In this document: positions 1 through 64,000 of the stretch, piece after piece | Layout: every line of letters starts with the position of its first letter | Position numbering within the stretch: position 1 is the first letter of the stretch | Source: Chloranthus sessilifolius | Lineage: Eukaryota > Streptophyta > Magnoliopsida > Chloranthales > Chloranthaceae | Assembly: GCA_021018995.1 (NCBI GenBank) | Contig: CM037587.1 | Span: forward strand, 18,291,366 to 18,355,365 | Direction of reading: 5' to 3' | Length of the DNA: 64,000 nucleotides | Made by a program: the position numbers and the translations under genes | The notes under the pieces: model-generated | Seen by the model: only the letters and a program-made list of their open reading frames with translations | The model's database searches: none | What the model was told of the DNA's origin: nothing

Positions 1-1366
1 TCCATAGAACCTCATGTCATGCCGCACCATCCCCAGGCTGGTCATCTGTAGGTCCTGCCTCCACCTCCGCAACTGTCTCATCTCTGACTGCCTCACTAGA
101 CATAGACCCTCAGTGGTAAAGTGCCATGGATCTGGTATCGAAGCACTAGCATCTGCGAGCTGAGTCATGTAATCGGTGGGGTAAGCGTGTTGCATCAGGT
201 GTGTAAACACGTCCTCATGATAGTCCATCTGGCGATGCAACAACCGGTTACTCTCTTCCAATTGAACCATGTGAGTGAGGATATCATTAAATGTAGCAGG
301 TTCCTACTGCGCAGGAGGTACATGATATTGTTCTTGTTGCTGAGCTAGTGGTGCATGAACAGGTGGAATGGGTTGTCCTTGTTCTTGTGGGGCCTCGGGA
401 ACGGGTGGTGGTACTTGTTCACCAGGAGGAAGCACCTTCTTCAACTGGTTATAGGTTCAATTCCAATCCGAAAAGCTATATACTTCCACATGGTCATTTA
501 CTTTGTGCTCATTGTCAGAAATTTGGCACCCCTAGTACTCTTCAAACATGCACAATATAAGACGAGCGTATGAAGACGATCCTTCGGCTTTGCTCCTCCT
601 TTCATTAACTTTCCTTGTATATACTTCATCCCTTCAAAGACCATCTGGGTCACACTAAACAATCGGCCCCTGAACGCCGAATACAATGGTTGTTGCACCT
701 CTCCTACCCTCTCAGTGTTGTGGCGCATCGGGTATAGGTTACATTTTATAATCGTATCCAACATCCATAGATGAGGAGGCAAATCAATTCTACTAATTGA
801 TGTACTGACCCATGTAATCCTTGAGTCATCTGCCGTTTAATCTCCAAATAGTCCACGGGTTTCGGGAATGGGGGTAATAACTCAATTCCATCACCATATG
901 AGTCAACATTCTAGGGAATTACAAGCATGGTCCAGAGTGAGCTTATTATACTCACGACCGTCAATCTTGGTCTAAATCAAACTCAGATTTTTAATGTTGC
1001 TCATGTTCTGATAAAATAGTCGCACGAGATGGTGGTAATAATACGCATGTAGTGGCTTAAGGATATTCCCCAACCCAGCCTTAACGATGAATTCCTTGGC
1101 CCACACTGTATTTCCCTGGACATCCTATTCGCTAAACAGGGCCTCATCAAAAATGTATTCGTCTTCAAAATCTTTACTCACCCACCACTCATTGGGCTGC
1201 TCTAAATGTGGTGTTGATGATGGTGGTGACAAACGGTGTGACGTTGATGGGGATACTGATGGTGATGGTGGTGGTGAGGTGCCGGAGGTGGTCTCGATGC
1301 ACTAGCATGTCGAACAGGTAATTTTGAAGCCATAACCTTCGAAGTTTGTCATGTTTTGGGCGGCAT
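1..1366 (-). pseudogene. Extra ORF of chromovirus A, putative plant transposon protein (degenerate)
   Basis: A minus-strand reading frame can be followed from ATG 1366 (MPPKT, then a stop; second ATG at 1333 beginning MASKLPVRHAS) to the window edge, interrupted by several stops. Recognisable stretches are EQPNEWWVSKDFEDEYIFDE near 1190, a segment ending NMSNIKNLSLI near 980, and 782-498 containing NLYPMRHNTERVGEVQQ. Beyond this a Pro/Gln-rich tail (EQVPPPVPEAPQEQGQPIPP near 400) and a Leu/Glu-rich stretch (LEESNRLLHRQMDYHED) follow. The overall shape resembles the 'putative plant transposon protein' family seen in plant retroelements; that assignment is from memory of the family and moderate. 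It lies downstream of pol in the same orientation, so it may be an extra sense ORF of element A. The 5' end of the gene lies about 300 bp below palindrome array A. Confidence 0.5.
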
Positions 1367-1609
1367 TTCTAGGGTTTCTCAAAGAAAACGAAACTAGGGT
1401 TCCAAATAGAAATGCAAACTCAAATACTGAGAGCCAAAGAACTAGGGTTTACCTTTTTGTGGTGTGATTCGAATTCGATTTGTCCAAAAATTGAAGCAAA
1501 AAGGCCTCCCAAAGCACCTCCTTTATCTTCCCAAAAGGACACAAGAAAACCCCAAGCAAATAAAAACTCAATCTCTGAATTTAGAATCCACAAAAAAAAA
1601 ACCCAACTC

Positions 1610-1617
1610 ATATATAT

Positions 1618-1656
<39 letters not shown>
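1610..1656. repeat. AT dinucleotide microsatellite
   Basis: Nearly pure (AT)n run, interrupted once near its left end by TC. It lies between the extra ORF and palindrome array A. Short Tyr-Ile ORFs across it are artefacts. Confidence 0.95.
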
Positions 1657-1659
<3 letters not shown>

Positions 1660-1660
1660 A

Positions 1661-1926
1661 AAATCGACTGGTCGATTTTACACTTAAAGCCCCAAACTCG
1701 TGAATTCGATCAATCGGTTTTCATGTCGACCGGTCGAATTCTAATGTCCTATAATTCCCCATAGGAAAATCGACTGGTCGATTCTAAAATCGATCGGTCG
1801 GTTTTCAGAATCGATCGGTCGAACTTGATTCGACTAGTTCATTTCCCATAGGCTGTTATGTCAGCCCAAAACTCTCTATTTTGTGAAAGTCGACCAGTGG
1901 GTTTGATTTTTCGACCGGTCGGTTTT
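1661..1926. repeat. Palindrome array A, core TCGACCGGTCGA
   Basis: About nine imperfect copies of a palindromic motif occur at irregular 20-50 bp spacing. Examples are ATCGACTGGTCGAT at 1663, GTCGACCGGTCGAA near 1725, ATCGACTGGTCGAT near 1769, ATCGATCGGTCG near 1789, ATCGATCGGTCGAA near 1809, and TTCGACCGGTCGG near 1909. It sits 300-560 bp upstream of the minus-strand extra ORF and just beyond the pol stop. The same core fills array B in the LTR of the same element. Confidence 0.85.
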
Positions 1927-2116
1927 CACTGTTTGGCTCCAGATCTGTTTTTTCTTTCTCCAATTCATTTGCTACTTCAAAATTAATTTGCTTTTGACTC
2001 TTTAGCATTTTGTTAAGCTACACTCAAATATCCAATACACAACATCTTTTCATAACTCATCATTAATTCATACATGAACTTTCACAAGAAAAATACAACT
2101 ACAAATAAATTTCTGC

Positions 2117-3450
2117 TTAGCTCTCCTCAAACAAGTGAGGGTATTGTTCCTTCACATCCGCTTCATGCTCCCAAGTGGCCTCCTCAACTGGATGATTCTG
2201 CCACTTAACCAGCACCAATGGAACACTTTTCGTACGCAGTACTTTCTCCTTTCGATCCAGAATTTGTATTGGTTCCTCTATCATGGTCATATCCTCACAC
2301 ATCACTGTTGGTTGCTCGCTCAAGACATGAGCGGGGTTCATCACATACTTTCTAAGCATGGATACATGAAAGATATTATGTATTCTATCGAATGGTAGAG
2401 GTAACCTAATCCTGTAAGCTACTTCACCCACACAGCCTAAAACTTCAAAAGGTTCAAAGTAGCGTGGGCTTAGCTTTCCCCGCTTTCCAAATTTCATGAC
2501 ACCCCTCATGGGTGAAATCTTAACAAATGCGTGAACTCCAACATAAAAATCAATGCTCATCCTCTTCATATCGGCATAACTCTTATGTCCGCTCTGAGCG
2601 GATTTGATCCTTTCTCTTATCACACGAACGATCTCAGAATTGCTTTCAAGTATTTTCGGACCCAATAAAAACTTTTCTCTAGTCTCTTCCCAGTTGATTG
2701 GTGATCTACATCGTTGTCGATATAGAGCTTCATACGGTGTCCTACCGATACTCGTCTAAAAGTTGTTGTTGTATGCAAATTCGATCAACAATAAATGTTG
2801 ACCCCATGATCCCTGAAAGTCAAACATACAAGCTCTGAGCATATCTTCAATCACCTGATTCACCCTCTCTGTCTATCCATCCGTATGTGGGTGAAATGTC
2901 GAATTGAAGTCTAACCGTATACCCATACCCTCTTGGAACTTTTGTCAAAACTTAGAAGTATATAGCAGGTCATGATCTGAAACAATGCTAACTGGAATAC
3001 CCTGTAGTCGGACGATTTCTTTCATATACATCTCAGCGAGCTTCCCTGTCATATATAGAGTGTTATAAGGCAATCGGTCCACGATTATCAAGTGAGTTGA
3101 CTTTGTCAATAGGTCCACGATTACCAAATAGCATTGTATCGCTTCGCCATTTGTGGCAATCCTATAATGAAGTCCATAGAGATGGACTCCCATTTCCACT
3201 CTGGTATAGGTAGAGGTTGTAGTAAACCTGCTGGATGTCAGTGATCCACTTTCACCAACTGACATACTAATCATTTCGACACGTACTCTGCCATATCCTG
3301 TTTTAGTCCTCTCCACCAGTAGTTCTTTCTCATGTCCTGATATATCTTGGTGCTACCCGGGTGTATGGCATATTTAGACTTGTGGGCCTTTTGTAAGATG
3401 GTTTGTTAAAGGTCAGCATCATTGGGTATACATAGACGTCCTCTAAACGA
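2117..3450 (-). pseudogene. Integrase with C-terminal chromodomain, element A
   Basis: This is the 3' end of the Tekay-like pol. The core is frameshifted: the first catalytic Asp is in WESISMDF (codon about 3174-3172), after which one G seems lost so that the frame continues as [12 protein letters not shown]. The second Asp is in SIVSDHDLLYTSKF (codon 2977-2975). The Glu region reads G-stop-TERVNQVIEDML near 2860, the stop being consistent with CAG to TAG. The final 182-codon block (2665-2117) contains the GPY/F-like module (EPFEVLGCVGEVAYRIRLP) and, from about 2285, a chromodomain (EEPIQILDRKEKVLR, LVKWQNHPVEEATWE). The terminal chromodomain places the element among plant chromoviruses, most like Tekay/Del. 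It is non-functional as it stands. Confidence 0.9.
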
Positions 3451-3570
3451 TAATGAGTCATCCTCCTTAATTGAGAAATTCGGCCTACTGCCCTCAATCA
3501 CACTCTGCTTGATATTTACTAACTCTAGATCTTTCATTTGTAGTTATTTAATGTGCTCAAAGATCATTGG

Positions 3571-4077
3571 TCATACAATGATGTTAGCCAACAAGGCCCC
3601 TGATGCTTGTGCCTCAATCTTGGTGTCGTTCAATGAAGGGTCCTCTAGCAGCTTCCATCTTCGAATCCCCATGATAAGGCTAGACAATAGAGTCGAACCC
3701 TTCCGACTCAAAGCATCTGCTACCACATTAGCCTTGCTTGGTTGGTACTGAATGGAGCAATTATAGTCCTTGCAAAATTCCATCCATCTGCGTTGCCTCA
3801 TATTAAGCTCTTTTTGTGTAAACAAGTATCTGAGGCTTTTGTGATCCATGAATATCTCAAAGGTCTCGCCATATAGGTAGTGTCTCCATATCTTTAGCAC
3901 AAAGATCACTGCGGCTAGTTCCAAGTTGCGTGTTGGATAATTTTTCTCGTGGTCCTTAAGTTGTCTTGACCCATATGCAATAACCTTCTTATTCTGGTTG
4001 AGCACACAACCCAAACAACTATGTGAAGCATCACTGTATACAGTAAACCCTTCACTGCCAGAAGGTATAGCCAGCAC
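3571..4077 (-). pseudogene. Ribonuclease H domain of pol, element A
   Basis: A 168-codon open stretch with the Ty3/gypsy RNase H signature: [15 protein letters not shown] (first Asp), [18 protein letters not shown] (Glu), [22 protein letters not shown] and [10 protein letters not shown] (final Asp). It would degrade the RNA strand of the RNA:DNA hybrid during reverse transcription. It follows RT in the same polyprotein. The open frame is one of the best preserved parts of the element, but the flanking pol is broken. The gap to the integrase (3450-3570) would hold the integrase zinc finger and spacer. Confidence 0.92.
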
Positions 4078-4109
4078 TGGAGCTGTAGTTAGCCTCTTCT
4101 TGAGTTCTT

Positions 4110-5071
4110 AAAAACTCTTCTCACACTCTTCAGTCCATTCGAATCTCTCATTCTTTCTTGTAAGCTTAGTGAGTGGTCCAGAGATATTGGAAAATCTCTC
4201 TACAAACCGTCTGTAATATCCAGCCAGACCAAGGAAGCTGCAAATCTCCGCCAGTCTTTGGTTGTTTCCACTCCACTACTGCCTCGATCTTTGCCGGATC
4301 TATGGTAACTCCATCCTTTAAGACAACATGCCCCAAAAAGCTAACTTTTCCTAACCAAAACTCGCACTTGCTGAACTTTGCATATGATTAGTGTTCACAC
4401 AATATCTGCAGAGCAATCCTCAAATGTTCTTCATGCTCTTCCTTGGATTTAGAGTAGATGGGTATGTCATCTATGAACACTACTACGCAAGTGTCTAGGT
4501 GTGGTTTAAACACCTGATTCATCAGATCCATGAATGACGCCGATGCATTTGTCAATCCAAATGGCATCCCTAAGAACTCATAATGTCCATATCTTGTTAT
4601 GAACATCGTCTTCTGTATGTCCTCTGCTTTAACACGCAATTGATGGTATCCAGATCTCAAATCGATCTTGGAAAATAACCTTGCGCCTTATAACTGATCA
4701 AATAAATCATCAATCCTTGGCAAAGGGTATCGGTTCTTAATAGTCACTTTGTTCAGTTGATGGTAGTCAATGCATAGTCTCAACGACCCGTCCTTCTTCA
4801 CGAATAAGATCAGTGCTCCCCAAGGAGACACACTAGGTCTCACGAACCCTCTATCTAAGAGTTCTTGCAATTGATCTTTCAACTCCTTCAACTTGGCTAG
4901 AGCCATTCGATATGGTGCTTTAGATATAGGCTCCGTACCTGGTGCTAAGTCAATAGCAAACTCCACTTCCCTATCTGGTGGTAACCCCGACAATTCTTCT
5001 GGAAACACGTCCTCAAATTTGCATGCTACCAGAATTTCGGCTATTACATTCAATAGCAAACTCCATTGCAC
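4110..5071 (-). pseudogene. Reverse transcriptase domain of pol, element A
   Basis: Two blocks of the RT domain lie in one frame separated by a stop at about 4685. The upstream block (5071-4688) has [41 protein letters not shown] and [19 protein letters not shown]. The downstream block (4660-4388) has [28 protein letters not shown] and the catalytic [10 protein letters not shown], with the FIDD codons at 4477-4466. Usual order and spacing of a Ty3/gypsy RT. The thumb and connection region from 4388 to 4110 is still recognisable only in pieces. Confidence 0.93.
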
Positions 5072-5099
5072 CCTTTCTTTATCAAACGTTCAACTCTAA

Positions 5100-5570
5100 C
5101 TGCAGAGATCAGCAATACAAAGGTCAATCATATTCCAAGGAATCTAAATGATCTTCTCGTATTCGGTCTAAAGACAATCACCTTGTTCCGACAATCAACA
5201 CTCACTCGATGTTGGGATAGCAAATCTATGCCAAGGATTACGTTGAATCTTTGCATGTCTAGCAAAACTAAATCCACCACTACTTCATGAACATCCTAAT
5301 ATCTGATGGCGACAATCACTGAGCGACAAATCATCTCAGTATTAATCGAATTCCTCTTCGAAACTGACACTGCCAAAACAAAGTCCAATTCTTCTAGAAT
5401 GACCCCAATACTCTTTGCAACCCGTGGAGTGACAAACGAGTGGGTAGACCTTGGGTCTATCAACACTAAGACTACTTCCTACTATTGATACACCTTCCCT
5501 ATCAAAAGTTCAATCAACATTTTAATTAAATTAAAAGAATTTTCACCTTGAATAATGTCATTACTATTTT
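5100..5570 (-). pseudogene. Aspartic protease region, element A (altered active site)
   Basis: The retropepsin-like active-site block reads VVLVLIDPRSTHSFVTPR, with the catalytic Asp codon at 5457-5455. Tekay-type elements normally have a Gly after the residue following Asp (DPGSTHSF or DSGATHSF); here it is Arg. A hydrophobic block typical of the family (VDLVLLDMQRFNVILGIDLL) follows near 5240. Several stops occur. It links gag (upstream) to RT (downstream). Confidence 0.8.
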
Positions 5571-5689
5571 GGGCATCTAGGGCGGTTACGGCATATGCTC
5601 GTCCTTGCATTGTTAGTTTCTTTGTCTGCAACGACCAAGGCATAGGAGTTGATGTCATCCTCTCCTTCCGCATCTCTAGGCAATGTCTA

Positions 5690-6921
5690 ATTATGTATCC
5701 CATTTTTCAGCATTTGAAGCACCGCTTGTACCCCACCTATAATCAAAAGTCTTATGAGACTTGCCACACCTGGCACAAGTCTCAGCTGGAGTAGACGATG
5801 TTGCTTTAGAGACACCCTGAGTCACTGATATTCCTGTAGTGGTCGTAGGGTTCTCATAGCAGATCGATCTCACGAAAGTAGGCATAGGTGGCCTAGTATA
5901 ACTGATATGAGGTAGTCTAGTATAAGGTGTCTGCATAAACTACCTCTGTATAGGTGCTACGAAGCGCGACTTTTTATTCACTGGTTCGTAGTTGCCCACC
6001 TTATCTGATCTATCCTTCCCTTTCCTTGCTGATCTCTCCTCCGATACCTATCCTCATTATCTTCTATCACCAGGGCCTCGCTCATAACTTCTCCATATGT
6101 TTTCAATTCAAAGGCAACAACTTTTCCTTTGATATCCGGCCTTAAGCTGCGTTGAAGTCTCTTGGCCTTCATTAGATCTGAGACCACATACTCAGGAGTA
6201 AAACATGTGAATCTCATGAATTCTACTCCATATTCCATCACTGACATCTTCCCTTATTCTAGTTGAAGGAATTTCACCTCCATCTGATTCCACACTACCT
6301 CCGGGAAATACTGTTTATTAAACTCTTCTATGAATTCATCCCAGTTCCATAACACACCTGGAGTCTCTTGTGCTCTAGTCCTAGACACGATCTTCCACCA
6401 TAGGCCTGCCTCTCCGCCTAACATAAAAGCTGTCCACCGAACACTCCCATCTTCAGTGCACGTAAGCACACTGAATATATTCTCCATTTCACTGAGCCAG
6501 TTCTTCACTTCTATTGGTTCTTCTTGCCCTAGAAAACTTGGAGGACGCATCCTCCGAAACTCTGTAAATGCCAAGTGTAATGGTGGTGGTGGAGTAGTAG
6601 TAACCGGAGGCGTAGGTGGTGTTTGCTAATGGTCATTGGCATTATGAGCTGCCAATGAAGCCGCCTGCTGAGCCATGGCATTTGCCATGGTTTCTATAGT
6701 GTGCATCATTCTCCGCCGTTCTTCTCTTTCTTTATTTCTTTCTCGAACCCTCTCTTGATCTCTCTCTTGATTCCCCTCCTATTTTTGTTTCCCCGATTAC
6801 TATTTTCTAAGAACTCTCTATTTTCCAATGGTACTCTATTTGAAACCGAGACGTACCCGTCTCCACTCCTCAAATTTCTACCATGGCCGCCCCTTGGTCG
6901 GCCCCTTCCTCTAGTAGACAT
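5690..6921 (-). pseudogene. gag, element A
   Basis: Start ATG at 6921, encoding the Arg/Gly-rich beginning MSTRGRGRPRGGHGRN, 93 bp from the primer-binding site as usual for Tekay elements. A frameshift in a charged stretch near 6710 leads into RRMMHTIETMANAMAQQAAS, then a stop near 6627, then the capsid-type core (FRRMRPPSFLGQEEPIEVKNWL, then WDEFIEEFNKQYFPEVVWNQ and MSVMEYGVEFMRFTCF). A single stop separates 6254 from 6247. A degenerate zinc knuckle, CARCGKSHKTFDYR, lies near 5770 and has lost its last Cys. Gag would form the particle and bind RNA. Confidence 0.88.
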
Positions 6922-7013
6922 GACGCTCTATAATATGAAACAAAGGTTTCATTAGCAGAAGTTCCTATACTTTGATAAAATTTAAGACTTGTCATAATTT
7001 TCTAAAAGAAAAT

Positions 7014-7025
7014 GCTCTGATACCA
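7014..7025 (-). other. Primer-binding site for initiator tRNA-Met, element A
   Basis: Minus-strand TGGTATCAGAGC, the plant initiator-tRNA-Met primer site, separated by two bases from the LTR end at 7028. It fixes 7028-9394 as the 5' LTR of the minus-strand gag-pol. Confidence 0.92.
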
Positions 7026-7027
7026 AC

Positions 7028-9394
7028 TATGATAGCTCGGATTTCAGCACTCTGAAACCTACGTTGTCAGTATGACCCTCGAGGTCGTTCCCCATATATC
7101 ACACAGAACACTTGGCGCATCCACACACAAAGCGAAACAAAGAATAATGTAATAAAATAGATATAGTCATCATAAGAAAGAAATCTCCATTCTATGTAAT
7201 GATGAACCCAAAATATATCAAAAGATGGTTCTAATCCCATGCCAATCGCATGAGCAAAAGAACCGAACCGAACCATCCGTGACAACCCAAAAGTCACCCT
7301 ATGATGGTTTGCCAAAAGAATTACAATATCACATAATACATCATTTCCAATATAAAATGGCTGAACGTAACAAGCCTTACAATTTTAGCTCTAAAAAAAA
7401 AGCTACACAACAAGAAATCTACTAGAAGAACTCCTCCGGAGGGGGATTTGTCTCCTCCTCAGGAATGTACTCTGAATCCTCTATGTCAAGATCCTCAGTA
7501 CCAGTAGCAACCTCTGATGTATAATCGAAGGGTGAGCTACATCCTAGCTCAATATGGAAAAACACAGCATGAATATCTTTTGCAACTCACATATCTTAAA
7601 TGACATAATTAAAGCATATTTTCTATAATAAAATTTCAATTGGGAAGCACATAAATGGCAAAGCGAATAATTGATACATGTTTCAAAACCACACTTAATG
7701 AATTTTCAAATGTTTGTTTCACATGTTCACATTACTTCAAAGGAAACTTAAATCAATCACTTAAATAGTCCCTCGAGCAATATAGCATCGAGCCCTGATG
7801 GGAATACCCTCCTTCGTTGTTCACATGAACTCTTTTTACACAAAATGCTCAAGCTCCCTCTAACTAGGTGGCTTGTGCCGAAGAAGTGTTTCCACAACTT
7901 GGAAACCAAAGAACGGATATCCCTCCGTACCAGAGCATAATCTGTACGGATATCCTGCCATACCGGTTACGGGTATCCCGCCGTGTCGGTTGGGTATCCA
8001 TATAACCTTAAATCAAAGTTCACATTTAAACTATTATTATTCACCATGAATTTGTGATAATTATATTAGTTCAAAGTTTCAAAGAGTTTTTCACACAACT
8101 TATACACATCCTCTTGATGTCATATTCACATAGTTACTTCCTTTTTGATGCCACGCACACACTTCTCATGCCACACACACACACACATGCTTCTTATTTC
8201 TTAGTGCACATATTCACTAAGTTCACATGCCAAAATTTATGAACAAAATCATGTTGATACGAGGACAAATCGAAAGACACGCACATCTTATCATCACATC
8301 ACATCACATAGGCTAGTTGAAATCAGACATTCATGTTCCAAGAATTTTCCCTACCTCACACAAAGTCACACATATCTTCTTAGCTCAAGTTAGCTCATCT
8401 AGGTTCGAGGCTCAAGCTCATGCCTAACCTATATGAATTCATACACAAAACATCACTACTGACGTAAAACGGAAGATATAAACCTCCCCTAAAGTCCCCC
8501 TTCCAAAACAAACAAAACCATGAAGTTAACAAGAATTGATCGATCGATCACCAATTCGACCGGTCAGTTTTCCTCAGGACAACCAGACCCCTCTTCTTAA
8601 CACTAGAACCGATCAGTCGATTTCTCAAATCGATCGGTTGGTTCCCAAAATTGACTGGTCGAATTCTTCATAACTAAGTTTTCATATTCCCTGTTTTGTG
8701 GGAACCGACCAGTCGATTCCATTTCGATCAGTCGATTTCATTTAGAAGCCCATAACTCTTAAATCTTGACAAAATCGATCAGTCGATTTGGAAATCGACC
8801 GGTCAATTTTGTCAATTTTCTCTCAGCTCTGATTTAACTTTTCTCATATATTTTTCCCTAAATTCTTATCCTTTCCTCTTCGATTTTCCAACTCATCTAC
8901 ATAACTAATTCACTCGTTTGATTCTTACAAAAGTTATGTAAAAATCCTACCTTTTAATCGATTGATCCCTCAATCTTGATTCTCACGTACAGCTATGGCT
9001 TCGTAGCTTGATGCTTTGAATTCCACGCGATCAAATCTCACAATTTAATGCGGCAAGATCCTTCTTGTAACCATACTCACACAGCCTCAATAACTGTTCT
9101 TTGCTTCTCTCTCTCTCAATAAATCTCTCAACAACTAATTCACAAGAGAAATAAATTCTCTTTAGGTTTGCTTCCTTATATCCTACCTTAGGCTTAGGTG
9201 TTAGTCACTTACACCATGACTAGGTGTATCCCAGCTTACCTAAAGGTCTATACACAATATCCTACATTCCCCTTTGACCTATCTCAATAATTTTTCATGA
9301 CTTACCCATCACACTCACTAAAGTCGAGCACACGAATAGTCAGACACGCACACCGAGTCATACTGTTTAAGCTCAAAATTTTTGAGGCATCACA
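7028..9394 (-). mobile_element. 5' LTR of Tekay-like element A (LTR1)
   Basis: A 2.37-kb LTR in minus orientation. Its 3' end abuts the PBS, and its first bases on the minus strand are TGTGATGCCTC. The plus-strand left end (TATGATAGCTCGGATTTC) aligns with the left end of the LTR at 13590 (TGTGACAACCCGGATTTC), and the right ends share the CAAATTTTT block. It contains no credible ORF. It includes (CA)n near 8168 and palindrome array B. The matching 3' LTR is not found inside the window; it would lie beyond position 1 or be lost. Confidence 0.85.
8535..8810. repeat. Palindrome array B, core TCGACCGGTCGA / TCGATCAGTCGA
   Basis: About nine imperfect copies inside LTR1, 580-860 bp from the LTR start on the minus strand. 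Examples are TTCGACCGGTCAG near 8556, ACCGATCAGTCGATT near 8608, ATCGATCGGTTGG near 8629, TTGACTGGTCGAAT near 8651, ACCGACCAGTCGATT near 8704, ATCGATCAGTCGATT near 8774 and ATCGACCGGTCAAT near 8793. Same core as array A, different from array C at the equivalent place of a related LTR. Confidence 0.85.
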
Positions 9395-10078
9395 TATTCT
9401 TTCATTAACAAATGCTGAGTTTATTAATGTTTAATTGCTCTTACCAAATTAGTAAATTTTTAATTGTCATCTAAGATTGGGGTGCCAATCACACTCCCAT
9501 GATCTTGGATCTGCAACAAGGAATCTATTCAGGGTTCTTTGTTGATAATATTTGCGGCATTAATTCATTGTCATTAGGTGTCGCTCTTTTACAGTAGATG
9601 TTTTGCCTTATTTTGCGATATTAATTTATCGTCATTAGAAGTCCCTTTTACAGTGAATGTTTTGCTTCATTTCCTTTGCGGTAGTAAGAAGAGCACACTT
9701 TAGATATGATTTTATAGATTTAATTATTTATTTTTTCTAAATATTTGATTGAGTTCAATATTTATGTGTTTTGCATCCTATAATGATATTGTATCTCAAA
9801 CGTTAGATCTGTATTTTATAATTGGTAAACCATGGGAGGAGTTAACATCTTGATCCTCTCTTTTATTCTTCATTTAATTTAATTTTATTGTTTAGTTTTT
9901 ATTCTAATCAAACCCTTGAAAATCAGCAAGCTAGTTTAAATATTGTGCTTAATCTATGGTTATTCTTTTGATTAATTTCTATTTTATAGTTTTAACCAAT
10001 CTCCGTGGGAACGATCTCATACTCTGCACCCACTAACTACAATCTGATTCATGCGCTTGTGAGTTTAAAATCATAACA
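9395..10078 (+). mobile_element. 5' LTR of Athila-like element (start uncertain)
   Basis: The right end is well marked: a segment with GTGGGAACGATCTCATACT and CACTAACTACAATCTGATTC ends at ATAACA 10078, immediately followed by AG and the primer site TTTTTGGCGCC. This arrangement is typical of Athila-like plant gypsy LTRs. I cannot fix the left boundary; the preceding LTR1 ends at 9394. Confidence 0.6.
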
Positions 10079-10084
10079 AGTTTT

Positions 10085-10102
10085 TGGCGCCGCTACTGGC
10101 GA
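10085..10102 (+). other. Primer-binding site of Athila-like element
   Basis: TGGCGCCGCTACTGGCGA is close to the TGGCGCCGTTGCCGGGGA primer site common in plant Athila- and Tat-type elements, with a few substitutions. It follows the LTR end at 10078 by AG plus Ts. Confidence 0.8.
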
Positions 10103-10159
10103 TTGGGCGTAGAAAATTTGAAAACTTTAGGAAAGAGGTACTTAATTTTAGGAATTTTT

Positions 10160-10920
10160 TTAGATTTAATTCAATATTTCTACTAGTTAAAAATAAATAA
10201 TAGAAAATTTCAAATTTTACATTTTGAATTTTGAATTTTGAAATTTGAAATTTTGAAATTTGAAATTTTGAATTTTGAATTTCGAAATTTGAAATTTGAA
10301 ATTTGAAATTTGAATTGTTTCAAATTTTTGAATTTTGGATTTGTAGGATTTTCTTTTTTTTTTGGATTGTAGGATTTTTAGGGTTTCTAGTTTAGGATTT
10401 TAAAAGATTTTTTAAGATTTTTTTTTTAGGATCTTTATGATTTGTAAGATTTTCATTTCTTTCTTTCTTTTCTTATGTAGGAATTTTAGGATTTTTAGGA
10501 TTTGTATGTTTCTTTTAGTTTATTGTCTTTTTTAGGATTTAACTTTTAGTTTATTGCCTTTTAGTTCATTGCCTGTGTAGGATTTTTAGAATTTGTAGGT
10601 TTCTTTTAGTTTATTCCCTTTTTTGGATATTGCCTTTTTAGGATTTGAATTTTGAATTTTTAAATTTGAACTAAAATTTTGAATTTGAATTTAAATTTTG
10701 ATTTTGAATTTTAAAATTTTAATGTAAATTTTGAATTTGAATTTGAATTTGAATTTTGATTTTGAATTTTGAATTTGAATTCGAATTCGAATCTGAATTT
10801 GAATTTGAATTTTGATTTTGAATTTTAAATTTTGAATTTCGAATTTGAATTTGAATTTTGAAAAAAAAATTAAAATTTGAAAAAGATTTGAAAAAAAAAT
10901 TGAAATAAAAAATAAAATAA
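10160..10920. repeat. Low-complexity TTTGAA/AAATT tract in Athila-like 5' UTR
   Basis: About 760 bp composed largely of permutations of GAATTT, GAAATTT and AGGATTTT, with no sustained coding potential. The minus-strand reading rich in Asn/Ser/Phe is a composition artefact. It occupies the leader between primer site and gag. Confidence 0.85.
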
Positions 10921-10929
10921 AAAATTAGT

Positions 10930-11425
10930 GTTATCGGTAAAATAATGTCAATGCATGGATTCAATCCATAATCATGTGCTATTTGTGAAAATCTGATGCA
11001 CATTACACCTATGTGTCCCTTGAACAACCAAAATTACTACCCTGAACAAGACCGTCCTAATCTTGTTTGGAGCACCAATGACTGGCAGAGTTAACCCAAT
11101 GACATTTGGTGGTTTAATCAACCTCCAATGTATGATATGATGCCTTACTCTAATCAAAGTTACTGGCAGAGTCAACCCAATAGCATGTGGATTTCATCAA
11201 TCTCCAATGTGTGATATGATGCCTAACAATGATCAAAGTTCTTACCCTAACAACTTTCCTTATGAGTATTCACAACAAACTCAATACTTTCAAGACACAG
11301 AACCATATGAATCAGCCCAGAATTTTTCTTACTCCTTCGAATATTTAAAAAGTTTGATGCACACCAATTATCAATCACTTTCTAGGATACAATCTCAAGT
11401 TAGTCAGATGACCGAGTACTTATAA
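10930..11425 (+). pseudogene. gag C-terminal remnant with CCHC knuckle, Athila-like
   Basis: A plus-strand reading contains CAICENLMHITPMC (codons 10975-11016), which fits the CX2CX4HX4C spacing of a retroviral-type zinc knuckle, though without the usual Gly. It continues PLNNQNYYPEQDRPNLVWST. A stop and a frameshift follow, and a Gln/Asn/Tyr-rich tail resumes at 11207 (MCDMMPNNDQSSYPNNFPYE) to 11425. A block with YDMMP-YSNQ-YWQSQPN is partly duplicated. No protease or RT follows, so the element looks non-autonomous. Confidence 0.7.
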
Positions 11426-12918
11426 ATTGAAGATAAAATAGAGGACTCCCTTATTAATACTAATCGGAATAAAGAACATCTTCAGGAGGACCCTTTGATT
11501 TCATTCAAAAATATGAGGACCAATTGGTCACTATGCTTGAGAGTGATACAACGAGCATTAAAGTAGTGCGAGTGCGAGGAAAAGAGGAAATGGAATGAAA
11601 CGATACTTATGTTGAGGAGGAAATTGAGAATCAAAATGAGATGAGAGAGGGAAAAAATGACACCCTTAATGAACCATTGAAAGCTAATCTACCCAGCTTG
11701 ACCGACGAGTTTGACAAGTGGATGTTAGTTGAATATCCACTCTTAGAATGCTATGATGAAAGAGATATAATATTTTCTAATAATGTGAATTCAGTTTGAG
11801 GGAGGAAAATGAATTTCTAAGTTGTTGCCCATTTGTTGAATATATAAACAATCAACAAAAGACCCAAAAGAGGCTAATGAGTTTGAATATGAAGTGCGGT
11901 TTTGGGAATGTCAAGTACAGGGTAGGGATTAAAAGGTTAGAGAGAGATTATAGTGGTGAAACGTGGGCACAACATGGGGTTGTAGCCAAGTCCAATACAG
12001 GGACTATTAAATAAATCAATGGTCATTCTTAGAAAAAATTTCATGAAGATTTGGGATCCTGGTGGACTCAAAATGAGTTTACACCTTATAAATTAATTTC
12101 ACTATTTTCCTTTCAAAAAATAAATAAATAAATAAACCAAAAAAAAAATTGATGGCTAGATACATTTATTTTTATAATTGATTATGATAGTGTTATGCTA
12201 GTAATGAAAATTTCCTCTCTACTGTTGACATTTTTATTTGTGTGGTGAGGATGCTTGGATAGACTGATATATTTTTATGCAGGTTTGGGAGAGATTTTCC
12301 TATCTCTCCCTTTTCCATATGCTATCAAGTCATTACTCCATGTATGTTCTGTCACCTTACTCTAATATTTTGTTTATTGTCAACAATGAGGACATTGTTC
12401 AATTTAGGTTTGGGGGTGTAGTTTCTGTTATACTATTATTTTGTACCCTTAAAACCAAATTTACAAAAATAAAATAAAAATTGGAGCTATCACACATATT
12501 ATTTTGTGATAGTTTTTAAACTTTAGTTAATGATACATGTGAATTTAATTTTGAGAATATCAATGTCATATTTTGATTAATTATATATAAGATGAAGAAA
12601 TTTAAGGTGATAATTTGAGGATGACTCTGAAATTCATGCTTAGATACTTTTTGTACTTATACCATTCTAGGATCTAGAAAGCTAGGAACCAATTTGAACT
12701 TTGAATCTTAGGCTCTTAGTAGAGACTAAACCTGGTAAGCTTTAGAGCTAATTTCCCGTCTTTGATGAGTGCTTATATAAACTCGGAGTTATCTTTGAAT
12801 ACGATTTTCATAATCTCATACATTTTGCTTTGACTTGTGACTTTGCACACCATAAAATTCATATCATTGTGTTAGAACATATCGTATATTTGTTTAAGGC
12901 AAATGGGCAAGGTTAACA
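11426..12918 (+). mobile_element. Athila-like element, non-coding 3' part with PPT-like site
   Basis: No coding domain can be followed; short frames such as 11796-12014 have no recognisable motif. Near 12376-12420 the sequence AATGAGGACATTGTTCAATTTAGGTTTGGGGGTG resembles the block that precedes the 3' LTR or 3' UTR in Athila/Tat-type elements. The remainder to 12918 is AT-rich and featureless. It is cut by the composite insertion at 12919 and resumes at 16017. Confidence 0.5.
12914..12918. repeat. Left target-site duplication TAACA
   Basis: TAACA directly precedes the TG end of the composite insertion; the same five bases follow its other end at 16012-16016. Confidence 0.7.
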
Positions 12919-13589
12919 TGTGACGACCTAGACCACATGCCACAATATCGTCTGGTTCTGCGCTTAGGTCCCCGTCCCGATTTTGTTTTTGGCATGGGCT
13001 TAAGTCCCCACCTAAAACGTGTCATGAAACGTAGCATCTACAATCACATATAGCCGAGGGTCAGGACTTTCCCTATCTGATGTGGGATTATTACAATCCC
13101 CCCACCTTATAGAAGAGCCGTCCTCGGCTCTGATACCATTTTGTGAAGACCCAGACCCACATGCCACAATATTGTCTGGTTCTGGGCATAGCTCCCCACC
13201 ATGGTTTTATTTCTGGCATGGGCTTAAGTCCTCACCCAAAATGCATCATGACATGTAGCGTCCACAATCACATATAGCCCAGGGTCAGGACTTTTCCCTA
13301 TCCGATGTGGGACTATTACAATCCCCCCACCTTATAAAAGAGCCGTCCTCGACTCTGATACTATTCTGTGACGACCCAGACCCACATGCCACAATATTGT
13401 CCGATTCTAGGCTTAGGTCCTCGCCTCGGTTTTGTTTTTGGCATGGGCTTAAGTCCCCACCCAAAACGCATCATGACATGTAGCGTCCACAATCACATAT
13501 AGCCCAGGGTCAGGACTTTCCCTATTCAACGTGGGATTATTACAATCCACCCACCTTATAGAAGAGTCGTCTTCGACTCTGATACCAAC
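12919..13589 (-). mobile_element. Tandem TRIM array: three 178-bp LTRs with 46-bp internal regions
   Basis: Three near-identical LTRs occupy 12919-13095, 13142-13320 and 13367-13544. Each runs TGTGACGACC... to ...GGGATTATTACA on the plus strand. Between and after them are internal segments of only 45-46 bp (13096-13141, 13321-13366, 13545-13589). Read on the minus strand each internal segment starts with a tRNA-Met primer site (TGGTATCAGAGC, e.g. 13138-13127) and ends with a purine tract (AAGGTGGGGGGAT) right before the next LTR. That is the anatomy of a TRIM/SMART-type miniature LTR retrotransposon, present as a head-to-tail array. No coding capacity. Confidence 0.88.
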
Positions 13590-16011
13590 TGTGACAACCC
13601 GGATTTCAACACCCCAAAACCTGTGCCATCGACATGACCCTCAAGGCCGTGCCCCATACATAAGAACGAAACATTGGTATATCCACACAATTTTACAGTA
13701 AAACATATCCTAAAGAAATTATAGAATTAACTCTCCAGTTCTATAATATAAGTCAGAACACATAACACAAAAGGTAGTTCTGATCTCATACCACTGCATG
13801 AGCAAAAGAACCAACCCGAACCATCAGTGACGACTCAGCAGTCACCTTGGATTGTTCGCCAAAAGAATGTCTTGTTTTAGATTACATTTTCTCAAAATAG
13901 GGCTGGATATACCAACCCGTACAACTTTTTTCACAAAAATTTATCAAAGTACGTAGAGGCTCCTCTAGAAGAAATCCTCAGAAGGGGGCTCTGACTCCTC
14001 CCCAGGCACATAATCTGAATCCTCCGGATCAACGTCTCCCAAAGCAGCAGCAGCAACTAACACCGGACTTGCGACATATAGTCTAACGAGTGAGCTACAT
14101 CATAGCTCAATAGGAAAATACTGAATGAACATATAAATCTATCTTACTCACATATATTCCATGACATTTAGAAATATGATTTATCAATAAAAATGGTTAG
14201 AAAACAGTTTAAGTTACTGAAAGCATGAACTGAATACATCTGTTACTCTACATGTGTTTATTTGTTCTCAATTTTGTTCACCTAGGCCAGAAGATCTATC
14301 TTAAAACTTAAATCAATAACTTAAATAATCCTCGATGCACTATAGCCTCGAGCCCCGATGGAATACCCACCATTGTTATCTAATCAGACTAATTTTTATT
14401 CATTTTTCGTTCATGTAATACTACCCAGGTCCCTTCCTCATAGGCGACGGGGCATAAAGCTCACATACATCCCTAGGATGTCATACTGGCGTACGGATTG
14501 GCCGCCGTACCGGTCACGGATATCCTATCGAGTCAGTCACGGGTATATCGCCGTGTCAGTGGGGTATTCACCAAACCTTAAATCAATTGTGCAACTGCAT
14601 ATAGTTATTCACCGTGTGATTGTGCTAAACATAGTATTTTTGGCCTATTCAATTCTCGTTTAATTAACTTCACATTACTCGAATGTTCACGATTTTTCAT
14701 ACATCCCTGGGATGTAACCAGCTCATATACATCACTCAGATGCCCTTATAACAGTCACACCCCCTTGGGATGTCACATACTCATAGCATACTTATTTCCT
14801 TACTTTGTGTTCACCCACACACACTTTAATTTCACATGTTCGACTACTTTTCAAGAAAAACATGTGCATCTCTATACTCTCAACACATAACTATTTATTT
14901 TCATATCACTACATACATGCTATTGTAATTAAAGTACATGTTCAAGGTATTCCCTACCTCACGCGTTTGAATTCCCAAGCGTCAAGGTCCATAGTTGCTT
15001 CCCATGCTCGTATTCAAGTGTTCAACCTAAATTACATCATATCACATGCAAAGCATCAAGAACGATGCGTAAAAGAAGGTACAAGGTCATCCCAAAATGC
15101 CAAGGTCCAAAACAAAACTCACTCATAAACTATCAAAATCGATTAATCGATCCCAATATCGATTAATCGAATTTCCAAAATCGATTAATCGATCACAAAT
15201 CGATTAATCAAAATTCTGAAATCAATTAATCAATCCAAAAATTGATTAATCGATTTTCCCAGACTCCTCATTTTCCAGTCACTGGGAGTACCCAGATGAT
15301 TAATCGATTTCAAATCGATTAATCGAAATAAAAAATTGATTAATCAAAATTTAATTTGATTAATCAATTTCGTGCTTCTGTGTCCAGATTTGTATTCTGT
15401 CAAAAATTAATTAATCGGTTTTAAATTCGATTAATCGAATTTGACAGAAACCCAGCCAGCCCTCTTCAGGCATTTCCTCTAGCTTTGTTGTCTCTCCATT
15501 TTCTCTTTTTTTTTTCTATTTCCTTAAATTCTTTAATAGCTCAATAATATAATCATCAAATTACCCATGTCATTATTTACAAAGATCTTACCTCAATTCC
15601 AAGTATGGGTGATTCAAGGGTTTGCCTCCAAGAGCTAGGGTTCTTAACTTGATTCCTTGAATCCACACGCGTTACCGTCGTGATTAATGGCTCAAATATG
15701 GCTTCAATCTGTAATTCCACATAAAATCTCTTGCATTTACTCCTTCCTCCTCAATCTCTCTCTCTCTTCATAAATCTTAACCACCCACCAAAGCCAAAGA
15801 GAAATAACTTCTCTTACACATTAACTTCGGTACAAGGCATACACACCCATAATAGGTGTATGTGACTTTATAATGAAATCTAACACCACATTCACATCAA
15901 ACCTAATTTAACCTAAGTCATCAAGTTGACTTCCACTTGGTTTCACCAGTGACCAGATGAGCACACATTCTGAGGACACTATTTAAAACCCAAATTTTTG
16001 GGGATGTTATA
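13590..16011 (-). mobile_element. 2.4-kb Tekay-type LTR joined to the TRIM array (LTR B)
   Basis: An LTR of the same family as 7028-9394. The plus-strand left end TGTGACAACCCGGATTTC and the following ATGACCCTCAAGGCCGTGCCCC align with it; the right end is CCAAATTTTTGGGGATGTTATA. In minus orientation it runs directly into the primer site of the last TRIM internal segment (13587-13576) rather than into its own gag. It contains palindrome array C and no credible gene. TAACA flanks the combined TRIM plus LTR block. Confidence 0.8.
15136..15441. repeat. Palindrome array C, core ATCGATTAATCGAT
   Basis: About a dozen copies or near-copies of TCGATTAATCGA, e.g. 15138, 15157, 15180, 15199, 15309-15324 and 15427-15440, plus A/T variants (ATCAATTAATCAAT). 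It lies 570-875 bp from the LTR start on the minus strand, almost exactly where array B lies in LTR1, but the central CCGG is replaced by TTAA. Confidence 0.88.
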
Positions 16012-16016
16012 TAACA
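16012..16016. repeat. Right target-site duplication TAACA
   Basis: TAACA follows the right end of LTR B and matches 12914-12918. Confidence 0.7.
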
Positions 16017-16565
16017 TCTTTTGCGGACATGATTGAAGGCCATCTTTGGCTCCTTTGTGCTTAAAATGCCCCACCTCATTAAAATTTATCCATCTAGTAT
16101 CCCTTTGAGCTTATTGAAAAATTTGCTTTTATATATTCTTTGATAAGCCATGTTAACATTTACCCCTTCACCATTTACAAAAATTCAGCCTTGTCTTTCT
16201 TATTTATGAGAAATTAGGAACAAGGGATGAGAATGAATGAAAACTGAGTAAAGGGAGAGATACCGAGTTGTGGTGTTTACTAAGAGTGTATGACAGAAAT
16301 ATGAAAAAAAAGGAAGAAAAAAAAAATGGAAAAAGAATGAAAAATATGAGGTGCTTCAAGAAAATGAAATTCAAAAGAAGAAAAATGAGTGAGAAAAGAA
16401 AAGAAAGTTGAGAAAAATAGAAAAATATTGAGAAAGATAGCGAGAGATTAGGAAAGAAGGGAAATAGAAAAATTAGAAGTTAGTTCCTTGTTTAATTTCT
16501 CGAAAACTTTAAATCTCAACTTCCCTTTCTTTCTTACCCATACCTGAGCCCCATTACAACCCTAC
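16017..16565 (+). mobile_element. Athila-like 3' UTR resumed
   Basis: No gene. A purine-rich stretch (16290-16480, AGAAAAATGAG-type) is followed by CTGAGCCCCATTACAACCC near 16540, a phrase common in the 3' untranslated part of Athila-like and LARD elements. It continues the sequence cut at 12918. Confidence 0.5.
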
Positions 16566-16828
16566 TGTGCAACCATGGATTTTTATCAAATCCGTCGCGA
16601 CGATGCGCTCATGTGAAAAATAAAGAGTCGCCACCCAGAGCTTTTGGTGTCCCAGGAAGCCTAAATCAATATTAAAAGCATCGAATTGCAAAAATATTAT
16701 TTTAATTCACTAGTCTATGCCAAAGGCTCTTAGGTAGGGGCTTCGATTATCGATTGGGAAGGTATTAGACACCTGATCAACCCGCTCATAAGCGATCTCT
16801 ACTATGGTCGGGTCTATGTGGGGCCGGT

Positions 16829-16831
<3 letters not shown>

Positions 16832-16907
<76 letters not shown>
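16832..16907. repeat. AT dinucleotide microsatellite in LTR alpha
   Basis: Perfect (AT/TA)n over about 76 bp, absent from the equivalent place in the LTR at 44546, so it expanded in this copy. Tyr-Ile ORFs over it are artefacts. Confidence 0.95.
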
Positions 16908-16911
<4 letters not shown>

Positions 16912-17758
16912 AGCAAAATGAGCGGCCCTTCCCCTTGCTCGAAGGCATACCGATCCTATTGAGCCCTTCCCGTTTGCCAAAATTTGGGCAGCGTAACGGC
17001 TCAATTCTAGGATAGAGGAAAAGCCAAAGAAGGTAGAAGAATAAAGGGGAGGCCCAGAGCTCTCGGGCCCTTGTAGCACCGATGTGGTCCTTCGTGCGAG
17101 AGCATTGCCGGTGAACTTCCGATAGTAAACGGGTTAGGAGAAGGGTTCTAATTTTTAAGGCTTGGTGACTAAGAGGTAGAGGAAGAAGGCTAGGGGTAGT
17201 TCTAGCTAAATTTCAAAGATTGATGGTGGAAAATGAGGTTTAAAGGGCAAATATCAATTCTAAAATTTGTATGGGATTGGTGTACCAAAGGGTGGAAAAG
17301 GTTTGTCTTAATCTTTTCTCATTTTTGGAGTTTTTTTCAAGCCCTAAACAAGGGGGGGTGGCTCTCTATTTATAGAGGAAGGGGTGATTAGTGAAGGGTT
17401 AAGTCACTAATAGGTTTAGAAATTAGGTAATGGGCAATCTAAGGTTTTTGGGGTTTTCTAAAGTTTGGAGAAGAGGGATTTGGATTTAATGGTAGATGAT
17501 AGGGTGGTGACTTGAATGACAAAAAGGTGAAAATTTAAGCTAATAGGGTCACTAGGGTCCTAAAGAAACACACCCCAGACTTTGGGATGGTTCATAAGTT
17601 AAACCCCCAATGTTAATTTTAGCCATTTTTTGAAGAAAAACCAGGCCCAAACTATTCAAAGTTGAAGACCCCCAGCCCGGTTTTACAATTTTCTGCACAA
17701 ATCGACGATTGGCAGGCCTACATGCGCATTGTCAAACAAACTGGAGAGCCAAATTGCT

Positions 17759-17878
17759 CTGGTGCAACTATTAGCTGCACCAATGCAAAATGCCCCAACA
17801 GTATATTGGTGCAACTAATAGTTGCGCCAACTTTAAATCTGACATTTTTTACCTGCCGCATGTATTAGTTACGCCAAT
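17759..17878. repeat. Palindrome array E, core GTGCAACTAATAGTTGCGC
   Basis: Two clear copies (GGTGCAACTATTAGCTGCACC at 17761 less its last base, and TGGTGCAACTAATAGTTGCG at 17806) and one decayed copy (CATGTATTAGTTACGCC at 17859). It lies at the junction between inverted LTR alpha and the leader of the plus-strand gag. Same core as arrays J and K. Confidence 0.85.
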
Positions 17879-17879
17879 A

Positions 17880-18268
17880 TTGTTCTGAACAACCCAGACC
17901 GATTATGTGGCCTTTTACACATCCCGAGTCCCCCGATTAGTGTCTTAGGGCCTTTGTTTAGGCCCCGCCATCTCTAACACCAAATACCCCCCGCCGATCA
18001 AAAGAAGGTAACTTTTTTTTGACTCATTACGGGGGATCGGATCATTTGCCTTAATTTATATGCCTTCAATAGATCAAGGGTCCTCCTTTGATTCTTTCGA
18101 AGTGTGTTAGAATCATCGCCGCGGGTCCTAATGTAGGGTACAAAAGCCACCCGAGAAGGGAACTCCAAGGCCTTGGAACCTTTGTTTTACAAAAAAATTC
18201 TTCCCAAAAACAAAAATTAATTAAAAATTAAAAAACCTAAAAACTAGAGTTATAGTGGTGCCAGCACA
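17880..18268 (+). promoter_or_regulatory. Leader upstream of Tat gag Z
   Basis: No ORF. The segment with CCCCCGATTAG, GATCAAAAGAAGG and GGGGGATCGGATCATTTGCC matches the leader of element X gag on the minus strand (40090-39930), where CCCCGATTAG, AGTCAAAAGAAGG and GGGGGATCGGGTCGTTTGC occur in the same order. This is therefore the conserved 5' leader of a Tat gag, with a palindrome array at its upstream edge in both copies. Confidence 0.65.
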
Positions 18269-20684
18269 ATGGCATCATCTTACCTTCCATCATCTCGTAG
18301 GGGAAGGAGGAAAGTTTTCGGGCCTTATCCAAGACACTCATACCCAACCCGATACCGAGACATGTCGTGGGTAGTGGACCCGGCTTATGCCGATCCCGAT
18401 TCATCCCCGCCACATTCTCCAACCCATTCGGGAGAAATCTTAACCACCATCCCCCTCACCCAATCACCCTTTGCCATCTCCGGCCCCTTTGGCGCCCCTA
18501 TTTTCCCACCACCACTTCCCAAATTATCCAATATCCCCTCCCCCCCAATTCCCCATCTTTTGCCCAAACCAAGCCCATTTTCCCTCCCTTATCCATGCCA
18601 AACCCATCCCACTTTCCATCCACATCCATGACAAATCAACCCCATCCTCCACCCGCATCCATTCCAAGCCCAACCCAATTCTCCCCATCCACATCCATGC
18701 CCCACTTTCCGTCTTCCCCATATAGGCCAGATCCACCCTCATTTACCTGTCACCTCCACCTTATCCAACCCCCCACAAATCCTCCCATCTACCCAAGTCA
18801 TGCCCGATTTTATCGGGACCATGCTCCATTTACCCACCACATCCACCCCATCTACATCTCATCACCCCTTAAATCCACCATCTCCATCCAACCCTCCTTC
18901 CATGACCATGATGGAGGAGATGTTGCAAGCCTACTCCATGTGGAAGGCTTCCCAAAATGCCTCCTCTCCTCCACACCCCATATCCATGAATCCATCCCAT
19001 ACCCTAGTCAATCTTCATGCCTCACTCTCCCATGACCCCCATCAACCCCCCATCATCCACAACATCTAAACCCCCACTTCCCACATGCCCCAAGGCCCAT
19101 TGGCCTAAGCCCCCATTTCCCACATAACCCAAGGTCCATTGGCCCAAATCACCACTTTCCACATGCCCCAAGGCCCATTGGCCCAAAACCCAACCACCCA
19201 CACATATCGAGGGCCCATTGCCCTAACCCACCAAGGGCCCATGGCCTAAACCCATCAAGGGCCCATGGCCCAAACTCACCAATGGCCCATGGCCCATACA
19301 AAACCCAACGAATCAAACCCACGTACCCTAGACCTAGACCCACCAAGGGATCATGGCCCAGACCCACCAAGGCCCAATGGGCCAGATCCATCAAGACCCG
19401 ATGGGCCAGACCCACCAAGGGCCCATGTCCCAAACCTATCATGACCAAGGCTTTGTGGCCTAACCCTCCCAAGGTTTTATGGCCCAAACCCAAGCCCAGC
19501 CTAACCCTGGAGCCTCACATCCATACCCATCACAATTTTCCCAAAATCTCACCCATTCACAACTTTCACACCCAGGTCAAATCCTAACCATACCTTAAAC
19601 CCAATTTCCCCATGGCCCCACACCCCAAGGCCATCTCCAAACCTACCCCCATGCTCAATGGTCTCACCAGGCCCCACTCCAAAATCTAACATCCACTAAT
19701 CCTATCACCCAACAAACCTTCCCCCATCCCTAATGGGCTCACCCAACCCCCACTCATGTCATCCCCACCCAGTCCATGCAACACCAGCATGAGAATCCCA
19801 CCCTCACTGCGCACTATGTCGACAAGTAGTATGAAGAGGATGAGATCAGGAACAATGGATCCTATGTTGGGGCATTGACCAGCCTTAACCCACCCCAATC
19901 ATTTCCCCCTAGCACAAAGTGAAATCCAACCAACTACGGAGAAAACAAACCCCATATCTAAGGAGTCAGAGCAGCTAAAAGAATAGTTGGACAAGATACA
20001 AAAGTAGTTGATGAAAATGGGTGGTGCTAAAATCCACGCCACAGACTTTACATATTTGTGCCTATTTTTTGTGGTCCCCCGACCCTTAAAATTCAAAATA
20101 TCGGCTTTCGACAAATACAACGATTTCGACAATCCTATTGCACACCTCAAGTTCTATTGTGGGGACATGTGCCAGTACAAGGGGAGGAGAGACTGCTAAT
20201 AAAAGTGTTTCAGAAGAGTCTGGCGAGTTTGGCCCTGAGATGGTTCACATCCTTGGAACTATCCATGATGAAGACGTGGAAAGATCTGACCCACCTATTC
20301 CAAGATCAATATGTCTACAACATAGACATTGAGCCCCGCAAGTCAGATCTAGCCCGATTGAAGCAGAACTCCAATGAAACCTTACGTGATTACTTAGGGC
20401 ATTGGAGAGCGCTGGCAGCTCAAGTCAGAAACTGGATACCTGACGGCGAGCAGATAGAAATGATCTCAAAGAATACCGTGCCAGTGATCTCAGATTTTCT
20501 TATATACCAGCAGCTGTCTAGTTTTGTTGACTTCAAAAGGAACGCCAACCGCTGTGAGGACGCCATCAGAGAAGGGCAGTTGAATAAGAATGCATTCGAG
20601 GGGCCCAGTGGGGTTAGGAGATTTACCAAACATAAGAATGATAGGAGGACAGGGGTAATCCTCCATCTAAGGTTTAGCAATTAG
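18269..20684 (+). pseudogene. Tat-type gag Z (Pro-rich N-terminus plus capsid core)
   Basis: ATG 18269 starts MASSYLPSSRRGRRKVFGPY, alignable with the start of element X gag. A long Pro/Ser/His-rich region follows (to about 19070, including a conserved MEEMLQAYSMWKASQ motif). Between about 19080 and 19480 degenerate repeats of the type GPWPKPTK are seen. The capsid-type core begins near 20010 and contains FKISAFDKYNDFDNPIAHLK, a frameshift near 20190, then LLIKVFQKSLASLALRWFTS, DQYVYNIDIEPRKSDLARLK and LGHWRALAAQVRNWIPDGEQ. It breaks off at 20684 where LTR beta begins. No PR or RT follows. Confidence 0.85.
19080..19480 (+). repeat. Degenerate 27-30 bp repeats coding GPWPKP-like units
   Basis: Repeated GGCCCATGGCCCAAACCCACCAA-like units (shown shortened: GGCCCATGGCCCAAACC) inside gag Z. 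The equivalent part of gag X (about 38430-38760, minus) has PKILKAHGPKPKP-like units. The repeat explains the long, glycine-rich antisense frames there. Confidence 0.8.
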
Positions 20685-20711
20685 GTAATCCTCCATCTAA
20701 GGTTTTCTGGG
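20654..20711. repeat. 29-bp direct duplication at the gag Z / LTR beta junction
   Basis: GGTAATCCTCCATCTAAGG occurs at about 20654 and again at about 20683, period 29 bp, exactly where the plus gag stops and LTR sequence begins. It may be a junction duplication. Confidence 0.8.
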
Positions 20712-21508
20712 TTTTTAGGGTCCTAGGGGTTTGGGAAACTGATTTCAATGGTAGATGATGGGGTGAGACCATGGGTGACTTAAGGGTTGCCAATAAGCTC
20801 AAAGGGGGTGCAACCAACCTTAAGACACCCACCTTAACCAAGGGGATGGTCAAAGGGTTAAACCAAATGGAGGAAATTTGAGCATTTAATGACAGATACT
20901 GTAGTCAAGCTGGGCATATATATTACATACGCCCAGTTTATGCACAGTAATTTTCATGAAAACCAGGGGGAATCTGAGAAGATGGGTGCCCGTGGTGGGC
21001 CTTCCTATGCTGGGCGTATGTATTATATACCAAATTTGGCCCAAAAAATGCCAGGCCTATATAATACATACGCCTGACCAAACTAGGGCCAAATTTGCTG
21101 GGCATATGTAATACATATGCCTAAGTAAAAAGTCATGATTTTATGTGGACTTTCATTCGGCCATAGCTTTCGAACCACAGATCCAAATTAGGTGATCCTT
21201 GGCTCGTTGGATAGCTGGAGAAGTCCTCTTACCAACAGTATAGGGCTCATCCTCAGCAGTGGTTTGTATAAAAATTCGCAGCTCTCCTCCCATCAAATGC
21301 TCAGAAGGGTTTAAGTTGAGTCCGGGAAGGGATCCTAGGGTTTAGGGGTGATTTCTAAGGGTTGGGGGAATGGTTCTAATGGTTTTTAGGTGATTCCTAA
21401 AGGTCTGGATAGATTACCAAGGGTTCAGGGGTGCCATCGGAAGCACAGGGGTGCATTTCTCCCAGAGTACAGAAAGATCGGGCCTTGGGCCGAATTTTAG
21501 TGTCTACA
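20690..21508 (-). mobile_element. Truncated 3' LTR of element X (LTR beta)
   Basis: On the minus strand the LTR starts at 21508 with TGTAGACACTAAAATTCGGC, matching TGTAGACACCTAAATTTAGC at 44546. A purine tract (AAAGAGGGGCATC, 21521-21509) precedes it, as expected for a PPT. It ends at about 20690 at a point equivalent to about 17430 in LTR alpha, so promoter, R and U5 are missing. It contains palindrome array F. It sits beyond the 3' UTR of element X and is best read as its 3' LTR. Confidence 0.75.
20910..21122. repeat. Palindrome array F, core GCGTATATAATATATACGC
   Basis: Four copies: GGGCATATATATTACATACG at 20912, GGGCGTATGTATTATATACC at 21012, GGCCTATATAATACATACGC near 21054 and GGGCATATGTAATACATATG near 21100. 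It lies in U3 of LTR beta. The centre and arms are the same as arrays G, H and I, and unlike arrays E, J and K. Confidence 0.85.
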
Positions 21509-23160
21509 GATGCCCCTCTTTGGTATTCGATCACTAATGATCAGATGCCAAAGACAAGAGACATCCGAGGAGGTCCAAGGCATGTTTGATGGGTCCGCCT
21601 GGTTCAACTCAATTCTCAAACATTCATGGTGATGGTGAGTATTCGTAAGCCCTCTCATTTTGGGATATCGTCCGTACCTCAAAGCTAACAGTCCCTAAGC
21701 GCATTGCAACATTATTGGGCATAACTGCGATGATCACAAAAAGTGTAAGCCCGCTAGCCGGGATATCATCCACTTCCTGAGAAAATTATAGATTTGTGAT
21801 GTTGAGTATTAATCTGAAGCAGACAGCTCCATGAAACGGGGTGATCAATCTATGCTTCGGGATCGACGCGAAATACACAAGGCGAAAGGCCTAAACAATG
21901 TGTCCAATCCTATGGGGTATTGGCAGCTCCATTGGATTGGACACGGGTGCCCTTACCTAGGTAAGGCTCGGAGTTTCTGGGTGAACCCATCAACCTCGAG
22001 GTTGCTTTAGCATGATTTACCTGAGTGGAGCGAATATTGATGTCGTAACACTTCTTGGGAATGCATGCCCATTTTCAGAGTAATTTTTTTTTGAATTTTC
22101 TTTTGTTTCAAGGCCCCTAAGTGAAGCTCAAGGACCTCTGGAAATTTTATTCTTGCACAACTCTTTAAGTGGATCAAATGTCAGTTGATACGCTTTAAGA
22201 ATGCGTGTGCTCCGCCGGGGAAGGGTGCACCTTGGGGATGTGCTCGTTCCGGTGGCGAGGTGCTCCTAATTTACATGAACTGGAGTGCCTTAACTTGATA
22301 CAAAGCTAAAAAGATCGGGCTAGAACCAAACATCCATCGAAAGAGATGGTCAATTCTAGCCTCCGTCCCTAATGAAATCACATCTTACTAACTATGCACA
22401 GACAGACACCCATCAGGGGCGATAAGCAGCAAATAGGTGCGAACAGAAGCCTCGACCCTAAGGTACAATTTACGAGGATAAACGACCATCCTACGGATAC
22501 CCAGACGCAAGTGCGTACATTCAATAGGGACACTGTGCCTATACAGGTTTTAAGCCTATGTAAAAGGAAATAAAGGGGAATGAGCCCTTTGGTCTGTATG
22601 TTTGCCCATAGTTTGGTTGGTTGTAATTTCATTTTTGACGGGTCCGTTTCTACTGATAATAGACTTTTCAAATGGTCTGAAGTCGAGTGCACTCTTGGTC
22701 AATCATAGATCCGAAGGTGGATGATCAGAGCCGAAGCCTGGAAGGTGGGGTCAACCAACTCAGGATTTTAACTACATAACAACAGGTTGTTATTCCGAAC
22801 CTTCTCCTTCTTTTTCTTTTTCTTTTTTTTTTTGCACATGTCAGTTCGAGACTTTGACCATGCTCAAACTGTTTTTATTTTTGCATGTATCCTTAGGCAG
22901 ATCCACTTACCATGTTGATATACCTTAAGGATGTGCACATTCCGGTGATAGGTCCTTGGTTTACCTGCCGGACTAGGTGCTACCTCCTGGGGCATGTTTA
23001 GGGAACTGGGACCGGGGATGGGTAAAATTATCTACCTGTTGGATCAGGTACGGGGTGTCCCTGTGTAAAACAGGGTTCGAGAGTTTTCGGGTGAGCCCAA
23101 TCATTCTGAATTGATTTAACACGGTTCTCAGAGTGGCGCAAACAGTCATTGCGACTCTCT
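21509..23160 (-). mobile_element. 3' untranslated region of element X
   Basis: No coding domain is seen. The segment aligns on the minus strand with 43500-44545 of element Y: both carry the CATTCGATCA(T/C)TAGTGATC block next to the PPT, the GTTATGCCCA block, and the ATACCCAGACGC / GCGTCTGGGTAT block near 22500. This shared 1.3-1.6 kb region lies between the antisense PMD gene and the 3' LTR in both elements. Sequence 23160-23490 shows poly-T and nothing else. Confidence 0.6.
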
Positions 23161-23497
23161 TTTGAGAACTAGTGTTGTCTTTCGACATTTTTCCTTTTTC
23201 TCCTTTTTCGTTAGTTTATGTGAATCTTTTTTTCTTTTTTTTTTGCAAACTTTTTTTCATGATTTTATGGGAGCACTTGGTGGGCGCTTATAGAACTAGA
23301 TCTGCTTATTGTAGCACGGTCCCTTTGGGCCAATCGAAAGGAGCTCGAAGGGTCATTTGGGGATGCGTGCACCATCGCTTGATGGTACGCGGGCTTCTAA
23401 GAGGGACCGAGCCTTGGTCCGTAGCATACAGGGGGGGTCCGTCGGGCCTCAAAGCTGAAAAAATGGCTGGGTAGTTTTAAAATTGCCACTTTTGGTC

Positions 23498-23572
23498 AGG
23501 CGTATATAATATATACGCCTGACAAATCTGCAGCCAAAAATGGCTGGGCGTATATATTATATACGCCTGACC
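23498..23572. repeat. Palindrome array G upstream of the antisense PMD gene
   Basis: Two copies: CAGGCGTATATAATATATAC at 23498 and GGGCGTATATATTATATACG at 23546. Each is a near-perfect palindrome. They lie about 215 bp before the 5'-UTR intron of the PMD gene. The equivalent place in element Y holds array J with a different core. Confidence 0.88.
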
Positions 23573-23787
23573 AAAATCGACAGTTTTAAAACTGCCCGAG
23601 CCTGAGCAGAAAAGGGACCCCCTCTTTCAAACTCTATCTTCTTCCCTCCTACTTTCTCAAGTCCGGGACAGCCCCTTAGGGTTTTGGCATTTGGTTTTGC
23701 CCGAGTTCTATCACCGGGGTTTGTGTGTGTGGATCAGAAACACTCATCCTCTATCGGTTTTTGGATCTATTTCCTCTCCCCTTGAAG

Positions 23788-24380
23788 GTAATCATTAACC
23801 CCTCTTTCATCTCCTTTTTGAATTTTGATAATGATTGATGTTCTTCCTTTTTGTGGTGATAAATTAATGCATTTTTTCTCTTTTTTTTTTTTTTTTCAAG
23901 TATGTGTGATTCCTTGTGCTCATGTTCTTCTCTTTTTTTTGTTTCTCTTATTTTTATTTTTTTTTATTCATCATCATCCTTTTTCCCCTTTTTTATTCAT
24001 CATTCATCATGTATCATCACCGTTCATCATCTTTATTCTTGTTTGTTTGTTGTTTTTGTTTGTTTTGTTGTTGTTGTTTTTTTTATGATGGATTAGTACA
24101 CATATATTATTATATTTTTTTTGCATTTTTATTACTTTTCTCCTTCTCTCTTCTTTTTTTTGGGTTTGAGATGCTTGATGTTCTTTTTTGTAGTGCATTT
24201 TTTTCTTTCAGGTATATGTGATTCCTTAGGCCTATGCTCCCCTCTTTTTTCATTTTCCTCATTATTCATCACCACTCATTCTTCATTCATTTTTTGATGG
24301 ATTAGTGCATATTTTGTTATTCTCCCCCCCCCTTTTTTTTTAGCAGCCCTTTCTTATACCGATGTGTTCCATATTTTCAG
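23788..24380 (+). other. Putative 5'-UTR intron of the PMD gene (element X)
   Basis: Donor CTTGAAG/GTAATC at 23788 and acceptor ATATTTTCAG at 24380 directly before ATG 24381. The interior is extremely T-rich with many T runs; the Phe/Leu/Cys-rich frames across it are composition artefacts. In element Y the equivalent interval contains a 43-bp tandem repeat. Confidence 0.55.
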
Positions 24381-26757
24381 ATGTCTGGCAACAAAGGGCA
24401 TGGTCCATAGGAGGGGCCCGAGATGGCCTATGGTCCTCATGGGGAGCAATTCATTATTTCCCAACGCTCCTCCCAACCTTGGTATGAAATGCAAGGTGAA
24501 GCCACTCGTACTGGCCTCCTTCATTGTTAGCATACCCATATTTCCAACTTTAGGATAGCTAGCAAGGTAAACAGATGAGCCCTTTTTCTATTCCTTTGAT
24601 GCCTTCATTATACCACTTTGTTCCTATTTGACCGATGCCTTTTGTCTGCAACCTTTGCCACACATTATGTTCCGGGGTGGCTGGTTCGACCTCCAACGCC
24701 TCGTACTTTATCTCCCACATGTGGTGAAGGACCTGCTTGCCTAAGCTGGTTTTGGGGATTTCATTTCCTGCCCCGCTGTGAGGGCTGACACGACCTATCT
24801 GAAGGCCCTGATAGAGCGCTTCCGCCCTGAGACCATGACGTTTCACATGGCTATGGATGAGATGACCCTCATACCCGCGGACTAGTCCATGATTACCGGG
24901 GTTCGTATTAGAGGGGTGTCAGTGATACCTGCCCGTACGCTTGATAGGGAGGAGGTGACTCGGTTGATACGGGCCTACCCAACCTCCGAGAACGTTCGCG
25001 GTTTCGAAGTCAAGCTATCCTAGGTAGTTGGCTTGTTCGTGCCTCATGAGTTAGTGGATCTGGGCCAACCTGATGCGGCCATCTATCTCGAGCCAGAGCG
25101 TGCACTGATGCTGGCCCGCATTTCTCTGTTGTTCCTCCTTGGCAAGACTCTCCTTTCAAATACCAGCGGAGGGCGGGTCTCATTGTCCCTACTCAGTCTT
25201 ATGGTGAACTGGGACACTGTACATCGGTTCGATTGGGGAGGTGCTGGTTATGCGGTGCTCATGTCTAGCCTGGTGCGAGCCGTTCTTGGGGACTCCAGCT
25301 CCGTTGTGAGCTTCTGGCCCACACTTGAGGTATTTTATCCTTTGGTCTCAATTTGTACCCCCCCCCTTTTTTTTGCATATCTGTTTTTATCTACTTGCTT
25401 TCTCAGGTAAGGGGGTATCTGCATTTCCAACCTGGTCGCCCTCTGCTTCTCCCGGAAGTTCCCACGTTTCCCCTTATGAGCAATTGGCATGGAAACTGCC
25501 ACCGGGACGTAGGTATGAAGCACTTGGAGTTAGGGCTGCGATCTCAGTTTGATCTGCTGATCCCTGAGCAGGTATAACAATTTCTCTCTTTGCAAATTTG
25601 ATAGCTCTTTTATGTTGTGGGTTCTGACCAAATGTATAAATCCCTCCTCTTTTTATTAAGCAGGTCATCCTTGATCCCTACGTCGGATCCCCCTTCTGAA
25701 ACTTGGCTGCAGTGGGCCCTTCTCGCCTTTTGTTAGATCGACGCATTATTTTCTTCTATGGGTCCTGGGCTAGGGCCTATTACTTAGGAGAGAGGCTGAT
25801 TCATTAGTATCGACCTCTTTTTGCCATGCCCCAAGCTCCTCCAGCTGATGTATTGGCTCCTGAGGGTTCTACCGAAATGCTTACTGCTCGCTTTCTCCAC
25901 CACGAGGTCCCCATTGATGATCTTCTCTTTCCTGGGGGATATCAGATGTGGTAGAATCTCTGCCCTATCGTTCTCTGCTGCCCCGATTCGTGCCTAGTGC
26001 CAACTTTTTGGCTTTTGGTGGCCCGCAATCTCAGGTAATGTTCTTTCCTCTGTCTATTAGCAGCCTTACATATGATTACCTTAATTGCTCTGCTATTTGA
26101 ATAAAGACTATTTCTCCCCATAGTTTTGACAGGATGACGATTCAGATGAGGGGGATGAGGCAGCTGTTCCTGATGAGGCTACCGGTGCTGGACTTCCGAC
26201 CCTTCGGGTGCTGGCGCTTTTAGTAGTTCGCCAACTGAGGTCTAGGGGACTTTTAAGCGCTTGGATGATGCCTTTCTATCACCTATGTGTGCCGATGTGG
26301 CTGAGAAGGCACGCATATCTGTGAAACCTATTCGGATTCCACCCGCTGAGCTAATCCCTGGGGTAATCTCTCCCTTGTTACCTTGCTCTTCTGTTTTCTT
26401 GGATTATGTCGATGGCCTGTGTGACTAATACCTCTCTCTTTATCTTTTTACTGCAGGATTATGAGTCGGCCCTAAACCAAGCCGAATATTATTGCCACAT
26501 TGTCAGTCTTAGGGAGGTTGAGGTGGTGAGTGAATATTAACCGCATCTAATCATCCTCATATTTACTTTCTACTTGTTTCCCTAACTAATGGCCCTTCGT
26601 GTGCTTATGTAGCGTGCTCGTCAAAAGGAGTCGCGCTCTCTACTTGGCCTCTCAGGCATGGACTCGGGTGGGGGAGACCCGTACCTTTCAAAGCACGACC
26701 CGACGCCGGAAGAAGTCAAAGGGGGCTGCCCAGGATTAGTTCATTTTCTGAAAATTT
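24381..26757 (+). pseudogene. Antisense plant mobile domain (PMD) gene with introns, element X
   Basis: A multi-exon gene on the strand opposite to gag-pol. Likely exons: 24381-24566, 24652-25329, 25407-25571, 25664-26034, 26133-26362, 26457-26525 and 26613-26757. Most boundaries have GT and AG, and the frame is kept across the second to fourth exons. Residues typical of the aminotransferase-like plant mobile domain are FGDFISCPAVRADTTYLKAL, RFRPETMTFHMAMDEMTLIP, ARISLLFLLGKTLLSNTSGG, DWGGAGYAVLMSSLVRAV and YLHFQPGRPLLLPE. The first coding acceptor is changed (CTGCAA where element Y has ATGCAG) and there are in-frame stops in exons 1, 2 and 4. A basic RRRKKSK cluster lies near the end in another frame. 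PMD proteins occur in plants both as host genes and inside transposons; the molecular role is unknown. Confidence 0.75.
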
Positions 26758-27128
26758 GAAACAGTGAAACAGTTTATATTTTGAAATATTGGGGAATATG
26801 TAATAATTTTCTTTTGATTTTTTTTGGATGGTCTCACAACTTTTATGGTTTATATGAATGCTCTGTTTGTTTATCTCTCTGCCTTTATGGGTTTTTTGTT
26901 TGTTTGGCATAAAGCGGGCCAGAGCCCCTCCAATGACGAGGGTGAGCTCGTGTGTGATTACCCGCATATGATCCACGGATGCCACATCATCCGAGGGTTT
27001 CCCATGGGTGCGTGAGCGTGCCCAGCCCCGAGATAAAAAAGTAGGCTGAGCGAAATCCGTACCTCGCTTGGAAAGTAGAAAAGAATGGGCTAATGCGAGG
27101 GGAGCCACACTTCCCTGCCCTCATTAAC

Positions 27129-27297
27129 TGGGCGTATATATTATATATGCCTGGCAAAAATTTTGAAATTTTTCCTTGGCGTATATAATATATACGCCTG
27201 GTAAAAACATCTGCCATGTTGCCCTGGCGTATATAATATATACGCCTGGCCAAAAAAATTTAGAATTTTGCCTTGGCTTATATATTATATATGCCTC
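27129..27297. repeat. Palindrome array H upstream of the DUF7745-like gene
   Basis: Four copies: GGGCGTATATATTATATATG at 27130, GGCGTATATAATATATACGC at 27178, GGCGTATATAATATATACGC at 27226 and GGCTTATATATTATATATGC at 27275. Spacing is about 48 bp. The array ends 178 bp before ATG 27475 and begins about 370 bp after the PMD gene. Confidence 0.9.
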
Positions 27298-27474
27298 ATA
27301 TAACTAGGCTCGACGGGTTCCTTATAATCCGCGCCCAGCCCTCTTTGCCTCACTATTCACCCGGGCTTTGCCTTTTTGCCCCTCCTTTTTCTTTCTTTTA
27401 TCTTTCTTCCCTTTTTTCTTGACAAGCGGGTCCATCACCCTACATTGATTGAGCTTTATGTAGGACACCTTTAT

Positions 27475-28951
27475 ATGTCTATGGACCCGCTTCCCGGCCC
27501 AAATTCTCATACGGGGGATGGGCTTAGTGTACTTCCCTGTTTGGACTCGGGGCCCAATTTTTTACAATAGTGGTGCGCTAGCTTGACTGAGGGCGAGCTC
27601 GCTGTTCTCGATCGCCTCAGATTATCCCTCCTTTCCTCTCTCCTTGTTCCTCTGTTGCCCGACCTCCTACAAGCGGCTTTGGCGTCATGCGACCATAGGG
27701 CTCATGTCTTCATATTCGGGTCCGGGGAGCTCACCCCAACCTTGGAGGAGCTAGCCTCTATTATCGGCTTGAGGATGCATCGAGGGATTGCCAAAGTGGT
27801 GCCCAAACCGGGGTATGCAAAGGCGGTCTACGCGGTTCTTGGTTTGAAAAAGGGTGGGTATGAGAAGGGCTTCCCCGGCGGGCCCACTAGGTGCTTGGTG
27901 AAATTCCTGAGAGAACTTTTCGGCGACTCAAGTCTCCAAAAGTTGCCTGTCCGAGATCCTTTCAATTTGAAGGCCTTTGCCCTTTATTTGCTATCGAAAG
28001 TTCTCTTCTTTACTAGGGGCGAGACATTTTCCCTCGGGTTATGTGATGTCTTGACCGAATTAGAGGGAGGTCGTTCACTGGTACACCTAGTCTTGGCTGA
28101 GATGTATCGGGGCTTGGATGCCTCGGCCTCGGGCCGGGTTGGGATTCTTCACGGGATTCCACTCCTTATTCAGATTTGGCTAGGAGAGCATTTGGCTATC
28201 ATGGGGCCTGTGCCGAGATTCTGCTTGGTAAGAGGGGATGTGGCATGGGGCTTTCTGACCTGCTGCTTGAGGCTGCCCCATGGGAGCATCGAAGAACTGA
28301 GCCTGTGGCTATCTGATGCGGAGTTGATCTGGCAACTTCCCTGGTTGGACGACACCTTTTCGATTGTCCGCTCTCGGGATTGTGAGGGTATCACGCTTTT
28401 GGGGTTGACTGGTAGTACCTACTATTTCCCATCTCGGGTGCTTCGTCAATTCGGATATACCCAACCCGTGCCATGTATTGTGAGGCTGCCCTTGTGTTCC
28501 CTGATATTCTCTTGGGGTTCTCTCAGTGACCTGGATCGCATAGTAGCCCTCTGGGAGACCCGCCAATCGCCGCACATGTGTAGCTTGGTTCAGGGGGCGT
28601 CCTCTCTTGATTCTGAGGTTTGGATCAGAGCTCACACCCTAACCGGTTTGATAGATGTGATAGAGGCAGGTCAGGCCATTCAAGGAAACGGTGCTCCGGA
28701 CTAGAATTGAGTCTCTTTTTGTAGAGAAGCTGGCTTTGACTGAGGCTTTGGGGAAGGAGAGGGCCAGAGCCGAGATGGCGGAGGTGAGAGCTGCTACGGC
28801 CGAGAGTGAGGTTCTTCGGTTGACTGGGCTTTTGACTGAGTCTCATAGTGCAGCTGATGCTTCGCGGAGGCGGCAGAAGAGTCTTCATGGTAGGTGGTTG
28901 ACCGATCGAAATGCCCGTGAGGAATCTCTTCTTCGCGGTCGATTGCCTTGA
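27475..28951 (+). pseudogene. Antisense DUF7745-like gene with coiled-coil C-terminus, element X
   Basis: The likely start is ATG 27475 (MSMDPLPGPNSHTGD). One in-frame TAG at 27568 is followed by an unbroken 374-codon frame to 28704. The body has the layout of the DUF7745-type plant family: SLTEGELAVLDRLRLSLLSS, FIFGSGELTPTLEELASIIG, FNLKAFALYLLSKVLFFTRG, LIQIWLGEHLAI, LSDAELIWQLPWLDDTF and PSRVLRQFGYTQPVPCIVR. A frameshift near 28690 leads to a Glu/Ala/Arg-rich segment to 28951 with heptad-like spacing (EKLALTEALGKERARAEMAE), probably a coiled coil. It is antisense to pol and follows the PMD gene in tandem. The family assignment is from memory of its sequence pattern; function is unknown. 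Confidence 0.62.
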
Positions 28952-29181
28952 GCGTGGTTCTGCCCTTACACTGTTTCTGCACATACCATAGATCATATAC
29001 ACAGAGGGGGGCTGATGCCCCTTAACAGAGATCTCCTTCCTTTTTTTTTGGGTTGTTTCTTTTTATTTGTTTTATACTTGTACAGAAGGCAGAAAGTAGA
29101 AAGTGTGTCATGTTGTTATCTTTTTGGGACGTGACACTTCATACGTGATGCTTGTAAGAAAAGAAATGAAATTTGCTATAT

Positions 29182-29213
<32 letters not shown>

Positions 29214-29273
29214 TTTTGGTATTCGAATTTTCTTCCATACGTCTTGCAACGTAAGGTTATTTTTTCTTTTCAA

Positions 29274-29465
29274 ATTTTTCTCCTACATAGGGTGAGGCTT
29301 TTTATGGGAAAGGAAAATCCATTATCTTTTTTGAAATTTTTTCCTTCACAATGTGAGGCTTTTTATGGGAAAGGAAAATCTATTATCTTTTTTGAAATTT
29401 TCTCCCTCACAGTGTGAGGCTTTTTATGGGAAAGGAAAATTCATTATCTTTTTTGAAATTTTCTC
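29274..29465. repeat. 61-bp tandem repeat, three copies
   Basis: GTGAGGCTTTTTATGGGAAA recurs at 29292, 29353 and 29414 with the intervening ATTATCTTTTTTGAAATTTT block, a constant period of 61 bp with few mismatches. Confidence 0.92.
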
Positions 29466-29769
29466 CTTTTTGTGATGTCGGTATTTTCAAGGCCAACTGG
29501 TGGGTCCTCTTTTTGAGCATGGTCGAACCCCGTTTAGGAGTTTTCGGTACTTCTGGATAGGTCAGCTTCCCCGAGATTGATTAATCTTATGGCCTTACCT
29601 TTGGTCATGTGTCAGACGACGCGGTAAAGACGACATACTTGATTAGGATCCGATCTGATTTTAACATGAGCGGCCCCATCAAAAGAAGGGGGAAGGGGCT
29701 CAAGGGGTCCAGACAAAAATAGGCGGGCCGGAACAGATCCTCTCCTAATCTCTCTTTTCTTGACATTTT

Positions 29770-29960
29770 TGCTCACAGCGTCCAAGACAGGTTTTCGCCA
29801 TGCCTGTCATCCCTATTTTTACCCGTAGCGCCCTTTCGGGTTTTCACCACGTCCATGGGTTCGCTCTCTTACCCCAAGTGCCTTTTCAGGTTTTCACCTG
29901 GTCCGCGTGAGTTCGCTGTTTTTACCAGCGGTGCCCTTGCGGGTTTTCACCATGTCCATC
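29770..29960. repeat. About 51-bp degenerate tandem repeat, four copies
   Basis: GCGCCCTTTCGGGTTTTCAC-like units occur at about 29778, 29828, 29879 and 29932, each followed by CATGTCC or similar. Units of this kind are frequent in the 3' part of plant Tat elements (recalled from experience, not searched). Confidence 0.8.
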
Positions 29961-30631
29961 TTGCTTTGAACTCAAATTAATTTTCTTTCTTTCCTTTTTT
30001 CTTTTCTTCTTTTTTTTTAGAACTAGAAAGCCACGACATAGACAAAGATTCTGTCATAACCGGCTGGATGGGGTTCTGGTGTCGTCTCACGACTCGACTC
30101 ATGTCGACTTGACAGATATTGTGACTGCTTGCGAACCTACAAAGAGGGCTTCCTTCAGGGTGTAGCTTGGCCATGGGTTAGGTTAGGATTTGAAGGTATG
30201 CTGGGCTAAAAGGGTTTCCTTGATGCGGCTTCAGTTTTCTCAACATACTTTCTTCCTTAGGGGGTTTTTACTGTACATGCCTCGTGATTCTTTTATACAC
30301 ATCTTTTGTTATTCTTTTTTTTTTCTCCATTTCAGGCAATCTCTTTTTGAGGTTTTGCTTTTTTTTTTTAATTTTTGGGTTTGATAGTAACTTTATACAC
30401 ATGTATCTTTTCTCACTTCTTTTTTTGGTATACATACACGTATATATATTTTTTGGGGGGGATGAGTTTATTGAAAGAAAGGCCCAGGCTCAAATGGGGT
30501 AGCAAAGGATAAAAAAAAATAAATTTAGGGATGTTTTTTTTGGGCTACTGTGCTTGGAATGATGGCCTCTTTTGGGTGGTTCTTAAGCAGTCACATATCT
30601 ATTTCATCAATACTTACCTTATCACGATACA

Positions 30632-31745
30632 CTAAGAGTAGAACCGTCGGACATATCCAGCATTGATGGGTTCGGGAAGATGATCTCCGTCCATGGTGGT
30701 GAGACCGATGGCTTGTCCCGGCAGCACCACTCGAATGATGTATGGTCCTTCCCAGTTCGGCTTAAACTTTCCTCTTGGATCAGCATGGAGGGATGGGAAG
30801 ACCTTTTTCAGCACAGTGTCTCCTACCTTTAGATCTCGACCACGAACACGTTTATTGTAAGCGCGTGCGATTCTCTCCTGGTAAACTTGAGTGTGACACA
30901 AGGCTAGGAGTCTCCTCTCGTCCAATAAGTTTAATTGTTCAAAGCGGGATCTCTCTCTCTCTGCTTCGGGTAAGCCTGATACCATGAGGATTCAGAGCGA
31001 TGGTACTTCAACCTCCGCCGGGAGGACGGCCTCGGTTCCATACACAAGGGAGAATGGTGTAGCCCCTGTAGCGGTACGGATTGACGCTCTGTAGGTCCAA
31101 AGCACGAAGGGTAACTGCTCGCTCCAATCTCGATAAGTGACGACCATTTTCTCTAGGATGCAGACTAGAGTTTTGTTGGCCGCCTCCACGGCTCCATTAG
31201 TTTGAGGCCTGTAATGGGAGTAGCGATGGTGCTTAATCTTGTACTGCTCGCAGAAGTCTCGGATGCGCTTATTCGCGAAATTTGTACCATTGTCCGTGAT
31301 GATATCTCTGGGTACTCCAAATCGGTACACAATATTGTTCTTGAGAAACTTCTCAATGTGAACGGCCATGATATTGGCATATGACGCCGCTTCAACCCAC
31401 TTGGTGAAGTATTCAATGGCGACGAGGATGAATCGATGTCCGTTCGATGCTTTTGGATTAATCATTCGGACAACGTCAAGGCCCCAGGTAGCGAATGGCC
31501 AAGGAGTGGTCATGCAGTGAAGATCAATGGCGGAAGCATGTATCAGACTGGAGTGTTCTTGACACTTGTAGCATTTTTGAACATGTTTATAACAATCTGA
31601 TTCCATGGTGGTCCAAAAGTATCCCTGCCGTAGGATTTTCTTAGCGAGCATGTGACCGCTAATGTGGGTTCCGCATACTCCCTCATGGATTTCTTTCATA
31701 ATACTAACTGCTTCAGTTTCAGTGAGGCACCTGTGTAAGATGTTA
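30632..31745 (-). pseudogene. Integrase of Tat element X
   Basis: The His/Cys zinc finger is present in MKEIHEGVCGTHISGHMLAK and CYKHVQKCYKCQEHS. The core shows WGLDVVRMINP (first Asp), IITDNGTNFANKRIRDFCEQ (second Asp) and RPQTNGAVEAANKTLVCILE (Glu), all three catalytic acids kept. The frame stops after EVPSL at 30992 with TGA where related proteins have Arg, consistent with CGA to TGA; it then continues in the same frame (ILMVSGLPEAERERSRFEQL) to 30632. The C-terminal part includes LKVGDTVLKKV and GKFKPNWEGPYIIRVVLPGQ. No chromodomain follows, in keeping with Tat. Confidence 0.93.
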
Positions 31746-31753
31746 TTGTATGA

Positions 31754-32407
31754 TCACTTGTAGAGGCATTCCCCGCAAATGATGTAACCTACTGCTAAAC
31801 ATTGAATAGTCCATCGATCCGTCTTGGATGTACCCTCTGGGAAAGTTAGGGTCTCGAGGAAATTCTTGATGTCTGAGAACCAAGGTGGCTCATCATTAGG
31901 CTCAGTAGGTTCCTCAATTTGGAGGCAGAAGGTCGGCTCATTCCTCTGTTCGATCATGATCGGCTTCATCTCAACACCATAGGGGATTTCAATCATTGAC
32001 GCCAAAGTTGCTAATGCGTCGGCAAAGCGATTCCTTATCCGAGGGACATAGGAGAAAGTCACATCTTGGAAGCAAGCTATTAGATCCTTGAGGTGTTCAT
32101 GATAGGGGATCAATTTTTCGTCTTTCGTCTTCTAGTCACCATTCGTCTGGCATATGATTAACTGTGAATCGCTAAAAACTCGAAGGTGAGTTACATTCAG
32201 ATCAAGAGCTGCTTGTAGACCGGCGGTGCAAGCTTCATACTCAGCCATATTGTTAGTGCAGGGAAAGTTGAGCTTGATGGAGATCAGTACATGGGATCCT
32301 TTTGGTGAAATCAGGATGACACCAACTCCTTGGCCTTCGACATGCGATGCTCCGTCAAAGTGCATTACCCATGATTCTTGTGCTTCTTCTGTATCATCTT
32401 CTGTCAC
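31754..32407 (-). pseudogene. Second (archaeal-type) RNase H domain of Tat element X
   Basis: The fragment 32407-32132 has WVMHFDGASHVEGQGVGVIL (first Asp), NNMAEYEACTAGLQAALDLN (Glu) and LRVFSDSQLIICQ (Asp). It continues after a stop in 32113-31754 with VTFSYVPRIRNRFADALATL (last Asp). An extra RNase H after the usual one is the hallmark of the plant Tat lineage. It is separated from the first RNase H by a short linker and from the integrase by about 100 residues. Confidence 0.9.
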
Positions 32408-32439
32408 GAACAGGATGTCCTCATCGGGGAATTCAGTCC

Positions 32440-32769
32440 TTAGAGGCTCATAGTCTGGCAGAGGGTTCTTAGCAAGATGATCGGCAAGTGCCTGCCCTTT
32501 GATCGATTTCTGAGTGACGTAGTGATGTCGAAGTCAGATAACAAAAGCTGCCATCTTGCAGTTCGGCCACTGAGAGCAGGTTTCTCGAATAGGTACTTCA
32601 ATGGATCCATTCGTGCTAGAAGTAGGACGACTTGGGATAACAGATAGTGTCGAAGTCTTTGAGTAGCCCATACGAGCGCTAGGCATGGCTTCTCCAAATG
32701 AGAGTAGCGCGCCTCATAATCAGTGAACTTCTTGCTCAGGTAGTAGATGGCAGTCATCATTCCACTCAA
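32440..32769 (-). pseudogene. First RNase H domain of Tat element X (partial)
   Basis: Residues AIYYLSKKFTDYEARYSHLE and ALVWATQRLRHYLLSQ, then DPLKYLFEKPALSGRTARWQ, correspond to the central and C-terminal part of the gypsy RNase H. The N-terminal strand with the first Asp is out of frame near 32770-32830. Downstream a frameshift changes the KGQALADHLAKNP-like end. Confidence 0.85.
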
Positions 32770-32799
32770 CTGGTGAATTCTTTCTTAGTAGTTTGAAGA

Positions 32800-33703
32800 T
32801 CGGTGCGCATATCGGAGTTAACTATGCGATGAATCGACTGATGTACTAGATTCTATCTAAAAAGCCTCTAACCTCCTTCTCTATAGACGGTGGGGGCATT
32901 TCAGCGATGGCCTTAATCTTGGTTGGATCGACCTCAATGCCTCTCCTACTGACGATAAAACCTAATAGTTTTCCTGACATAGCGCCGAATGCGAACTTCT
33001 AAGGATTCAACTGCAACCTGTACTTTCTCAACCTCTCGAACAACTTCTGAAGGTTTACCAAGTGGTCATCCCTTTTCGGCGATTTGGCAATCATATCATC
33101 GACATACACTTTGATCTCTCAGTGCATCATGTCGTGGAATAGGGCCGTCATTGCTCTCTGGTAGGTTGCCCTAGCATTCTTGAGCCCGAATGGCATCACC
33201 TTGTAGCAAAAGGTTCCCCAGGGAGTGATGAACGCAATCTTCTCTCGGTCGGCCTCTGCCATCTTAATCTGATTGTAGCCCGAGAACCCGTCCATGAAAG
33301 AAAGCATCCCATGCTTAGCAGTGTTATCGACCAAGATATCGATGCGGGGTAATGGGATGTCATCCTTAGGGCTTGCCTTGTTGAGATTTCAAAAATCAAT
33401 GCACATTCGAACTTTTCCATCTTTCTTTGGCACGGGGACGATATTGGCCAGCCATTGCGGGTACTTGGATACCATGAGGATACCCGCGTCATACTGCTTA
33501 ATGACCTCGTCCTTTACTTTCAACCTACATTCAGGTCGGAGTCGTCTCAGCTTCTGTTTAATCGGCTTGCAGTCAGGGTAGAGTGGCAACTCATGCTCAA
33601 CCAGTTCGGTATCCAGACCAGGCATATCCTCATACGACCATGCGAAGACGTCTTGGTATGACCGAAGGAAGTCTATCATACCCTTTCTCTCCGTAGGGGA
33701 CAA
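32800..33703 (-). pseudogene. Reverse transcriptase of Tat element X
   Basis: One frame broken by four or more stops. Blocks in order: SYQDVFAWSYEDMPGLD, WLANIVPVPKKDGKVRMCID, then TGA and NLNKASPKDDIPLPRID (33390-33340), FMDGFSGYNQIKMAEADREK, MPFGLKNARATYQRAMTALF, then TGA and EIKVYVDDMIAKSPKRDDHL with the YVDD codons at 33106-33095, and KAIAEMPPPSIEKEVRGFL. Two of the stops look like CGA to TGA. The thumb region ends in a frameshift near 32790. Confidence 0.93.
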
Positions 33704-33873
33704 CGATGTTTTGATTTTGGTGATTCTGGGACCTCTTCGGTGCCCAAATTGACGTCCGACGATCGGGGTGGGGCCATGTTCAAAATCGGCAAATTGTTTG
33801 AGGAGCTCATTGGGGAGCTCATCGACTTAACCTTCCTCGTCCAGACTCGTGACTCCTACCTTTTCTCATATTT

Positions 33874-34164
33874 CTACAGGGAAGGGGTCGGCTTCGCGTG
33901 GGACGGGTATCATGACACCATTTTCAATTTTATTGGGAATTTTAAAGGACAATATTTTTGGAATTGGTATTTTTTCTATTTTTATGGTTTTTTGCAATTT
34001 TTAGGAGGTTAGCCCCTGGCGCGGTGGATCTCTATATATACAAGGCAGAGTGTCCTAGAGGCTAACCTCACTTCTTATAGGTTATTTTTTTTTGGAGAGC
34101 TGGTGCCGTATTCACAGCATTTGGTGGCTCTAAGGAGTTGGGGCAAAGATGCCTAGTTACTTAC
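33874..34164 (-). other. Putative sense intron between the G-patch and RT parts of X
   Basis: On the minus strand a consensus donor CTCGCAG/GTAAGT lies at 34165-34159 and an acceptor CCCCTTCCCTGTAG at 33874, giving a 291-bp AT-rich stop-filled insert. Ogre-type Tat elements are known to carry an intron between the protease part and RT. Here the splice would join the region after the G-patch ORF with the RT leader. Inferred, not proven. Confidence 0.45.
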
Positions 34165-34215
34165 CTGCGAGGCTTGGCCTTTATCCTTTTGGTTGGAAGC
34201 GACATCGGGAGGCTT

Positions 34216-34836
34216 TTACAGTTCCTCCTTCAGCATGTTTATGGAGGGATCCTCTGGGACCCTGTCTTTGAAGGTTAGGGTGGGCCCAAAGTGGCTAGTG
34301 CTAGAGTGATGGGTGGGCCCAAGGATTTCCTCCTCAAATAAGGAGAGGGCTGCCAAGTCCACCTCGAGGTCCAGGGGGATGATGTAAGGGTTAGTGGGGT
34401 GGGCGAAAGTAAGCTTGTGTGGGGTTATCCTCATCTCCCCATTCAGATCAATCTTTACCACCCCGGTGCTTACAAAGGATTGGCGAATGTGGGGCCGGGC
34501 GGGAGGCTCTTCTTCTAGGTCGATTCCCCTGGCCCTGGCTACTGCCGCGGCTCTTATCCTCTCTTTGGCCTCTCTGACTTCTTCATCAAGCCTGTAGCCC
34601 AGGCCAAATTTGGTTTGCTGCCCCTTGGCCCTAACGGGGTCCCTTCTTCCTTGAAGGCGCAGGCCCAGCCCTTTCCCTTTTTGGTGGCCCCATTTGTCGA
34701 GCATGAACACGGCTGCATCCGTTCCTCCTCTAGTTTTGGCAGGGGTTTTTTCAGTCAGCTCAAGGATAACGGCTGAGAAGTCATACTCAAATCGATGGAG
34801 ATTGGTGTCATCCACTGTGTGCGGCATGTCAAGCAC
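34216..34836 (-). pseudogene. G-patch-containing segment of Tat element X
   Basis: An uninterrupted 206-codon frame. It has KWGHQKGKGLGLRLQGRRDP and QTKFGLGYRLDEEVREAKER, the glycine pattern of a G-patch, followed by a basic segment (KERIRAAAVARARGIDLEEE). A G-patch after the protease is characteristic of Tat/Ogre polyproteins; it is thought to bind nucleic acid or to assist processing. The frame is in pol order between PR and RT. Confidence 0.8.
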
Positions 34837-35019
34837 TTTCAGATTCTCAATATGCAGAGCGCTCTGCTCCCTGTCTTCTCTGCTCTCACCTACGATGGTG
34901 ACGATTCTTCCGCTTGAGATGAATCAGAGTTTTTGGTGTAGAGTTGATGGTATTGCCCCGATCTCAAGCAGCCACGGTCGGCCCAATAATAGATTAAATG
35001 TAGACTTGATGTCCATCAC

Positions 35020-35346
35020 CTAGAAGGGGACAATGAAGGTTTGCGGCCCGATGATCAGGTCGAGGTCTACTTCTCCTATGATCTCTCTTTGAGTGTTGTC
35101 GAATCTCCTGGCACTTGTTATTGATGGCCGGAAGGTGTTGGGGTTCGCACCGATTTTGATTGCCGTCATTAGAGGGCATACGTTCAATGCCGAACTGTTG
35201 TCTATTAAGACCAACGGCACCACCAAGTTCCCTACTTCCACTGCTATATTCAGGGGTTTAGAGTGGTTGTTCCCCTCGAGCGGCAGATCCGCATTAGTGA
35301 ATGAGATGGCATTTGGGGCCAACACTTGCCCAATTATTTCTCCCAC
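35020..35346 (-). pseudogene. Aspartic protease of Tat element X (altered active site)
   Basis: The block PLVLIDNSSALNVCPLMTAI has the catalytic Asp but Ser where Tat proteases have Gly (DNGSSLNV-type). It continues FRPSITSARRFDNTQREIIG and DLDLIIGPQTFIVPF, then a stop near 35020; the family C-terminal LGRPWI-like motif is found out of frame at about 34990. Upstream FTNADLPLEGNNHSKPLNIA is the usual pre-protease segment. Confidence 0.85.
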
Positions 35347-35659
35347 CTCTTATGGGATCACATGGGCGGAAACATGTGTGTCTTTGAGCGCTCCCGTTAA
35401 GGCTTGAAAGTGGAGCGGGGATGTGATTAACAAATCCCAGACAGTAATATGTGCGGGTGTCCTCTTGAGCTGTGTCTCCAACACATGCTCTCTGGCCATT
35501 TTCTCGAAGGGGTTCCCTGCGGCCTACTCTTTCTTCTTCTCTTCTCTTCTACCGGCCCCCGATGCTTCTGGCTGTGTAGAATCTTGCCTGATCGGGTGAT
35601 AAATTCGACAGTCTCTTCTAGGTTGCGACCAGCATTCATGTCCATTTGCTCGTAAGTTA

Positions 35660-36900
35660 ATGGCACTTGATGCGGGTCATAGGCGGGTTTCGGGATGAGA
35701 AAGTGAGTGCATGGTGATTGGGGCGGATTGCGCTGGGTATGTCAGATTCATAGGCCCAACCAAGTTGACTCCAATAGGGGGTGTAACGGTACTGGCGGGA
35801 ATCAGCGAAGTTGGGTTTAAGGTTGCGGAGGGGGTTTGTGCAGGCATTACCGAGGCGTGGTAAGACCAATGGTGATTAGGAGCGGGTGATAAGGGGAGTG
35901 GGTGGGGTTGTTTATTTGGGTGGAGGTGGAGCTGGATTGGGGGCAAAATGGCAAAGGGATGGTAGGGGTGTGACTGGGATGGGGTGACTGGGAAACGTTG
36001 GAGGTGCAGGGTGATAGGGGTGTGACGAGGTAGCGGATGGAGCATGGGGGTACTGATATGAAGGGTTTGTAAATGGGGTGGCATGGTGGGGCGATGATGG
36101 GTTCGTGGATAAAACAGGGTAAACCGGGGATGATGAAGTTGCGCATGGGGCGAGGTGATTTGGGGATGGTGGAGTTGCATATTGGGCGAGATGATTTGGG
36201 GATGGCGGGGTAGTATGCTGGGTAGGGGGATTTGGGGGTGTGTATGGGGTAGGATAGTATGGGGATGGTGGAGTTATGTATGGCGTGGGGCGATTTGGGT
36301 GACAGAGAGGTATATGGGGTGGCTGATGGTGGGATAGTGTGTGGGATGGGGTGATTGGGAGGTGGTGTGTACTGTGGGGTAAATTGGGAGTGGGGCGAAT
36401 ATGCGTATGATTGCAGTGGGGCTGGGCCCATTTGGATTTGGTAGGCAGGAGCAGGAGTGGAAAAATACTACCCTAAATCTATGGGCTCCTCTTTGTATGC
36501 CGAGGTGGGGAAGTAATCGACTAAATACAACGGCTCGATCACCCCCACAATTGGTTCACCCTTGTTCTGCGTGGGAAATGAAAATTCTTCTTGACTACTG
36601 ATGTAATCTGAGGGGTCAAACTCTTCCTCTTCCTCTTCTACCCAATGGATGTTAGGCCTGGGCCTCCTCGGTGTGGTGGCAGAGGGGCTTGATGGATGTT
36701 CTGGATTTACCCTTGAGGAAGGGTAGGGGAACAATTTTTCCCGCCTCTATTAAATCTTAGATTGTGTGCTTTAGTGGAAAGCACCGGTCCGTAAGGTGAC
36801 CTGGTCCCTAGTGGAAGTTACAATGCAGGTTTGGATCATAGTTTCTTGGTATCAGATTGGGTGGTGGGTGAGGCTGGAGTAAATTGACCAGACCCTTTTG
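35660..36900 (-). pseudogene. gag-protease linker of X: zinc-knuckle-like motif and Pro-rich region
   Basis: Following the capsid core, DPNLHCNFHQGPGHLTDRCF (about 36830) matches the CDYHGGxxGHxTExC-type knuckle of Tat gags. It is followed by a stop, DLIEAGKIV, then an acidic stretch (VEEEEEEFDPSDYISSQEEF). From 36431 to 35660 a Pro/Ser/His/Ile-rich repeat region follows (e.g. PICNSTIPKSPRPMRNFIIP). It lies between gag and PR. Confidence 0.75.
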
Positions 36901-36930
36901 TAGCAACACTGGTAATAAGACACTTAATGA

Positions 36931-39681
36931 TTACCCTAACGGCGTGAAAACCCGTTCAAACCGTGCTTTCATCTGTTCCTGGGTGAACGGGGCCCTCGGT
37001 CCATTGTTCGGCCTTGGCGCTTGTTCGAAACGGGCCGAGGGTGGGTGTGCGGCCTGGAGCTGTATCGAGATGGCATTGGCCTGGGGATAAATGATGTTCT
37101 GCACCTCTGCCCCTGGCCTTCTTTCAACCCTTGGTTCGGCAGCTTTCCGATCCCCAGCGGCCCCGTTGGCCATGCTCTTTTCCAACTTGCCCTCTCTAAC
37201 GGAATCTTCGCAACGGTTGGCATTTTGGACCAAATCAGCAAAATTGGACTGCTGCTGATATACCAAGAATTCTGCGATGACTGGGAGCGCTCCCTTGGTT
37301 ATGAATTCAATTTGCTCATCATCTGAAATCTGGTGGGTCACCTGGGCGGCCAACGCCCTCCACCTCCCTAAGTAGGCACTGAAAGTTTCATCATGTCTTT
37401 GCTTCAAACGGGCCAGATCCGACTTCCTTGGCTCTATGTCCATGTTATAGACATATTGTTCTTGGAATATGTGTGTCAGATCTTTCCAAGATTTGGTCAT
37501 GGACGGTTCTAGGTATGTGAACCATCTCAGTGCTGGGCCCGTTAAACTCTTTTGGAACACTTTGATGAGGAGTAGTTCATCGCCACCATACTGGCACATA
37601 TCTCCACAGTAAGATTTTAAGTGGGCGATGGGGTTGCCAGTGCCATTATATTTATCGAAGGATGGCATCTTAAATTTTGGTGGCAGGGGGACATCTGAGA
37701 ATAGACATAAGTCTAAAAAGTCTCTCGATTGCAGTTCTACTCCTCCCATCTTCAGCAGCTGCTTTTGTATTCTGTCTATCTGTTCTTTCAGCTGCTCTGA
37801 TTCTTTTAAGGCTATAGCTGGGACTGCCTCCCCTTGATTTTGTTCGGCCTCGGGTGTGACGATGATGGGCCTGGGGGGGTGAAACTGGCAGCTCCTCCAC
37901 TATTACGGATCATGTCCTCCTCGTACTGTTGGTCATTGTACTGGTGAGGGGCGAGGTCTGCTACTTGGACCTGGGGGGTGATGGGTTGGATGACCTGGTG
38001 GGGCCATAAAGCTTGTAAGGGATGGGGAGGAGTGAATGGATGAGTGGTTTGTGGATGAGTGATGTGCTGAGCTGGGTGCACATTCTGGGGGTGATGGGGG
38101 TGTGGTTGATGTGGCGAGATGTTGTAGGTGTGGTTTTGAGGAATGGGGTGGATCAGATTTTTCGTTAGAGGCGGGATGGGGGCATAAGGGGTATAGGTGA
38201 ATGAAGGGTACTGGTGAGGGGGTAAGGGGTTTGTGAACGAGCTTTGATGAGTGTGGGTGGATGGGCCTTGGGTTTGTGAACGAGCTTTGATGAGTGTGGG
38301 TGGATGGGCCTTGGGTTTGGGCATGATGGTTTTAAAAAGCTTGGGTTGATGGGCCTCGGGCCTGGGTGTGGGGGTTGGCATGATTTTGGGCCAATGGACC
38401 CTGTTGGGTTTAGGCTAATGGGCCATGTGGGTATTGGGTGTGGGATGATGGGCCTTGGGCTTGGGTTTGATAGGTTTAGGTTCAAGGGCCCTGGGGGGTT
38501 TGGAATTGGGCCTGGATCTGATGGGCTTGGGCCTGGGCCTGAGTCTGGTGGGTTTGGGCCTAGGGCCATGGGCCTTGAGGGTTTTGGGCCTGGGCCTGAG
38601 TCTCATGGGTTTGTGCTTGGGCCCATGGGCCTTGAGGATTTTGGGCCTGAGCCTGATGGGTTTGGGCTTGGGCCCATGGGCCTTGAGGATTTTGGGCCTG
38701 GGTCTAGTGGGCTTGGGCCTGAGCCTGGGTTTGGGCTTGGGCCCATGGTTCTAAAGACATTTGGGCTTGGGCCCATGGATTCGCGTGGGTTTGGTCCTGA
38801 GATGAGTGGGCTTGGGTCTGTTGGGCTTGGGCCTCTGGGGATCTTGGATGGTATGAATGATGGGTTGTTGGGCATGGTTATGGGGGAATGGGGTATGGAG
38901 GTTTTGGAGACTTAGATGCGGGGTTTGGAATGTAGGACTCCGAGAGGTAGCCCACAGGGCATACACCATTCTCATGTCCCCCATTGAGGGCATGGATTCA
39001 GGTGTGAGATTGGAGGGTGATGGCCCATTCAAGGATGGAGGGGGCTGGGTGAAATTGGGCATGACCTAGGTATGGGGAGTATGAATGATTGTGCTTGGAG
39101 GGTGTGGATGTATGGCTAAGGAAGATGGTGGGTTAGGTCACACCCTGGGAAAAGTTGGGCATGACCTGGGTAAATAGGGGGGTATGTTGGGATGTGGATG
39201 GGCCATGTGATGTGGAGGGCATGTGAGATGAGGTGGGTGGGATATAAGATATAGGAGGCATGGATGATGAGGTGGATGGGGTGTGGGAGGTAGGCGGGGG
39301 ATGGGGGATGGGGCTCCCGATGGGGTCTTTGAGAGTAGGGGGTGCGGTAAGGGTGTATGGATGGGAGATGGGGATGTATGGGTCGATTGGGAAATGATGT
39401 GTTTCAGTAGAGGATGAGATGGGGGTATGTTGGGAAAATGTAAGGGCGGGGGATGGGGTGGATGCGAACACGGGTGCCCCAAATGGACCCGTGACATCGA
39501 ACCGGGTTTGGGTGAAGGTGTTGGAGATCGGGTCTTCTCCTATATGGGAATGGGATGGGGATGATGGCGGGGATGTATCAGTGCTCGACATGATCTGTTG
39601 ACGAGTATTGTACCGATGCCTTGGGTAAGGGCCGAACACTTTCCTAGTTCTTTTTCTACGGGTTGGGTTTGAGGTCGCCGT
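36931..39681 (-). pseudogene. gag of Tat element X
   Basis: Alignment to the start of gag Z suggests the ancestral ATG is now ACG at 39681, followed by ATSNPTRRKRTRKVFGPYPR. The N-terminal part is Pro/Ser/Thr-rich, with a frameshift before 39062 (MPNFTQPPPSLNGPSPSNLT, MGDMRMVYALWATSR), then PKILKAHGPKPKP-type repeats and a His/Pro-rich segment to 37812. The capsid-like core 37749-36931 is open: FKMPSFDKYNGTGNPIAHLK, QKSLTGPALRWFTYLEPSMT, DIEPRKSDLARLKQRHDETF, LGRWRALAAQVTHQISDDEQ. It is a Retrotrans_gag type protein of the particle. Confidence 0.9.
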
Positions 39682-40087
39682 AGTGACGGTCGCACCGAAA
39701 GTGCGCGTATATACGGATTTTTGATTTTTCTATATATTTATTTTTTTTGGATTTTTCAAATGAAAATTATCTCCCCTATTTAAATGAATGATGATCTGGT
39801 GCCCTAGAAAAATTCCCGTCTCGGGTGATATATGCACCTTTAGTAGGTCCCACGGCGGGATCCGACACACTTCGGAAGAAGCGAAAGGGAACCCTTTCGT
39901 TCTATTGAAGGTGAGGGAATCCACGCAAACGACCCGATCCCCCAGAGCAAATCAATGAGAAGTCGCCTTCTTTTGACTGGGCGGGGGCATATTGGGCATT
40001 ACAGAATGCGGGAGGCTACTGTGGGCACTAATACCGCTAATCGGGGAACTTGGGTGGTGGATTGGGCCTCAGATCGGGCTGCCTGAA
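39682..40087 (-). promoter_or_regulatory. 5' leader of element X gag
   Basis: No ORF. On the minus strand it contains CCCCGATTAGCGG, AGTCAAAAGAAGGCGACTTC and CTGGGGGATCGGGTCGTTTG, matching the leader of gag Z. AAGGCGACTTCTC could be a primer site of the GGCGACT type used by some Tat elements. I cannot identify the R-U5 end of a 5' LTR here. Confidence 0.5.
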
Positions 40088-40126
40088 CCCAGTATATACT
40101 GGGCATATGTATTATATACGCCTGAC
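40088..40126. repeat. Palindromes I upstream of gag X
   Basis: A perfect 16-bp palindrome CCCAGTATATACTGGG at 40088-40103 overlaps a copy of the X-type motif, GGGCATATGTATTATATACG from 40101. The motif type agrees with arrays F, G and H of the same element; the equivalent site of gag Z holds array E. Confidence 0.85.
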
Positions 40127-40139
40127 CAAAACTTAGCAG

Positions 40140-40983
40140 ATTGTGCATAACTGCTTTTCTGAGAAGTTCTTCACATGATTTCGATAGGTTCAGGAAGCTT
40201 CCGATAGGTTCAAATGGAGCTCTGTGGCCCCTTTCGATAGGTTCTTATGTCTCTTCGATAGGTTATGATAGGATGATTCTCCGCTTAAAGCTTCATCATT
40301 CTCAGCCCTTTGTCTGGAGCATTCGATAGGTTGGAGAAGCTTTTCGATAGGTCGGAGAACCATTTCGATAGGTTCAGCTTTGCATGAGATCATTCCGATA
40401 GGATTGCTCTCATTCCTATCAAAAGGCTCAAGCACCCTTCGTTAGGTTCTGTTCCAGCATCTCCATCTCGATAGGTTCAGGAAACCATTCGATAGGTTCA
40501 CCTTACACCTCAGACAGGCTTTCGATAGGATGGTTTGTTCCTTTCTTTCAGCTGCTCGATAGGTTCTTGGATCCTATCGAACTCCTCAATCCATAAGAAT
40601 TCATCCTTTCTTTGCCTTCAGATCCTATCGAACCCTTTCCAACTACACGAATTCCTCCAATTTAGCTTTCAGCTCCTATCGAAGTCTTCAGATGACCTCT
40701 CAATAGGATGTTTTCAGCCTATTTTCACTTCATTTGCCTTGCCTTGCTGTTGCCACACGCCCCAAGGGCCCAATGGTGTGTAGCCCTCTGGTGTGCTATT
40801 GCTGGGTCTGTCTTGTGCTGAGAGATAAACTTCCTTGTGTGGCATTCTTGAGTGGTTTGCTGCATTTTTCTGATCTTTTATTGCTATCTACAAAACAGAC
40901 TCAACAAAGGCATATTAATGTGCTCACAGGTCGTGCAAAGGTTAGGTTAAGGGGTGAAAACTCGCATTTTTCACTACTTAACA
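40140..40983 (-). mobile_element. LTR of a third family (LTR L), lower end uncertain
   Basis: On the minus strand it starts TGTTAAGTAGTGAAAAATGC at 40983, closely like TGATAAGTAGTGAAAATACC at 60553. It interrupts the PMD copy of element Y right after the codons GGRV. It contains array L. The other end lies between the array and palindromes I; I cannot place it exactly, nor find a TSD. Confidence 0.6.
40187..40712. repeat. Array L of TTCGATAGGTTC motifs with orientation switch
   Basis: About fifteen copies of CGATAGG(T/A)TC between 40180 and 40570 (e.g. 40180, 40200, 40234, 40255, 40323, 40346, 40373, 40397, 40469, 40491, 40527, 40557), then copies in the opposite orientation (CCTATCGAA at about 40572, 40624, 40676). 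Spacing is 15-50 bp. Intervening bases are unrelated to each other. Confidence 0.9.
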
Positions 40984-41787
40984 CTCGGCCGCCGCTCGCA
41001 TTGGTAAAAAGGGTCTTACTCAGCAGGAGCAGGAGGGTGATGCGGGCCAAGACGATCGCTCGTTCGAGAGTAATATAAAGCACCCTATCTGGCTGCCCTA
41101 GATCAACCAACTCATCAGCCGTATAGAGTGCGGATAACCGAGTCATCTTGACCTCGGTGCCATGTATCTGCCTACGAGGGGGATACACCCCTATCATCCG
41201 GATAATGTCATCCTTGCTTGGCACTGTGAGACTAGAAACTGGTATGCTCCCCACCTAGATGTCAGTAATCATTACCCAATCAATGGGCGTCAAGGCCATC
41301 TCAGCATACGACATATGGAAGGTCATCGTCTTAGGGCGAAATCGCTCAATCATTGCTTTCAGATACGCGGCATAGGCCCTCATAGCGGGGCAAGACCGAA
41401 ACTCCCCAAAGCCCACTTGCGCCAGTAGGAACTTCACCACGGGGGGGACATAGAGGTAGAAATCATGAAAATCTAGCCATCCCCCATGGAATACGATCGA
41501 GGGAAGATCCTGCATCCAAAGGAAAGTGCATCAGATCATAGAAATAAATCAAAGCTACACAAAAGAGAGAAATTAAACCTGCCTCTTACCCTGCCTGCTA
41601 TACCAAAGTTTAAAATGTGAATATACTATTGATGAAGGAGGCTGACTCGGGCAGCCTTGCCCTGCATTTCAAGCCAGGGGCTTGCTTTCCGCTCTACCCA
41701 AAGGAACTGCTCCCCTCGCAGACCATAGACTATCTCAGGCCCCTCGTCATGACCCTCCTCGGGAACATACTCATCATCCCCCAACAT
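40984..41787 (-). pseudogene. Antisense PMD gene of element Y, truncated
   Basis: Minus strand, opposite to element Y. Exon 1 41787-41590 (ATG 41787, donor GTAAGA) and exon 2 from 41509 (acceptor ATGCAG) match the PMD gene of X in exon layout and sequence. Readable parts are HGGWLDFHDFYLYVPPVVKF, AQVGFGEFRSCPAMRAYAAY, RFRPKTMTFHMSYAEMALTP, TADELVDLGQPDRVLYITLE and ARITLLLLLSKTLFTNASGG. A TAG separates the two ORFs of exon 2. The gene is cut by LTR L at 40983, so the remaining PMD exons and any DUF7745-like partner are missing. Confidence 0.78.
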
Positions 41788-41935
41788 TCTGGGGCAACAG
41801 AAAGCAATCGCATCAAAGCAGATTAGTGATAAAGACCCATTTTATGCTACACTGCAAAGGAAGGTAAGTAGTGCTCACCCATTTTTTATCATTTTCAGAA
41901 ACCAAGGTACACACATAAAAATAAAAACAAAAACA

Positions 41936-42265
41936 AAAAAATCCCTTTACTTCATTTGTAAAAATAAAAAAATAAAAAAACCAAATAAAAAATCCCTTTC
42001 CTTTATTTTGTAAAAATAAAAACAAAAAACCAAAAAAATCCCTTTACTTTATTTGTAAAAATAAAAACAATGAACCAAAAAAAATCCCTTTACTTCATTC
42101 ACAAAAACAAAAAAAAAAAAAAACCAAAAAAAATCCCTTTACTTCATTTGCAAAAAATAAGAAAACAAAAAAAAAATTAAAAAATTCCCTTTACTTTATT
42201 TTGTAAAAATAAAAAAAAAATAACCAAAAAAAATCCCTTTACTTTATTTTCAAAAAAAAAAAAAA
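41936..42265. repeat. About 43-bp tandem repeat near the PMD leader of Y
   Basis: AAAAATCCCTTTACTTCATT-type units followed by TTGTAAAAATAAAAA recur about seven times with growing A-runs. On the minus strand this corresponds to the place of the T-rich 5'-UTR intron of the PMD gene in X. Confidence 0.85.
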
Positions 42266-42655
42266 AAAGGAAGGTGGGGGCAAAAAAAAAAAAAACATAT
42301 AGATTTATGTAAATCCATAAAACCATAAAAAATATAATCAAACTCATCATCAATAAGCATGCGTACAAGAGAAACAAATCATCTATCATAAAAAAAAATG
42401 CAAGATCATGATCATATTTGCAAGGAAAGCAAGAAAAATCTAGAAAGATGGATTTTTGATGGTTACCTCATGAAGAAGATGGGGTCTTTGATCTAACGTA
42501 AGACGGCGAATGGAAATGACGCACGCGTAGATGCAGTGTAAAGGGACCCTAGGGAGGCCGATTTTCAGTTTTGAAGAGAGGGAAGGGAGAAATTTATTTA
42601 AAAATTGCCTTAATTGCCCGAACTCCGGCTGTTTAAATTGATCCCCCAGCCAGGC

Positions 42656-42729
42656 TTGGTGCAACTATAAGTTGCACCAGGCAATTTTGGAGCCCCTTTT
42701 GGCTTGGCACAACTAATAGTTGCGCCAGC
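42656..42729. repeat. Palindrome array J upstream of the Y PMD gene
   Basis: Two copies: TGGTGCAACTATAAGTTGCA at 42658 and TGGCACAACTAATAGTTGCG at 42704. They lie at the place, relative to the antisense PMD gene, that array G occupies in element X, but with the GCAACTAATAGTTGC core. Confidence 0.88.
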
Positions 42730-43010
42730 CATTAAATAGGTCGGGTCTTGGGCCTGGTGCGGGTCCACTGCATAACCCAGCCCCCGCCTCTTTGTTTGTT
42801 CCCCCGGGCAGATGCACACGCCTCCCAACGGTGTGTCAATCCTAATTCGACTTACCCGGGAAGCCGTGCTAAGAATAAAATGGACGAGAGCAATAGGCGT
42901 CCCGATCCTACATAGAAAAACGTGACAAAGTATGAAAAATGATAAAAAGAAAAAAAATCCCCACAAAAAAACCAAAAATAATAAAACAACTCACATAAAT
43001 GGTAGAATAA

Positions 43011-43250
43011 TTCACATAAAATAATAGTTCTAAAAAACCAAAATATTCACATAAAATAATAGTTCTAAAAAACCAAAATATTCACATAAAATAATAGTTC
43101 TAAAAAACCAAAAAATCACATAAAATAACAGCTTCAAAATAAAAAAGTCACATAAAATGATAACTTGAAAATACCAAAGAATCACATAAAATAACAGGTC
43201 CAAAATCAAAGAAAAAAATCATCACATAAAATGATAGAAAAGTCACAAAA
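43011..43250. repeat. 35-bp tandem repeat
   Basis: TTCACATAAAATAATAGTTC recurs at 43011, 43046 and 43081 with exact period 35 bp, then in decayed form to about 43250. Non-coding, between the PMD promoter region and the 3' UTR of element Y. Confidence 0.92.
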
Positions 43251-43259
43251 ATAAAACAC

Positions 43260-44545
43260 ATAAAATGATAACCTATTTGTGTTTCCCCACAGAGCAACGT
43301 ACAACTATCCACTTGCGTATTTTCAATGTGATAAAATGTCTATATTTTATCAGCAATGCAGCTTGTCATATTAAAGTCTCGAGTCCAGGGTTCGCCTTGG
43401 ATCTTTGGATCCTACTTCAAAGTAGGAGCAACAACGTCAAACCTGATCAAATGGTCAATATTTCGATCTGGTTGACTCCACTACTAAATCTTCGCACTGA
43501 GCGCTCCATTTTGGATTTATGTGAACTCTAGTATCTTTAGCTTTGGATTCATTGGAAAGGGTCAATCGTTGGTTGAGACCAACCTATTAAGAATGAGATT
43601 ACGCATCAATCAAACTATGTGCAACCATGCATCCAGAAGGGTTCATTTCCCCTTAATTTTTTGGAAGCTTAAAACCTGTATTGGTGGCGGTATCCCTATA
43701 AAGTGTACGCCATGCGTCTGGGTATCTGTATGATGGTCGTTAATTCCCATAAATTGTACTCGGGCAGGTCCGAGTAAGGGCTTCTATCACCTTTGTTGCT
43801 TATCGCCCTTAATGAGTGTATGATTATACATAGTTAAATGATGTTTATGATTATTATTGGTAGAGACCAGGATTGGATGTCCCTTTTGGGAGATACCCAA
43901 TGAATGGTTGGACCTGATCAAGGTAGTTGAAGTTGGATGCTCTAGGTCATGTTGATCTAGGGCACGTTTCCAAAAATGGCATGTACTCCCCAAAAAGTAT
44001 TGCGAGCTCTATTCGCTTCGCTCAGATAGTCATGCCAAATAAATTTCGGGATCAATTGGTCTGCCCAAAGATCCTGAACCCTGCTTCACACAGGGGCACC
44101 CGTGACCAGTCAGATGAGGCGGTCAATGCCTCATACGATTGGACACAAACTATGGAGCCTTGCGTACTTGCGTTTCACCTATCTTTAAGTGTGGGTCGAT
44201 CACCCCTCTTACTTACGAAACTGTTGTATTTAGAATGAATCTCAAACATTAAATACCTTCAAAATCATCCCGAGAAGCAAATGTTGTTCCCGACTATAGG
44301 GCGTTCGCAACTCATCCCACCTCGGTTATGCCCAGTAATGTCGCTAAGTAATTGGGGACCAATTACTTTAAGAAACGAATGTTTAGCCTGCCATGCAGGG
44401 CTTTCGTTTTCTCACCATGTTACCTGTCTGATATTTGAAGTTCGTTTTGAAAGTAGCCAACCCGTCAGTAATGCCTTGGGCCTCTTCGGATGTCTCTTTT
44501 CTTTGGCATTCGATCATTAGTGATCGGATACCAAAGAGGGGCATC
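43260..44545 (+). mobile_element. 3' UTR and PPT of element Y
   Basis: No coding domain. It aligns with the minus strand of 21509-22720. A purine tract, ACCAAAGAGGGGCATC, immediately precedes the LTR start TGTAGACACC at 44546. This places LTR K as the 3' LTR of Y. Confidence 0.65.
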
Positions 44546-44965
44546 TGTAGACACCTAAATTTAGCCCAAGGCCTGATCAAAACCCATTTCGAGAGAGACG
44601 CATCATCGAGCTTTTGATGGCATGTATGAAACCGTTAGGAACCCATTCAAAACCCTAGGAACCCTTCCAAACCCTTAAGAATCACCCTAGATCCCTTAGG
44701 AACCTTTTCGAATCCTTAGAAACCAATCCCGACCCTTAGAACTCGTTCTGGACCTGAACCTAGTTTTTCCAAGCCATGGATGAAGAGTTGGGCACTGGGA
44801 CTAGCTACGGCCTTCTACTATGATCGAATCTTATACCATTGAAAAGAAGAAGTCGTCAGCTTTACAACAGTCCAAGAAACACCCCATTCAGAGCTGTGTA
44901 CGCAGAGATATGGCAGTTCAAACTCGGAGGGCAAAAAGGTAATTTCAAGTGGACCCCTTAGGGAT

Positions 44966-45074
44966 ATGGCACAACTAATAGTTGCACCAGTTATGTGTTA
45001 TCTTGGTGCAACTATTAGTTGCTCCAAGCCATCTCTCCCCAGATTAAGCCTAGCGCAAGTAATAGTTGCGCCAG
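44966..45074. repeat. Palindrome array K in U3 of LTR K
   Basis: Three copies: TGGCACAACTAATAGTTGCA at 44967, TGGTGCAACTATTAGTTGCT at 45005 and AGCGCAAGTAATAGTTGCGC at 45051, spacing 40-46 bp. Core identical to arrays E and J. Confidence 0.9.
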
Positions 45075-45371
45075 CATTAAGGTGGGCCCCACCTCGGGGG
45101 GCCAACTTCCACGCACTGTTTTACTGTGAATATGCCTGGTGTATCTATATGAACAGTGACCCCTAGTTTTTACCTTAAAAATTAAGATTGGACCCATTTA
45201 CTACCTATGTGCAACCCCTTAAGTGATATAAGGCCTCAACCAATCATCCACTATTGGAGAACCTCTTCACATATTTCGAGGTTCCAAAAACCCTAGGAAA
45301 CCTTAGATGCTAGATTACCTAATTCCTAATCTTGCTTAGTCTCTAAGTGACCTCCTAACCCACCCTTTTCC

Positions 45372-45379
45372 TATAAATA
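45372..45379 (+). promoter_or_regulatory. TATA box of LTR K
   Basis: TATAAATA in CCTTTTCCTATAAATAGAAC, about 300 bp downstream of array K and matched by a TATA box in LTR alpha (17374-17367, minus). Confidence 0.7.
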
Positions 45380-46129
45380 GAACCCCCCTCCCCTTGGATT
45401 AGAGGTAGAGAAAATTACCTAAGAGAGAAAGAGCTTAAAGTGAGAAGATTTTTCTCCCTTTGGTGAACCCTTCCCATACAAAATCCAGAATTTCAAAACC
45501 CCCTTTGAGTGATATTTTTCACCTTAGATCCCCTAGTTTAGGTGTATGCTACCTATTTACCTTCTGTCTCTACCTCTTAGCTAGAAGGCCTTTGAGGTTA
45601 GAACTCCATTTCATACCATTCAAGCCTTCAAAAGCTCATCAAAGCAAGCCAACACAAGGCTCCTCAACGGTGCAACAAGGGCCCAAGAGCTTCGGCTCTC
45701 CTCTGTATTCCTTTACCTTCTCGGTCATCCCTCCATTCTCCCATTTGTGCCGTTACGCCGTCAAATTTCCGATAAGAACGGAGGGGCACAAATAGGATTT
45801 AAGACCCATTTGGGCAAGAGGAAGTCATTTTATTTTCTTTTACATTATTTTTATTTTGGTCATTAGTAGAGACCGTGTTAAGCGGGTTGATTGGGTGCCT
45901 AACACCTTCTTAATCGATAACTGAAGCCCCTACCCAAAAACCTTCGGTGTGGACTGGATTCAGAGTCATATTTGTAGCACTTCGGTGCTTATAAAAATGA
46001 TATAGGTATCCCGAGACACCAAATGCTCTGGGTGGCAACTCTATATTTTCGTTAGCAAGCGCATAGTCGCGACGACATCGTCAAAAATCCCACGGTTGCA
46101 CAGTTATAATATAAGTTCCATAATTTCTT

Positions 46130-46770
46130 CTTAGAATTTTAGTATAGTCAATTTACATATTTTATTATAATTAAATCCTTAGAATAATTGCTTCGATTAG
46201 AGCTCCAATAAAATTAGTTCCTTTATTTTAATTAGATAATTCTAGCATAGTTAATTTCGCTTTATTAGACCTCAGTATCAGTAATCAGTCCTTTTATTTC
46301 AATTAGAATCTTAGTATAATTAATTCATTGCTTTGATTATAATTCTAGTCAAATCAGTCCTTTATTTTAATTAGAATTTAGTATGATTAATTCATTGCTT
46401 TAATTAGATTTCAAGTACAGTTAATTCATTTCTCTAATCAGAATTTTAATCAAATTAGTTTGTTTCCCTCAATTAGATTTTTCTATTTTATTCATATAAA
46501 ATTAATTCATTGATTAAATTAGAGTTTTAGTAAAATTAGTTCTCTATTTCAATTAGAATTCTGGTACAACTAGTATACGTACTTTACTTAGAATTTCAGT
46601 ATAATTAGCATGCTTGGTTTAATTAAAGTTTCATTAAAATTAATACACCTGCATTCCTAGTACAATTAGGATACTGATGTTAATTAGACTTTTAGTAGTA
46701 TTAGGACACTATATCAATTAGAATTCTAGTAGTGCTAGGAAACTAAAATTAATTAGGCTCCTGATAGAAT
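46130..46770. repeat. Divergent AT-rich tandem repeats in the leader of element W
   Basis: Units of about 40-60 bp of the form TTTTAATTAGAATTTTAGTA followed by TAATTAATTCATTGC are repeated a dozen or so times with strong divergence. No coding potential. They fill the space between LTR K and gag W; 46771-47317 has nothing else recognisable. Confidence 0.75.
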
Positions 46771-47317
46771 TAGAATACTAAATTAAATAAACTATAATAA
46801 ATTCTCACATAACTAAACTCACAACATAATTGGGAAGTCTGAATCGATTAGAACTACAATAATAACAGGGGACGGGATGAATAATTAAACTGTCTAAATT
46901 ATAGGAAAAGACATAGCTGCTGACGTTCGCAGGCGGACGATTCAGTAAAGAAGTAACCCACACCTTCTCTAAAGCGTGATCATTGACATGTTGTAGCGTC
47001 GTTAAATATCTGCAGCTGCCAATCGCAACAAACTAGGAACCTTCCTAGAAAACCATTTATTTCTAACATTCCAAACACCGCATCTCTAGAGTCCACTTGG
47101 AAAAAATTAGAGCCACTGATTCAACGGGGACCGAGAGGAACCCAGAAAAAGCGCGCACCAACAGACTGGCAATCGCAGTGGGACCCTTTTGGAAACTCTT
47201 TTTCTAGATAGTTAGTTTTCATCTTATCTCCCCATTTTTCTTTCCATCTTGTCATTTAGATTCCCTTTTATATATATGAGTCTTCGTCAAAGACTCGAGA
47301 TGTCTGGTATATGAAGA

Positions 47318-48900
47318 GTGAGTTTAGAAGACCCACCATTATGGGGATATCATAGCAACCCAACGTACAAAGAAGAACCATTTCATAATTTCAGCCCACG
47401 ACAACCTGAGATTAACATGACCGACGAGCAAGAAAATTCCTTCTCCACCCCACACACCGGTAATAATCATAATGGGAGAGATGGTAACACCAGACAAAAC
47501 CTCACTGCTCACCAGATCATAGAACTCAGTATTCAAAGAAGAGATGACGACTCTGAGGAATTGCTTCGAGGGTTGGCCGCTGCATACGAAACTATTAGGT
47601 CACGATAATTTTCAGAGGAACAAGAGCGACAAGAGACGCCACCTCCTACCCCGAGCACGGTGTCAGCCCGTGCCACACCATTGAGACAGCCTGCCCTCAC
47701 ATTCTTCAACGATGACTCTTTAGACAAGGTTTGCTCACGGGTCTCTCCAAAAGACAGCACCATTAAAATCGAAGATCTCCCTCAAATGCTCGATTAGTAC
47801 ATGGCCAAGAGAGAGCGCCCGGTCACTCATTCAGATTCGAAAAATTTTGTGGGGACGTCGAGTTTAATTTACCAATAGGATTTAAGCCACCAAAATTTAT
47901 CAAATATAATGGCACGGGAAATCTGAATCATCACTTGGCCCTCTTTTGTAATGATTGCTGACCCATACGTGATAATCAAGGACTTCTCATTCACTATTTC
48001 CAACGCTCATTAAAAGGAGAAGCTTTAGATTAGTTTACGGGACTCTCACTTTATAAGATAGAAACCTTCGATGAATTAGTCGGTCAATTCCTAGACCAAT
48101 ATAAACACTTTATCCAAGAGACAGTCAGTCTCACCGATCTAATGGCAACCAAGCAAGGACCTGATGAAAAATTTATTGACTTTGTCGTCAGATGGAGAAA
48201 ATTTGCTGCTAGGACCGGCACTTCAATGAAAGAGAAGGATTCAGTGGACATTATCATCGATAACACTAGAGAACCGTTAAAGAGCGCACTTATCATAAGT
48301 GATTACCCCGACTTCACTGCACTCTACTCTCGGGCATCCCGACTAGCACGACACATTAAAGGCGGAGACCTTGGTCTATCCATAGTCACATCGAAAGTGG
48401 GCTCTTCCAGTGAATCAAAATCAAAAAATAATAAGAAAGCCTTAGGAACGGAATAGGTCAACACCGTTGCTAATCAAGGAAAAAACTCTGGGAACGGAAA
48501 TTTTCACCCATGAAACTTCAGACAAAATCAAAATCAGCAACGATACACGAACCAAAACCAAGGCACTAATCAGCAAATATATGTAAACCAAAACCAAAGC
48601 CATAATCAGAATCAAGGCTAGTATCAGAATAGAAATCAATATCCCAATACCTACCAGTATCAGAACATGATGTAGAATCGACCGGCCCATGTGCCGAATT
48701 ATAATAGTGTGCCTCCATTGTAGAACTTTAACCCAGCCAGAGGCCCCTACTAGTCGAGGCGGGAACACTATCTCCCTTTACCGGATATGATTCCCAATAT
48801 CTTCCATCTCCCTAACACTCAGAATCTCCTCTGATTCTCGCAGGAAAGACCCCGCCCATGGCCGACAAATCTAGACTATAGTAAACACTGTGCCTTCCAT
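47318..48900 (+). pseudogene. gag of Tat-like element W
   Basis: ATG 47318 begins MSLEDPPLWGYHSNPTYKEE, an acidic, disordered N-terminal part. After frameshifts the capsid-type core is read from about 47860: PIGFKPPKFIKYNGTGN, LLIHYFQRSLKGEALD (stop for Trp), TGLSLYKIETFDELVGQFLD, then the open stretch 48142-48456 with PDEKFIDFVVRWRKFAART. A Gln/Asn/Tyr-rich region (NQNQGTNQQIYVNQNQ) and a possible knuckle remnant (SKHCAFHPYARHNLES near 48890) follow. It differs from gags X and Z, so it is another Tat-like lineage. Confidence 0.8.
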
Positions 48901-50110
48901 CCATACGCGAGACACAACCTAGAATCGATTGGGAAGTGCTTAAGAATCCTAACCCTAATAATAATCAACCCCAACAAAATTTAGGGATCGTTAATAACCC
49001 CATGCCCAACCACAACCAAGCAACACCGGCTCAGGCAACCACCGTAGATCTCTTTGGTCGATCCCCCTTCCAACCACCTTAATCACCCACATTCAACCCT
49101 CTACTACATCCACTACACCAGCAAGAGCTCCTTCACCCCCGCATCCCTCGGCCCTAATCACTCGCATCGCCTCACTGAATTCACCTCCTTATCCAAAATT
49201 CACTCAAATACGAGTCCATTCCTTTAGGGTAGGAGACCACTCCTCTGTAGTCACCCACCAGAACCTCCAACCCCTCCATATCCCGAAACTAATGCCATTA
49301 TCGCTCCCTTTGTCTAATTCTGAACCTGAGTATGGAGATCACGTTCTTCAAACTGCAGCCCAAATTGCTACATAGGTAGAAAGTGTCACGCGAAAGACTC
49401 CAAGCCAAGACAACAAAATAACCACCGAGTGTTCCCTGAATCTAAAAGAAAGTGAGCCAGAAGAATATCCTGACTCGTGCGAGATGCTGGTCTCTACTTT
49501 CCTAGAAGAGAAAGATTACATATAGTACCTCCCACCTTGGAGCGGCACCATTCAGGTACCAGTTCTAACGTCGAATTTCACCCATTTTATAAATACATCA
49601 GCCTCAAGCCACGCCAGGTTAGATCAACAACCGACTTGGCCGATTCTCAAATCAGGAATCAATTACCCACCTCTACCTTTCCCTCGAAATAAGGATTTCA
49701 TGAACGCACAACCACCAGAGGGGAATGTGAGAAAAAGAGAACTTAACATGCCTCCCCCACCTCACATCATCCCTCCACCAATTCTTACACCTCAACCATT
49801 CCAACTACCTGCACCTAAGGCCCATCGACCAGGTAAAGAAACTGCGCTTGAGCCAGTGTAAGAATACGACCTTCTGCAGCATCTCCAGAAGATCCCGACC
49901 AAGATATTCAAACTAGAACTCATTAAGAAATCGCTTGACCATCATCGGTTGTTAATAGGGACACTTGAAGACACACAAGTGGATGAGGATACGACCCTAG
50001 ATGAACTTTATAAAATCACCTTAGTCATGGCGCAACCTTCAACTCTCAGTTTTACAGACACAGACATGCCTAAAGAGTCACTTCGCGGAAGTGCGGCCCC
50101 CATATTTCTA
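48901..50110 (+). pseudogene. gag-protease linker of W, decayed
   Basis: Pro-rich readings in shifting frames; no domain can be named. Near 49860-49960 the reading LLQHLQKIPTKI and LIKKSLDHHR resembles the linker before Tat proteases (DLLAHLRSIPA-like), suggesting continuity into the protease. Confidence 0.5.
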
Positions 50111-50640
50111 ACGGTCATATTAGAGGATTCTTCATACCATACGAACTAGTTGACACAAGAGCAAGACTTAACATCTTCTCTCTCACCACGTTAAAAATAC
50201 TCGAATACACGGAGCAGGATGTCAGGCCCTCCGCACTATCACTCATAGCTTATGATGGGTCGCGTTACCAAAGGAACTATCAAGTTACAGGTTCGCCTCG
50301 GACCTGTAACGAAAGACATTACCTTCCATGTTTCTGATTTTACTAGTACATATAATCTCATTTTATGGAGAAAATGGTTGGAGTCAATGAAGGCCGTCGC
50401 ATCCACATACCATCAATGTGTCAAATTCCCATACGAGGACTCCATCGTCCGTATGTACGCTGATGCACCCATCCAGGAGGTGGATACTGATTACGCAGCG
50501 AGCATACCAACCGCTCAAGATTATGTGTTGAACACGGTTCATATTCAAAAGACTCAAATCCCTGATGAGACAACCGTTGAGGAAGTCCGTCCCCCTACCC
50601 ATCCTAGTTTTCCCCCAACGCGTTGACAAAAATTAATGAG
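50111..50640 (+). pseudogene. Aspartic protease of element W
   Basis: PYELVDTRARLNIFSLTTLK contains the catalytic Asp (codon 50152-50154); Tat proteases have Gly two residues later, here Arg. Then VRPSALSLIAYDGSRYQRNY, a frameshift, and from 50252 IKLQVRLGPVTKDITFHVSD, YNLILWRKWLESMKAVASTY and HQCVKFPYED, the usual Tat protease continuation (LGRPWI replaced by LWRKWL). Confidence 0.82.
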
Positions 50641-51980
50641 AAGAGAGGTTGGCCCAGACCTCGCCAAACTCTATGCCATTAACCCTACCATGACAAAAGG
50701 GTGGGACCTTATGTACCAACTTAGATACGTTCCCCACACCAGACTCGGTAAAAATTAGCAAGGTCGTGTAGGACCCGTTGTTCCGATGCAAATACATAAG
50801 CACACAGGGTTAGGTTATCAATCGGACGGCCCACAAGCCGACTTATCTCGTACCTCACCAAAATGGTCTCTATATGGCCATTTCGCCTATGGGACCACTA
50901 CGAAAGCAGATGTGCCAAAGCATAAGGAAGTGTCCTTCACTAGATCTCAAGAAGTGGAAATTGAGCGAATGACTAAAGCGTTCAATGATTTAACCAATTT
51001 AAAAGACGATATTGATAAACCGCACGAAGGAGTCAAGCCCATGTTTGACAATAAAGAATTTATAGAAGTGAGGAGAGAAGAACCTCCCGCAGTCGACCCA
51101 CGAGTAGATGATTGGGAATCCACCGAAGACAAAAATTTTCATATAGCAGCCTTGCAAGATAGTGAAGAGCACTTATGCTTAACATGGGAAAAAGATGCTA
51201 CTCCATAAGAAAATACTAACTCGTATAGCATCCGCCTCAGCCTTGGCCTTGATGGATGGGAATGCTCTTGGGACTCCCCTTGTATTGCTAACCCATACCA
51301 ACCCCCCGCTGTAGGGCATGCGCCAATATATTAAAGTGCTTCGCTAGTTGGACCCAACACTCTACGATAGAAGAATTGAATCAATCCAACCTGATGACCA
51401 CTGACACAAGTAATAACCTACCAGCTCAGCTACCAACATAAGAAGTAGAAAATCCCAACGGTCATCCGGTTGACCTAGGGGGAAATACTCACATCCCCCT
51501 CATAGAATTTGAAGAGAAACTTAAACTAGACACTTCTACATCCCCAAATTCTTCGTAACTCCAAATATTTTGGAAATCTCTAGAGGAAGAGTGGCAGCCT
51601 CCCCCGAGTGATGACGAGGACTACTGGATAGACCTCCTGGCACTCGAGTTAGCAGGGCGAGCCAATCTAGGACGTCAAGCACTATTAGATCAAGAAGATG
51701 AATTTGATGCCATCTTTGACTCTAACCTAGAAGGATGGGAATGTCCTTGGGGATCCCCCTGTATTCTTCACCATTATCAACCTTACTACCGAGCATGCGC
51801 GCTCATCCTAACATATCATGAAGATCAAAGAAAAGAACTCGCTACCCCTGAGGATCCTTTGGGAGATCCCCCTCGGTGGGAGGAACAACATTTTTATAAC
51901 CCAGAGGATGATAGTTCAATTGACTATGATCTTCAGAGCTTCTTCGAAGAAGAGGCGATTAATGTAGGAGGAGAAATCTA
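50641..51980 (+). pseudogene. Post-protease region of W with G-patch remnant and duplicated Cys motif
   Basis: A G-patch-like remnant reads TMTKGWDLMYQLRYVPHTRL then GKN, stop, QGR (50690-50775). An open stretch 50786-51208 follows (GLGYQSDGPQADLSRTSPKW). Two segments share an unusual motif: LDGWECSWDSPCIANPYQP (about 51252) and LEGWECPWGSPCILHHYQP (about 51733). The acidic end is SSIDYDLQSFFEEEAINVGG, stop near 51980. I see no RT, RNase H or integrase, so W lacks most of pol. 51981-52317 is non-coding. Confidence 0.6.
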
Positions 51981-52317
51981 AGCGTTAGTGCCGCTGTCAC
52001 TAGCATCACTCATTCAAAAGATCTCATCAGATGAGGACTCTAAAAAAAAATGCCAAATTCACAATAAGTCTGCATTTCTCGAAGAATTACCCGAACAGCT
52101 CCAGCCGTCGTCATGCTCCCTCAACTAGAGGAAGCAATTCTCCGGGCGCCCCTTGAGTCGACTGACCCTGTACCATATTTATTATCAAAAATAAAAAAAA
52201 TAGAAAAAATAGAAAACCCTTAAAATTCAGAAATACAAAATCCAAAAAAATCAGAAAACCCCATAAAAGAAAGGGAACTCTTCGTCCTGAACCAAATTTG
52301 TTGCCAATAAGGAGACT

Positions 52318-52322
52318 TTTCT
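52318..52322. repeat. Left TSD TTTCT of solo LTR
   Basis: TTTCT directly before TGTGACGACC; repeated at 54820-54824. Confidence 0.85.
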
Positions 52323-53580
52323 TGTGACGACCCGACTTTTCCAATCCCTCAGGTATAGGAAAGGCCGGTTCGCCAACCTATCGAATAAACGATAAGCCGG
52401 ACAAACAGGGCACATATCAGAGTAAAGCGCAATAAATATCCATAGCTAAAATAAATGCGGAAGCAATTAAAAGTAAAGAACCACCGATGATGGCCGACCA
52501 TCATCGAAACATGGCTCATAACAGAAATCAATGTCAAATATAGAACTATGGTATCCAACTAAAATGGGCCCACAAATTCAAGTCTAACTCTCACCACAAA
52601 TAAGAAAATCAGTAAGTTCTATACTGGGAAAAACTCCTCAGGAGGAACCTCAAGCTCTTCCTCTGGCACGTAGTCAGGATCAGTCTCACAGCCCTGAATA
52701 GCCACGTCAATACCTGAACCTGTGACGTATAGTCTGAGTGAGCTAACCAACAAAACTCAGTAGAAGAAAGACATCTACGGCATTTTACTTTAACTAACAT
52801 GGTTTCAAAACAAATATCGGAATATAGCTTGTCAAACATATAAGCAGATAATAAACTGAATTTAGGTGCGAAAATCATATGTAAGATTTATTTCTAAATG
52901 TGTGAACAGTTTCAAACGGAATCTTGATGTTTGATGTCTTAGTTTCTCTAACTTCTATATGCAAAGTTCAGTAATTCATGACTTAATCCTCAACTTAAAA
53001 TACCTCCCGAGTAAACTATATCTCGAGAGCAGGAATATAGCCGATGGGAACCCCTACCTACCATCGTCGTTCATGAACCCTTTTTCAGGATGCAACAAGC
53101 CCCTGCGTAATGAGGGAAACTTGTGCCAGGAAGTTGTTCAGGAATTTTTGAGGGGTCGTTCAGGTCAATCATAAAACAAATGCAGATACTAATATAAATC
53201 AGATACAAGTCTCTTATACATAGTTCAGGTTCTTGATTTCAGATTTTCAGAGCTTAAGCAGATTCAGGTAGATTTAGATTTTCAGTCATTCATATCAATT
53301 TCAGTTTACAGATATGATTTCAATGGCATATGCAAGTTCAAAGATTTTAATTCAAAATATCCATGCGAATTAAAATAAAATACTGTAAAGATGAGATTCT
53401 CCTACCAAAACTCGGAGTAATGCGAAGTCAAGCAAGGTCCTATTGATGGCCTCTCGCCCTCAATCTACATCACAATATACGTTCATGCATTAAGATTAAC
53501 TCTAATTACTAATAATATAAACGTATTTAAGTGTTTCCTCAAAAACAAGTCAAAACAGGCAAGTTGCGCCAATCCTAGAA

Positions 53581-53956
53581 TTTGACGTAGCATTCTCATA
53601 TATTTTTGACCATCAAGACGATTGATTCATGAGTTGGTCAAAACATGAACGTTGTAGATTTTTCTATTATCTTTCCAACGTAAAACGAATCGTCTCAATC
53701 GGAGTTCGGGACAAAAAGTTATGACTAAAATACTAAGGCAATACCGGAGTTCGGTGATACCTCGCTCGAGCGATGATAATAGCTCGCTCGAGCGATTTGA
53801 CGTAACATTCTCATATTTTTTTAACCATCAACACGATTGATTCATGAGTTGGTCAAAACATGAAAGTTGTAGAGTTTTCTATTAGCTTTCCAACGCAAAA
53901 TAAATCGTCTTAATCAGAGTTCGGGATAAAAAGTTATGGCCAAAATACCGAGGCTG
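53581..53956. repeat. 160-bp direct duplication flanking palindromes D
   Basis: TTGACGTAGCATTCTCATAT (53581) and TTGACGTAACATTCTCATAT (53797) start two 160-bp copies with shared blocks such as GATTGATTCATGAGTTGGTC and GAGTTCGGGA-AAAAAGTTATG. The copies are separated by a 55-bp spacer that holds both copies of the palindrome (53761-53797). Confidence 0.88.
53761..53797. repeat. Palindromes D, core TCGCTCGAGCGA
   Basis: Two perfect 12-bp palindromes, TCGCTCGAGCGA at about 53762 and 53784, 22 bp apart. They are in LTR3, in the part that corresponds roughly to arrays B and C of related LTRs. Confidence 0.85.
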
Positions 53957-54819
53957 TGTCTGTTGAAGAGTTTGGCCGAATTTCACGAAAATCTGGGAAA
54001 AACGATCCTATCGATTTTGGGCCTAATTTCTATATTTTTAAGACCCGAAATTTATCAAAACTCAAGGAAAAATTAGGGTTTTCTTTTTAAGAAATAACTG
54101 AATAATTTAAGATAGATTTAGAGGCACCCACCTGTTGAAGCGTGATTCGAATCCTACGATGATTTGGGTTGATGGAGATCGGATTCGAGAGACGATATGC
54201 CCGAGTCTTTTCGCGAGAATTCCTTTCTTACGATAAATTGGTCACAGCGATGAGAAACTTTGATGGTGTAAGATTCTCTGATAAGATCGAAAATCGATAG
54301 AGATCCGACGAGGAATTATGAAAGATGGCACTGTCAGAGCTTTTGCAGAGAAGAGGGAATAAGAAAGACAACTGAGAGAAGAAGTAAATATATATCTAAT
54401 TCCCTGTATAGGTTAACTCTAATTAAGATTTTCCGTATAAGATTTAATAAAATAGTAGTTTTTACACGCAAGTAGAATTCATACGTGACTTGAAAAGCTT
54501 AAGAAGAGGTTTTGCTCCAGCGCTTTGTGTAAGCATCAAGGTAAATGGTGATTCTCTCCCGAATTTACAATTGTGCCCTTTAACCCGCTTCACTCTTCAA
54601 ACGGGCATAACTTTTTATATTCTTATCGAAAATCGACAAATTATATATCGTTGGAATCGTATCGACAAGTACTCCGCAATGAGTCTAATATTGATATGTA
54701 TATAAAAATTTAGACTATTTCTAAAGTGGGTATATTCCGGTGTGGAGCGTTAGCACCACGCATTGTGTGGTACATCATCTAATACCATTAAATAAAATTC
54801 AAAAATCTGGGTTATTACA

Positions 54820-54824
54820 TTTCT
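54820..54824. repeat. Right TSD TTTCT of solo LTR
   Basis: TTTCT after the LTR end TTATTACA, matching 52318-52322. Confidence 0.85.
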
Positions 54825-55349
54825 CCTAAGGTTTCTATCCCATTCCCCGCACGAGGACGTAAAGCATCCCGACTAAACAATAAGTCAATGATAAGGTAGG
54901 GAAAGTTCTATACACAATTAAATTTTTTATTTAAATTCATAGATGTTTGATATGATTGAATGAAATGTGATACATTTTGATTTGAACATGAATTACTATT
55001 CGAACTTTTCATAATTTGAAACCTTGGCTTTCTGAAAGTTATTATGTGATTGAATCATTTTAATGTTTGACATACTCAAAAGCTTCAATTATCGAATCTT
55101 TAACATATTTGTTTGTTTTGGGAATTTATTGAAATGTCGAACCAAGCAATTATTTTCGTTTTGAACATCGTATTTTAGGCCTTTGTAAGTCATGTAAAGA
55201 ATCTCATTTTTGAACATCGTATGTACATTTTGCAAGTTTTGAATCGAGCCCAGAAGTTAAATTTGAAGGAAGCAAATGTGAACTTTGAATTGAATCCAAA
55301 TCGAATATGTATATAAATTTAAATCCAAATTGAACCATAAGTTAAGAAA

Positions 55350-55980
55350 ACTTTAAGTGGACCGCTATGGGCGGATTATAAGTGTGCTGAGGACCGATAC
55401 GGACGAATTATATGACATCGCGGACCGCTAGGGACGGATTATATGTACATGTGTGGACCGCTATGGGCGGATTATATGGTACCTTGTGGGCCGCTAGGGC
55501 AGAATCGAACTGGCACAACGGATAATCATGAATCAAACAGGTATGACGGTCTCTATGAATCGAACCGACATGGTGGATAATCGTGAATCGAACCAACACG
55601 GCGGAATATTCGTGAATCAAACCGGCATGACGGCTAACCGTGAATCAAATTGGTATGGCAGTCTTCGTGAATCGAACTGGCACGACAGTCTCTGTGAATC
55701 GAACTGGCACGACAGAATATCCGTGAATCGAACTGTGTAAGCTAGGTTACAATGTATAAGACATGTGAATGAAGCTAAGTAAGAATGTGTAAGACATGTA
55801 AGTAAGCCAAGTACGAATGTGTAAGACAAGAAAGCAAGTTATGTAAGAAAGATAAGACGTGTTAGTGAATGTGATTCGAACTCAGTAAATCGTGATAAGA
55901 TGTGTAAGTGAATCAAACTTAGTAAATCAAGATAACACGTGTAAGTGAATGCAAGTGAACTCACTAAATCAGAGATAAGA
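55350..55980. repeat. Three successive tandem repeat blocks in LTR4
   Basis: Block 1 (about 55355-55500): GACCGCTATGGGCGGATTAT-type units of about 35 bp. Block 2 (55500-55740): GTGAATCGAACTGGCACGAC-type units of about 25-32 bp, nine or so copies. Block 3 (55740-55980): AATGTGTAAGACATGTAAGT-type units of about 33-40 bp. The units of different blocks are unrelated. Confidence 0.85.
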
Positions 55981-56039
55981 AAATGCTTTTGATGAGAACA
56001 TGTCTTTGAAATCGATTTCGGCTTTGATAACAAAACGCC

Positions 56040-56420
56040 TTTGAAATTAATTTCAATTTTTATTAAGAGAACATGCCTTTGAACTCAGTTTCAGTTTTGA
56101 TAAGAAAATGCCTTTGAACTCCATTTTAGTTTTATAAGAAAATGCCTTTGAACTCAGTTTCAGTTTTGATAAGAAAATGCCTTTGAACTCCATTTCAGTT
56201 TTATAAGAAAGTTCCTTTGAACTCAGTTTCAGTTTTGATAAGAAAATGCCTTTGAACTCAGTTTCAGTTTTCATAAGAAAATGCCTTTGAACTCAGTTTT
56301 CTTTATTCTATTTTTTTTTAGCCTTTGAACTCAGTTTTCTTTGTTCTATTTTTTTTTAGCCTTTAAACTCAGTTTCAGTTTTGATAAGAAATGCCTTTGA
56401 AATTAGTTTTAGTTTTGATA
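56040..56420. repeat. 33-36 bp tandem repeat in LTR4
   Basis: GCCTTTGAACTCAGTTTCAG recurs at about 56075, 56110, 56143, 56179, 56248, 56283, 56321, 56359 and 56392, followed by TTTTGATAAGAAAAT, a fourth distinct block. Lys/Ser-rich antisense frames here are artefacts. Confidence 0.9.
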
Positions 56421-56930
56421 AGACAATGTTTTGATCTTGTCTTTGAATCTATGCATGTGATGAGATGTATATTGGTATTAGTTTTCTCCACTGGGCTCAG
56501 ATGTTATCTCACCCCGACTATACGTCATAGGTGTGGGTTTGAGGAAGGCCCAAACTACATACTTGAAGAAAAAGAGCTTCCGCATAAGGATTTGTACTTT
56601 TTTTAAAGATCGTAGATTCAGTGCATTGTGGACCTTGGTAAGTTCTGGCTTTGTACGTTCGTTCTATTATTCATGCATGGTACACTACTATTGGTGATGG
56701 TTGGTCATTACTAGTGTTTAATTTGCTCTATACATATTAGTTATTAGAACTGGAGATTTTTATTCATGATATATATAACTTCACTTTGATTTCCGTATGC
56801 ATATGGATGTGCCATGTATTCTGTATCAGATTGTGATCTACGATCTGGCAGTCAAGGTTTTCCCATTGGGTGTAAGTTGAAAAAAAAAATGTCTGAAAAT
56901 TTGTGTTGGGAAAATCCGGGCTATCATAGT

Positions 56931-56942
56931 TGGTATCAGAGC
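56931..56942 (+). other. Primer-binding site for initiator tRNA-Met
   Basis: TGGTATCAGAGC two bases after the LTR4 end, mirroring the site at 7014-7025. Confidence 0.93.
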
Positions 56943-57166
56943 TTAAGTATTAGGTATTATTAGGACTCGAATGTGATGGCATTAGAGTCTGTTAAAACTT
57001 AGGAGGGATTCACAATCCCTATTCTAAAATTTTCTAGAGATTCAGGGCCATGTCTCTGAAGGACATTAGGTTCTGTCAGGACATAGGCTATGAAGTTGTA
57101 AAAGTTTTTTTTGAATATAATAACCAACTATTAATTGAAATATGTGTTTCAATGCAACAGATTGTG

Positions 57167-58350
57167 ATGTATCCGAGAAGTAGAGGATGACCGAGAGGCG
57201 GTCGCGATAGAAATTTGAGTGGGGATGAGAACCATGCGGGTTTTAGTGGAGATCAGAGACACCCGCATGATGATCAGAGGAATGAAGCGACAGATAGGAT
57301 GGCGTGGGCTATGAGGACCGAGGCCGCTTCCATGGCTCAATATACTCAACAAACTGCACTATTAGCTGAGCAGGCCGCAATACTGGCTTCCAATAACATG
57401 AACCATAAGCAACCACTATGACCACCTCCTCCAACACTATTACCCTCATCATTTGTGAATTTTAGGAGATTGAGACCTCCTAGTTTATATGGGCAGACGG
57501 ATCCGCTTGAAGTAGAAAAATGGTTAAATCAAATGGAGAAGCTCTTACAGAGACTACAGAGTACTGAGGATGAGAAGGTTGGTTGGGCTTCCTTCCAGCT
57601 TGAGGGTGATGTCGATTCGTGGTGGAACCCAGTATTGAGGAAGAGAGGGGTCGAAGATCCTCACACTACATGGACTTGGGCAAAATTTTTTAAGGTGTTC
57701 AATAAAGAATTTTCCCCAAGCAAGTGAGGAATCAGATGAAGAGAGATTTTGCTAATTTGGAAAAAGGAAGTATGACTGTACGGGAGTATGGTACTGAGTT
57801 TATGAGGTTATCAAGGTTCGCATCGGAACTAGTGGCCACTGAAGTGATGATGGCCAGTAAATTTGAAGAAGGCTTGAGGCCAAATGTACGAGATATGGTT
57901 TCAATGCTCGAGCTAGAGAGCTATGCCGAAGTGAATGGAAAAGCGATTGTTGCTGAGAGAGACATAGAAAACATGTGAAAGAGACGAGAGCAGCAAAATA
58001 AAAATAAGATAGCGGGTCAAAGAAGGTCACGTACTTATGAGCCGGTAGACAAGAGGCCAAATTTGTTGATGCTGACACAACCTCAACCTACTCAAATTGC
58101 CTACTCAAGACCACCCATGTCCATGCATGGAGTGCCCCTACGCCTTACAAGTCCCACGATCGCTGGGGCATCGAGCGTACCGTAAATTTCCCATACTTCC
58201 TCATCAACATTGATTGAGTCATGCTCACGATATGCAGGGCAACACACGACAGGGGAATGTTGGTGGGACACAGGCGCTTGTTTCAAGAACAGGACATCGG
58301 ATAAAGGAATGCCCTAAAGCAAACCAGGAGAACACAACATAGGCATCTAC
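57167..58350 (+). pseudogene. gag of plus-strand Tekay-type element
   Basis: ATG 57167 (MYPRSRG), then TGA where gag A has Arg (GRPRGG), consistent with CGA to TGA, and PRGGRDRNLSG. Then AWAMRTEAASMAQYTQQTAL, FRRLRPPSLYGQTDPLEVEK, WTWAKFFKVFNKEFSPSK, a TGA, MRNQMKRDFANLEKGSMTVR and EYGTEFMRLSRFASELV, and AERDIENM before another TGA. It is clearly homologous to gag A. The C-terminal part to 58350 is frameshifted with only scraps of the zinc knuckle region, and no pol follows. Confidence 0.88.
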
Positions 58351-58789
58351 TCAAGGGTCATGATAGATAACTTCTGATCTAAACCTGGTCGTGGTGAAGT
58401 ACCTTGACCAATATATTACAACTTTTTGTGATTATGACACACCCTAGCTCTGTTATGTGGTTATATTATGTTTTAGATGGTGGCTCTTCTTAATGGTTGA
58501 GCTTTTTAAATAATTTTTGAAAAGAATTTGACATGATTTTGGGAGCTTTAGAACAATGGACGGTTATTTTGGGGTGTAATTGATTGTAAATTCTCTGTAC
58601 CTTGAAGGTTTACTCATAATGAATGATGGCATGGTTGCCATGCCTTGGTTTTTATATCATTTTGGGTGGTAGAGGATTTTGTATAGATTTAATGGTGGAT
58701 ATATGTTGTCGCTCCAAGTGTGCCAAAAATGTGTGCAAAAAATTAAAGAATTAAAGAATGCTAAATTATATGGATGTTAACTTATGAAA
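58351..58789. other. Unassigned AT-rich interval
   Basis: I see no ORF, LTR end or repeat that can be supported. It joins the truncated gag to the next LTR. Confidence 0.5.
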
Positions 58790-60553
58790 GGGATATCAGC
58801 ACATTGGGGCTAACACTGGCCTGCAAGATCAGGGCCAATTGTAGCAAGTTTTAAAAGTAAGTATTTCAAGATCGTCCACAGAGAAGTTTGTCTAAAATGA
58901 GAGATAAACCTCTAGATCTGTGCTACCAGATCTGGCTCTATAATTATCTAAAATAAAGAATAGATAAAAGAGAGTGTTGGGTTTTGTCACGTTTAACTAA
59001 AAGCAAATAAAGAAAAGAACTAACTACGTGATCCAGATCCGAGTTGTGGAGGTGTTTAAAATAAGACAAATGCAGAAATAATAGCTTCATGTATTTTAGC
59101 CTTTGAATTTTAATGGAGAATCGTAGTTCAGCAGGCGATTCAATCTTCATCGGCTACCGGCCTGATGTAAGAAATAAATCGAATTAAGGAATAGGTTTAG
59201 ACTTATGGGTGATTTGTCACGGATCATCGACTAAATGTAGCCTATTCTTTATTTGAACATGAACATCCTTTGTAAATCTTTGCTTGAATTAGGTTACCAA
59301 TGCTAATTACGCAGGATGATGAATTAAGGGAAGTTGGATGCGGATGAGTGAATCTAAAGAAGTCTAATGCACTAAGGTGAACATTGAACCCTCGACATGA
59401 CTCCAATGGAGAAGACACAAATTCTGACAACCTTTTAAAATCCAACGTTACAATTACGAACGGCTTCTTAGAGCCCTCGGACTTCTGATCTGAGCTTCTC
59501 GAAGAGCCCTCAGTTCTGATCTTGAATCCGAACTTGGAAGTACAAATCACTGCAATGGCTCTCAAAGGTAAAATACAAGAAGGGATTACGAGAATCGGAT
59601 GAGCTTTTCGGCCGGAATGAAGCAGAGATGAAAACTCTAAAATGGATACCCAAATTGTGGGCAAATGGTTCGATACATTTATAGTTTTCCTAACCACTCG
59701 AGATGTGTATCAACCAATCAATTGGATAGATCTGTATCAACCAATAGGAGTCGAGCACCGTGGATCCAGATCTGCTGTCGCCAATCGTAAAATGCTTGAT
59801 CGTTCACCAATCGAAACAGAGGCATCAATTACATTATGTAATTCAAAATCTGTTTGAGCTTCTAGAAGTTCCCGCCAAGTAATTTCATCTTTGGGTGTTC
59901 ACATGGGGTGGAATATGCCTTTGGTTCGTGCTCGAATCTTCGGAATGTCCTTGGGTTTTAAAGCGCATTGGCGGCGTGCAAAGTTTCTGAAATACCCTTG
60001 GACGGTATGCAAATCCCGAATGCCATTTCGCATAGTTTAAGGGCTTTTTGCAAAGTAGTTTGGCTCGAATCTCTCTTCAAAGCATTTTGGCTCAGAATCT
60101 CTTTTCGCAAAGCATTTTGAGGAGATCTTTTAGGGACTTTGGCTTCGTGGAGATCTTTTAAAGGACTTCTCTTCTTTTCATAAAGCATTTTGGCTTCAAG
60201 AGGTCTTTTTCGCAAGGACTTCTCTTCTTTTCGCAAAGTTCAAAGTTCTTTGCGAATAGTAGATGTTCTTCTTGAATTGAACTTTTAGCTTCCATTCTTC
60301 TTTGCGAATGGATCCTTCTTCTTCTTCGGTCTTTTCTTGCTCTTTTAGGACCTTTTTAGCCATTCCGAGGCTATTTCTTCACTCCTCTTTGAGTTTGACA
60401 TGCGTTGTCGACTTTTTGATCATTTTAGGATGGTTTTGATTTGGACTGTCTTTTGGTTAGTCGCAATATGAACACTAAAGCACTTATTTAGTCCTCTCAA
60501 GGGTCTTTCAAGGCTCATGTTTAGGGTAAAAATGGTATTTTCACTACTTATCA
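58790..60553 (-). mobile_element. 3' LTR of a minus-strand Athila-like element (LTR M), lower end approximate
   Basis: On the minus strand it starts TGATAAGTAGTGAAAATACC at 60553, right after a purine tract, and near its end shows TCTCTGTGGACGATCTTGAA and TGCTACAATTGGCCCTGATC, the pattern also seen at the end of the LTR at 10078. It shares its start with LTR L. It contains array M. The frame at 59242-59697 has no recognisable domain. Confidence 0.7.
59960..60320. repeat. Array M of TTCGCAAAG / CTTTGCGAA motifs
   Basis: TTCGCAAAGCATTTTG and variants occur at about 60049, 60079, 60103, 60178, 60208 and 60229; the opposite orientation (CTTTGCGAAT) occurs at 60251 and 60301. As in array L the orientation changes along the array and spacing is irregular. 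LTR M and LTR L share their start sequence but not the motif. Confidence 0.75.
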
Positions 60554-60570
60554 CACCCCAAACCTAAGCT
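60554..60570 (-). other. Polypurine tract of the Athila-like element
   Basis: Minus-strand AAGCTTAGGTTTGGGGTG directly precedes the LTR start TGATAAGT at 60553. The further GTTTCTTTGCTCGTGGACTAG upstream is a phrase commonly seen before such LTRs. Confidence 0.78.
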
Positions 60571-63358
60571 TTGCTAGTCCACGAGCAAAGAAACATAAAA
60601 ACAAAGTAAAGAGCCACTTTTGTAGGAAGCACGGTGCATTTAGCATATGCAACAAGCCTTTTAAACCCCTAGGTGATCCCTAGAGGAGGAGTGAAGTCTC
60701 CGAGGGTTTTCAAAGTGAAGGTACCCACAAACTTCTCCATGAAAGCAGTTAACATCAGTGCAATATTATCAAATGAGCAATCAAGGAGCTGGTTAGTTAC
60801 TCTTGAATCAATGATGAAGAAAATTTGATTATTGTTCAGGAATTTAAACATTTATAAACCTCATGAATGTTTCAATATTTCCAATCTGTGAACGATCATA
60901 GAAAATCATACAAATGTGCCGTGATAGCTCATCCTATGGATAAAAATTAGGTTATAAGTCATACTTAAGGTGCTCAAGTTCCAACCCAAACACTCACGGG
61001 GTATACTCTCAGTGTTTTTGTTGAGGGGTTCATTTTCACTCAAGCACAAGAGCAGTTACATCTCCCAACTGGATCTGTAAGCAGGAGCATAGGCATGATG
61101 CTTAGGCAATGGCACCATTGACATCTCCTCACCATAGATTGGGTCACTTCTCATCTCCACATGACAGCTCACTCAACTTTGGATCACAAGGGCTTTTAAT
61201 CTAGGTTTGTTTGTATGGCTTATGGAGTGAAGTTTCAAGGAAAGGCAATTTGAAGAGGTTTGAATTTGAGAACTCGGGAAGTGGAGATGGTTCATGACTC
61301 CACCTTTTGAGTTTAGCTTCTTTCTTCTTCTTTTCGAGATTCTCACATTCACGGTGATCAGTTCTTTCTTTGATCTTGCATTTTTCAACATAAGGTCCCT
61401 TTTTGCCTTTTTGCTTGCAACTTTTCACATTGTTTGTCTCTTCTTTTCTCGATCCACCATATTGCACTGTTTTTGAGGTATTTTCTCTTCATTTTCTTGA
61501 TGTTGCCCAAATGGTCCATCTTGTTCTTTCTCCTTTACCTCGAATTCTCGAGTGAGGAAGGCTGAATTAGGTTCCATAGGTTCAAGTACTTTTGAGTATT
61601 TTGATGAAGAATTGTAGGATTCTTCAAATGGGGTACAAACGAGGCAGATTTTTCTTGGTTGGTTCATAGGTTCAAGTTGTCTAAAGAAGGCCTTGATCTT
61701 TTCCTCGGTTTCATGAGTCTTGTTACTTGTTTTAATTTGGAGTTTCCTAACTTCTAGTGGATCTAATGCCTCACCAATCCTTTGAATCAGAAAAAAATTG
61801 CCTCGATCACTCTTCAACAGAGATGGAAAATATATGGGCTCAATTCTCACTGGTTATGGTTTTTCCTTGAGCTTTTAAGTATATCTTTACCTTTTCTCTT
61901 CCTTTTGACTTACTACGTCTTGATACGATTATGTTTTTATGGTGTAATCATCATGGAAATGTAGAATATCGCAAGGTTTAGAATGTCTAAATTTGGCAAA
62001 GGAATTTTTAATTTTCTGGTTGTCATGATTCTTAAGTAAATTAATACATTTCCTAATTACTTAGGTGATTCTGCTGCCCTTATGTTAACTATTCCTAAGC
62101 GGGACTTATGCCACACCCCAAACCTATGGGGAGCAGTGTCCTCACGGTTCAAAGGTGGTGGACAATTATTAGGGGAAGACAACAGAAACAACAATAATGC
62201 AGACGATAAGCACATCGAAATTTGGATAGAAAATAAAAGGAAAAGAGGGAAAGGGAGTAGGGGAGGGTTGTAAGTTTTTAAATAGGGGAGAACAAAAGCA
62301 ATCAATAGGCACAACTTATAACAAAAAAATTGCAATAGAATAAAAGCGAAAATAAGAAAATAAGAAAGAGACAATTGATGGAATTGGGCTTATGGTAGAA
62401 GTGGTGATTCTCCTACTTCCTCATTCTTCTTAACATGGCGACTTGTGGTCCAGCTTTCTTGCCAAAGTTGTGAGGAGTGAGTACCTCAAAGGGCTCTTCC
62501 TATCAATGTCAAACTTGGCTCTTAAGAGGGTCATAATGAGTCTTCCAAAGGGAGGCCAAATCTTACATTCCTTTTTACCTTAGCACTCACATCGACCATT
62601 GCTTTCGGGATCGGCATGGGGCATTGAAGAATTGCCCTTAGAGAAGTGAAAGAGGGCTTCTAAGATGGGGTTCGCCTCTCTTGGGTGTGCCCAAGTAACA
62701 TAAAAACTCTCGAGTATGGAATCCATCAAGAGATATTGGGCAGATCTCTTCTCACTATTGATTGCAGAACCCACCATGCCCTGTGTCAAATGGGCACCAT
62801 ATCTCTGAAAGAGGCAACTTCAGAGCGATCAAGGGTCCATCAGATTGAATTGAAAAGGTATCCCTAGGGCATGTCCAATGTCCTCGTGATCCTGATTAAG
62901 TCACGGTTGTCTATAAAATAACTAGGGTTGGCACATCAAGATGTTCCTCTGTGACCGGTGGTGAGGTTACGATACCACACTTTGTCATCCTTGGGTAAAT
63001 TTTCTCGTGTAATGGAGTGAGGATGGTGTTGAGGAAGCCTCCCCGAGATATCTTAAAGATAGCACTAATCAGTTTGGAGGAGAAAAGTTTCATCCACCAA
63101 TAGCTCGTATGAGCTTCGGGCATCAATGAATGGGTTAGGCAAAACCAAAGGAATGGGTAATGGGGACGCTGGACTGGGCTCGAGGCAGCAGGGTGGGCTC
63201 CTCATGGCGTTTTTTTTTCTTTTCAACCCTATCTGCTTTGTCCATTGAAAGTTTTCTCTTGAGACTTCTTGGCTTTGCCTTTGGCTTTGGGGTGTTTTGG
63301 TGTCTTCTTGGTGAAGATTTAGGGAACATGGCGCAAGAGATTTCTGGTTTTCCCATAT
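60571..63358 (-). pseudogene. Unrecognised ORF remnants of the Athila-like element
   Basis: Minus-strand pieces lie between a protease fragment and the PPT. One (63356-63138) starts MGKPEISCAMFPKSSPRRHQ and has the basic clusters KPKAKPRSLKRKL and EKKKKRHEE, suggestive of nuclear localisation. It runs on through stops to FSKGNSSMPHADPESNGRCE (62580). Another (61850-61425) is charged and reads MRIEPIYFPSLLKSDRGNFF and ETEEKIKAFFRQLEPMN. I do not recognise a family with confidence. RT, RNase H and integrase are absent here, so the element is either non-autonomous or rearranged. Confidence 0.4.
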
Positions 63359-63379
63359 TTAAAATGGCCTCAAATGTAG

Positions 63380-64000
63380 CTTAAGTACCAAAGAATCACA
63401 GAAAGAATAAGAGTAGAAGCGATTCGCGATCTGAGGGTTTCCTCTGTGTGAGTTTCTTTGCTCTGAAAAGATCGCTTGTTGTGATCTACACCTTTGATTT
63501 CGACAAGAGAAAAGGCGCAGAGGATTAGAATAGATGGTGGAGTCTTTACCTTGCGAAATGTTTGTAAAGACTCCTCCACCACTCATCAATGATGTCAACA
63601 TGGAAACATTCCTCAGAGAATTGAGGTTGAGTATGACATTATACACATTCAATTTAACTTTCATATTTCCAAAAGACACCATGATGCGGACACTGCATTG
63701 AATGCATGCATTAGTAGCTGTGCAGAATGGTCTTCCCATAATGACAGGGATGGCGTGGTACTTTTGGTTGGTTCCATGTCCAACACCAAAAAGTCGCCAG
63801 GTAGAAAACTTGTCTACTCCTACCAAAACATCTTCAATCAACCCCATAGGTTTCCTTCGGATCTGTCATTTGTAACACCACTTGAGTGGGTTTCAATTCT
63901 CCCAAACCTAGCTTCTCATAAGCAGAGCGTTGACACTAGCACCCAGATCTAACAAGGCTTTCTCAATGGTGTGCTCCCCAATGATGGGGATTGTGGGGAT
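63380..64000 (-). pseudogene. Athila-type protease fragment
   Basis: Minus strand from the window edge: IPTIPIIGEHTIEKALLDLG, with the active site in LLDLGASVNALL (Athila-type proteases have LxDLGASVNLMP-like sequence). A frameshift follows, then KPMGLIEDVLVGVDKF, AIPVIMGRPFCTATNACIQC and VSFGNMKVKLNVYN, the typical continuation of Athila gag-pro. It supports an Athila-like origin for the surrounding sequence. It continues beyond the window. Confidence 0.82.

Follow-up and report, generated by a model that had tools for sequence, protein, structure and literature searches.

What keeps a single palindrome at several dispersed promoters of one retrotransposon, and a different one at the matching promoters of its relative? 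The question is raised by the window, a 64,000-nucleotide stretch of the Chloranthus sessilifolius genome, in which the preliminary description had reported one core motif in arrays F, G, H and I of element X and another in arrays E, J and K of elements Y and Z. The positions of these arrays are all confirmed, as is the division of cores: the X core (≤3 mismatches) gives 19 strand matches, every one inside F, G, H or I (0.01 expected), and the Y/Z core gives 14, every one inside E, J or K (0.01 expected).

Element X (20673..40131, minus strand) is a Tat/Ogre-type Ty3 retrotransposon, identified by Pfam matches to gag, G-patch and rve and by alignment to the fetched element E1. It comprises a leader, gag (36931..37899, minus strand; Pfam Retrotrans_gag), a G-patch, pol from RT to integrase (29816..34197, minus strand; Pfam and sliding comparison), two antisense genes and a truncated 3' LTR, whose U3 part (about 20673..21511, minus strand, 82.7% identity to the E1 LTR) is its sole LTR within the window. 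The Ty3-type gag and integrase are present (gag and rve in X, with RT/RNase H in the further element Y1), and in Y1 an RVT_3 match follows RT_RNaseH, a Pfam profile match rather than a placement in a reference tree; an extra RNase H between RH and INT is given as a Tat/Ogre trait in part of PMC6317226. The PMD-bearing extra ORF, frequent but not universal in Tat/Ogre elements, is also found here. The X PMD gene (24583..26389, plus strand, antisense to X) is broken by stops and matches the E1/E2 PMD exons at 64-81% amino acid identity (tblastn); the first PMD exons of E1 and E2 pass the PF10536 cut-off, and the LTR pairs of E1-E3 are 93-94% identical. The second antisense gene (27550..28906, plus strand; Pfam and homology to fetched elements), formerly labelled DUF7745-like, matches PMD (PF10536, E 2.5e-16) better than DUF7745 (1.6e-8), and both antisense genes are therefore PMD-family. 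A protein search with the second PMD-family gene of E1 scored 7,996 candidates, none of them at E≤0.001.

Within X, array F (20913..21121) lies in the U3 and holds decayed TATA-class palindromes with TATA and TATG half-sites, starting at 20913, 21013, 21054 and 21101. Array G (23499..23567), two TATA palindromes 48 bp apart, is on the promoter side of the antisense PMD gene, and array H (27131..27295), four TATA palindromes at 27131, 27178, 27226 and 27275, is on the promoter side of the second PMD-family gene; the leader carries array I (40102..40122), a single TATA-class palindrome (TATG/TATA). Z and Y are fragments that could have one interrupted element as their common source. The Z gag region (18301..20684, plus strand; Retrotrans_gag at 20031-20684) is accompanied by array E (17761..17875) in the leader, with CAAC-class palindromes starting at 17761 and 17808 and a decayed CATG/TAAC copy at 17855. 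Array J (42658..42726), two CAAC palindromes 48 bp apart, is on the promoter side of the Y PMD gene, represented by an exon fragment (40904..41530, minus strand, antisense to Y) assigned by homology, with a Pfam match below the cut-off (17.8 vs 34.9 bits). Array K (44968..45072) places CAAC palindromes at 44968, 45005 and 45052 in the U3 of the Y LTR (44549..46104, plus strand), which has its TATA box at LTR position 824. Flanks at equivalent sites had been described as homologous; in the window self-comparison this holds for I and E (70%) and around F and K (68-73%), but G and J give no match (E 1e-8, ≥80 bp); they are equivalent in position, each preceding a PMD gene, and these genes are homologous (X vs Y 47-57% amino acid identity).

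Sequence alignment reveals that both cores are one 21-bp palindrome, GGCG-N4-TAWTA-N4'-CGCC, in which the half-site N4 is the sole difference, on both arms: TATA in X (GGCG-TATA-TAWTA-TATA-CGCC) and CAAC in Y/Z (GGYG-CAAC-TAWTA-GTTG-CRCC). Since the cores align, the class difference is a symmetric half-site change within a common scaffold. Across the genome, the separation of TATA from CA classes is nearly absolute: exact counts give 9,927 TATA/TATA and 13,406 CAAC/CAAC palindromes and 2 TATA/CAAC hybrids. A third half-site variant, CATG, accounts for 1,132 CATG/CATG sites, and reversed-pattern controls for the three symmetric classes return 0 each.

In the fetched elements, arrays lie in the U3, in the leader of gag and in front of the two antisense PMD-family genes, and the U3 arrays end 280-380 bp before the TATA box in 6 of 7 LTRs. 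A half-site-blind scan finds CAAC/CATG half-sites in 0 of 222 cases in TATA-type elements (8 elements) and TATA/TATG half-sites in 0 of 136 in CA-type units (18 units), counted outside L039, L045, L046, L048, L051, the eight short loci L001-L008 and L023 beyond base 5000, and with E7 entered as two of its three stretches; L023 beyond base 5000 holds one weak TGTG/TGTG match. E1-E7 were chosen from a TATA listing, Y1, L032 and L035 from a non-T listing, and C1 (L049), C2 (L050) and the mixed element (L052/L053) from a CATG listing, so that the motif-blind material consists of the window, its flanks (L029/L030) and 11 PMD loci. These 11 come from the 39 other loci among 40 scored matches to the PMD exon of Y. 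CAAC is present in all 8 of their uninterrupted Y-type PMD promoters, and insertions break the other 3 of the 11. L039, where a TATA array neighbours a PMD exon of Y type, was considered as an exception and rejected: its bases 1-1499 belong to an X-like LTR (84% to E1), and the PMD match begins where this LTR stops. No palindromes occur in L045 and L046, where the PMD matches break off into other sequence, and no array in L048, upstream of Y2, whose match to the LTR stops close to the LTR start. For another PMD lineage, at L029:1-1136, the promoter stretch fetched (L051) is free of palindromes, its match to L049 stopping short of the expected array position. The proposal of one motif per element thus stands insofar as TATA and CA classes never occur together in any fetched element, the motif-blind sample included, and gives way where CAAC and CATG palindromes adjoin within one PMD promoter. 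As CATG mixes with CAAC, strict exclusion applies only to TATA vs CA variants.

Half-site class also agrees with PMD lineage, an agreement that is supported, with the CATG lineage resting on one or two rows. Each of the two larger classes, TATA (5 rows) and CAAC (9 rows), occupies one side of a 100/100 branch in a 15-row PMD exon tree, where the single CATG row forms a third lineage; two CATG-lineage loci were seen, and in a second exon tree (9 rows) their two rows group at only 81/85. The window holds no Y pol. Y1, another element of the CAAC class, has kept CAAC arrays in its leader and in each of its U3s, and no PMD match turns up in the parts of it that were fetched, integrase to the 3' LTR among them. 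Arrays kept without a PMD match would be expected of a factor acting in trans.

At the sites themselves, palindrome identity exceeds spacer identity in 5 of 5 site sets (92.1 v 75.1, 91.1 v 78.9, 93.3 v 83.6, 88.3 v 80.3 and 91.4 v 72.1), the palindrome columns being chosen by a palindrome score that favours conserved columns. Broken arm pairs, read in element sense, comprise 43 G-U, 65 A-C and 51 others, with no RNA-pairing bias or hairpin signature among them. Dyad symmetry, compensated half-sites, a fixed centre, conservation above the spacers and the lack of RNA-pairing bias are together as if selected by a dimeric DNA-binding protein. The array spacings (47/48, 37/38 and 99-101) fit a single 10.5-bp phase, a fit driven by the inherited 47/48 spacings (84 of 107) and giving R of at least 0.7 for every period from 9.5 to 11.5.

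On balance, the sequence evidence suggests that the arrays are candidate operator clusters for a dimeric DNA-binding regulator, most likely encoded by each lineage itself, with the two antisense PMD-family proteins as candidates. In every lineage a symmetric dimer would read the TAWTA centre together with GGCG...CGCC, and it would discriminate through the 4-bp half-site (TATA, CAAC or CATG). It would occupy the arrays in the U3, in the leader and before its own two genes, coupling genomic RNA transcription to its own supply by activation or by removal of silencing, and any change in the recogniser would drag all sites along, yielding a matched set per family. Protein binding, the protein's identity and the sign of regulation are here what we infer. 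The operator or identity-tag reading of the preliminary description draws support from the TATA/CA exclusion, the agreement of class with PMD lineage and the DNA-dimer-like features of the sites; strict per-element identity was too strong.

An unlikely though serious competitor is that host transcription factors bind the palindromes, with lineages drawing on different members of a single host family and the antisense PMD genes carried along as passengers of that control. Plant LTRs are known to contain enhancer repeats for host factors, and the accessory proteins have no recognised DNA-binding domain, Pfam giving PMD/DUF7745; a single-sequence structure model (pLDDT 36.8) is unusable. However, host factors would have to be paralogues sharing GGCG...TAWTA...CGCC and differing only at N4, the change would have to be coordinated at four dispersed sites, and class follows PMD lineage.

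Ordinary descent is improbable; on that reading X and Y are separate families, each with an inherited motif of its own, and slippage or conversion keeps the array copies alike without any function. Motif class and PMD lineage require only two changes on the 15-row tree, so common descent alone could link them, and LTRs of the TATA and CAAC classes align only partly (~70%). Against this, both arms changed together within an unchanged scaffold, spacers diverged beyond the palindromes, ~2 to 13 kb separate neighbouring sites, whose flanks differ, and TATA/CAAC hybrids are nearly absent (2). Nor have the lineages diverged as far as the refuting case named in the preliminary description would require: X and Y1 pol remain 81% identical over 2,944 bp and 77% over a further 1,474 bp. 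In the direction of X, its pol is nearer E1/E2 before about 32.6k and nearer Y1 after about 32.3k; acquisition of the X integrase part from the CAAC lineage was considered and set aside, as a foreign segment in E1/E2 would explain the sliding comparison at least equally well, and no direction is claimed. Still less probable is that the palindromes fold, as hairpins in RNA or cruciforms in DNA, to serve packaging, dimerisation or termination or to trigger silencing: base pairing would likewise keep perfect dyads with compensatory two-arm change, but sense-strand broken pairs show no G-U excess (43 vs 65 A-C), a loop does not require a conserved TAWTA centre, and arrays at antisense promoters would fit DNA better.

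More tentatively, and with slightly less than even confidence, the lineage-encoded regulator may be generalised: Tat/Ogre PMD proteins would be dimeric sequence-specific regulators, diversified with matching operators into exclusive self-recognition codes (TATA vs CAAC/CATG) that let co-resident families control themselves without cross-talk and that PMD-less derivatives parasitise. Whether PMD proteins read DNA can be tested directly on the 21-bp site, given its thousands of copies and its three natural half-site classes. If true, self-recognition by transposable elements would reach retrotransposons as well as DNA transposons, and would supply a natural series in which to follow the joint change of a recogniser and its numerous scattered sites.

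Among known systems are Ogre/Tat elements with extra PMD ORFs: the sections of PMC6317226 drawn on here report PMD in 57% of Ogre elements, and extra ORFs with large non-coding regions in most OTA elements, but describe no family-specific promoter motifs, and 'palindrome' is absent from its main text. One survey, as excerpted, names PMD the commonest atypical domain in plant Gypsy elements and calls its function unknown (PMC9289625). The Arabidopsis proteins MAIN and MAIL1 (PMD-C), described in part of PMC7156037 as TE-derived, act with PP7L and offer a likeness in that PMD proteins are required to express genes sharing a promoter motif (excerpts of PMC7156037, PMC9899485): the DOWN motif occurs in promoters of 25 of 26 genes down in all mutants (PMC7156037). 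The difference is that these are host genes, for which recognition of DOWN is suggested, not demonstrated, in those excerpts. A literature search found no description of such family-matched palindrome arrays in retrotransposons, and the statement that no system of this form was described holds to that extent; the VANDAL/VANC DNA transposons are nevertheless a close functional precedent (PMC5735166, in part). According to portions of PMC5735166 and PMC10398659, TE-encoded proteins recognise short motifs repeated in their own family's non-coding regions, related VANC proteins use different motifs, co-evolution of motif and recogniser is proposed, and the VANDAL transposase is much more conserved than VANC. 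A family-specific short motif repeated in the element's own non-coding regions is found here too, CAAC/CATG mixing excepted. VANDAL, however, is a MULE DNA transposon of Arabidopsis; VANC carries DUF1985/DUF287, not PMD, in the text available, whereas five pieces searched here with Pfam at E up to 10 give PMD, DUF7745 and one K_trans_C (0.16) and no DUF1985/DUF287 profile match, remote homology aside. VANC motifs are 8-9 bp (PMC5735166, in part), against 21-bp palindromes before each promoter here, and the main text of that paper lacks the word 'palindrome'. The array system would work like VANC/VANDAL anti-silencing, here in an LTR retrotransposon.

The cores of X and Y/Z, Tat/Ogre-type elements or fragments of the window, are built on one 21-bp scaffold, GGCG-N4-TAWTA-N4'-CGCC, in which N4' is complementary to N4. 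The variable half-site N4 is TATA in X and CAAC in Y and Z. The 19-bp cores of the preliminary description thus conceal a common frame; the difference it reported is real, but amounts to a symmetric replacement of the 4-bp half-site within that frame. The Y or R positions of the outer GGYG/CRCC are symmetric CpGs, and their variation looks like ordinary CpG decay. Base-shuffled windows held a mean of only 0.05 21-mers of palindrome form per window.

Exact genome-wide counts were 9,927 for TATA/TATA, 13,406 for CAAC/CAAC and 1,132 for CATG/CATG, a third class (control 0 in each case). Scaffold sites whose half-sites begin with a base other than T on each arm numbered 22,881 (control 18), ∼6,700 of which were neither CAAC/CAAC, CATG/CATG nor CATG/CAAC. 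Only two TATA/CAAC hybrids were found, one on each strand, against ∼11,400 calculated from these counts under random half-site pairing, a crude null given that sites multiply by descent. CATG/CAAC hybrids numbered 1,654 (857 + 797); among the 100 matches listed, most have the form GGCGCATGTATTAGTTGCGCC, which also occurs as a leader palindrome of the CAAC element Y1 (L033:2450).

The same separation holds within elements. A half-site-blind scan covered 26 units: eight TATA-type elements (X and E1 to E7, the latter seven chosen from the listing of TATA sites) and 18 CA-type (CAAC or CATG) units. The TATA-type elements carried 222 half-sites, none CAAC or CATG and one CATA, and the CA-type units 136, none TATA or TATG and five with other TA-half-sites, e.g. 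TAAC. For a motif-blind sample, 5,270 candidates matching the Y PMD exon were collected; 40 of them, the window itself included, were scored, and 11 of the remaining 39 loci were fetched by rank. The promoter was uninterrupted in 8/11, all eight with CAAC, and interrupted in three. Another CAAC element, Y2 (C14), carries CAAC at the promoters of both antisense accessory genes, PMD and the second PMD-family gene.

CATG occupies both antisense promoters of L049 (5/5 palindromes), whose PMD exon forms a third lineage in the PMD exon tree. At L050, the second-gene promoter has three CATG palindromes and one decayed TGTG/TGTA, and a CATG site is among the matches listed at the PMD end. Support for this lineage is thin: in the second exon tree its two rows group at 81/85. 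An element at contig C1:68.476–68.480 Mb, chosen since the listings placed CAAC and CATG 4 kb apart, combines a CAAC with a CATG palindrome, spaced by 48 bp, in its PMD promoter and has CATG at the other promoter. The leaders of Z, Y1 and L029 each contain one CATG half-site. L029:1-1136 also holds a PMD gene fragment, apparently of a further lineage; the stretch fetched as its promoter contained no palindrome array. The proposal of one motif per element is therefore too strict: TATA and CA variants are mutually exclusive, but CAAC and CATG can occur in one element, as might be expected of a recogniser in transition.

The LTRs of E1 to E3 are ∼1.59 kb long and 93–94% identical. In E1, the first array lies in the U3; others follow after ∼2 kb in the leader, after another 13 kb ahead of the second PMD-family gene, after 3.9 kb ahead of the PMD gene, and after a further 2.5 kb in the 3' U3; the palindrome scan gave no match in internal pieces L016 and L025. 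A CAAC element at contig C1:63,811,560-63,835,252 has the same geometry, judged from listed site positions alone. A TATAAATA-like box lies 280–380 bp past the end of the U3 array in six of seven LTRs examined; none was found in the E3 LTR. Among other repeats in the window, a 225-bp unit outside the elements discussed forms three tandem copies (12919–13603, 87% matches), and many TTCGATAGGTT-like words, an unrelated dispersed repeat, lie between X and Y (40160–40720).

Selection on RNA pairing left no sign, since broken pairs in 168 palindromes, read in element sense, comprised 43 G-U, 65 A-C and 51 other. Palindrome columns, whose choice by palindrome score biases the comparison, were conserved above spacers in 5/5 site sets and also above farther flanks (75.2, 83.9, 87.1, 77.5 and 79.4%). 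Spacings were 47/48 in 84 of 107 cases, 37/38 in five and 99–101 in nine; their periodicity at 10.5 bp (R 0.87, phase 0.52) is suggestive only, because spacings are inherited and one value dominates.

The dyad, compensated arms, fixed centre and promoter arrays form the pattern that a dimeric DNA-binding protein would select for, and such a protein would recognise the arrays at element promoters. The best candidates for this putative factor are the PMD proteins that the elements themselves encode: their genes adjoin the arrays, their lineages correspond to half-site class, and genes with a common promoter motif depend on host PMD proteins (PMC7156037). Y1 (G000 C1:2721300-2737000; L033, L034, L031), with LTRs 93% identical, keeps its palindromes, and no PMD match was found in its fetched parts, outside which lies a 3.9 kb leader-to-pol stretch. 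This fits a trans-acting factor, and Y1 is a candidate for a derivative without PMD that relies on supply in trans. Since the U3 is among the array sites, the factor would more plausibly activate or counteract silencing than repress. The literature searched, which took in few subscription papers, yielded no account of palindromes that mark the promoters of particular retrotransposon families.

Along pol, X is mostly 84–89% identical to E1 up to window position ∼32.6k and 63–79% from ∼32.3k on, and 68–85% identical to Y1 over the whole length. Compared with L010, L013 and L034, the relationship changes sharply within 32300–32750, from E1/E2-like on one side to CAAC-class-like on the other, which points to recombination among lineages of these retrotransposons. 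The X pol is thus a mosaic, while the X sites are all TATA-class. X and Y1 share 81% over 2,944 bp in the RNase H-integrase part and 77% over 1,474 bp in the RT part, and X and E1 77% and 86%, respectively. The second PMD-family gene of X is 81% identical to that of E1 and 66% to that of Y2, and LTRs of the TATA and CAAC classes align only partially, at ∼70%. These identities indicate that the regulatory and accessory parts of these retrotransposons have diverged more than pol, much as VANC is reported to be more diverged than the VANDAL transposase (PMC5735166).
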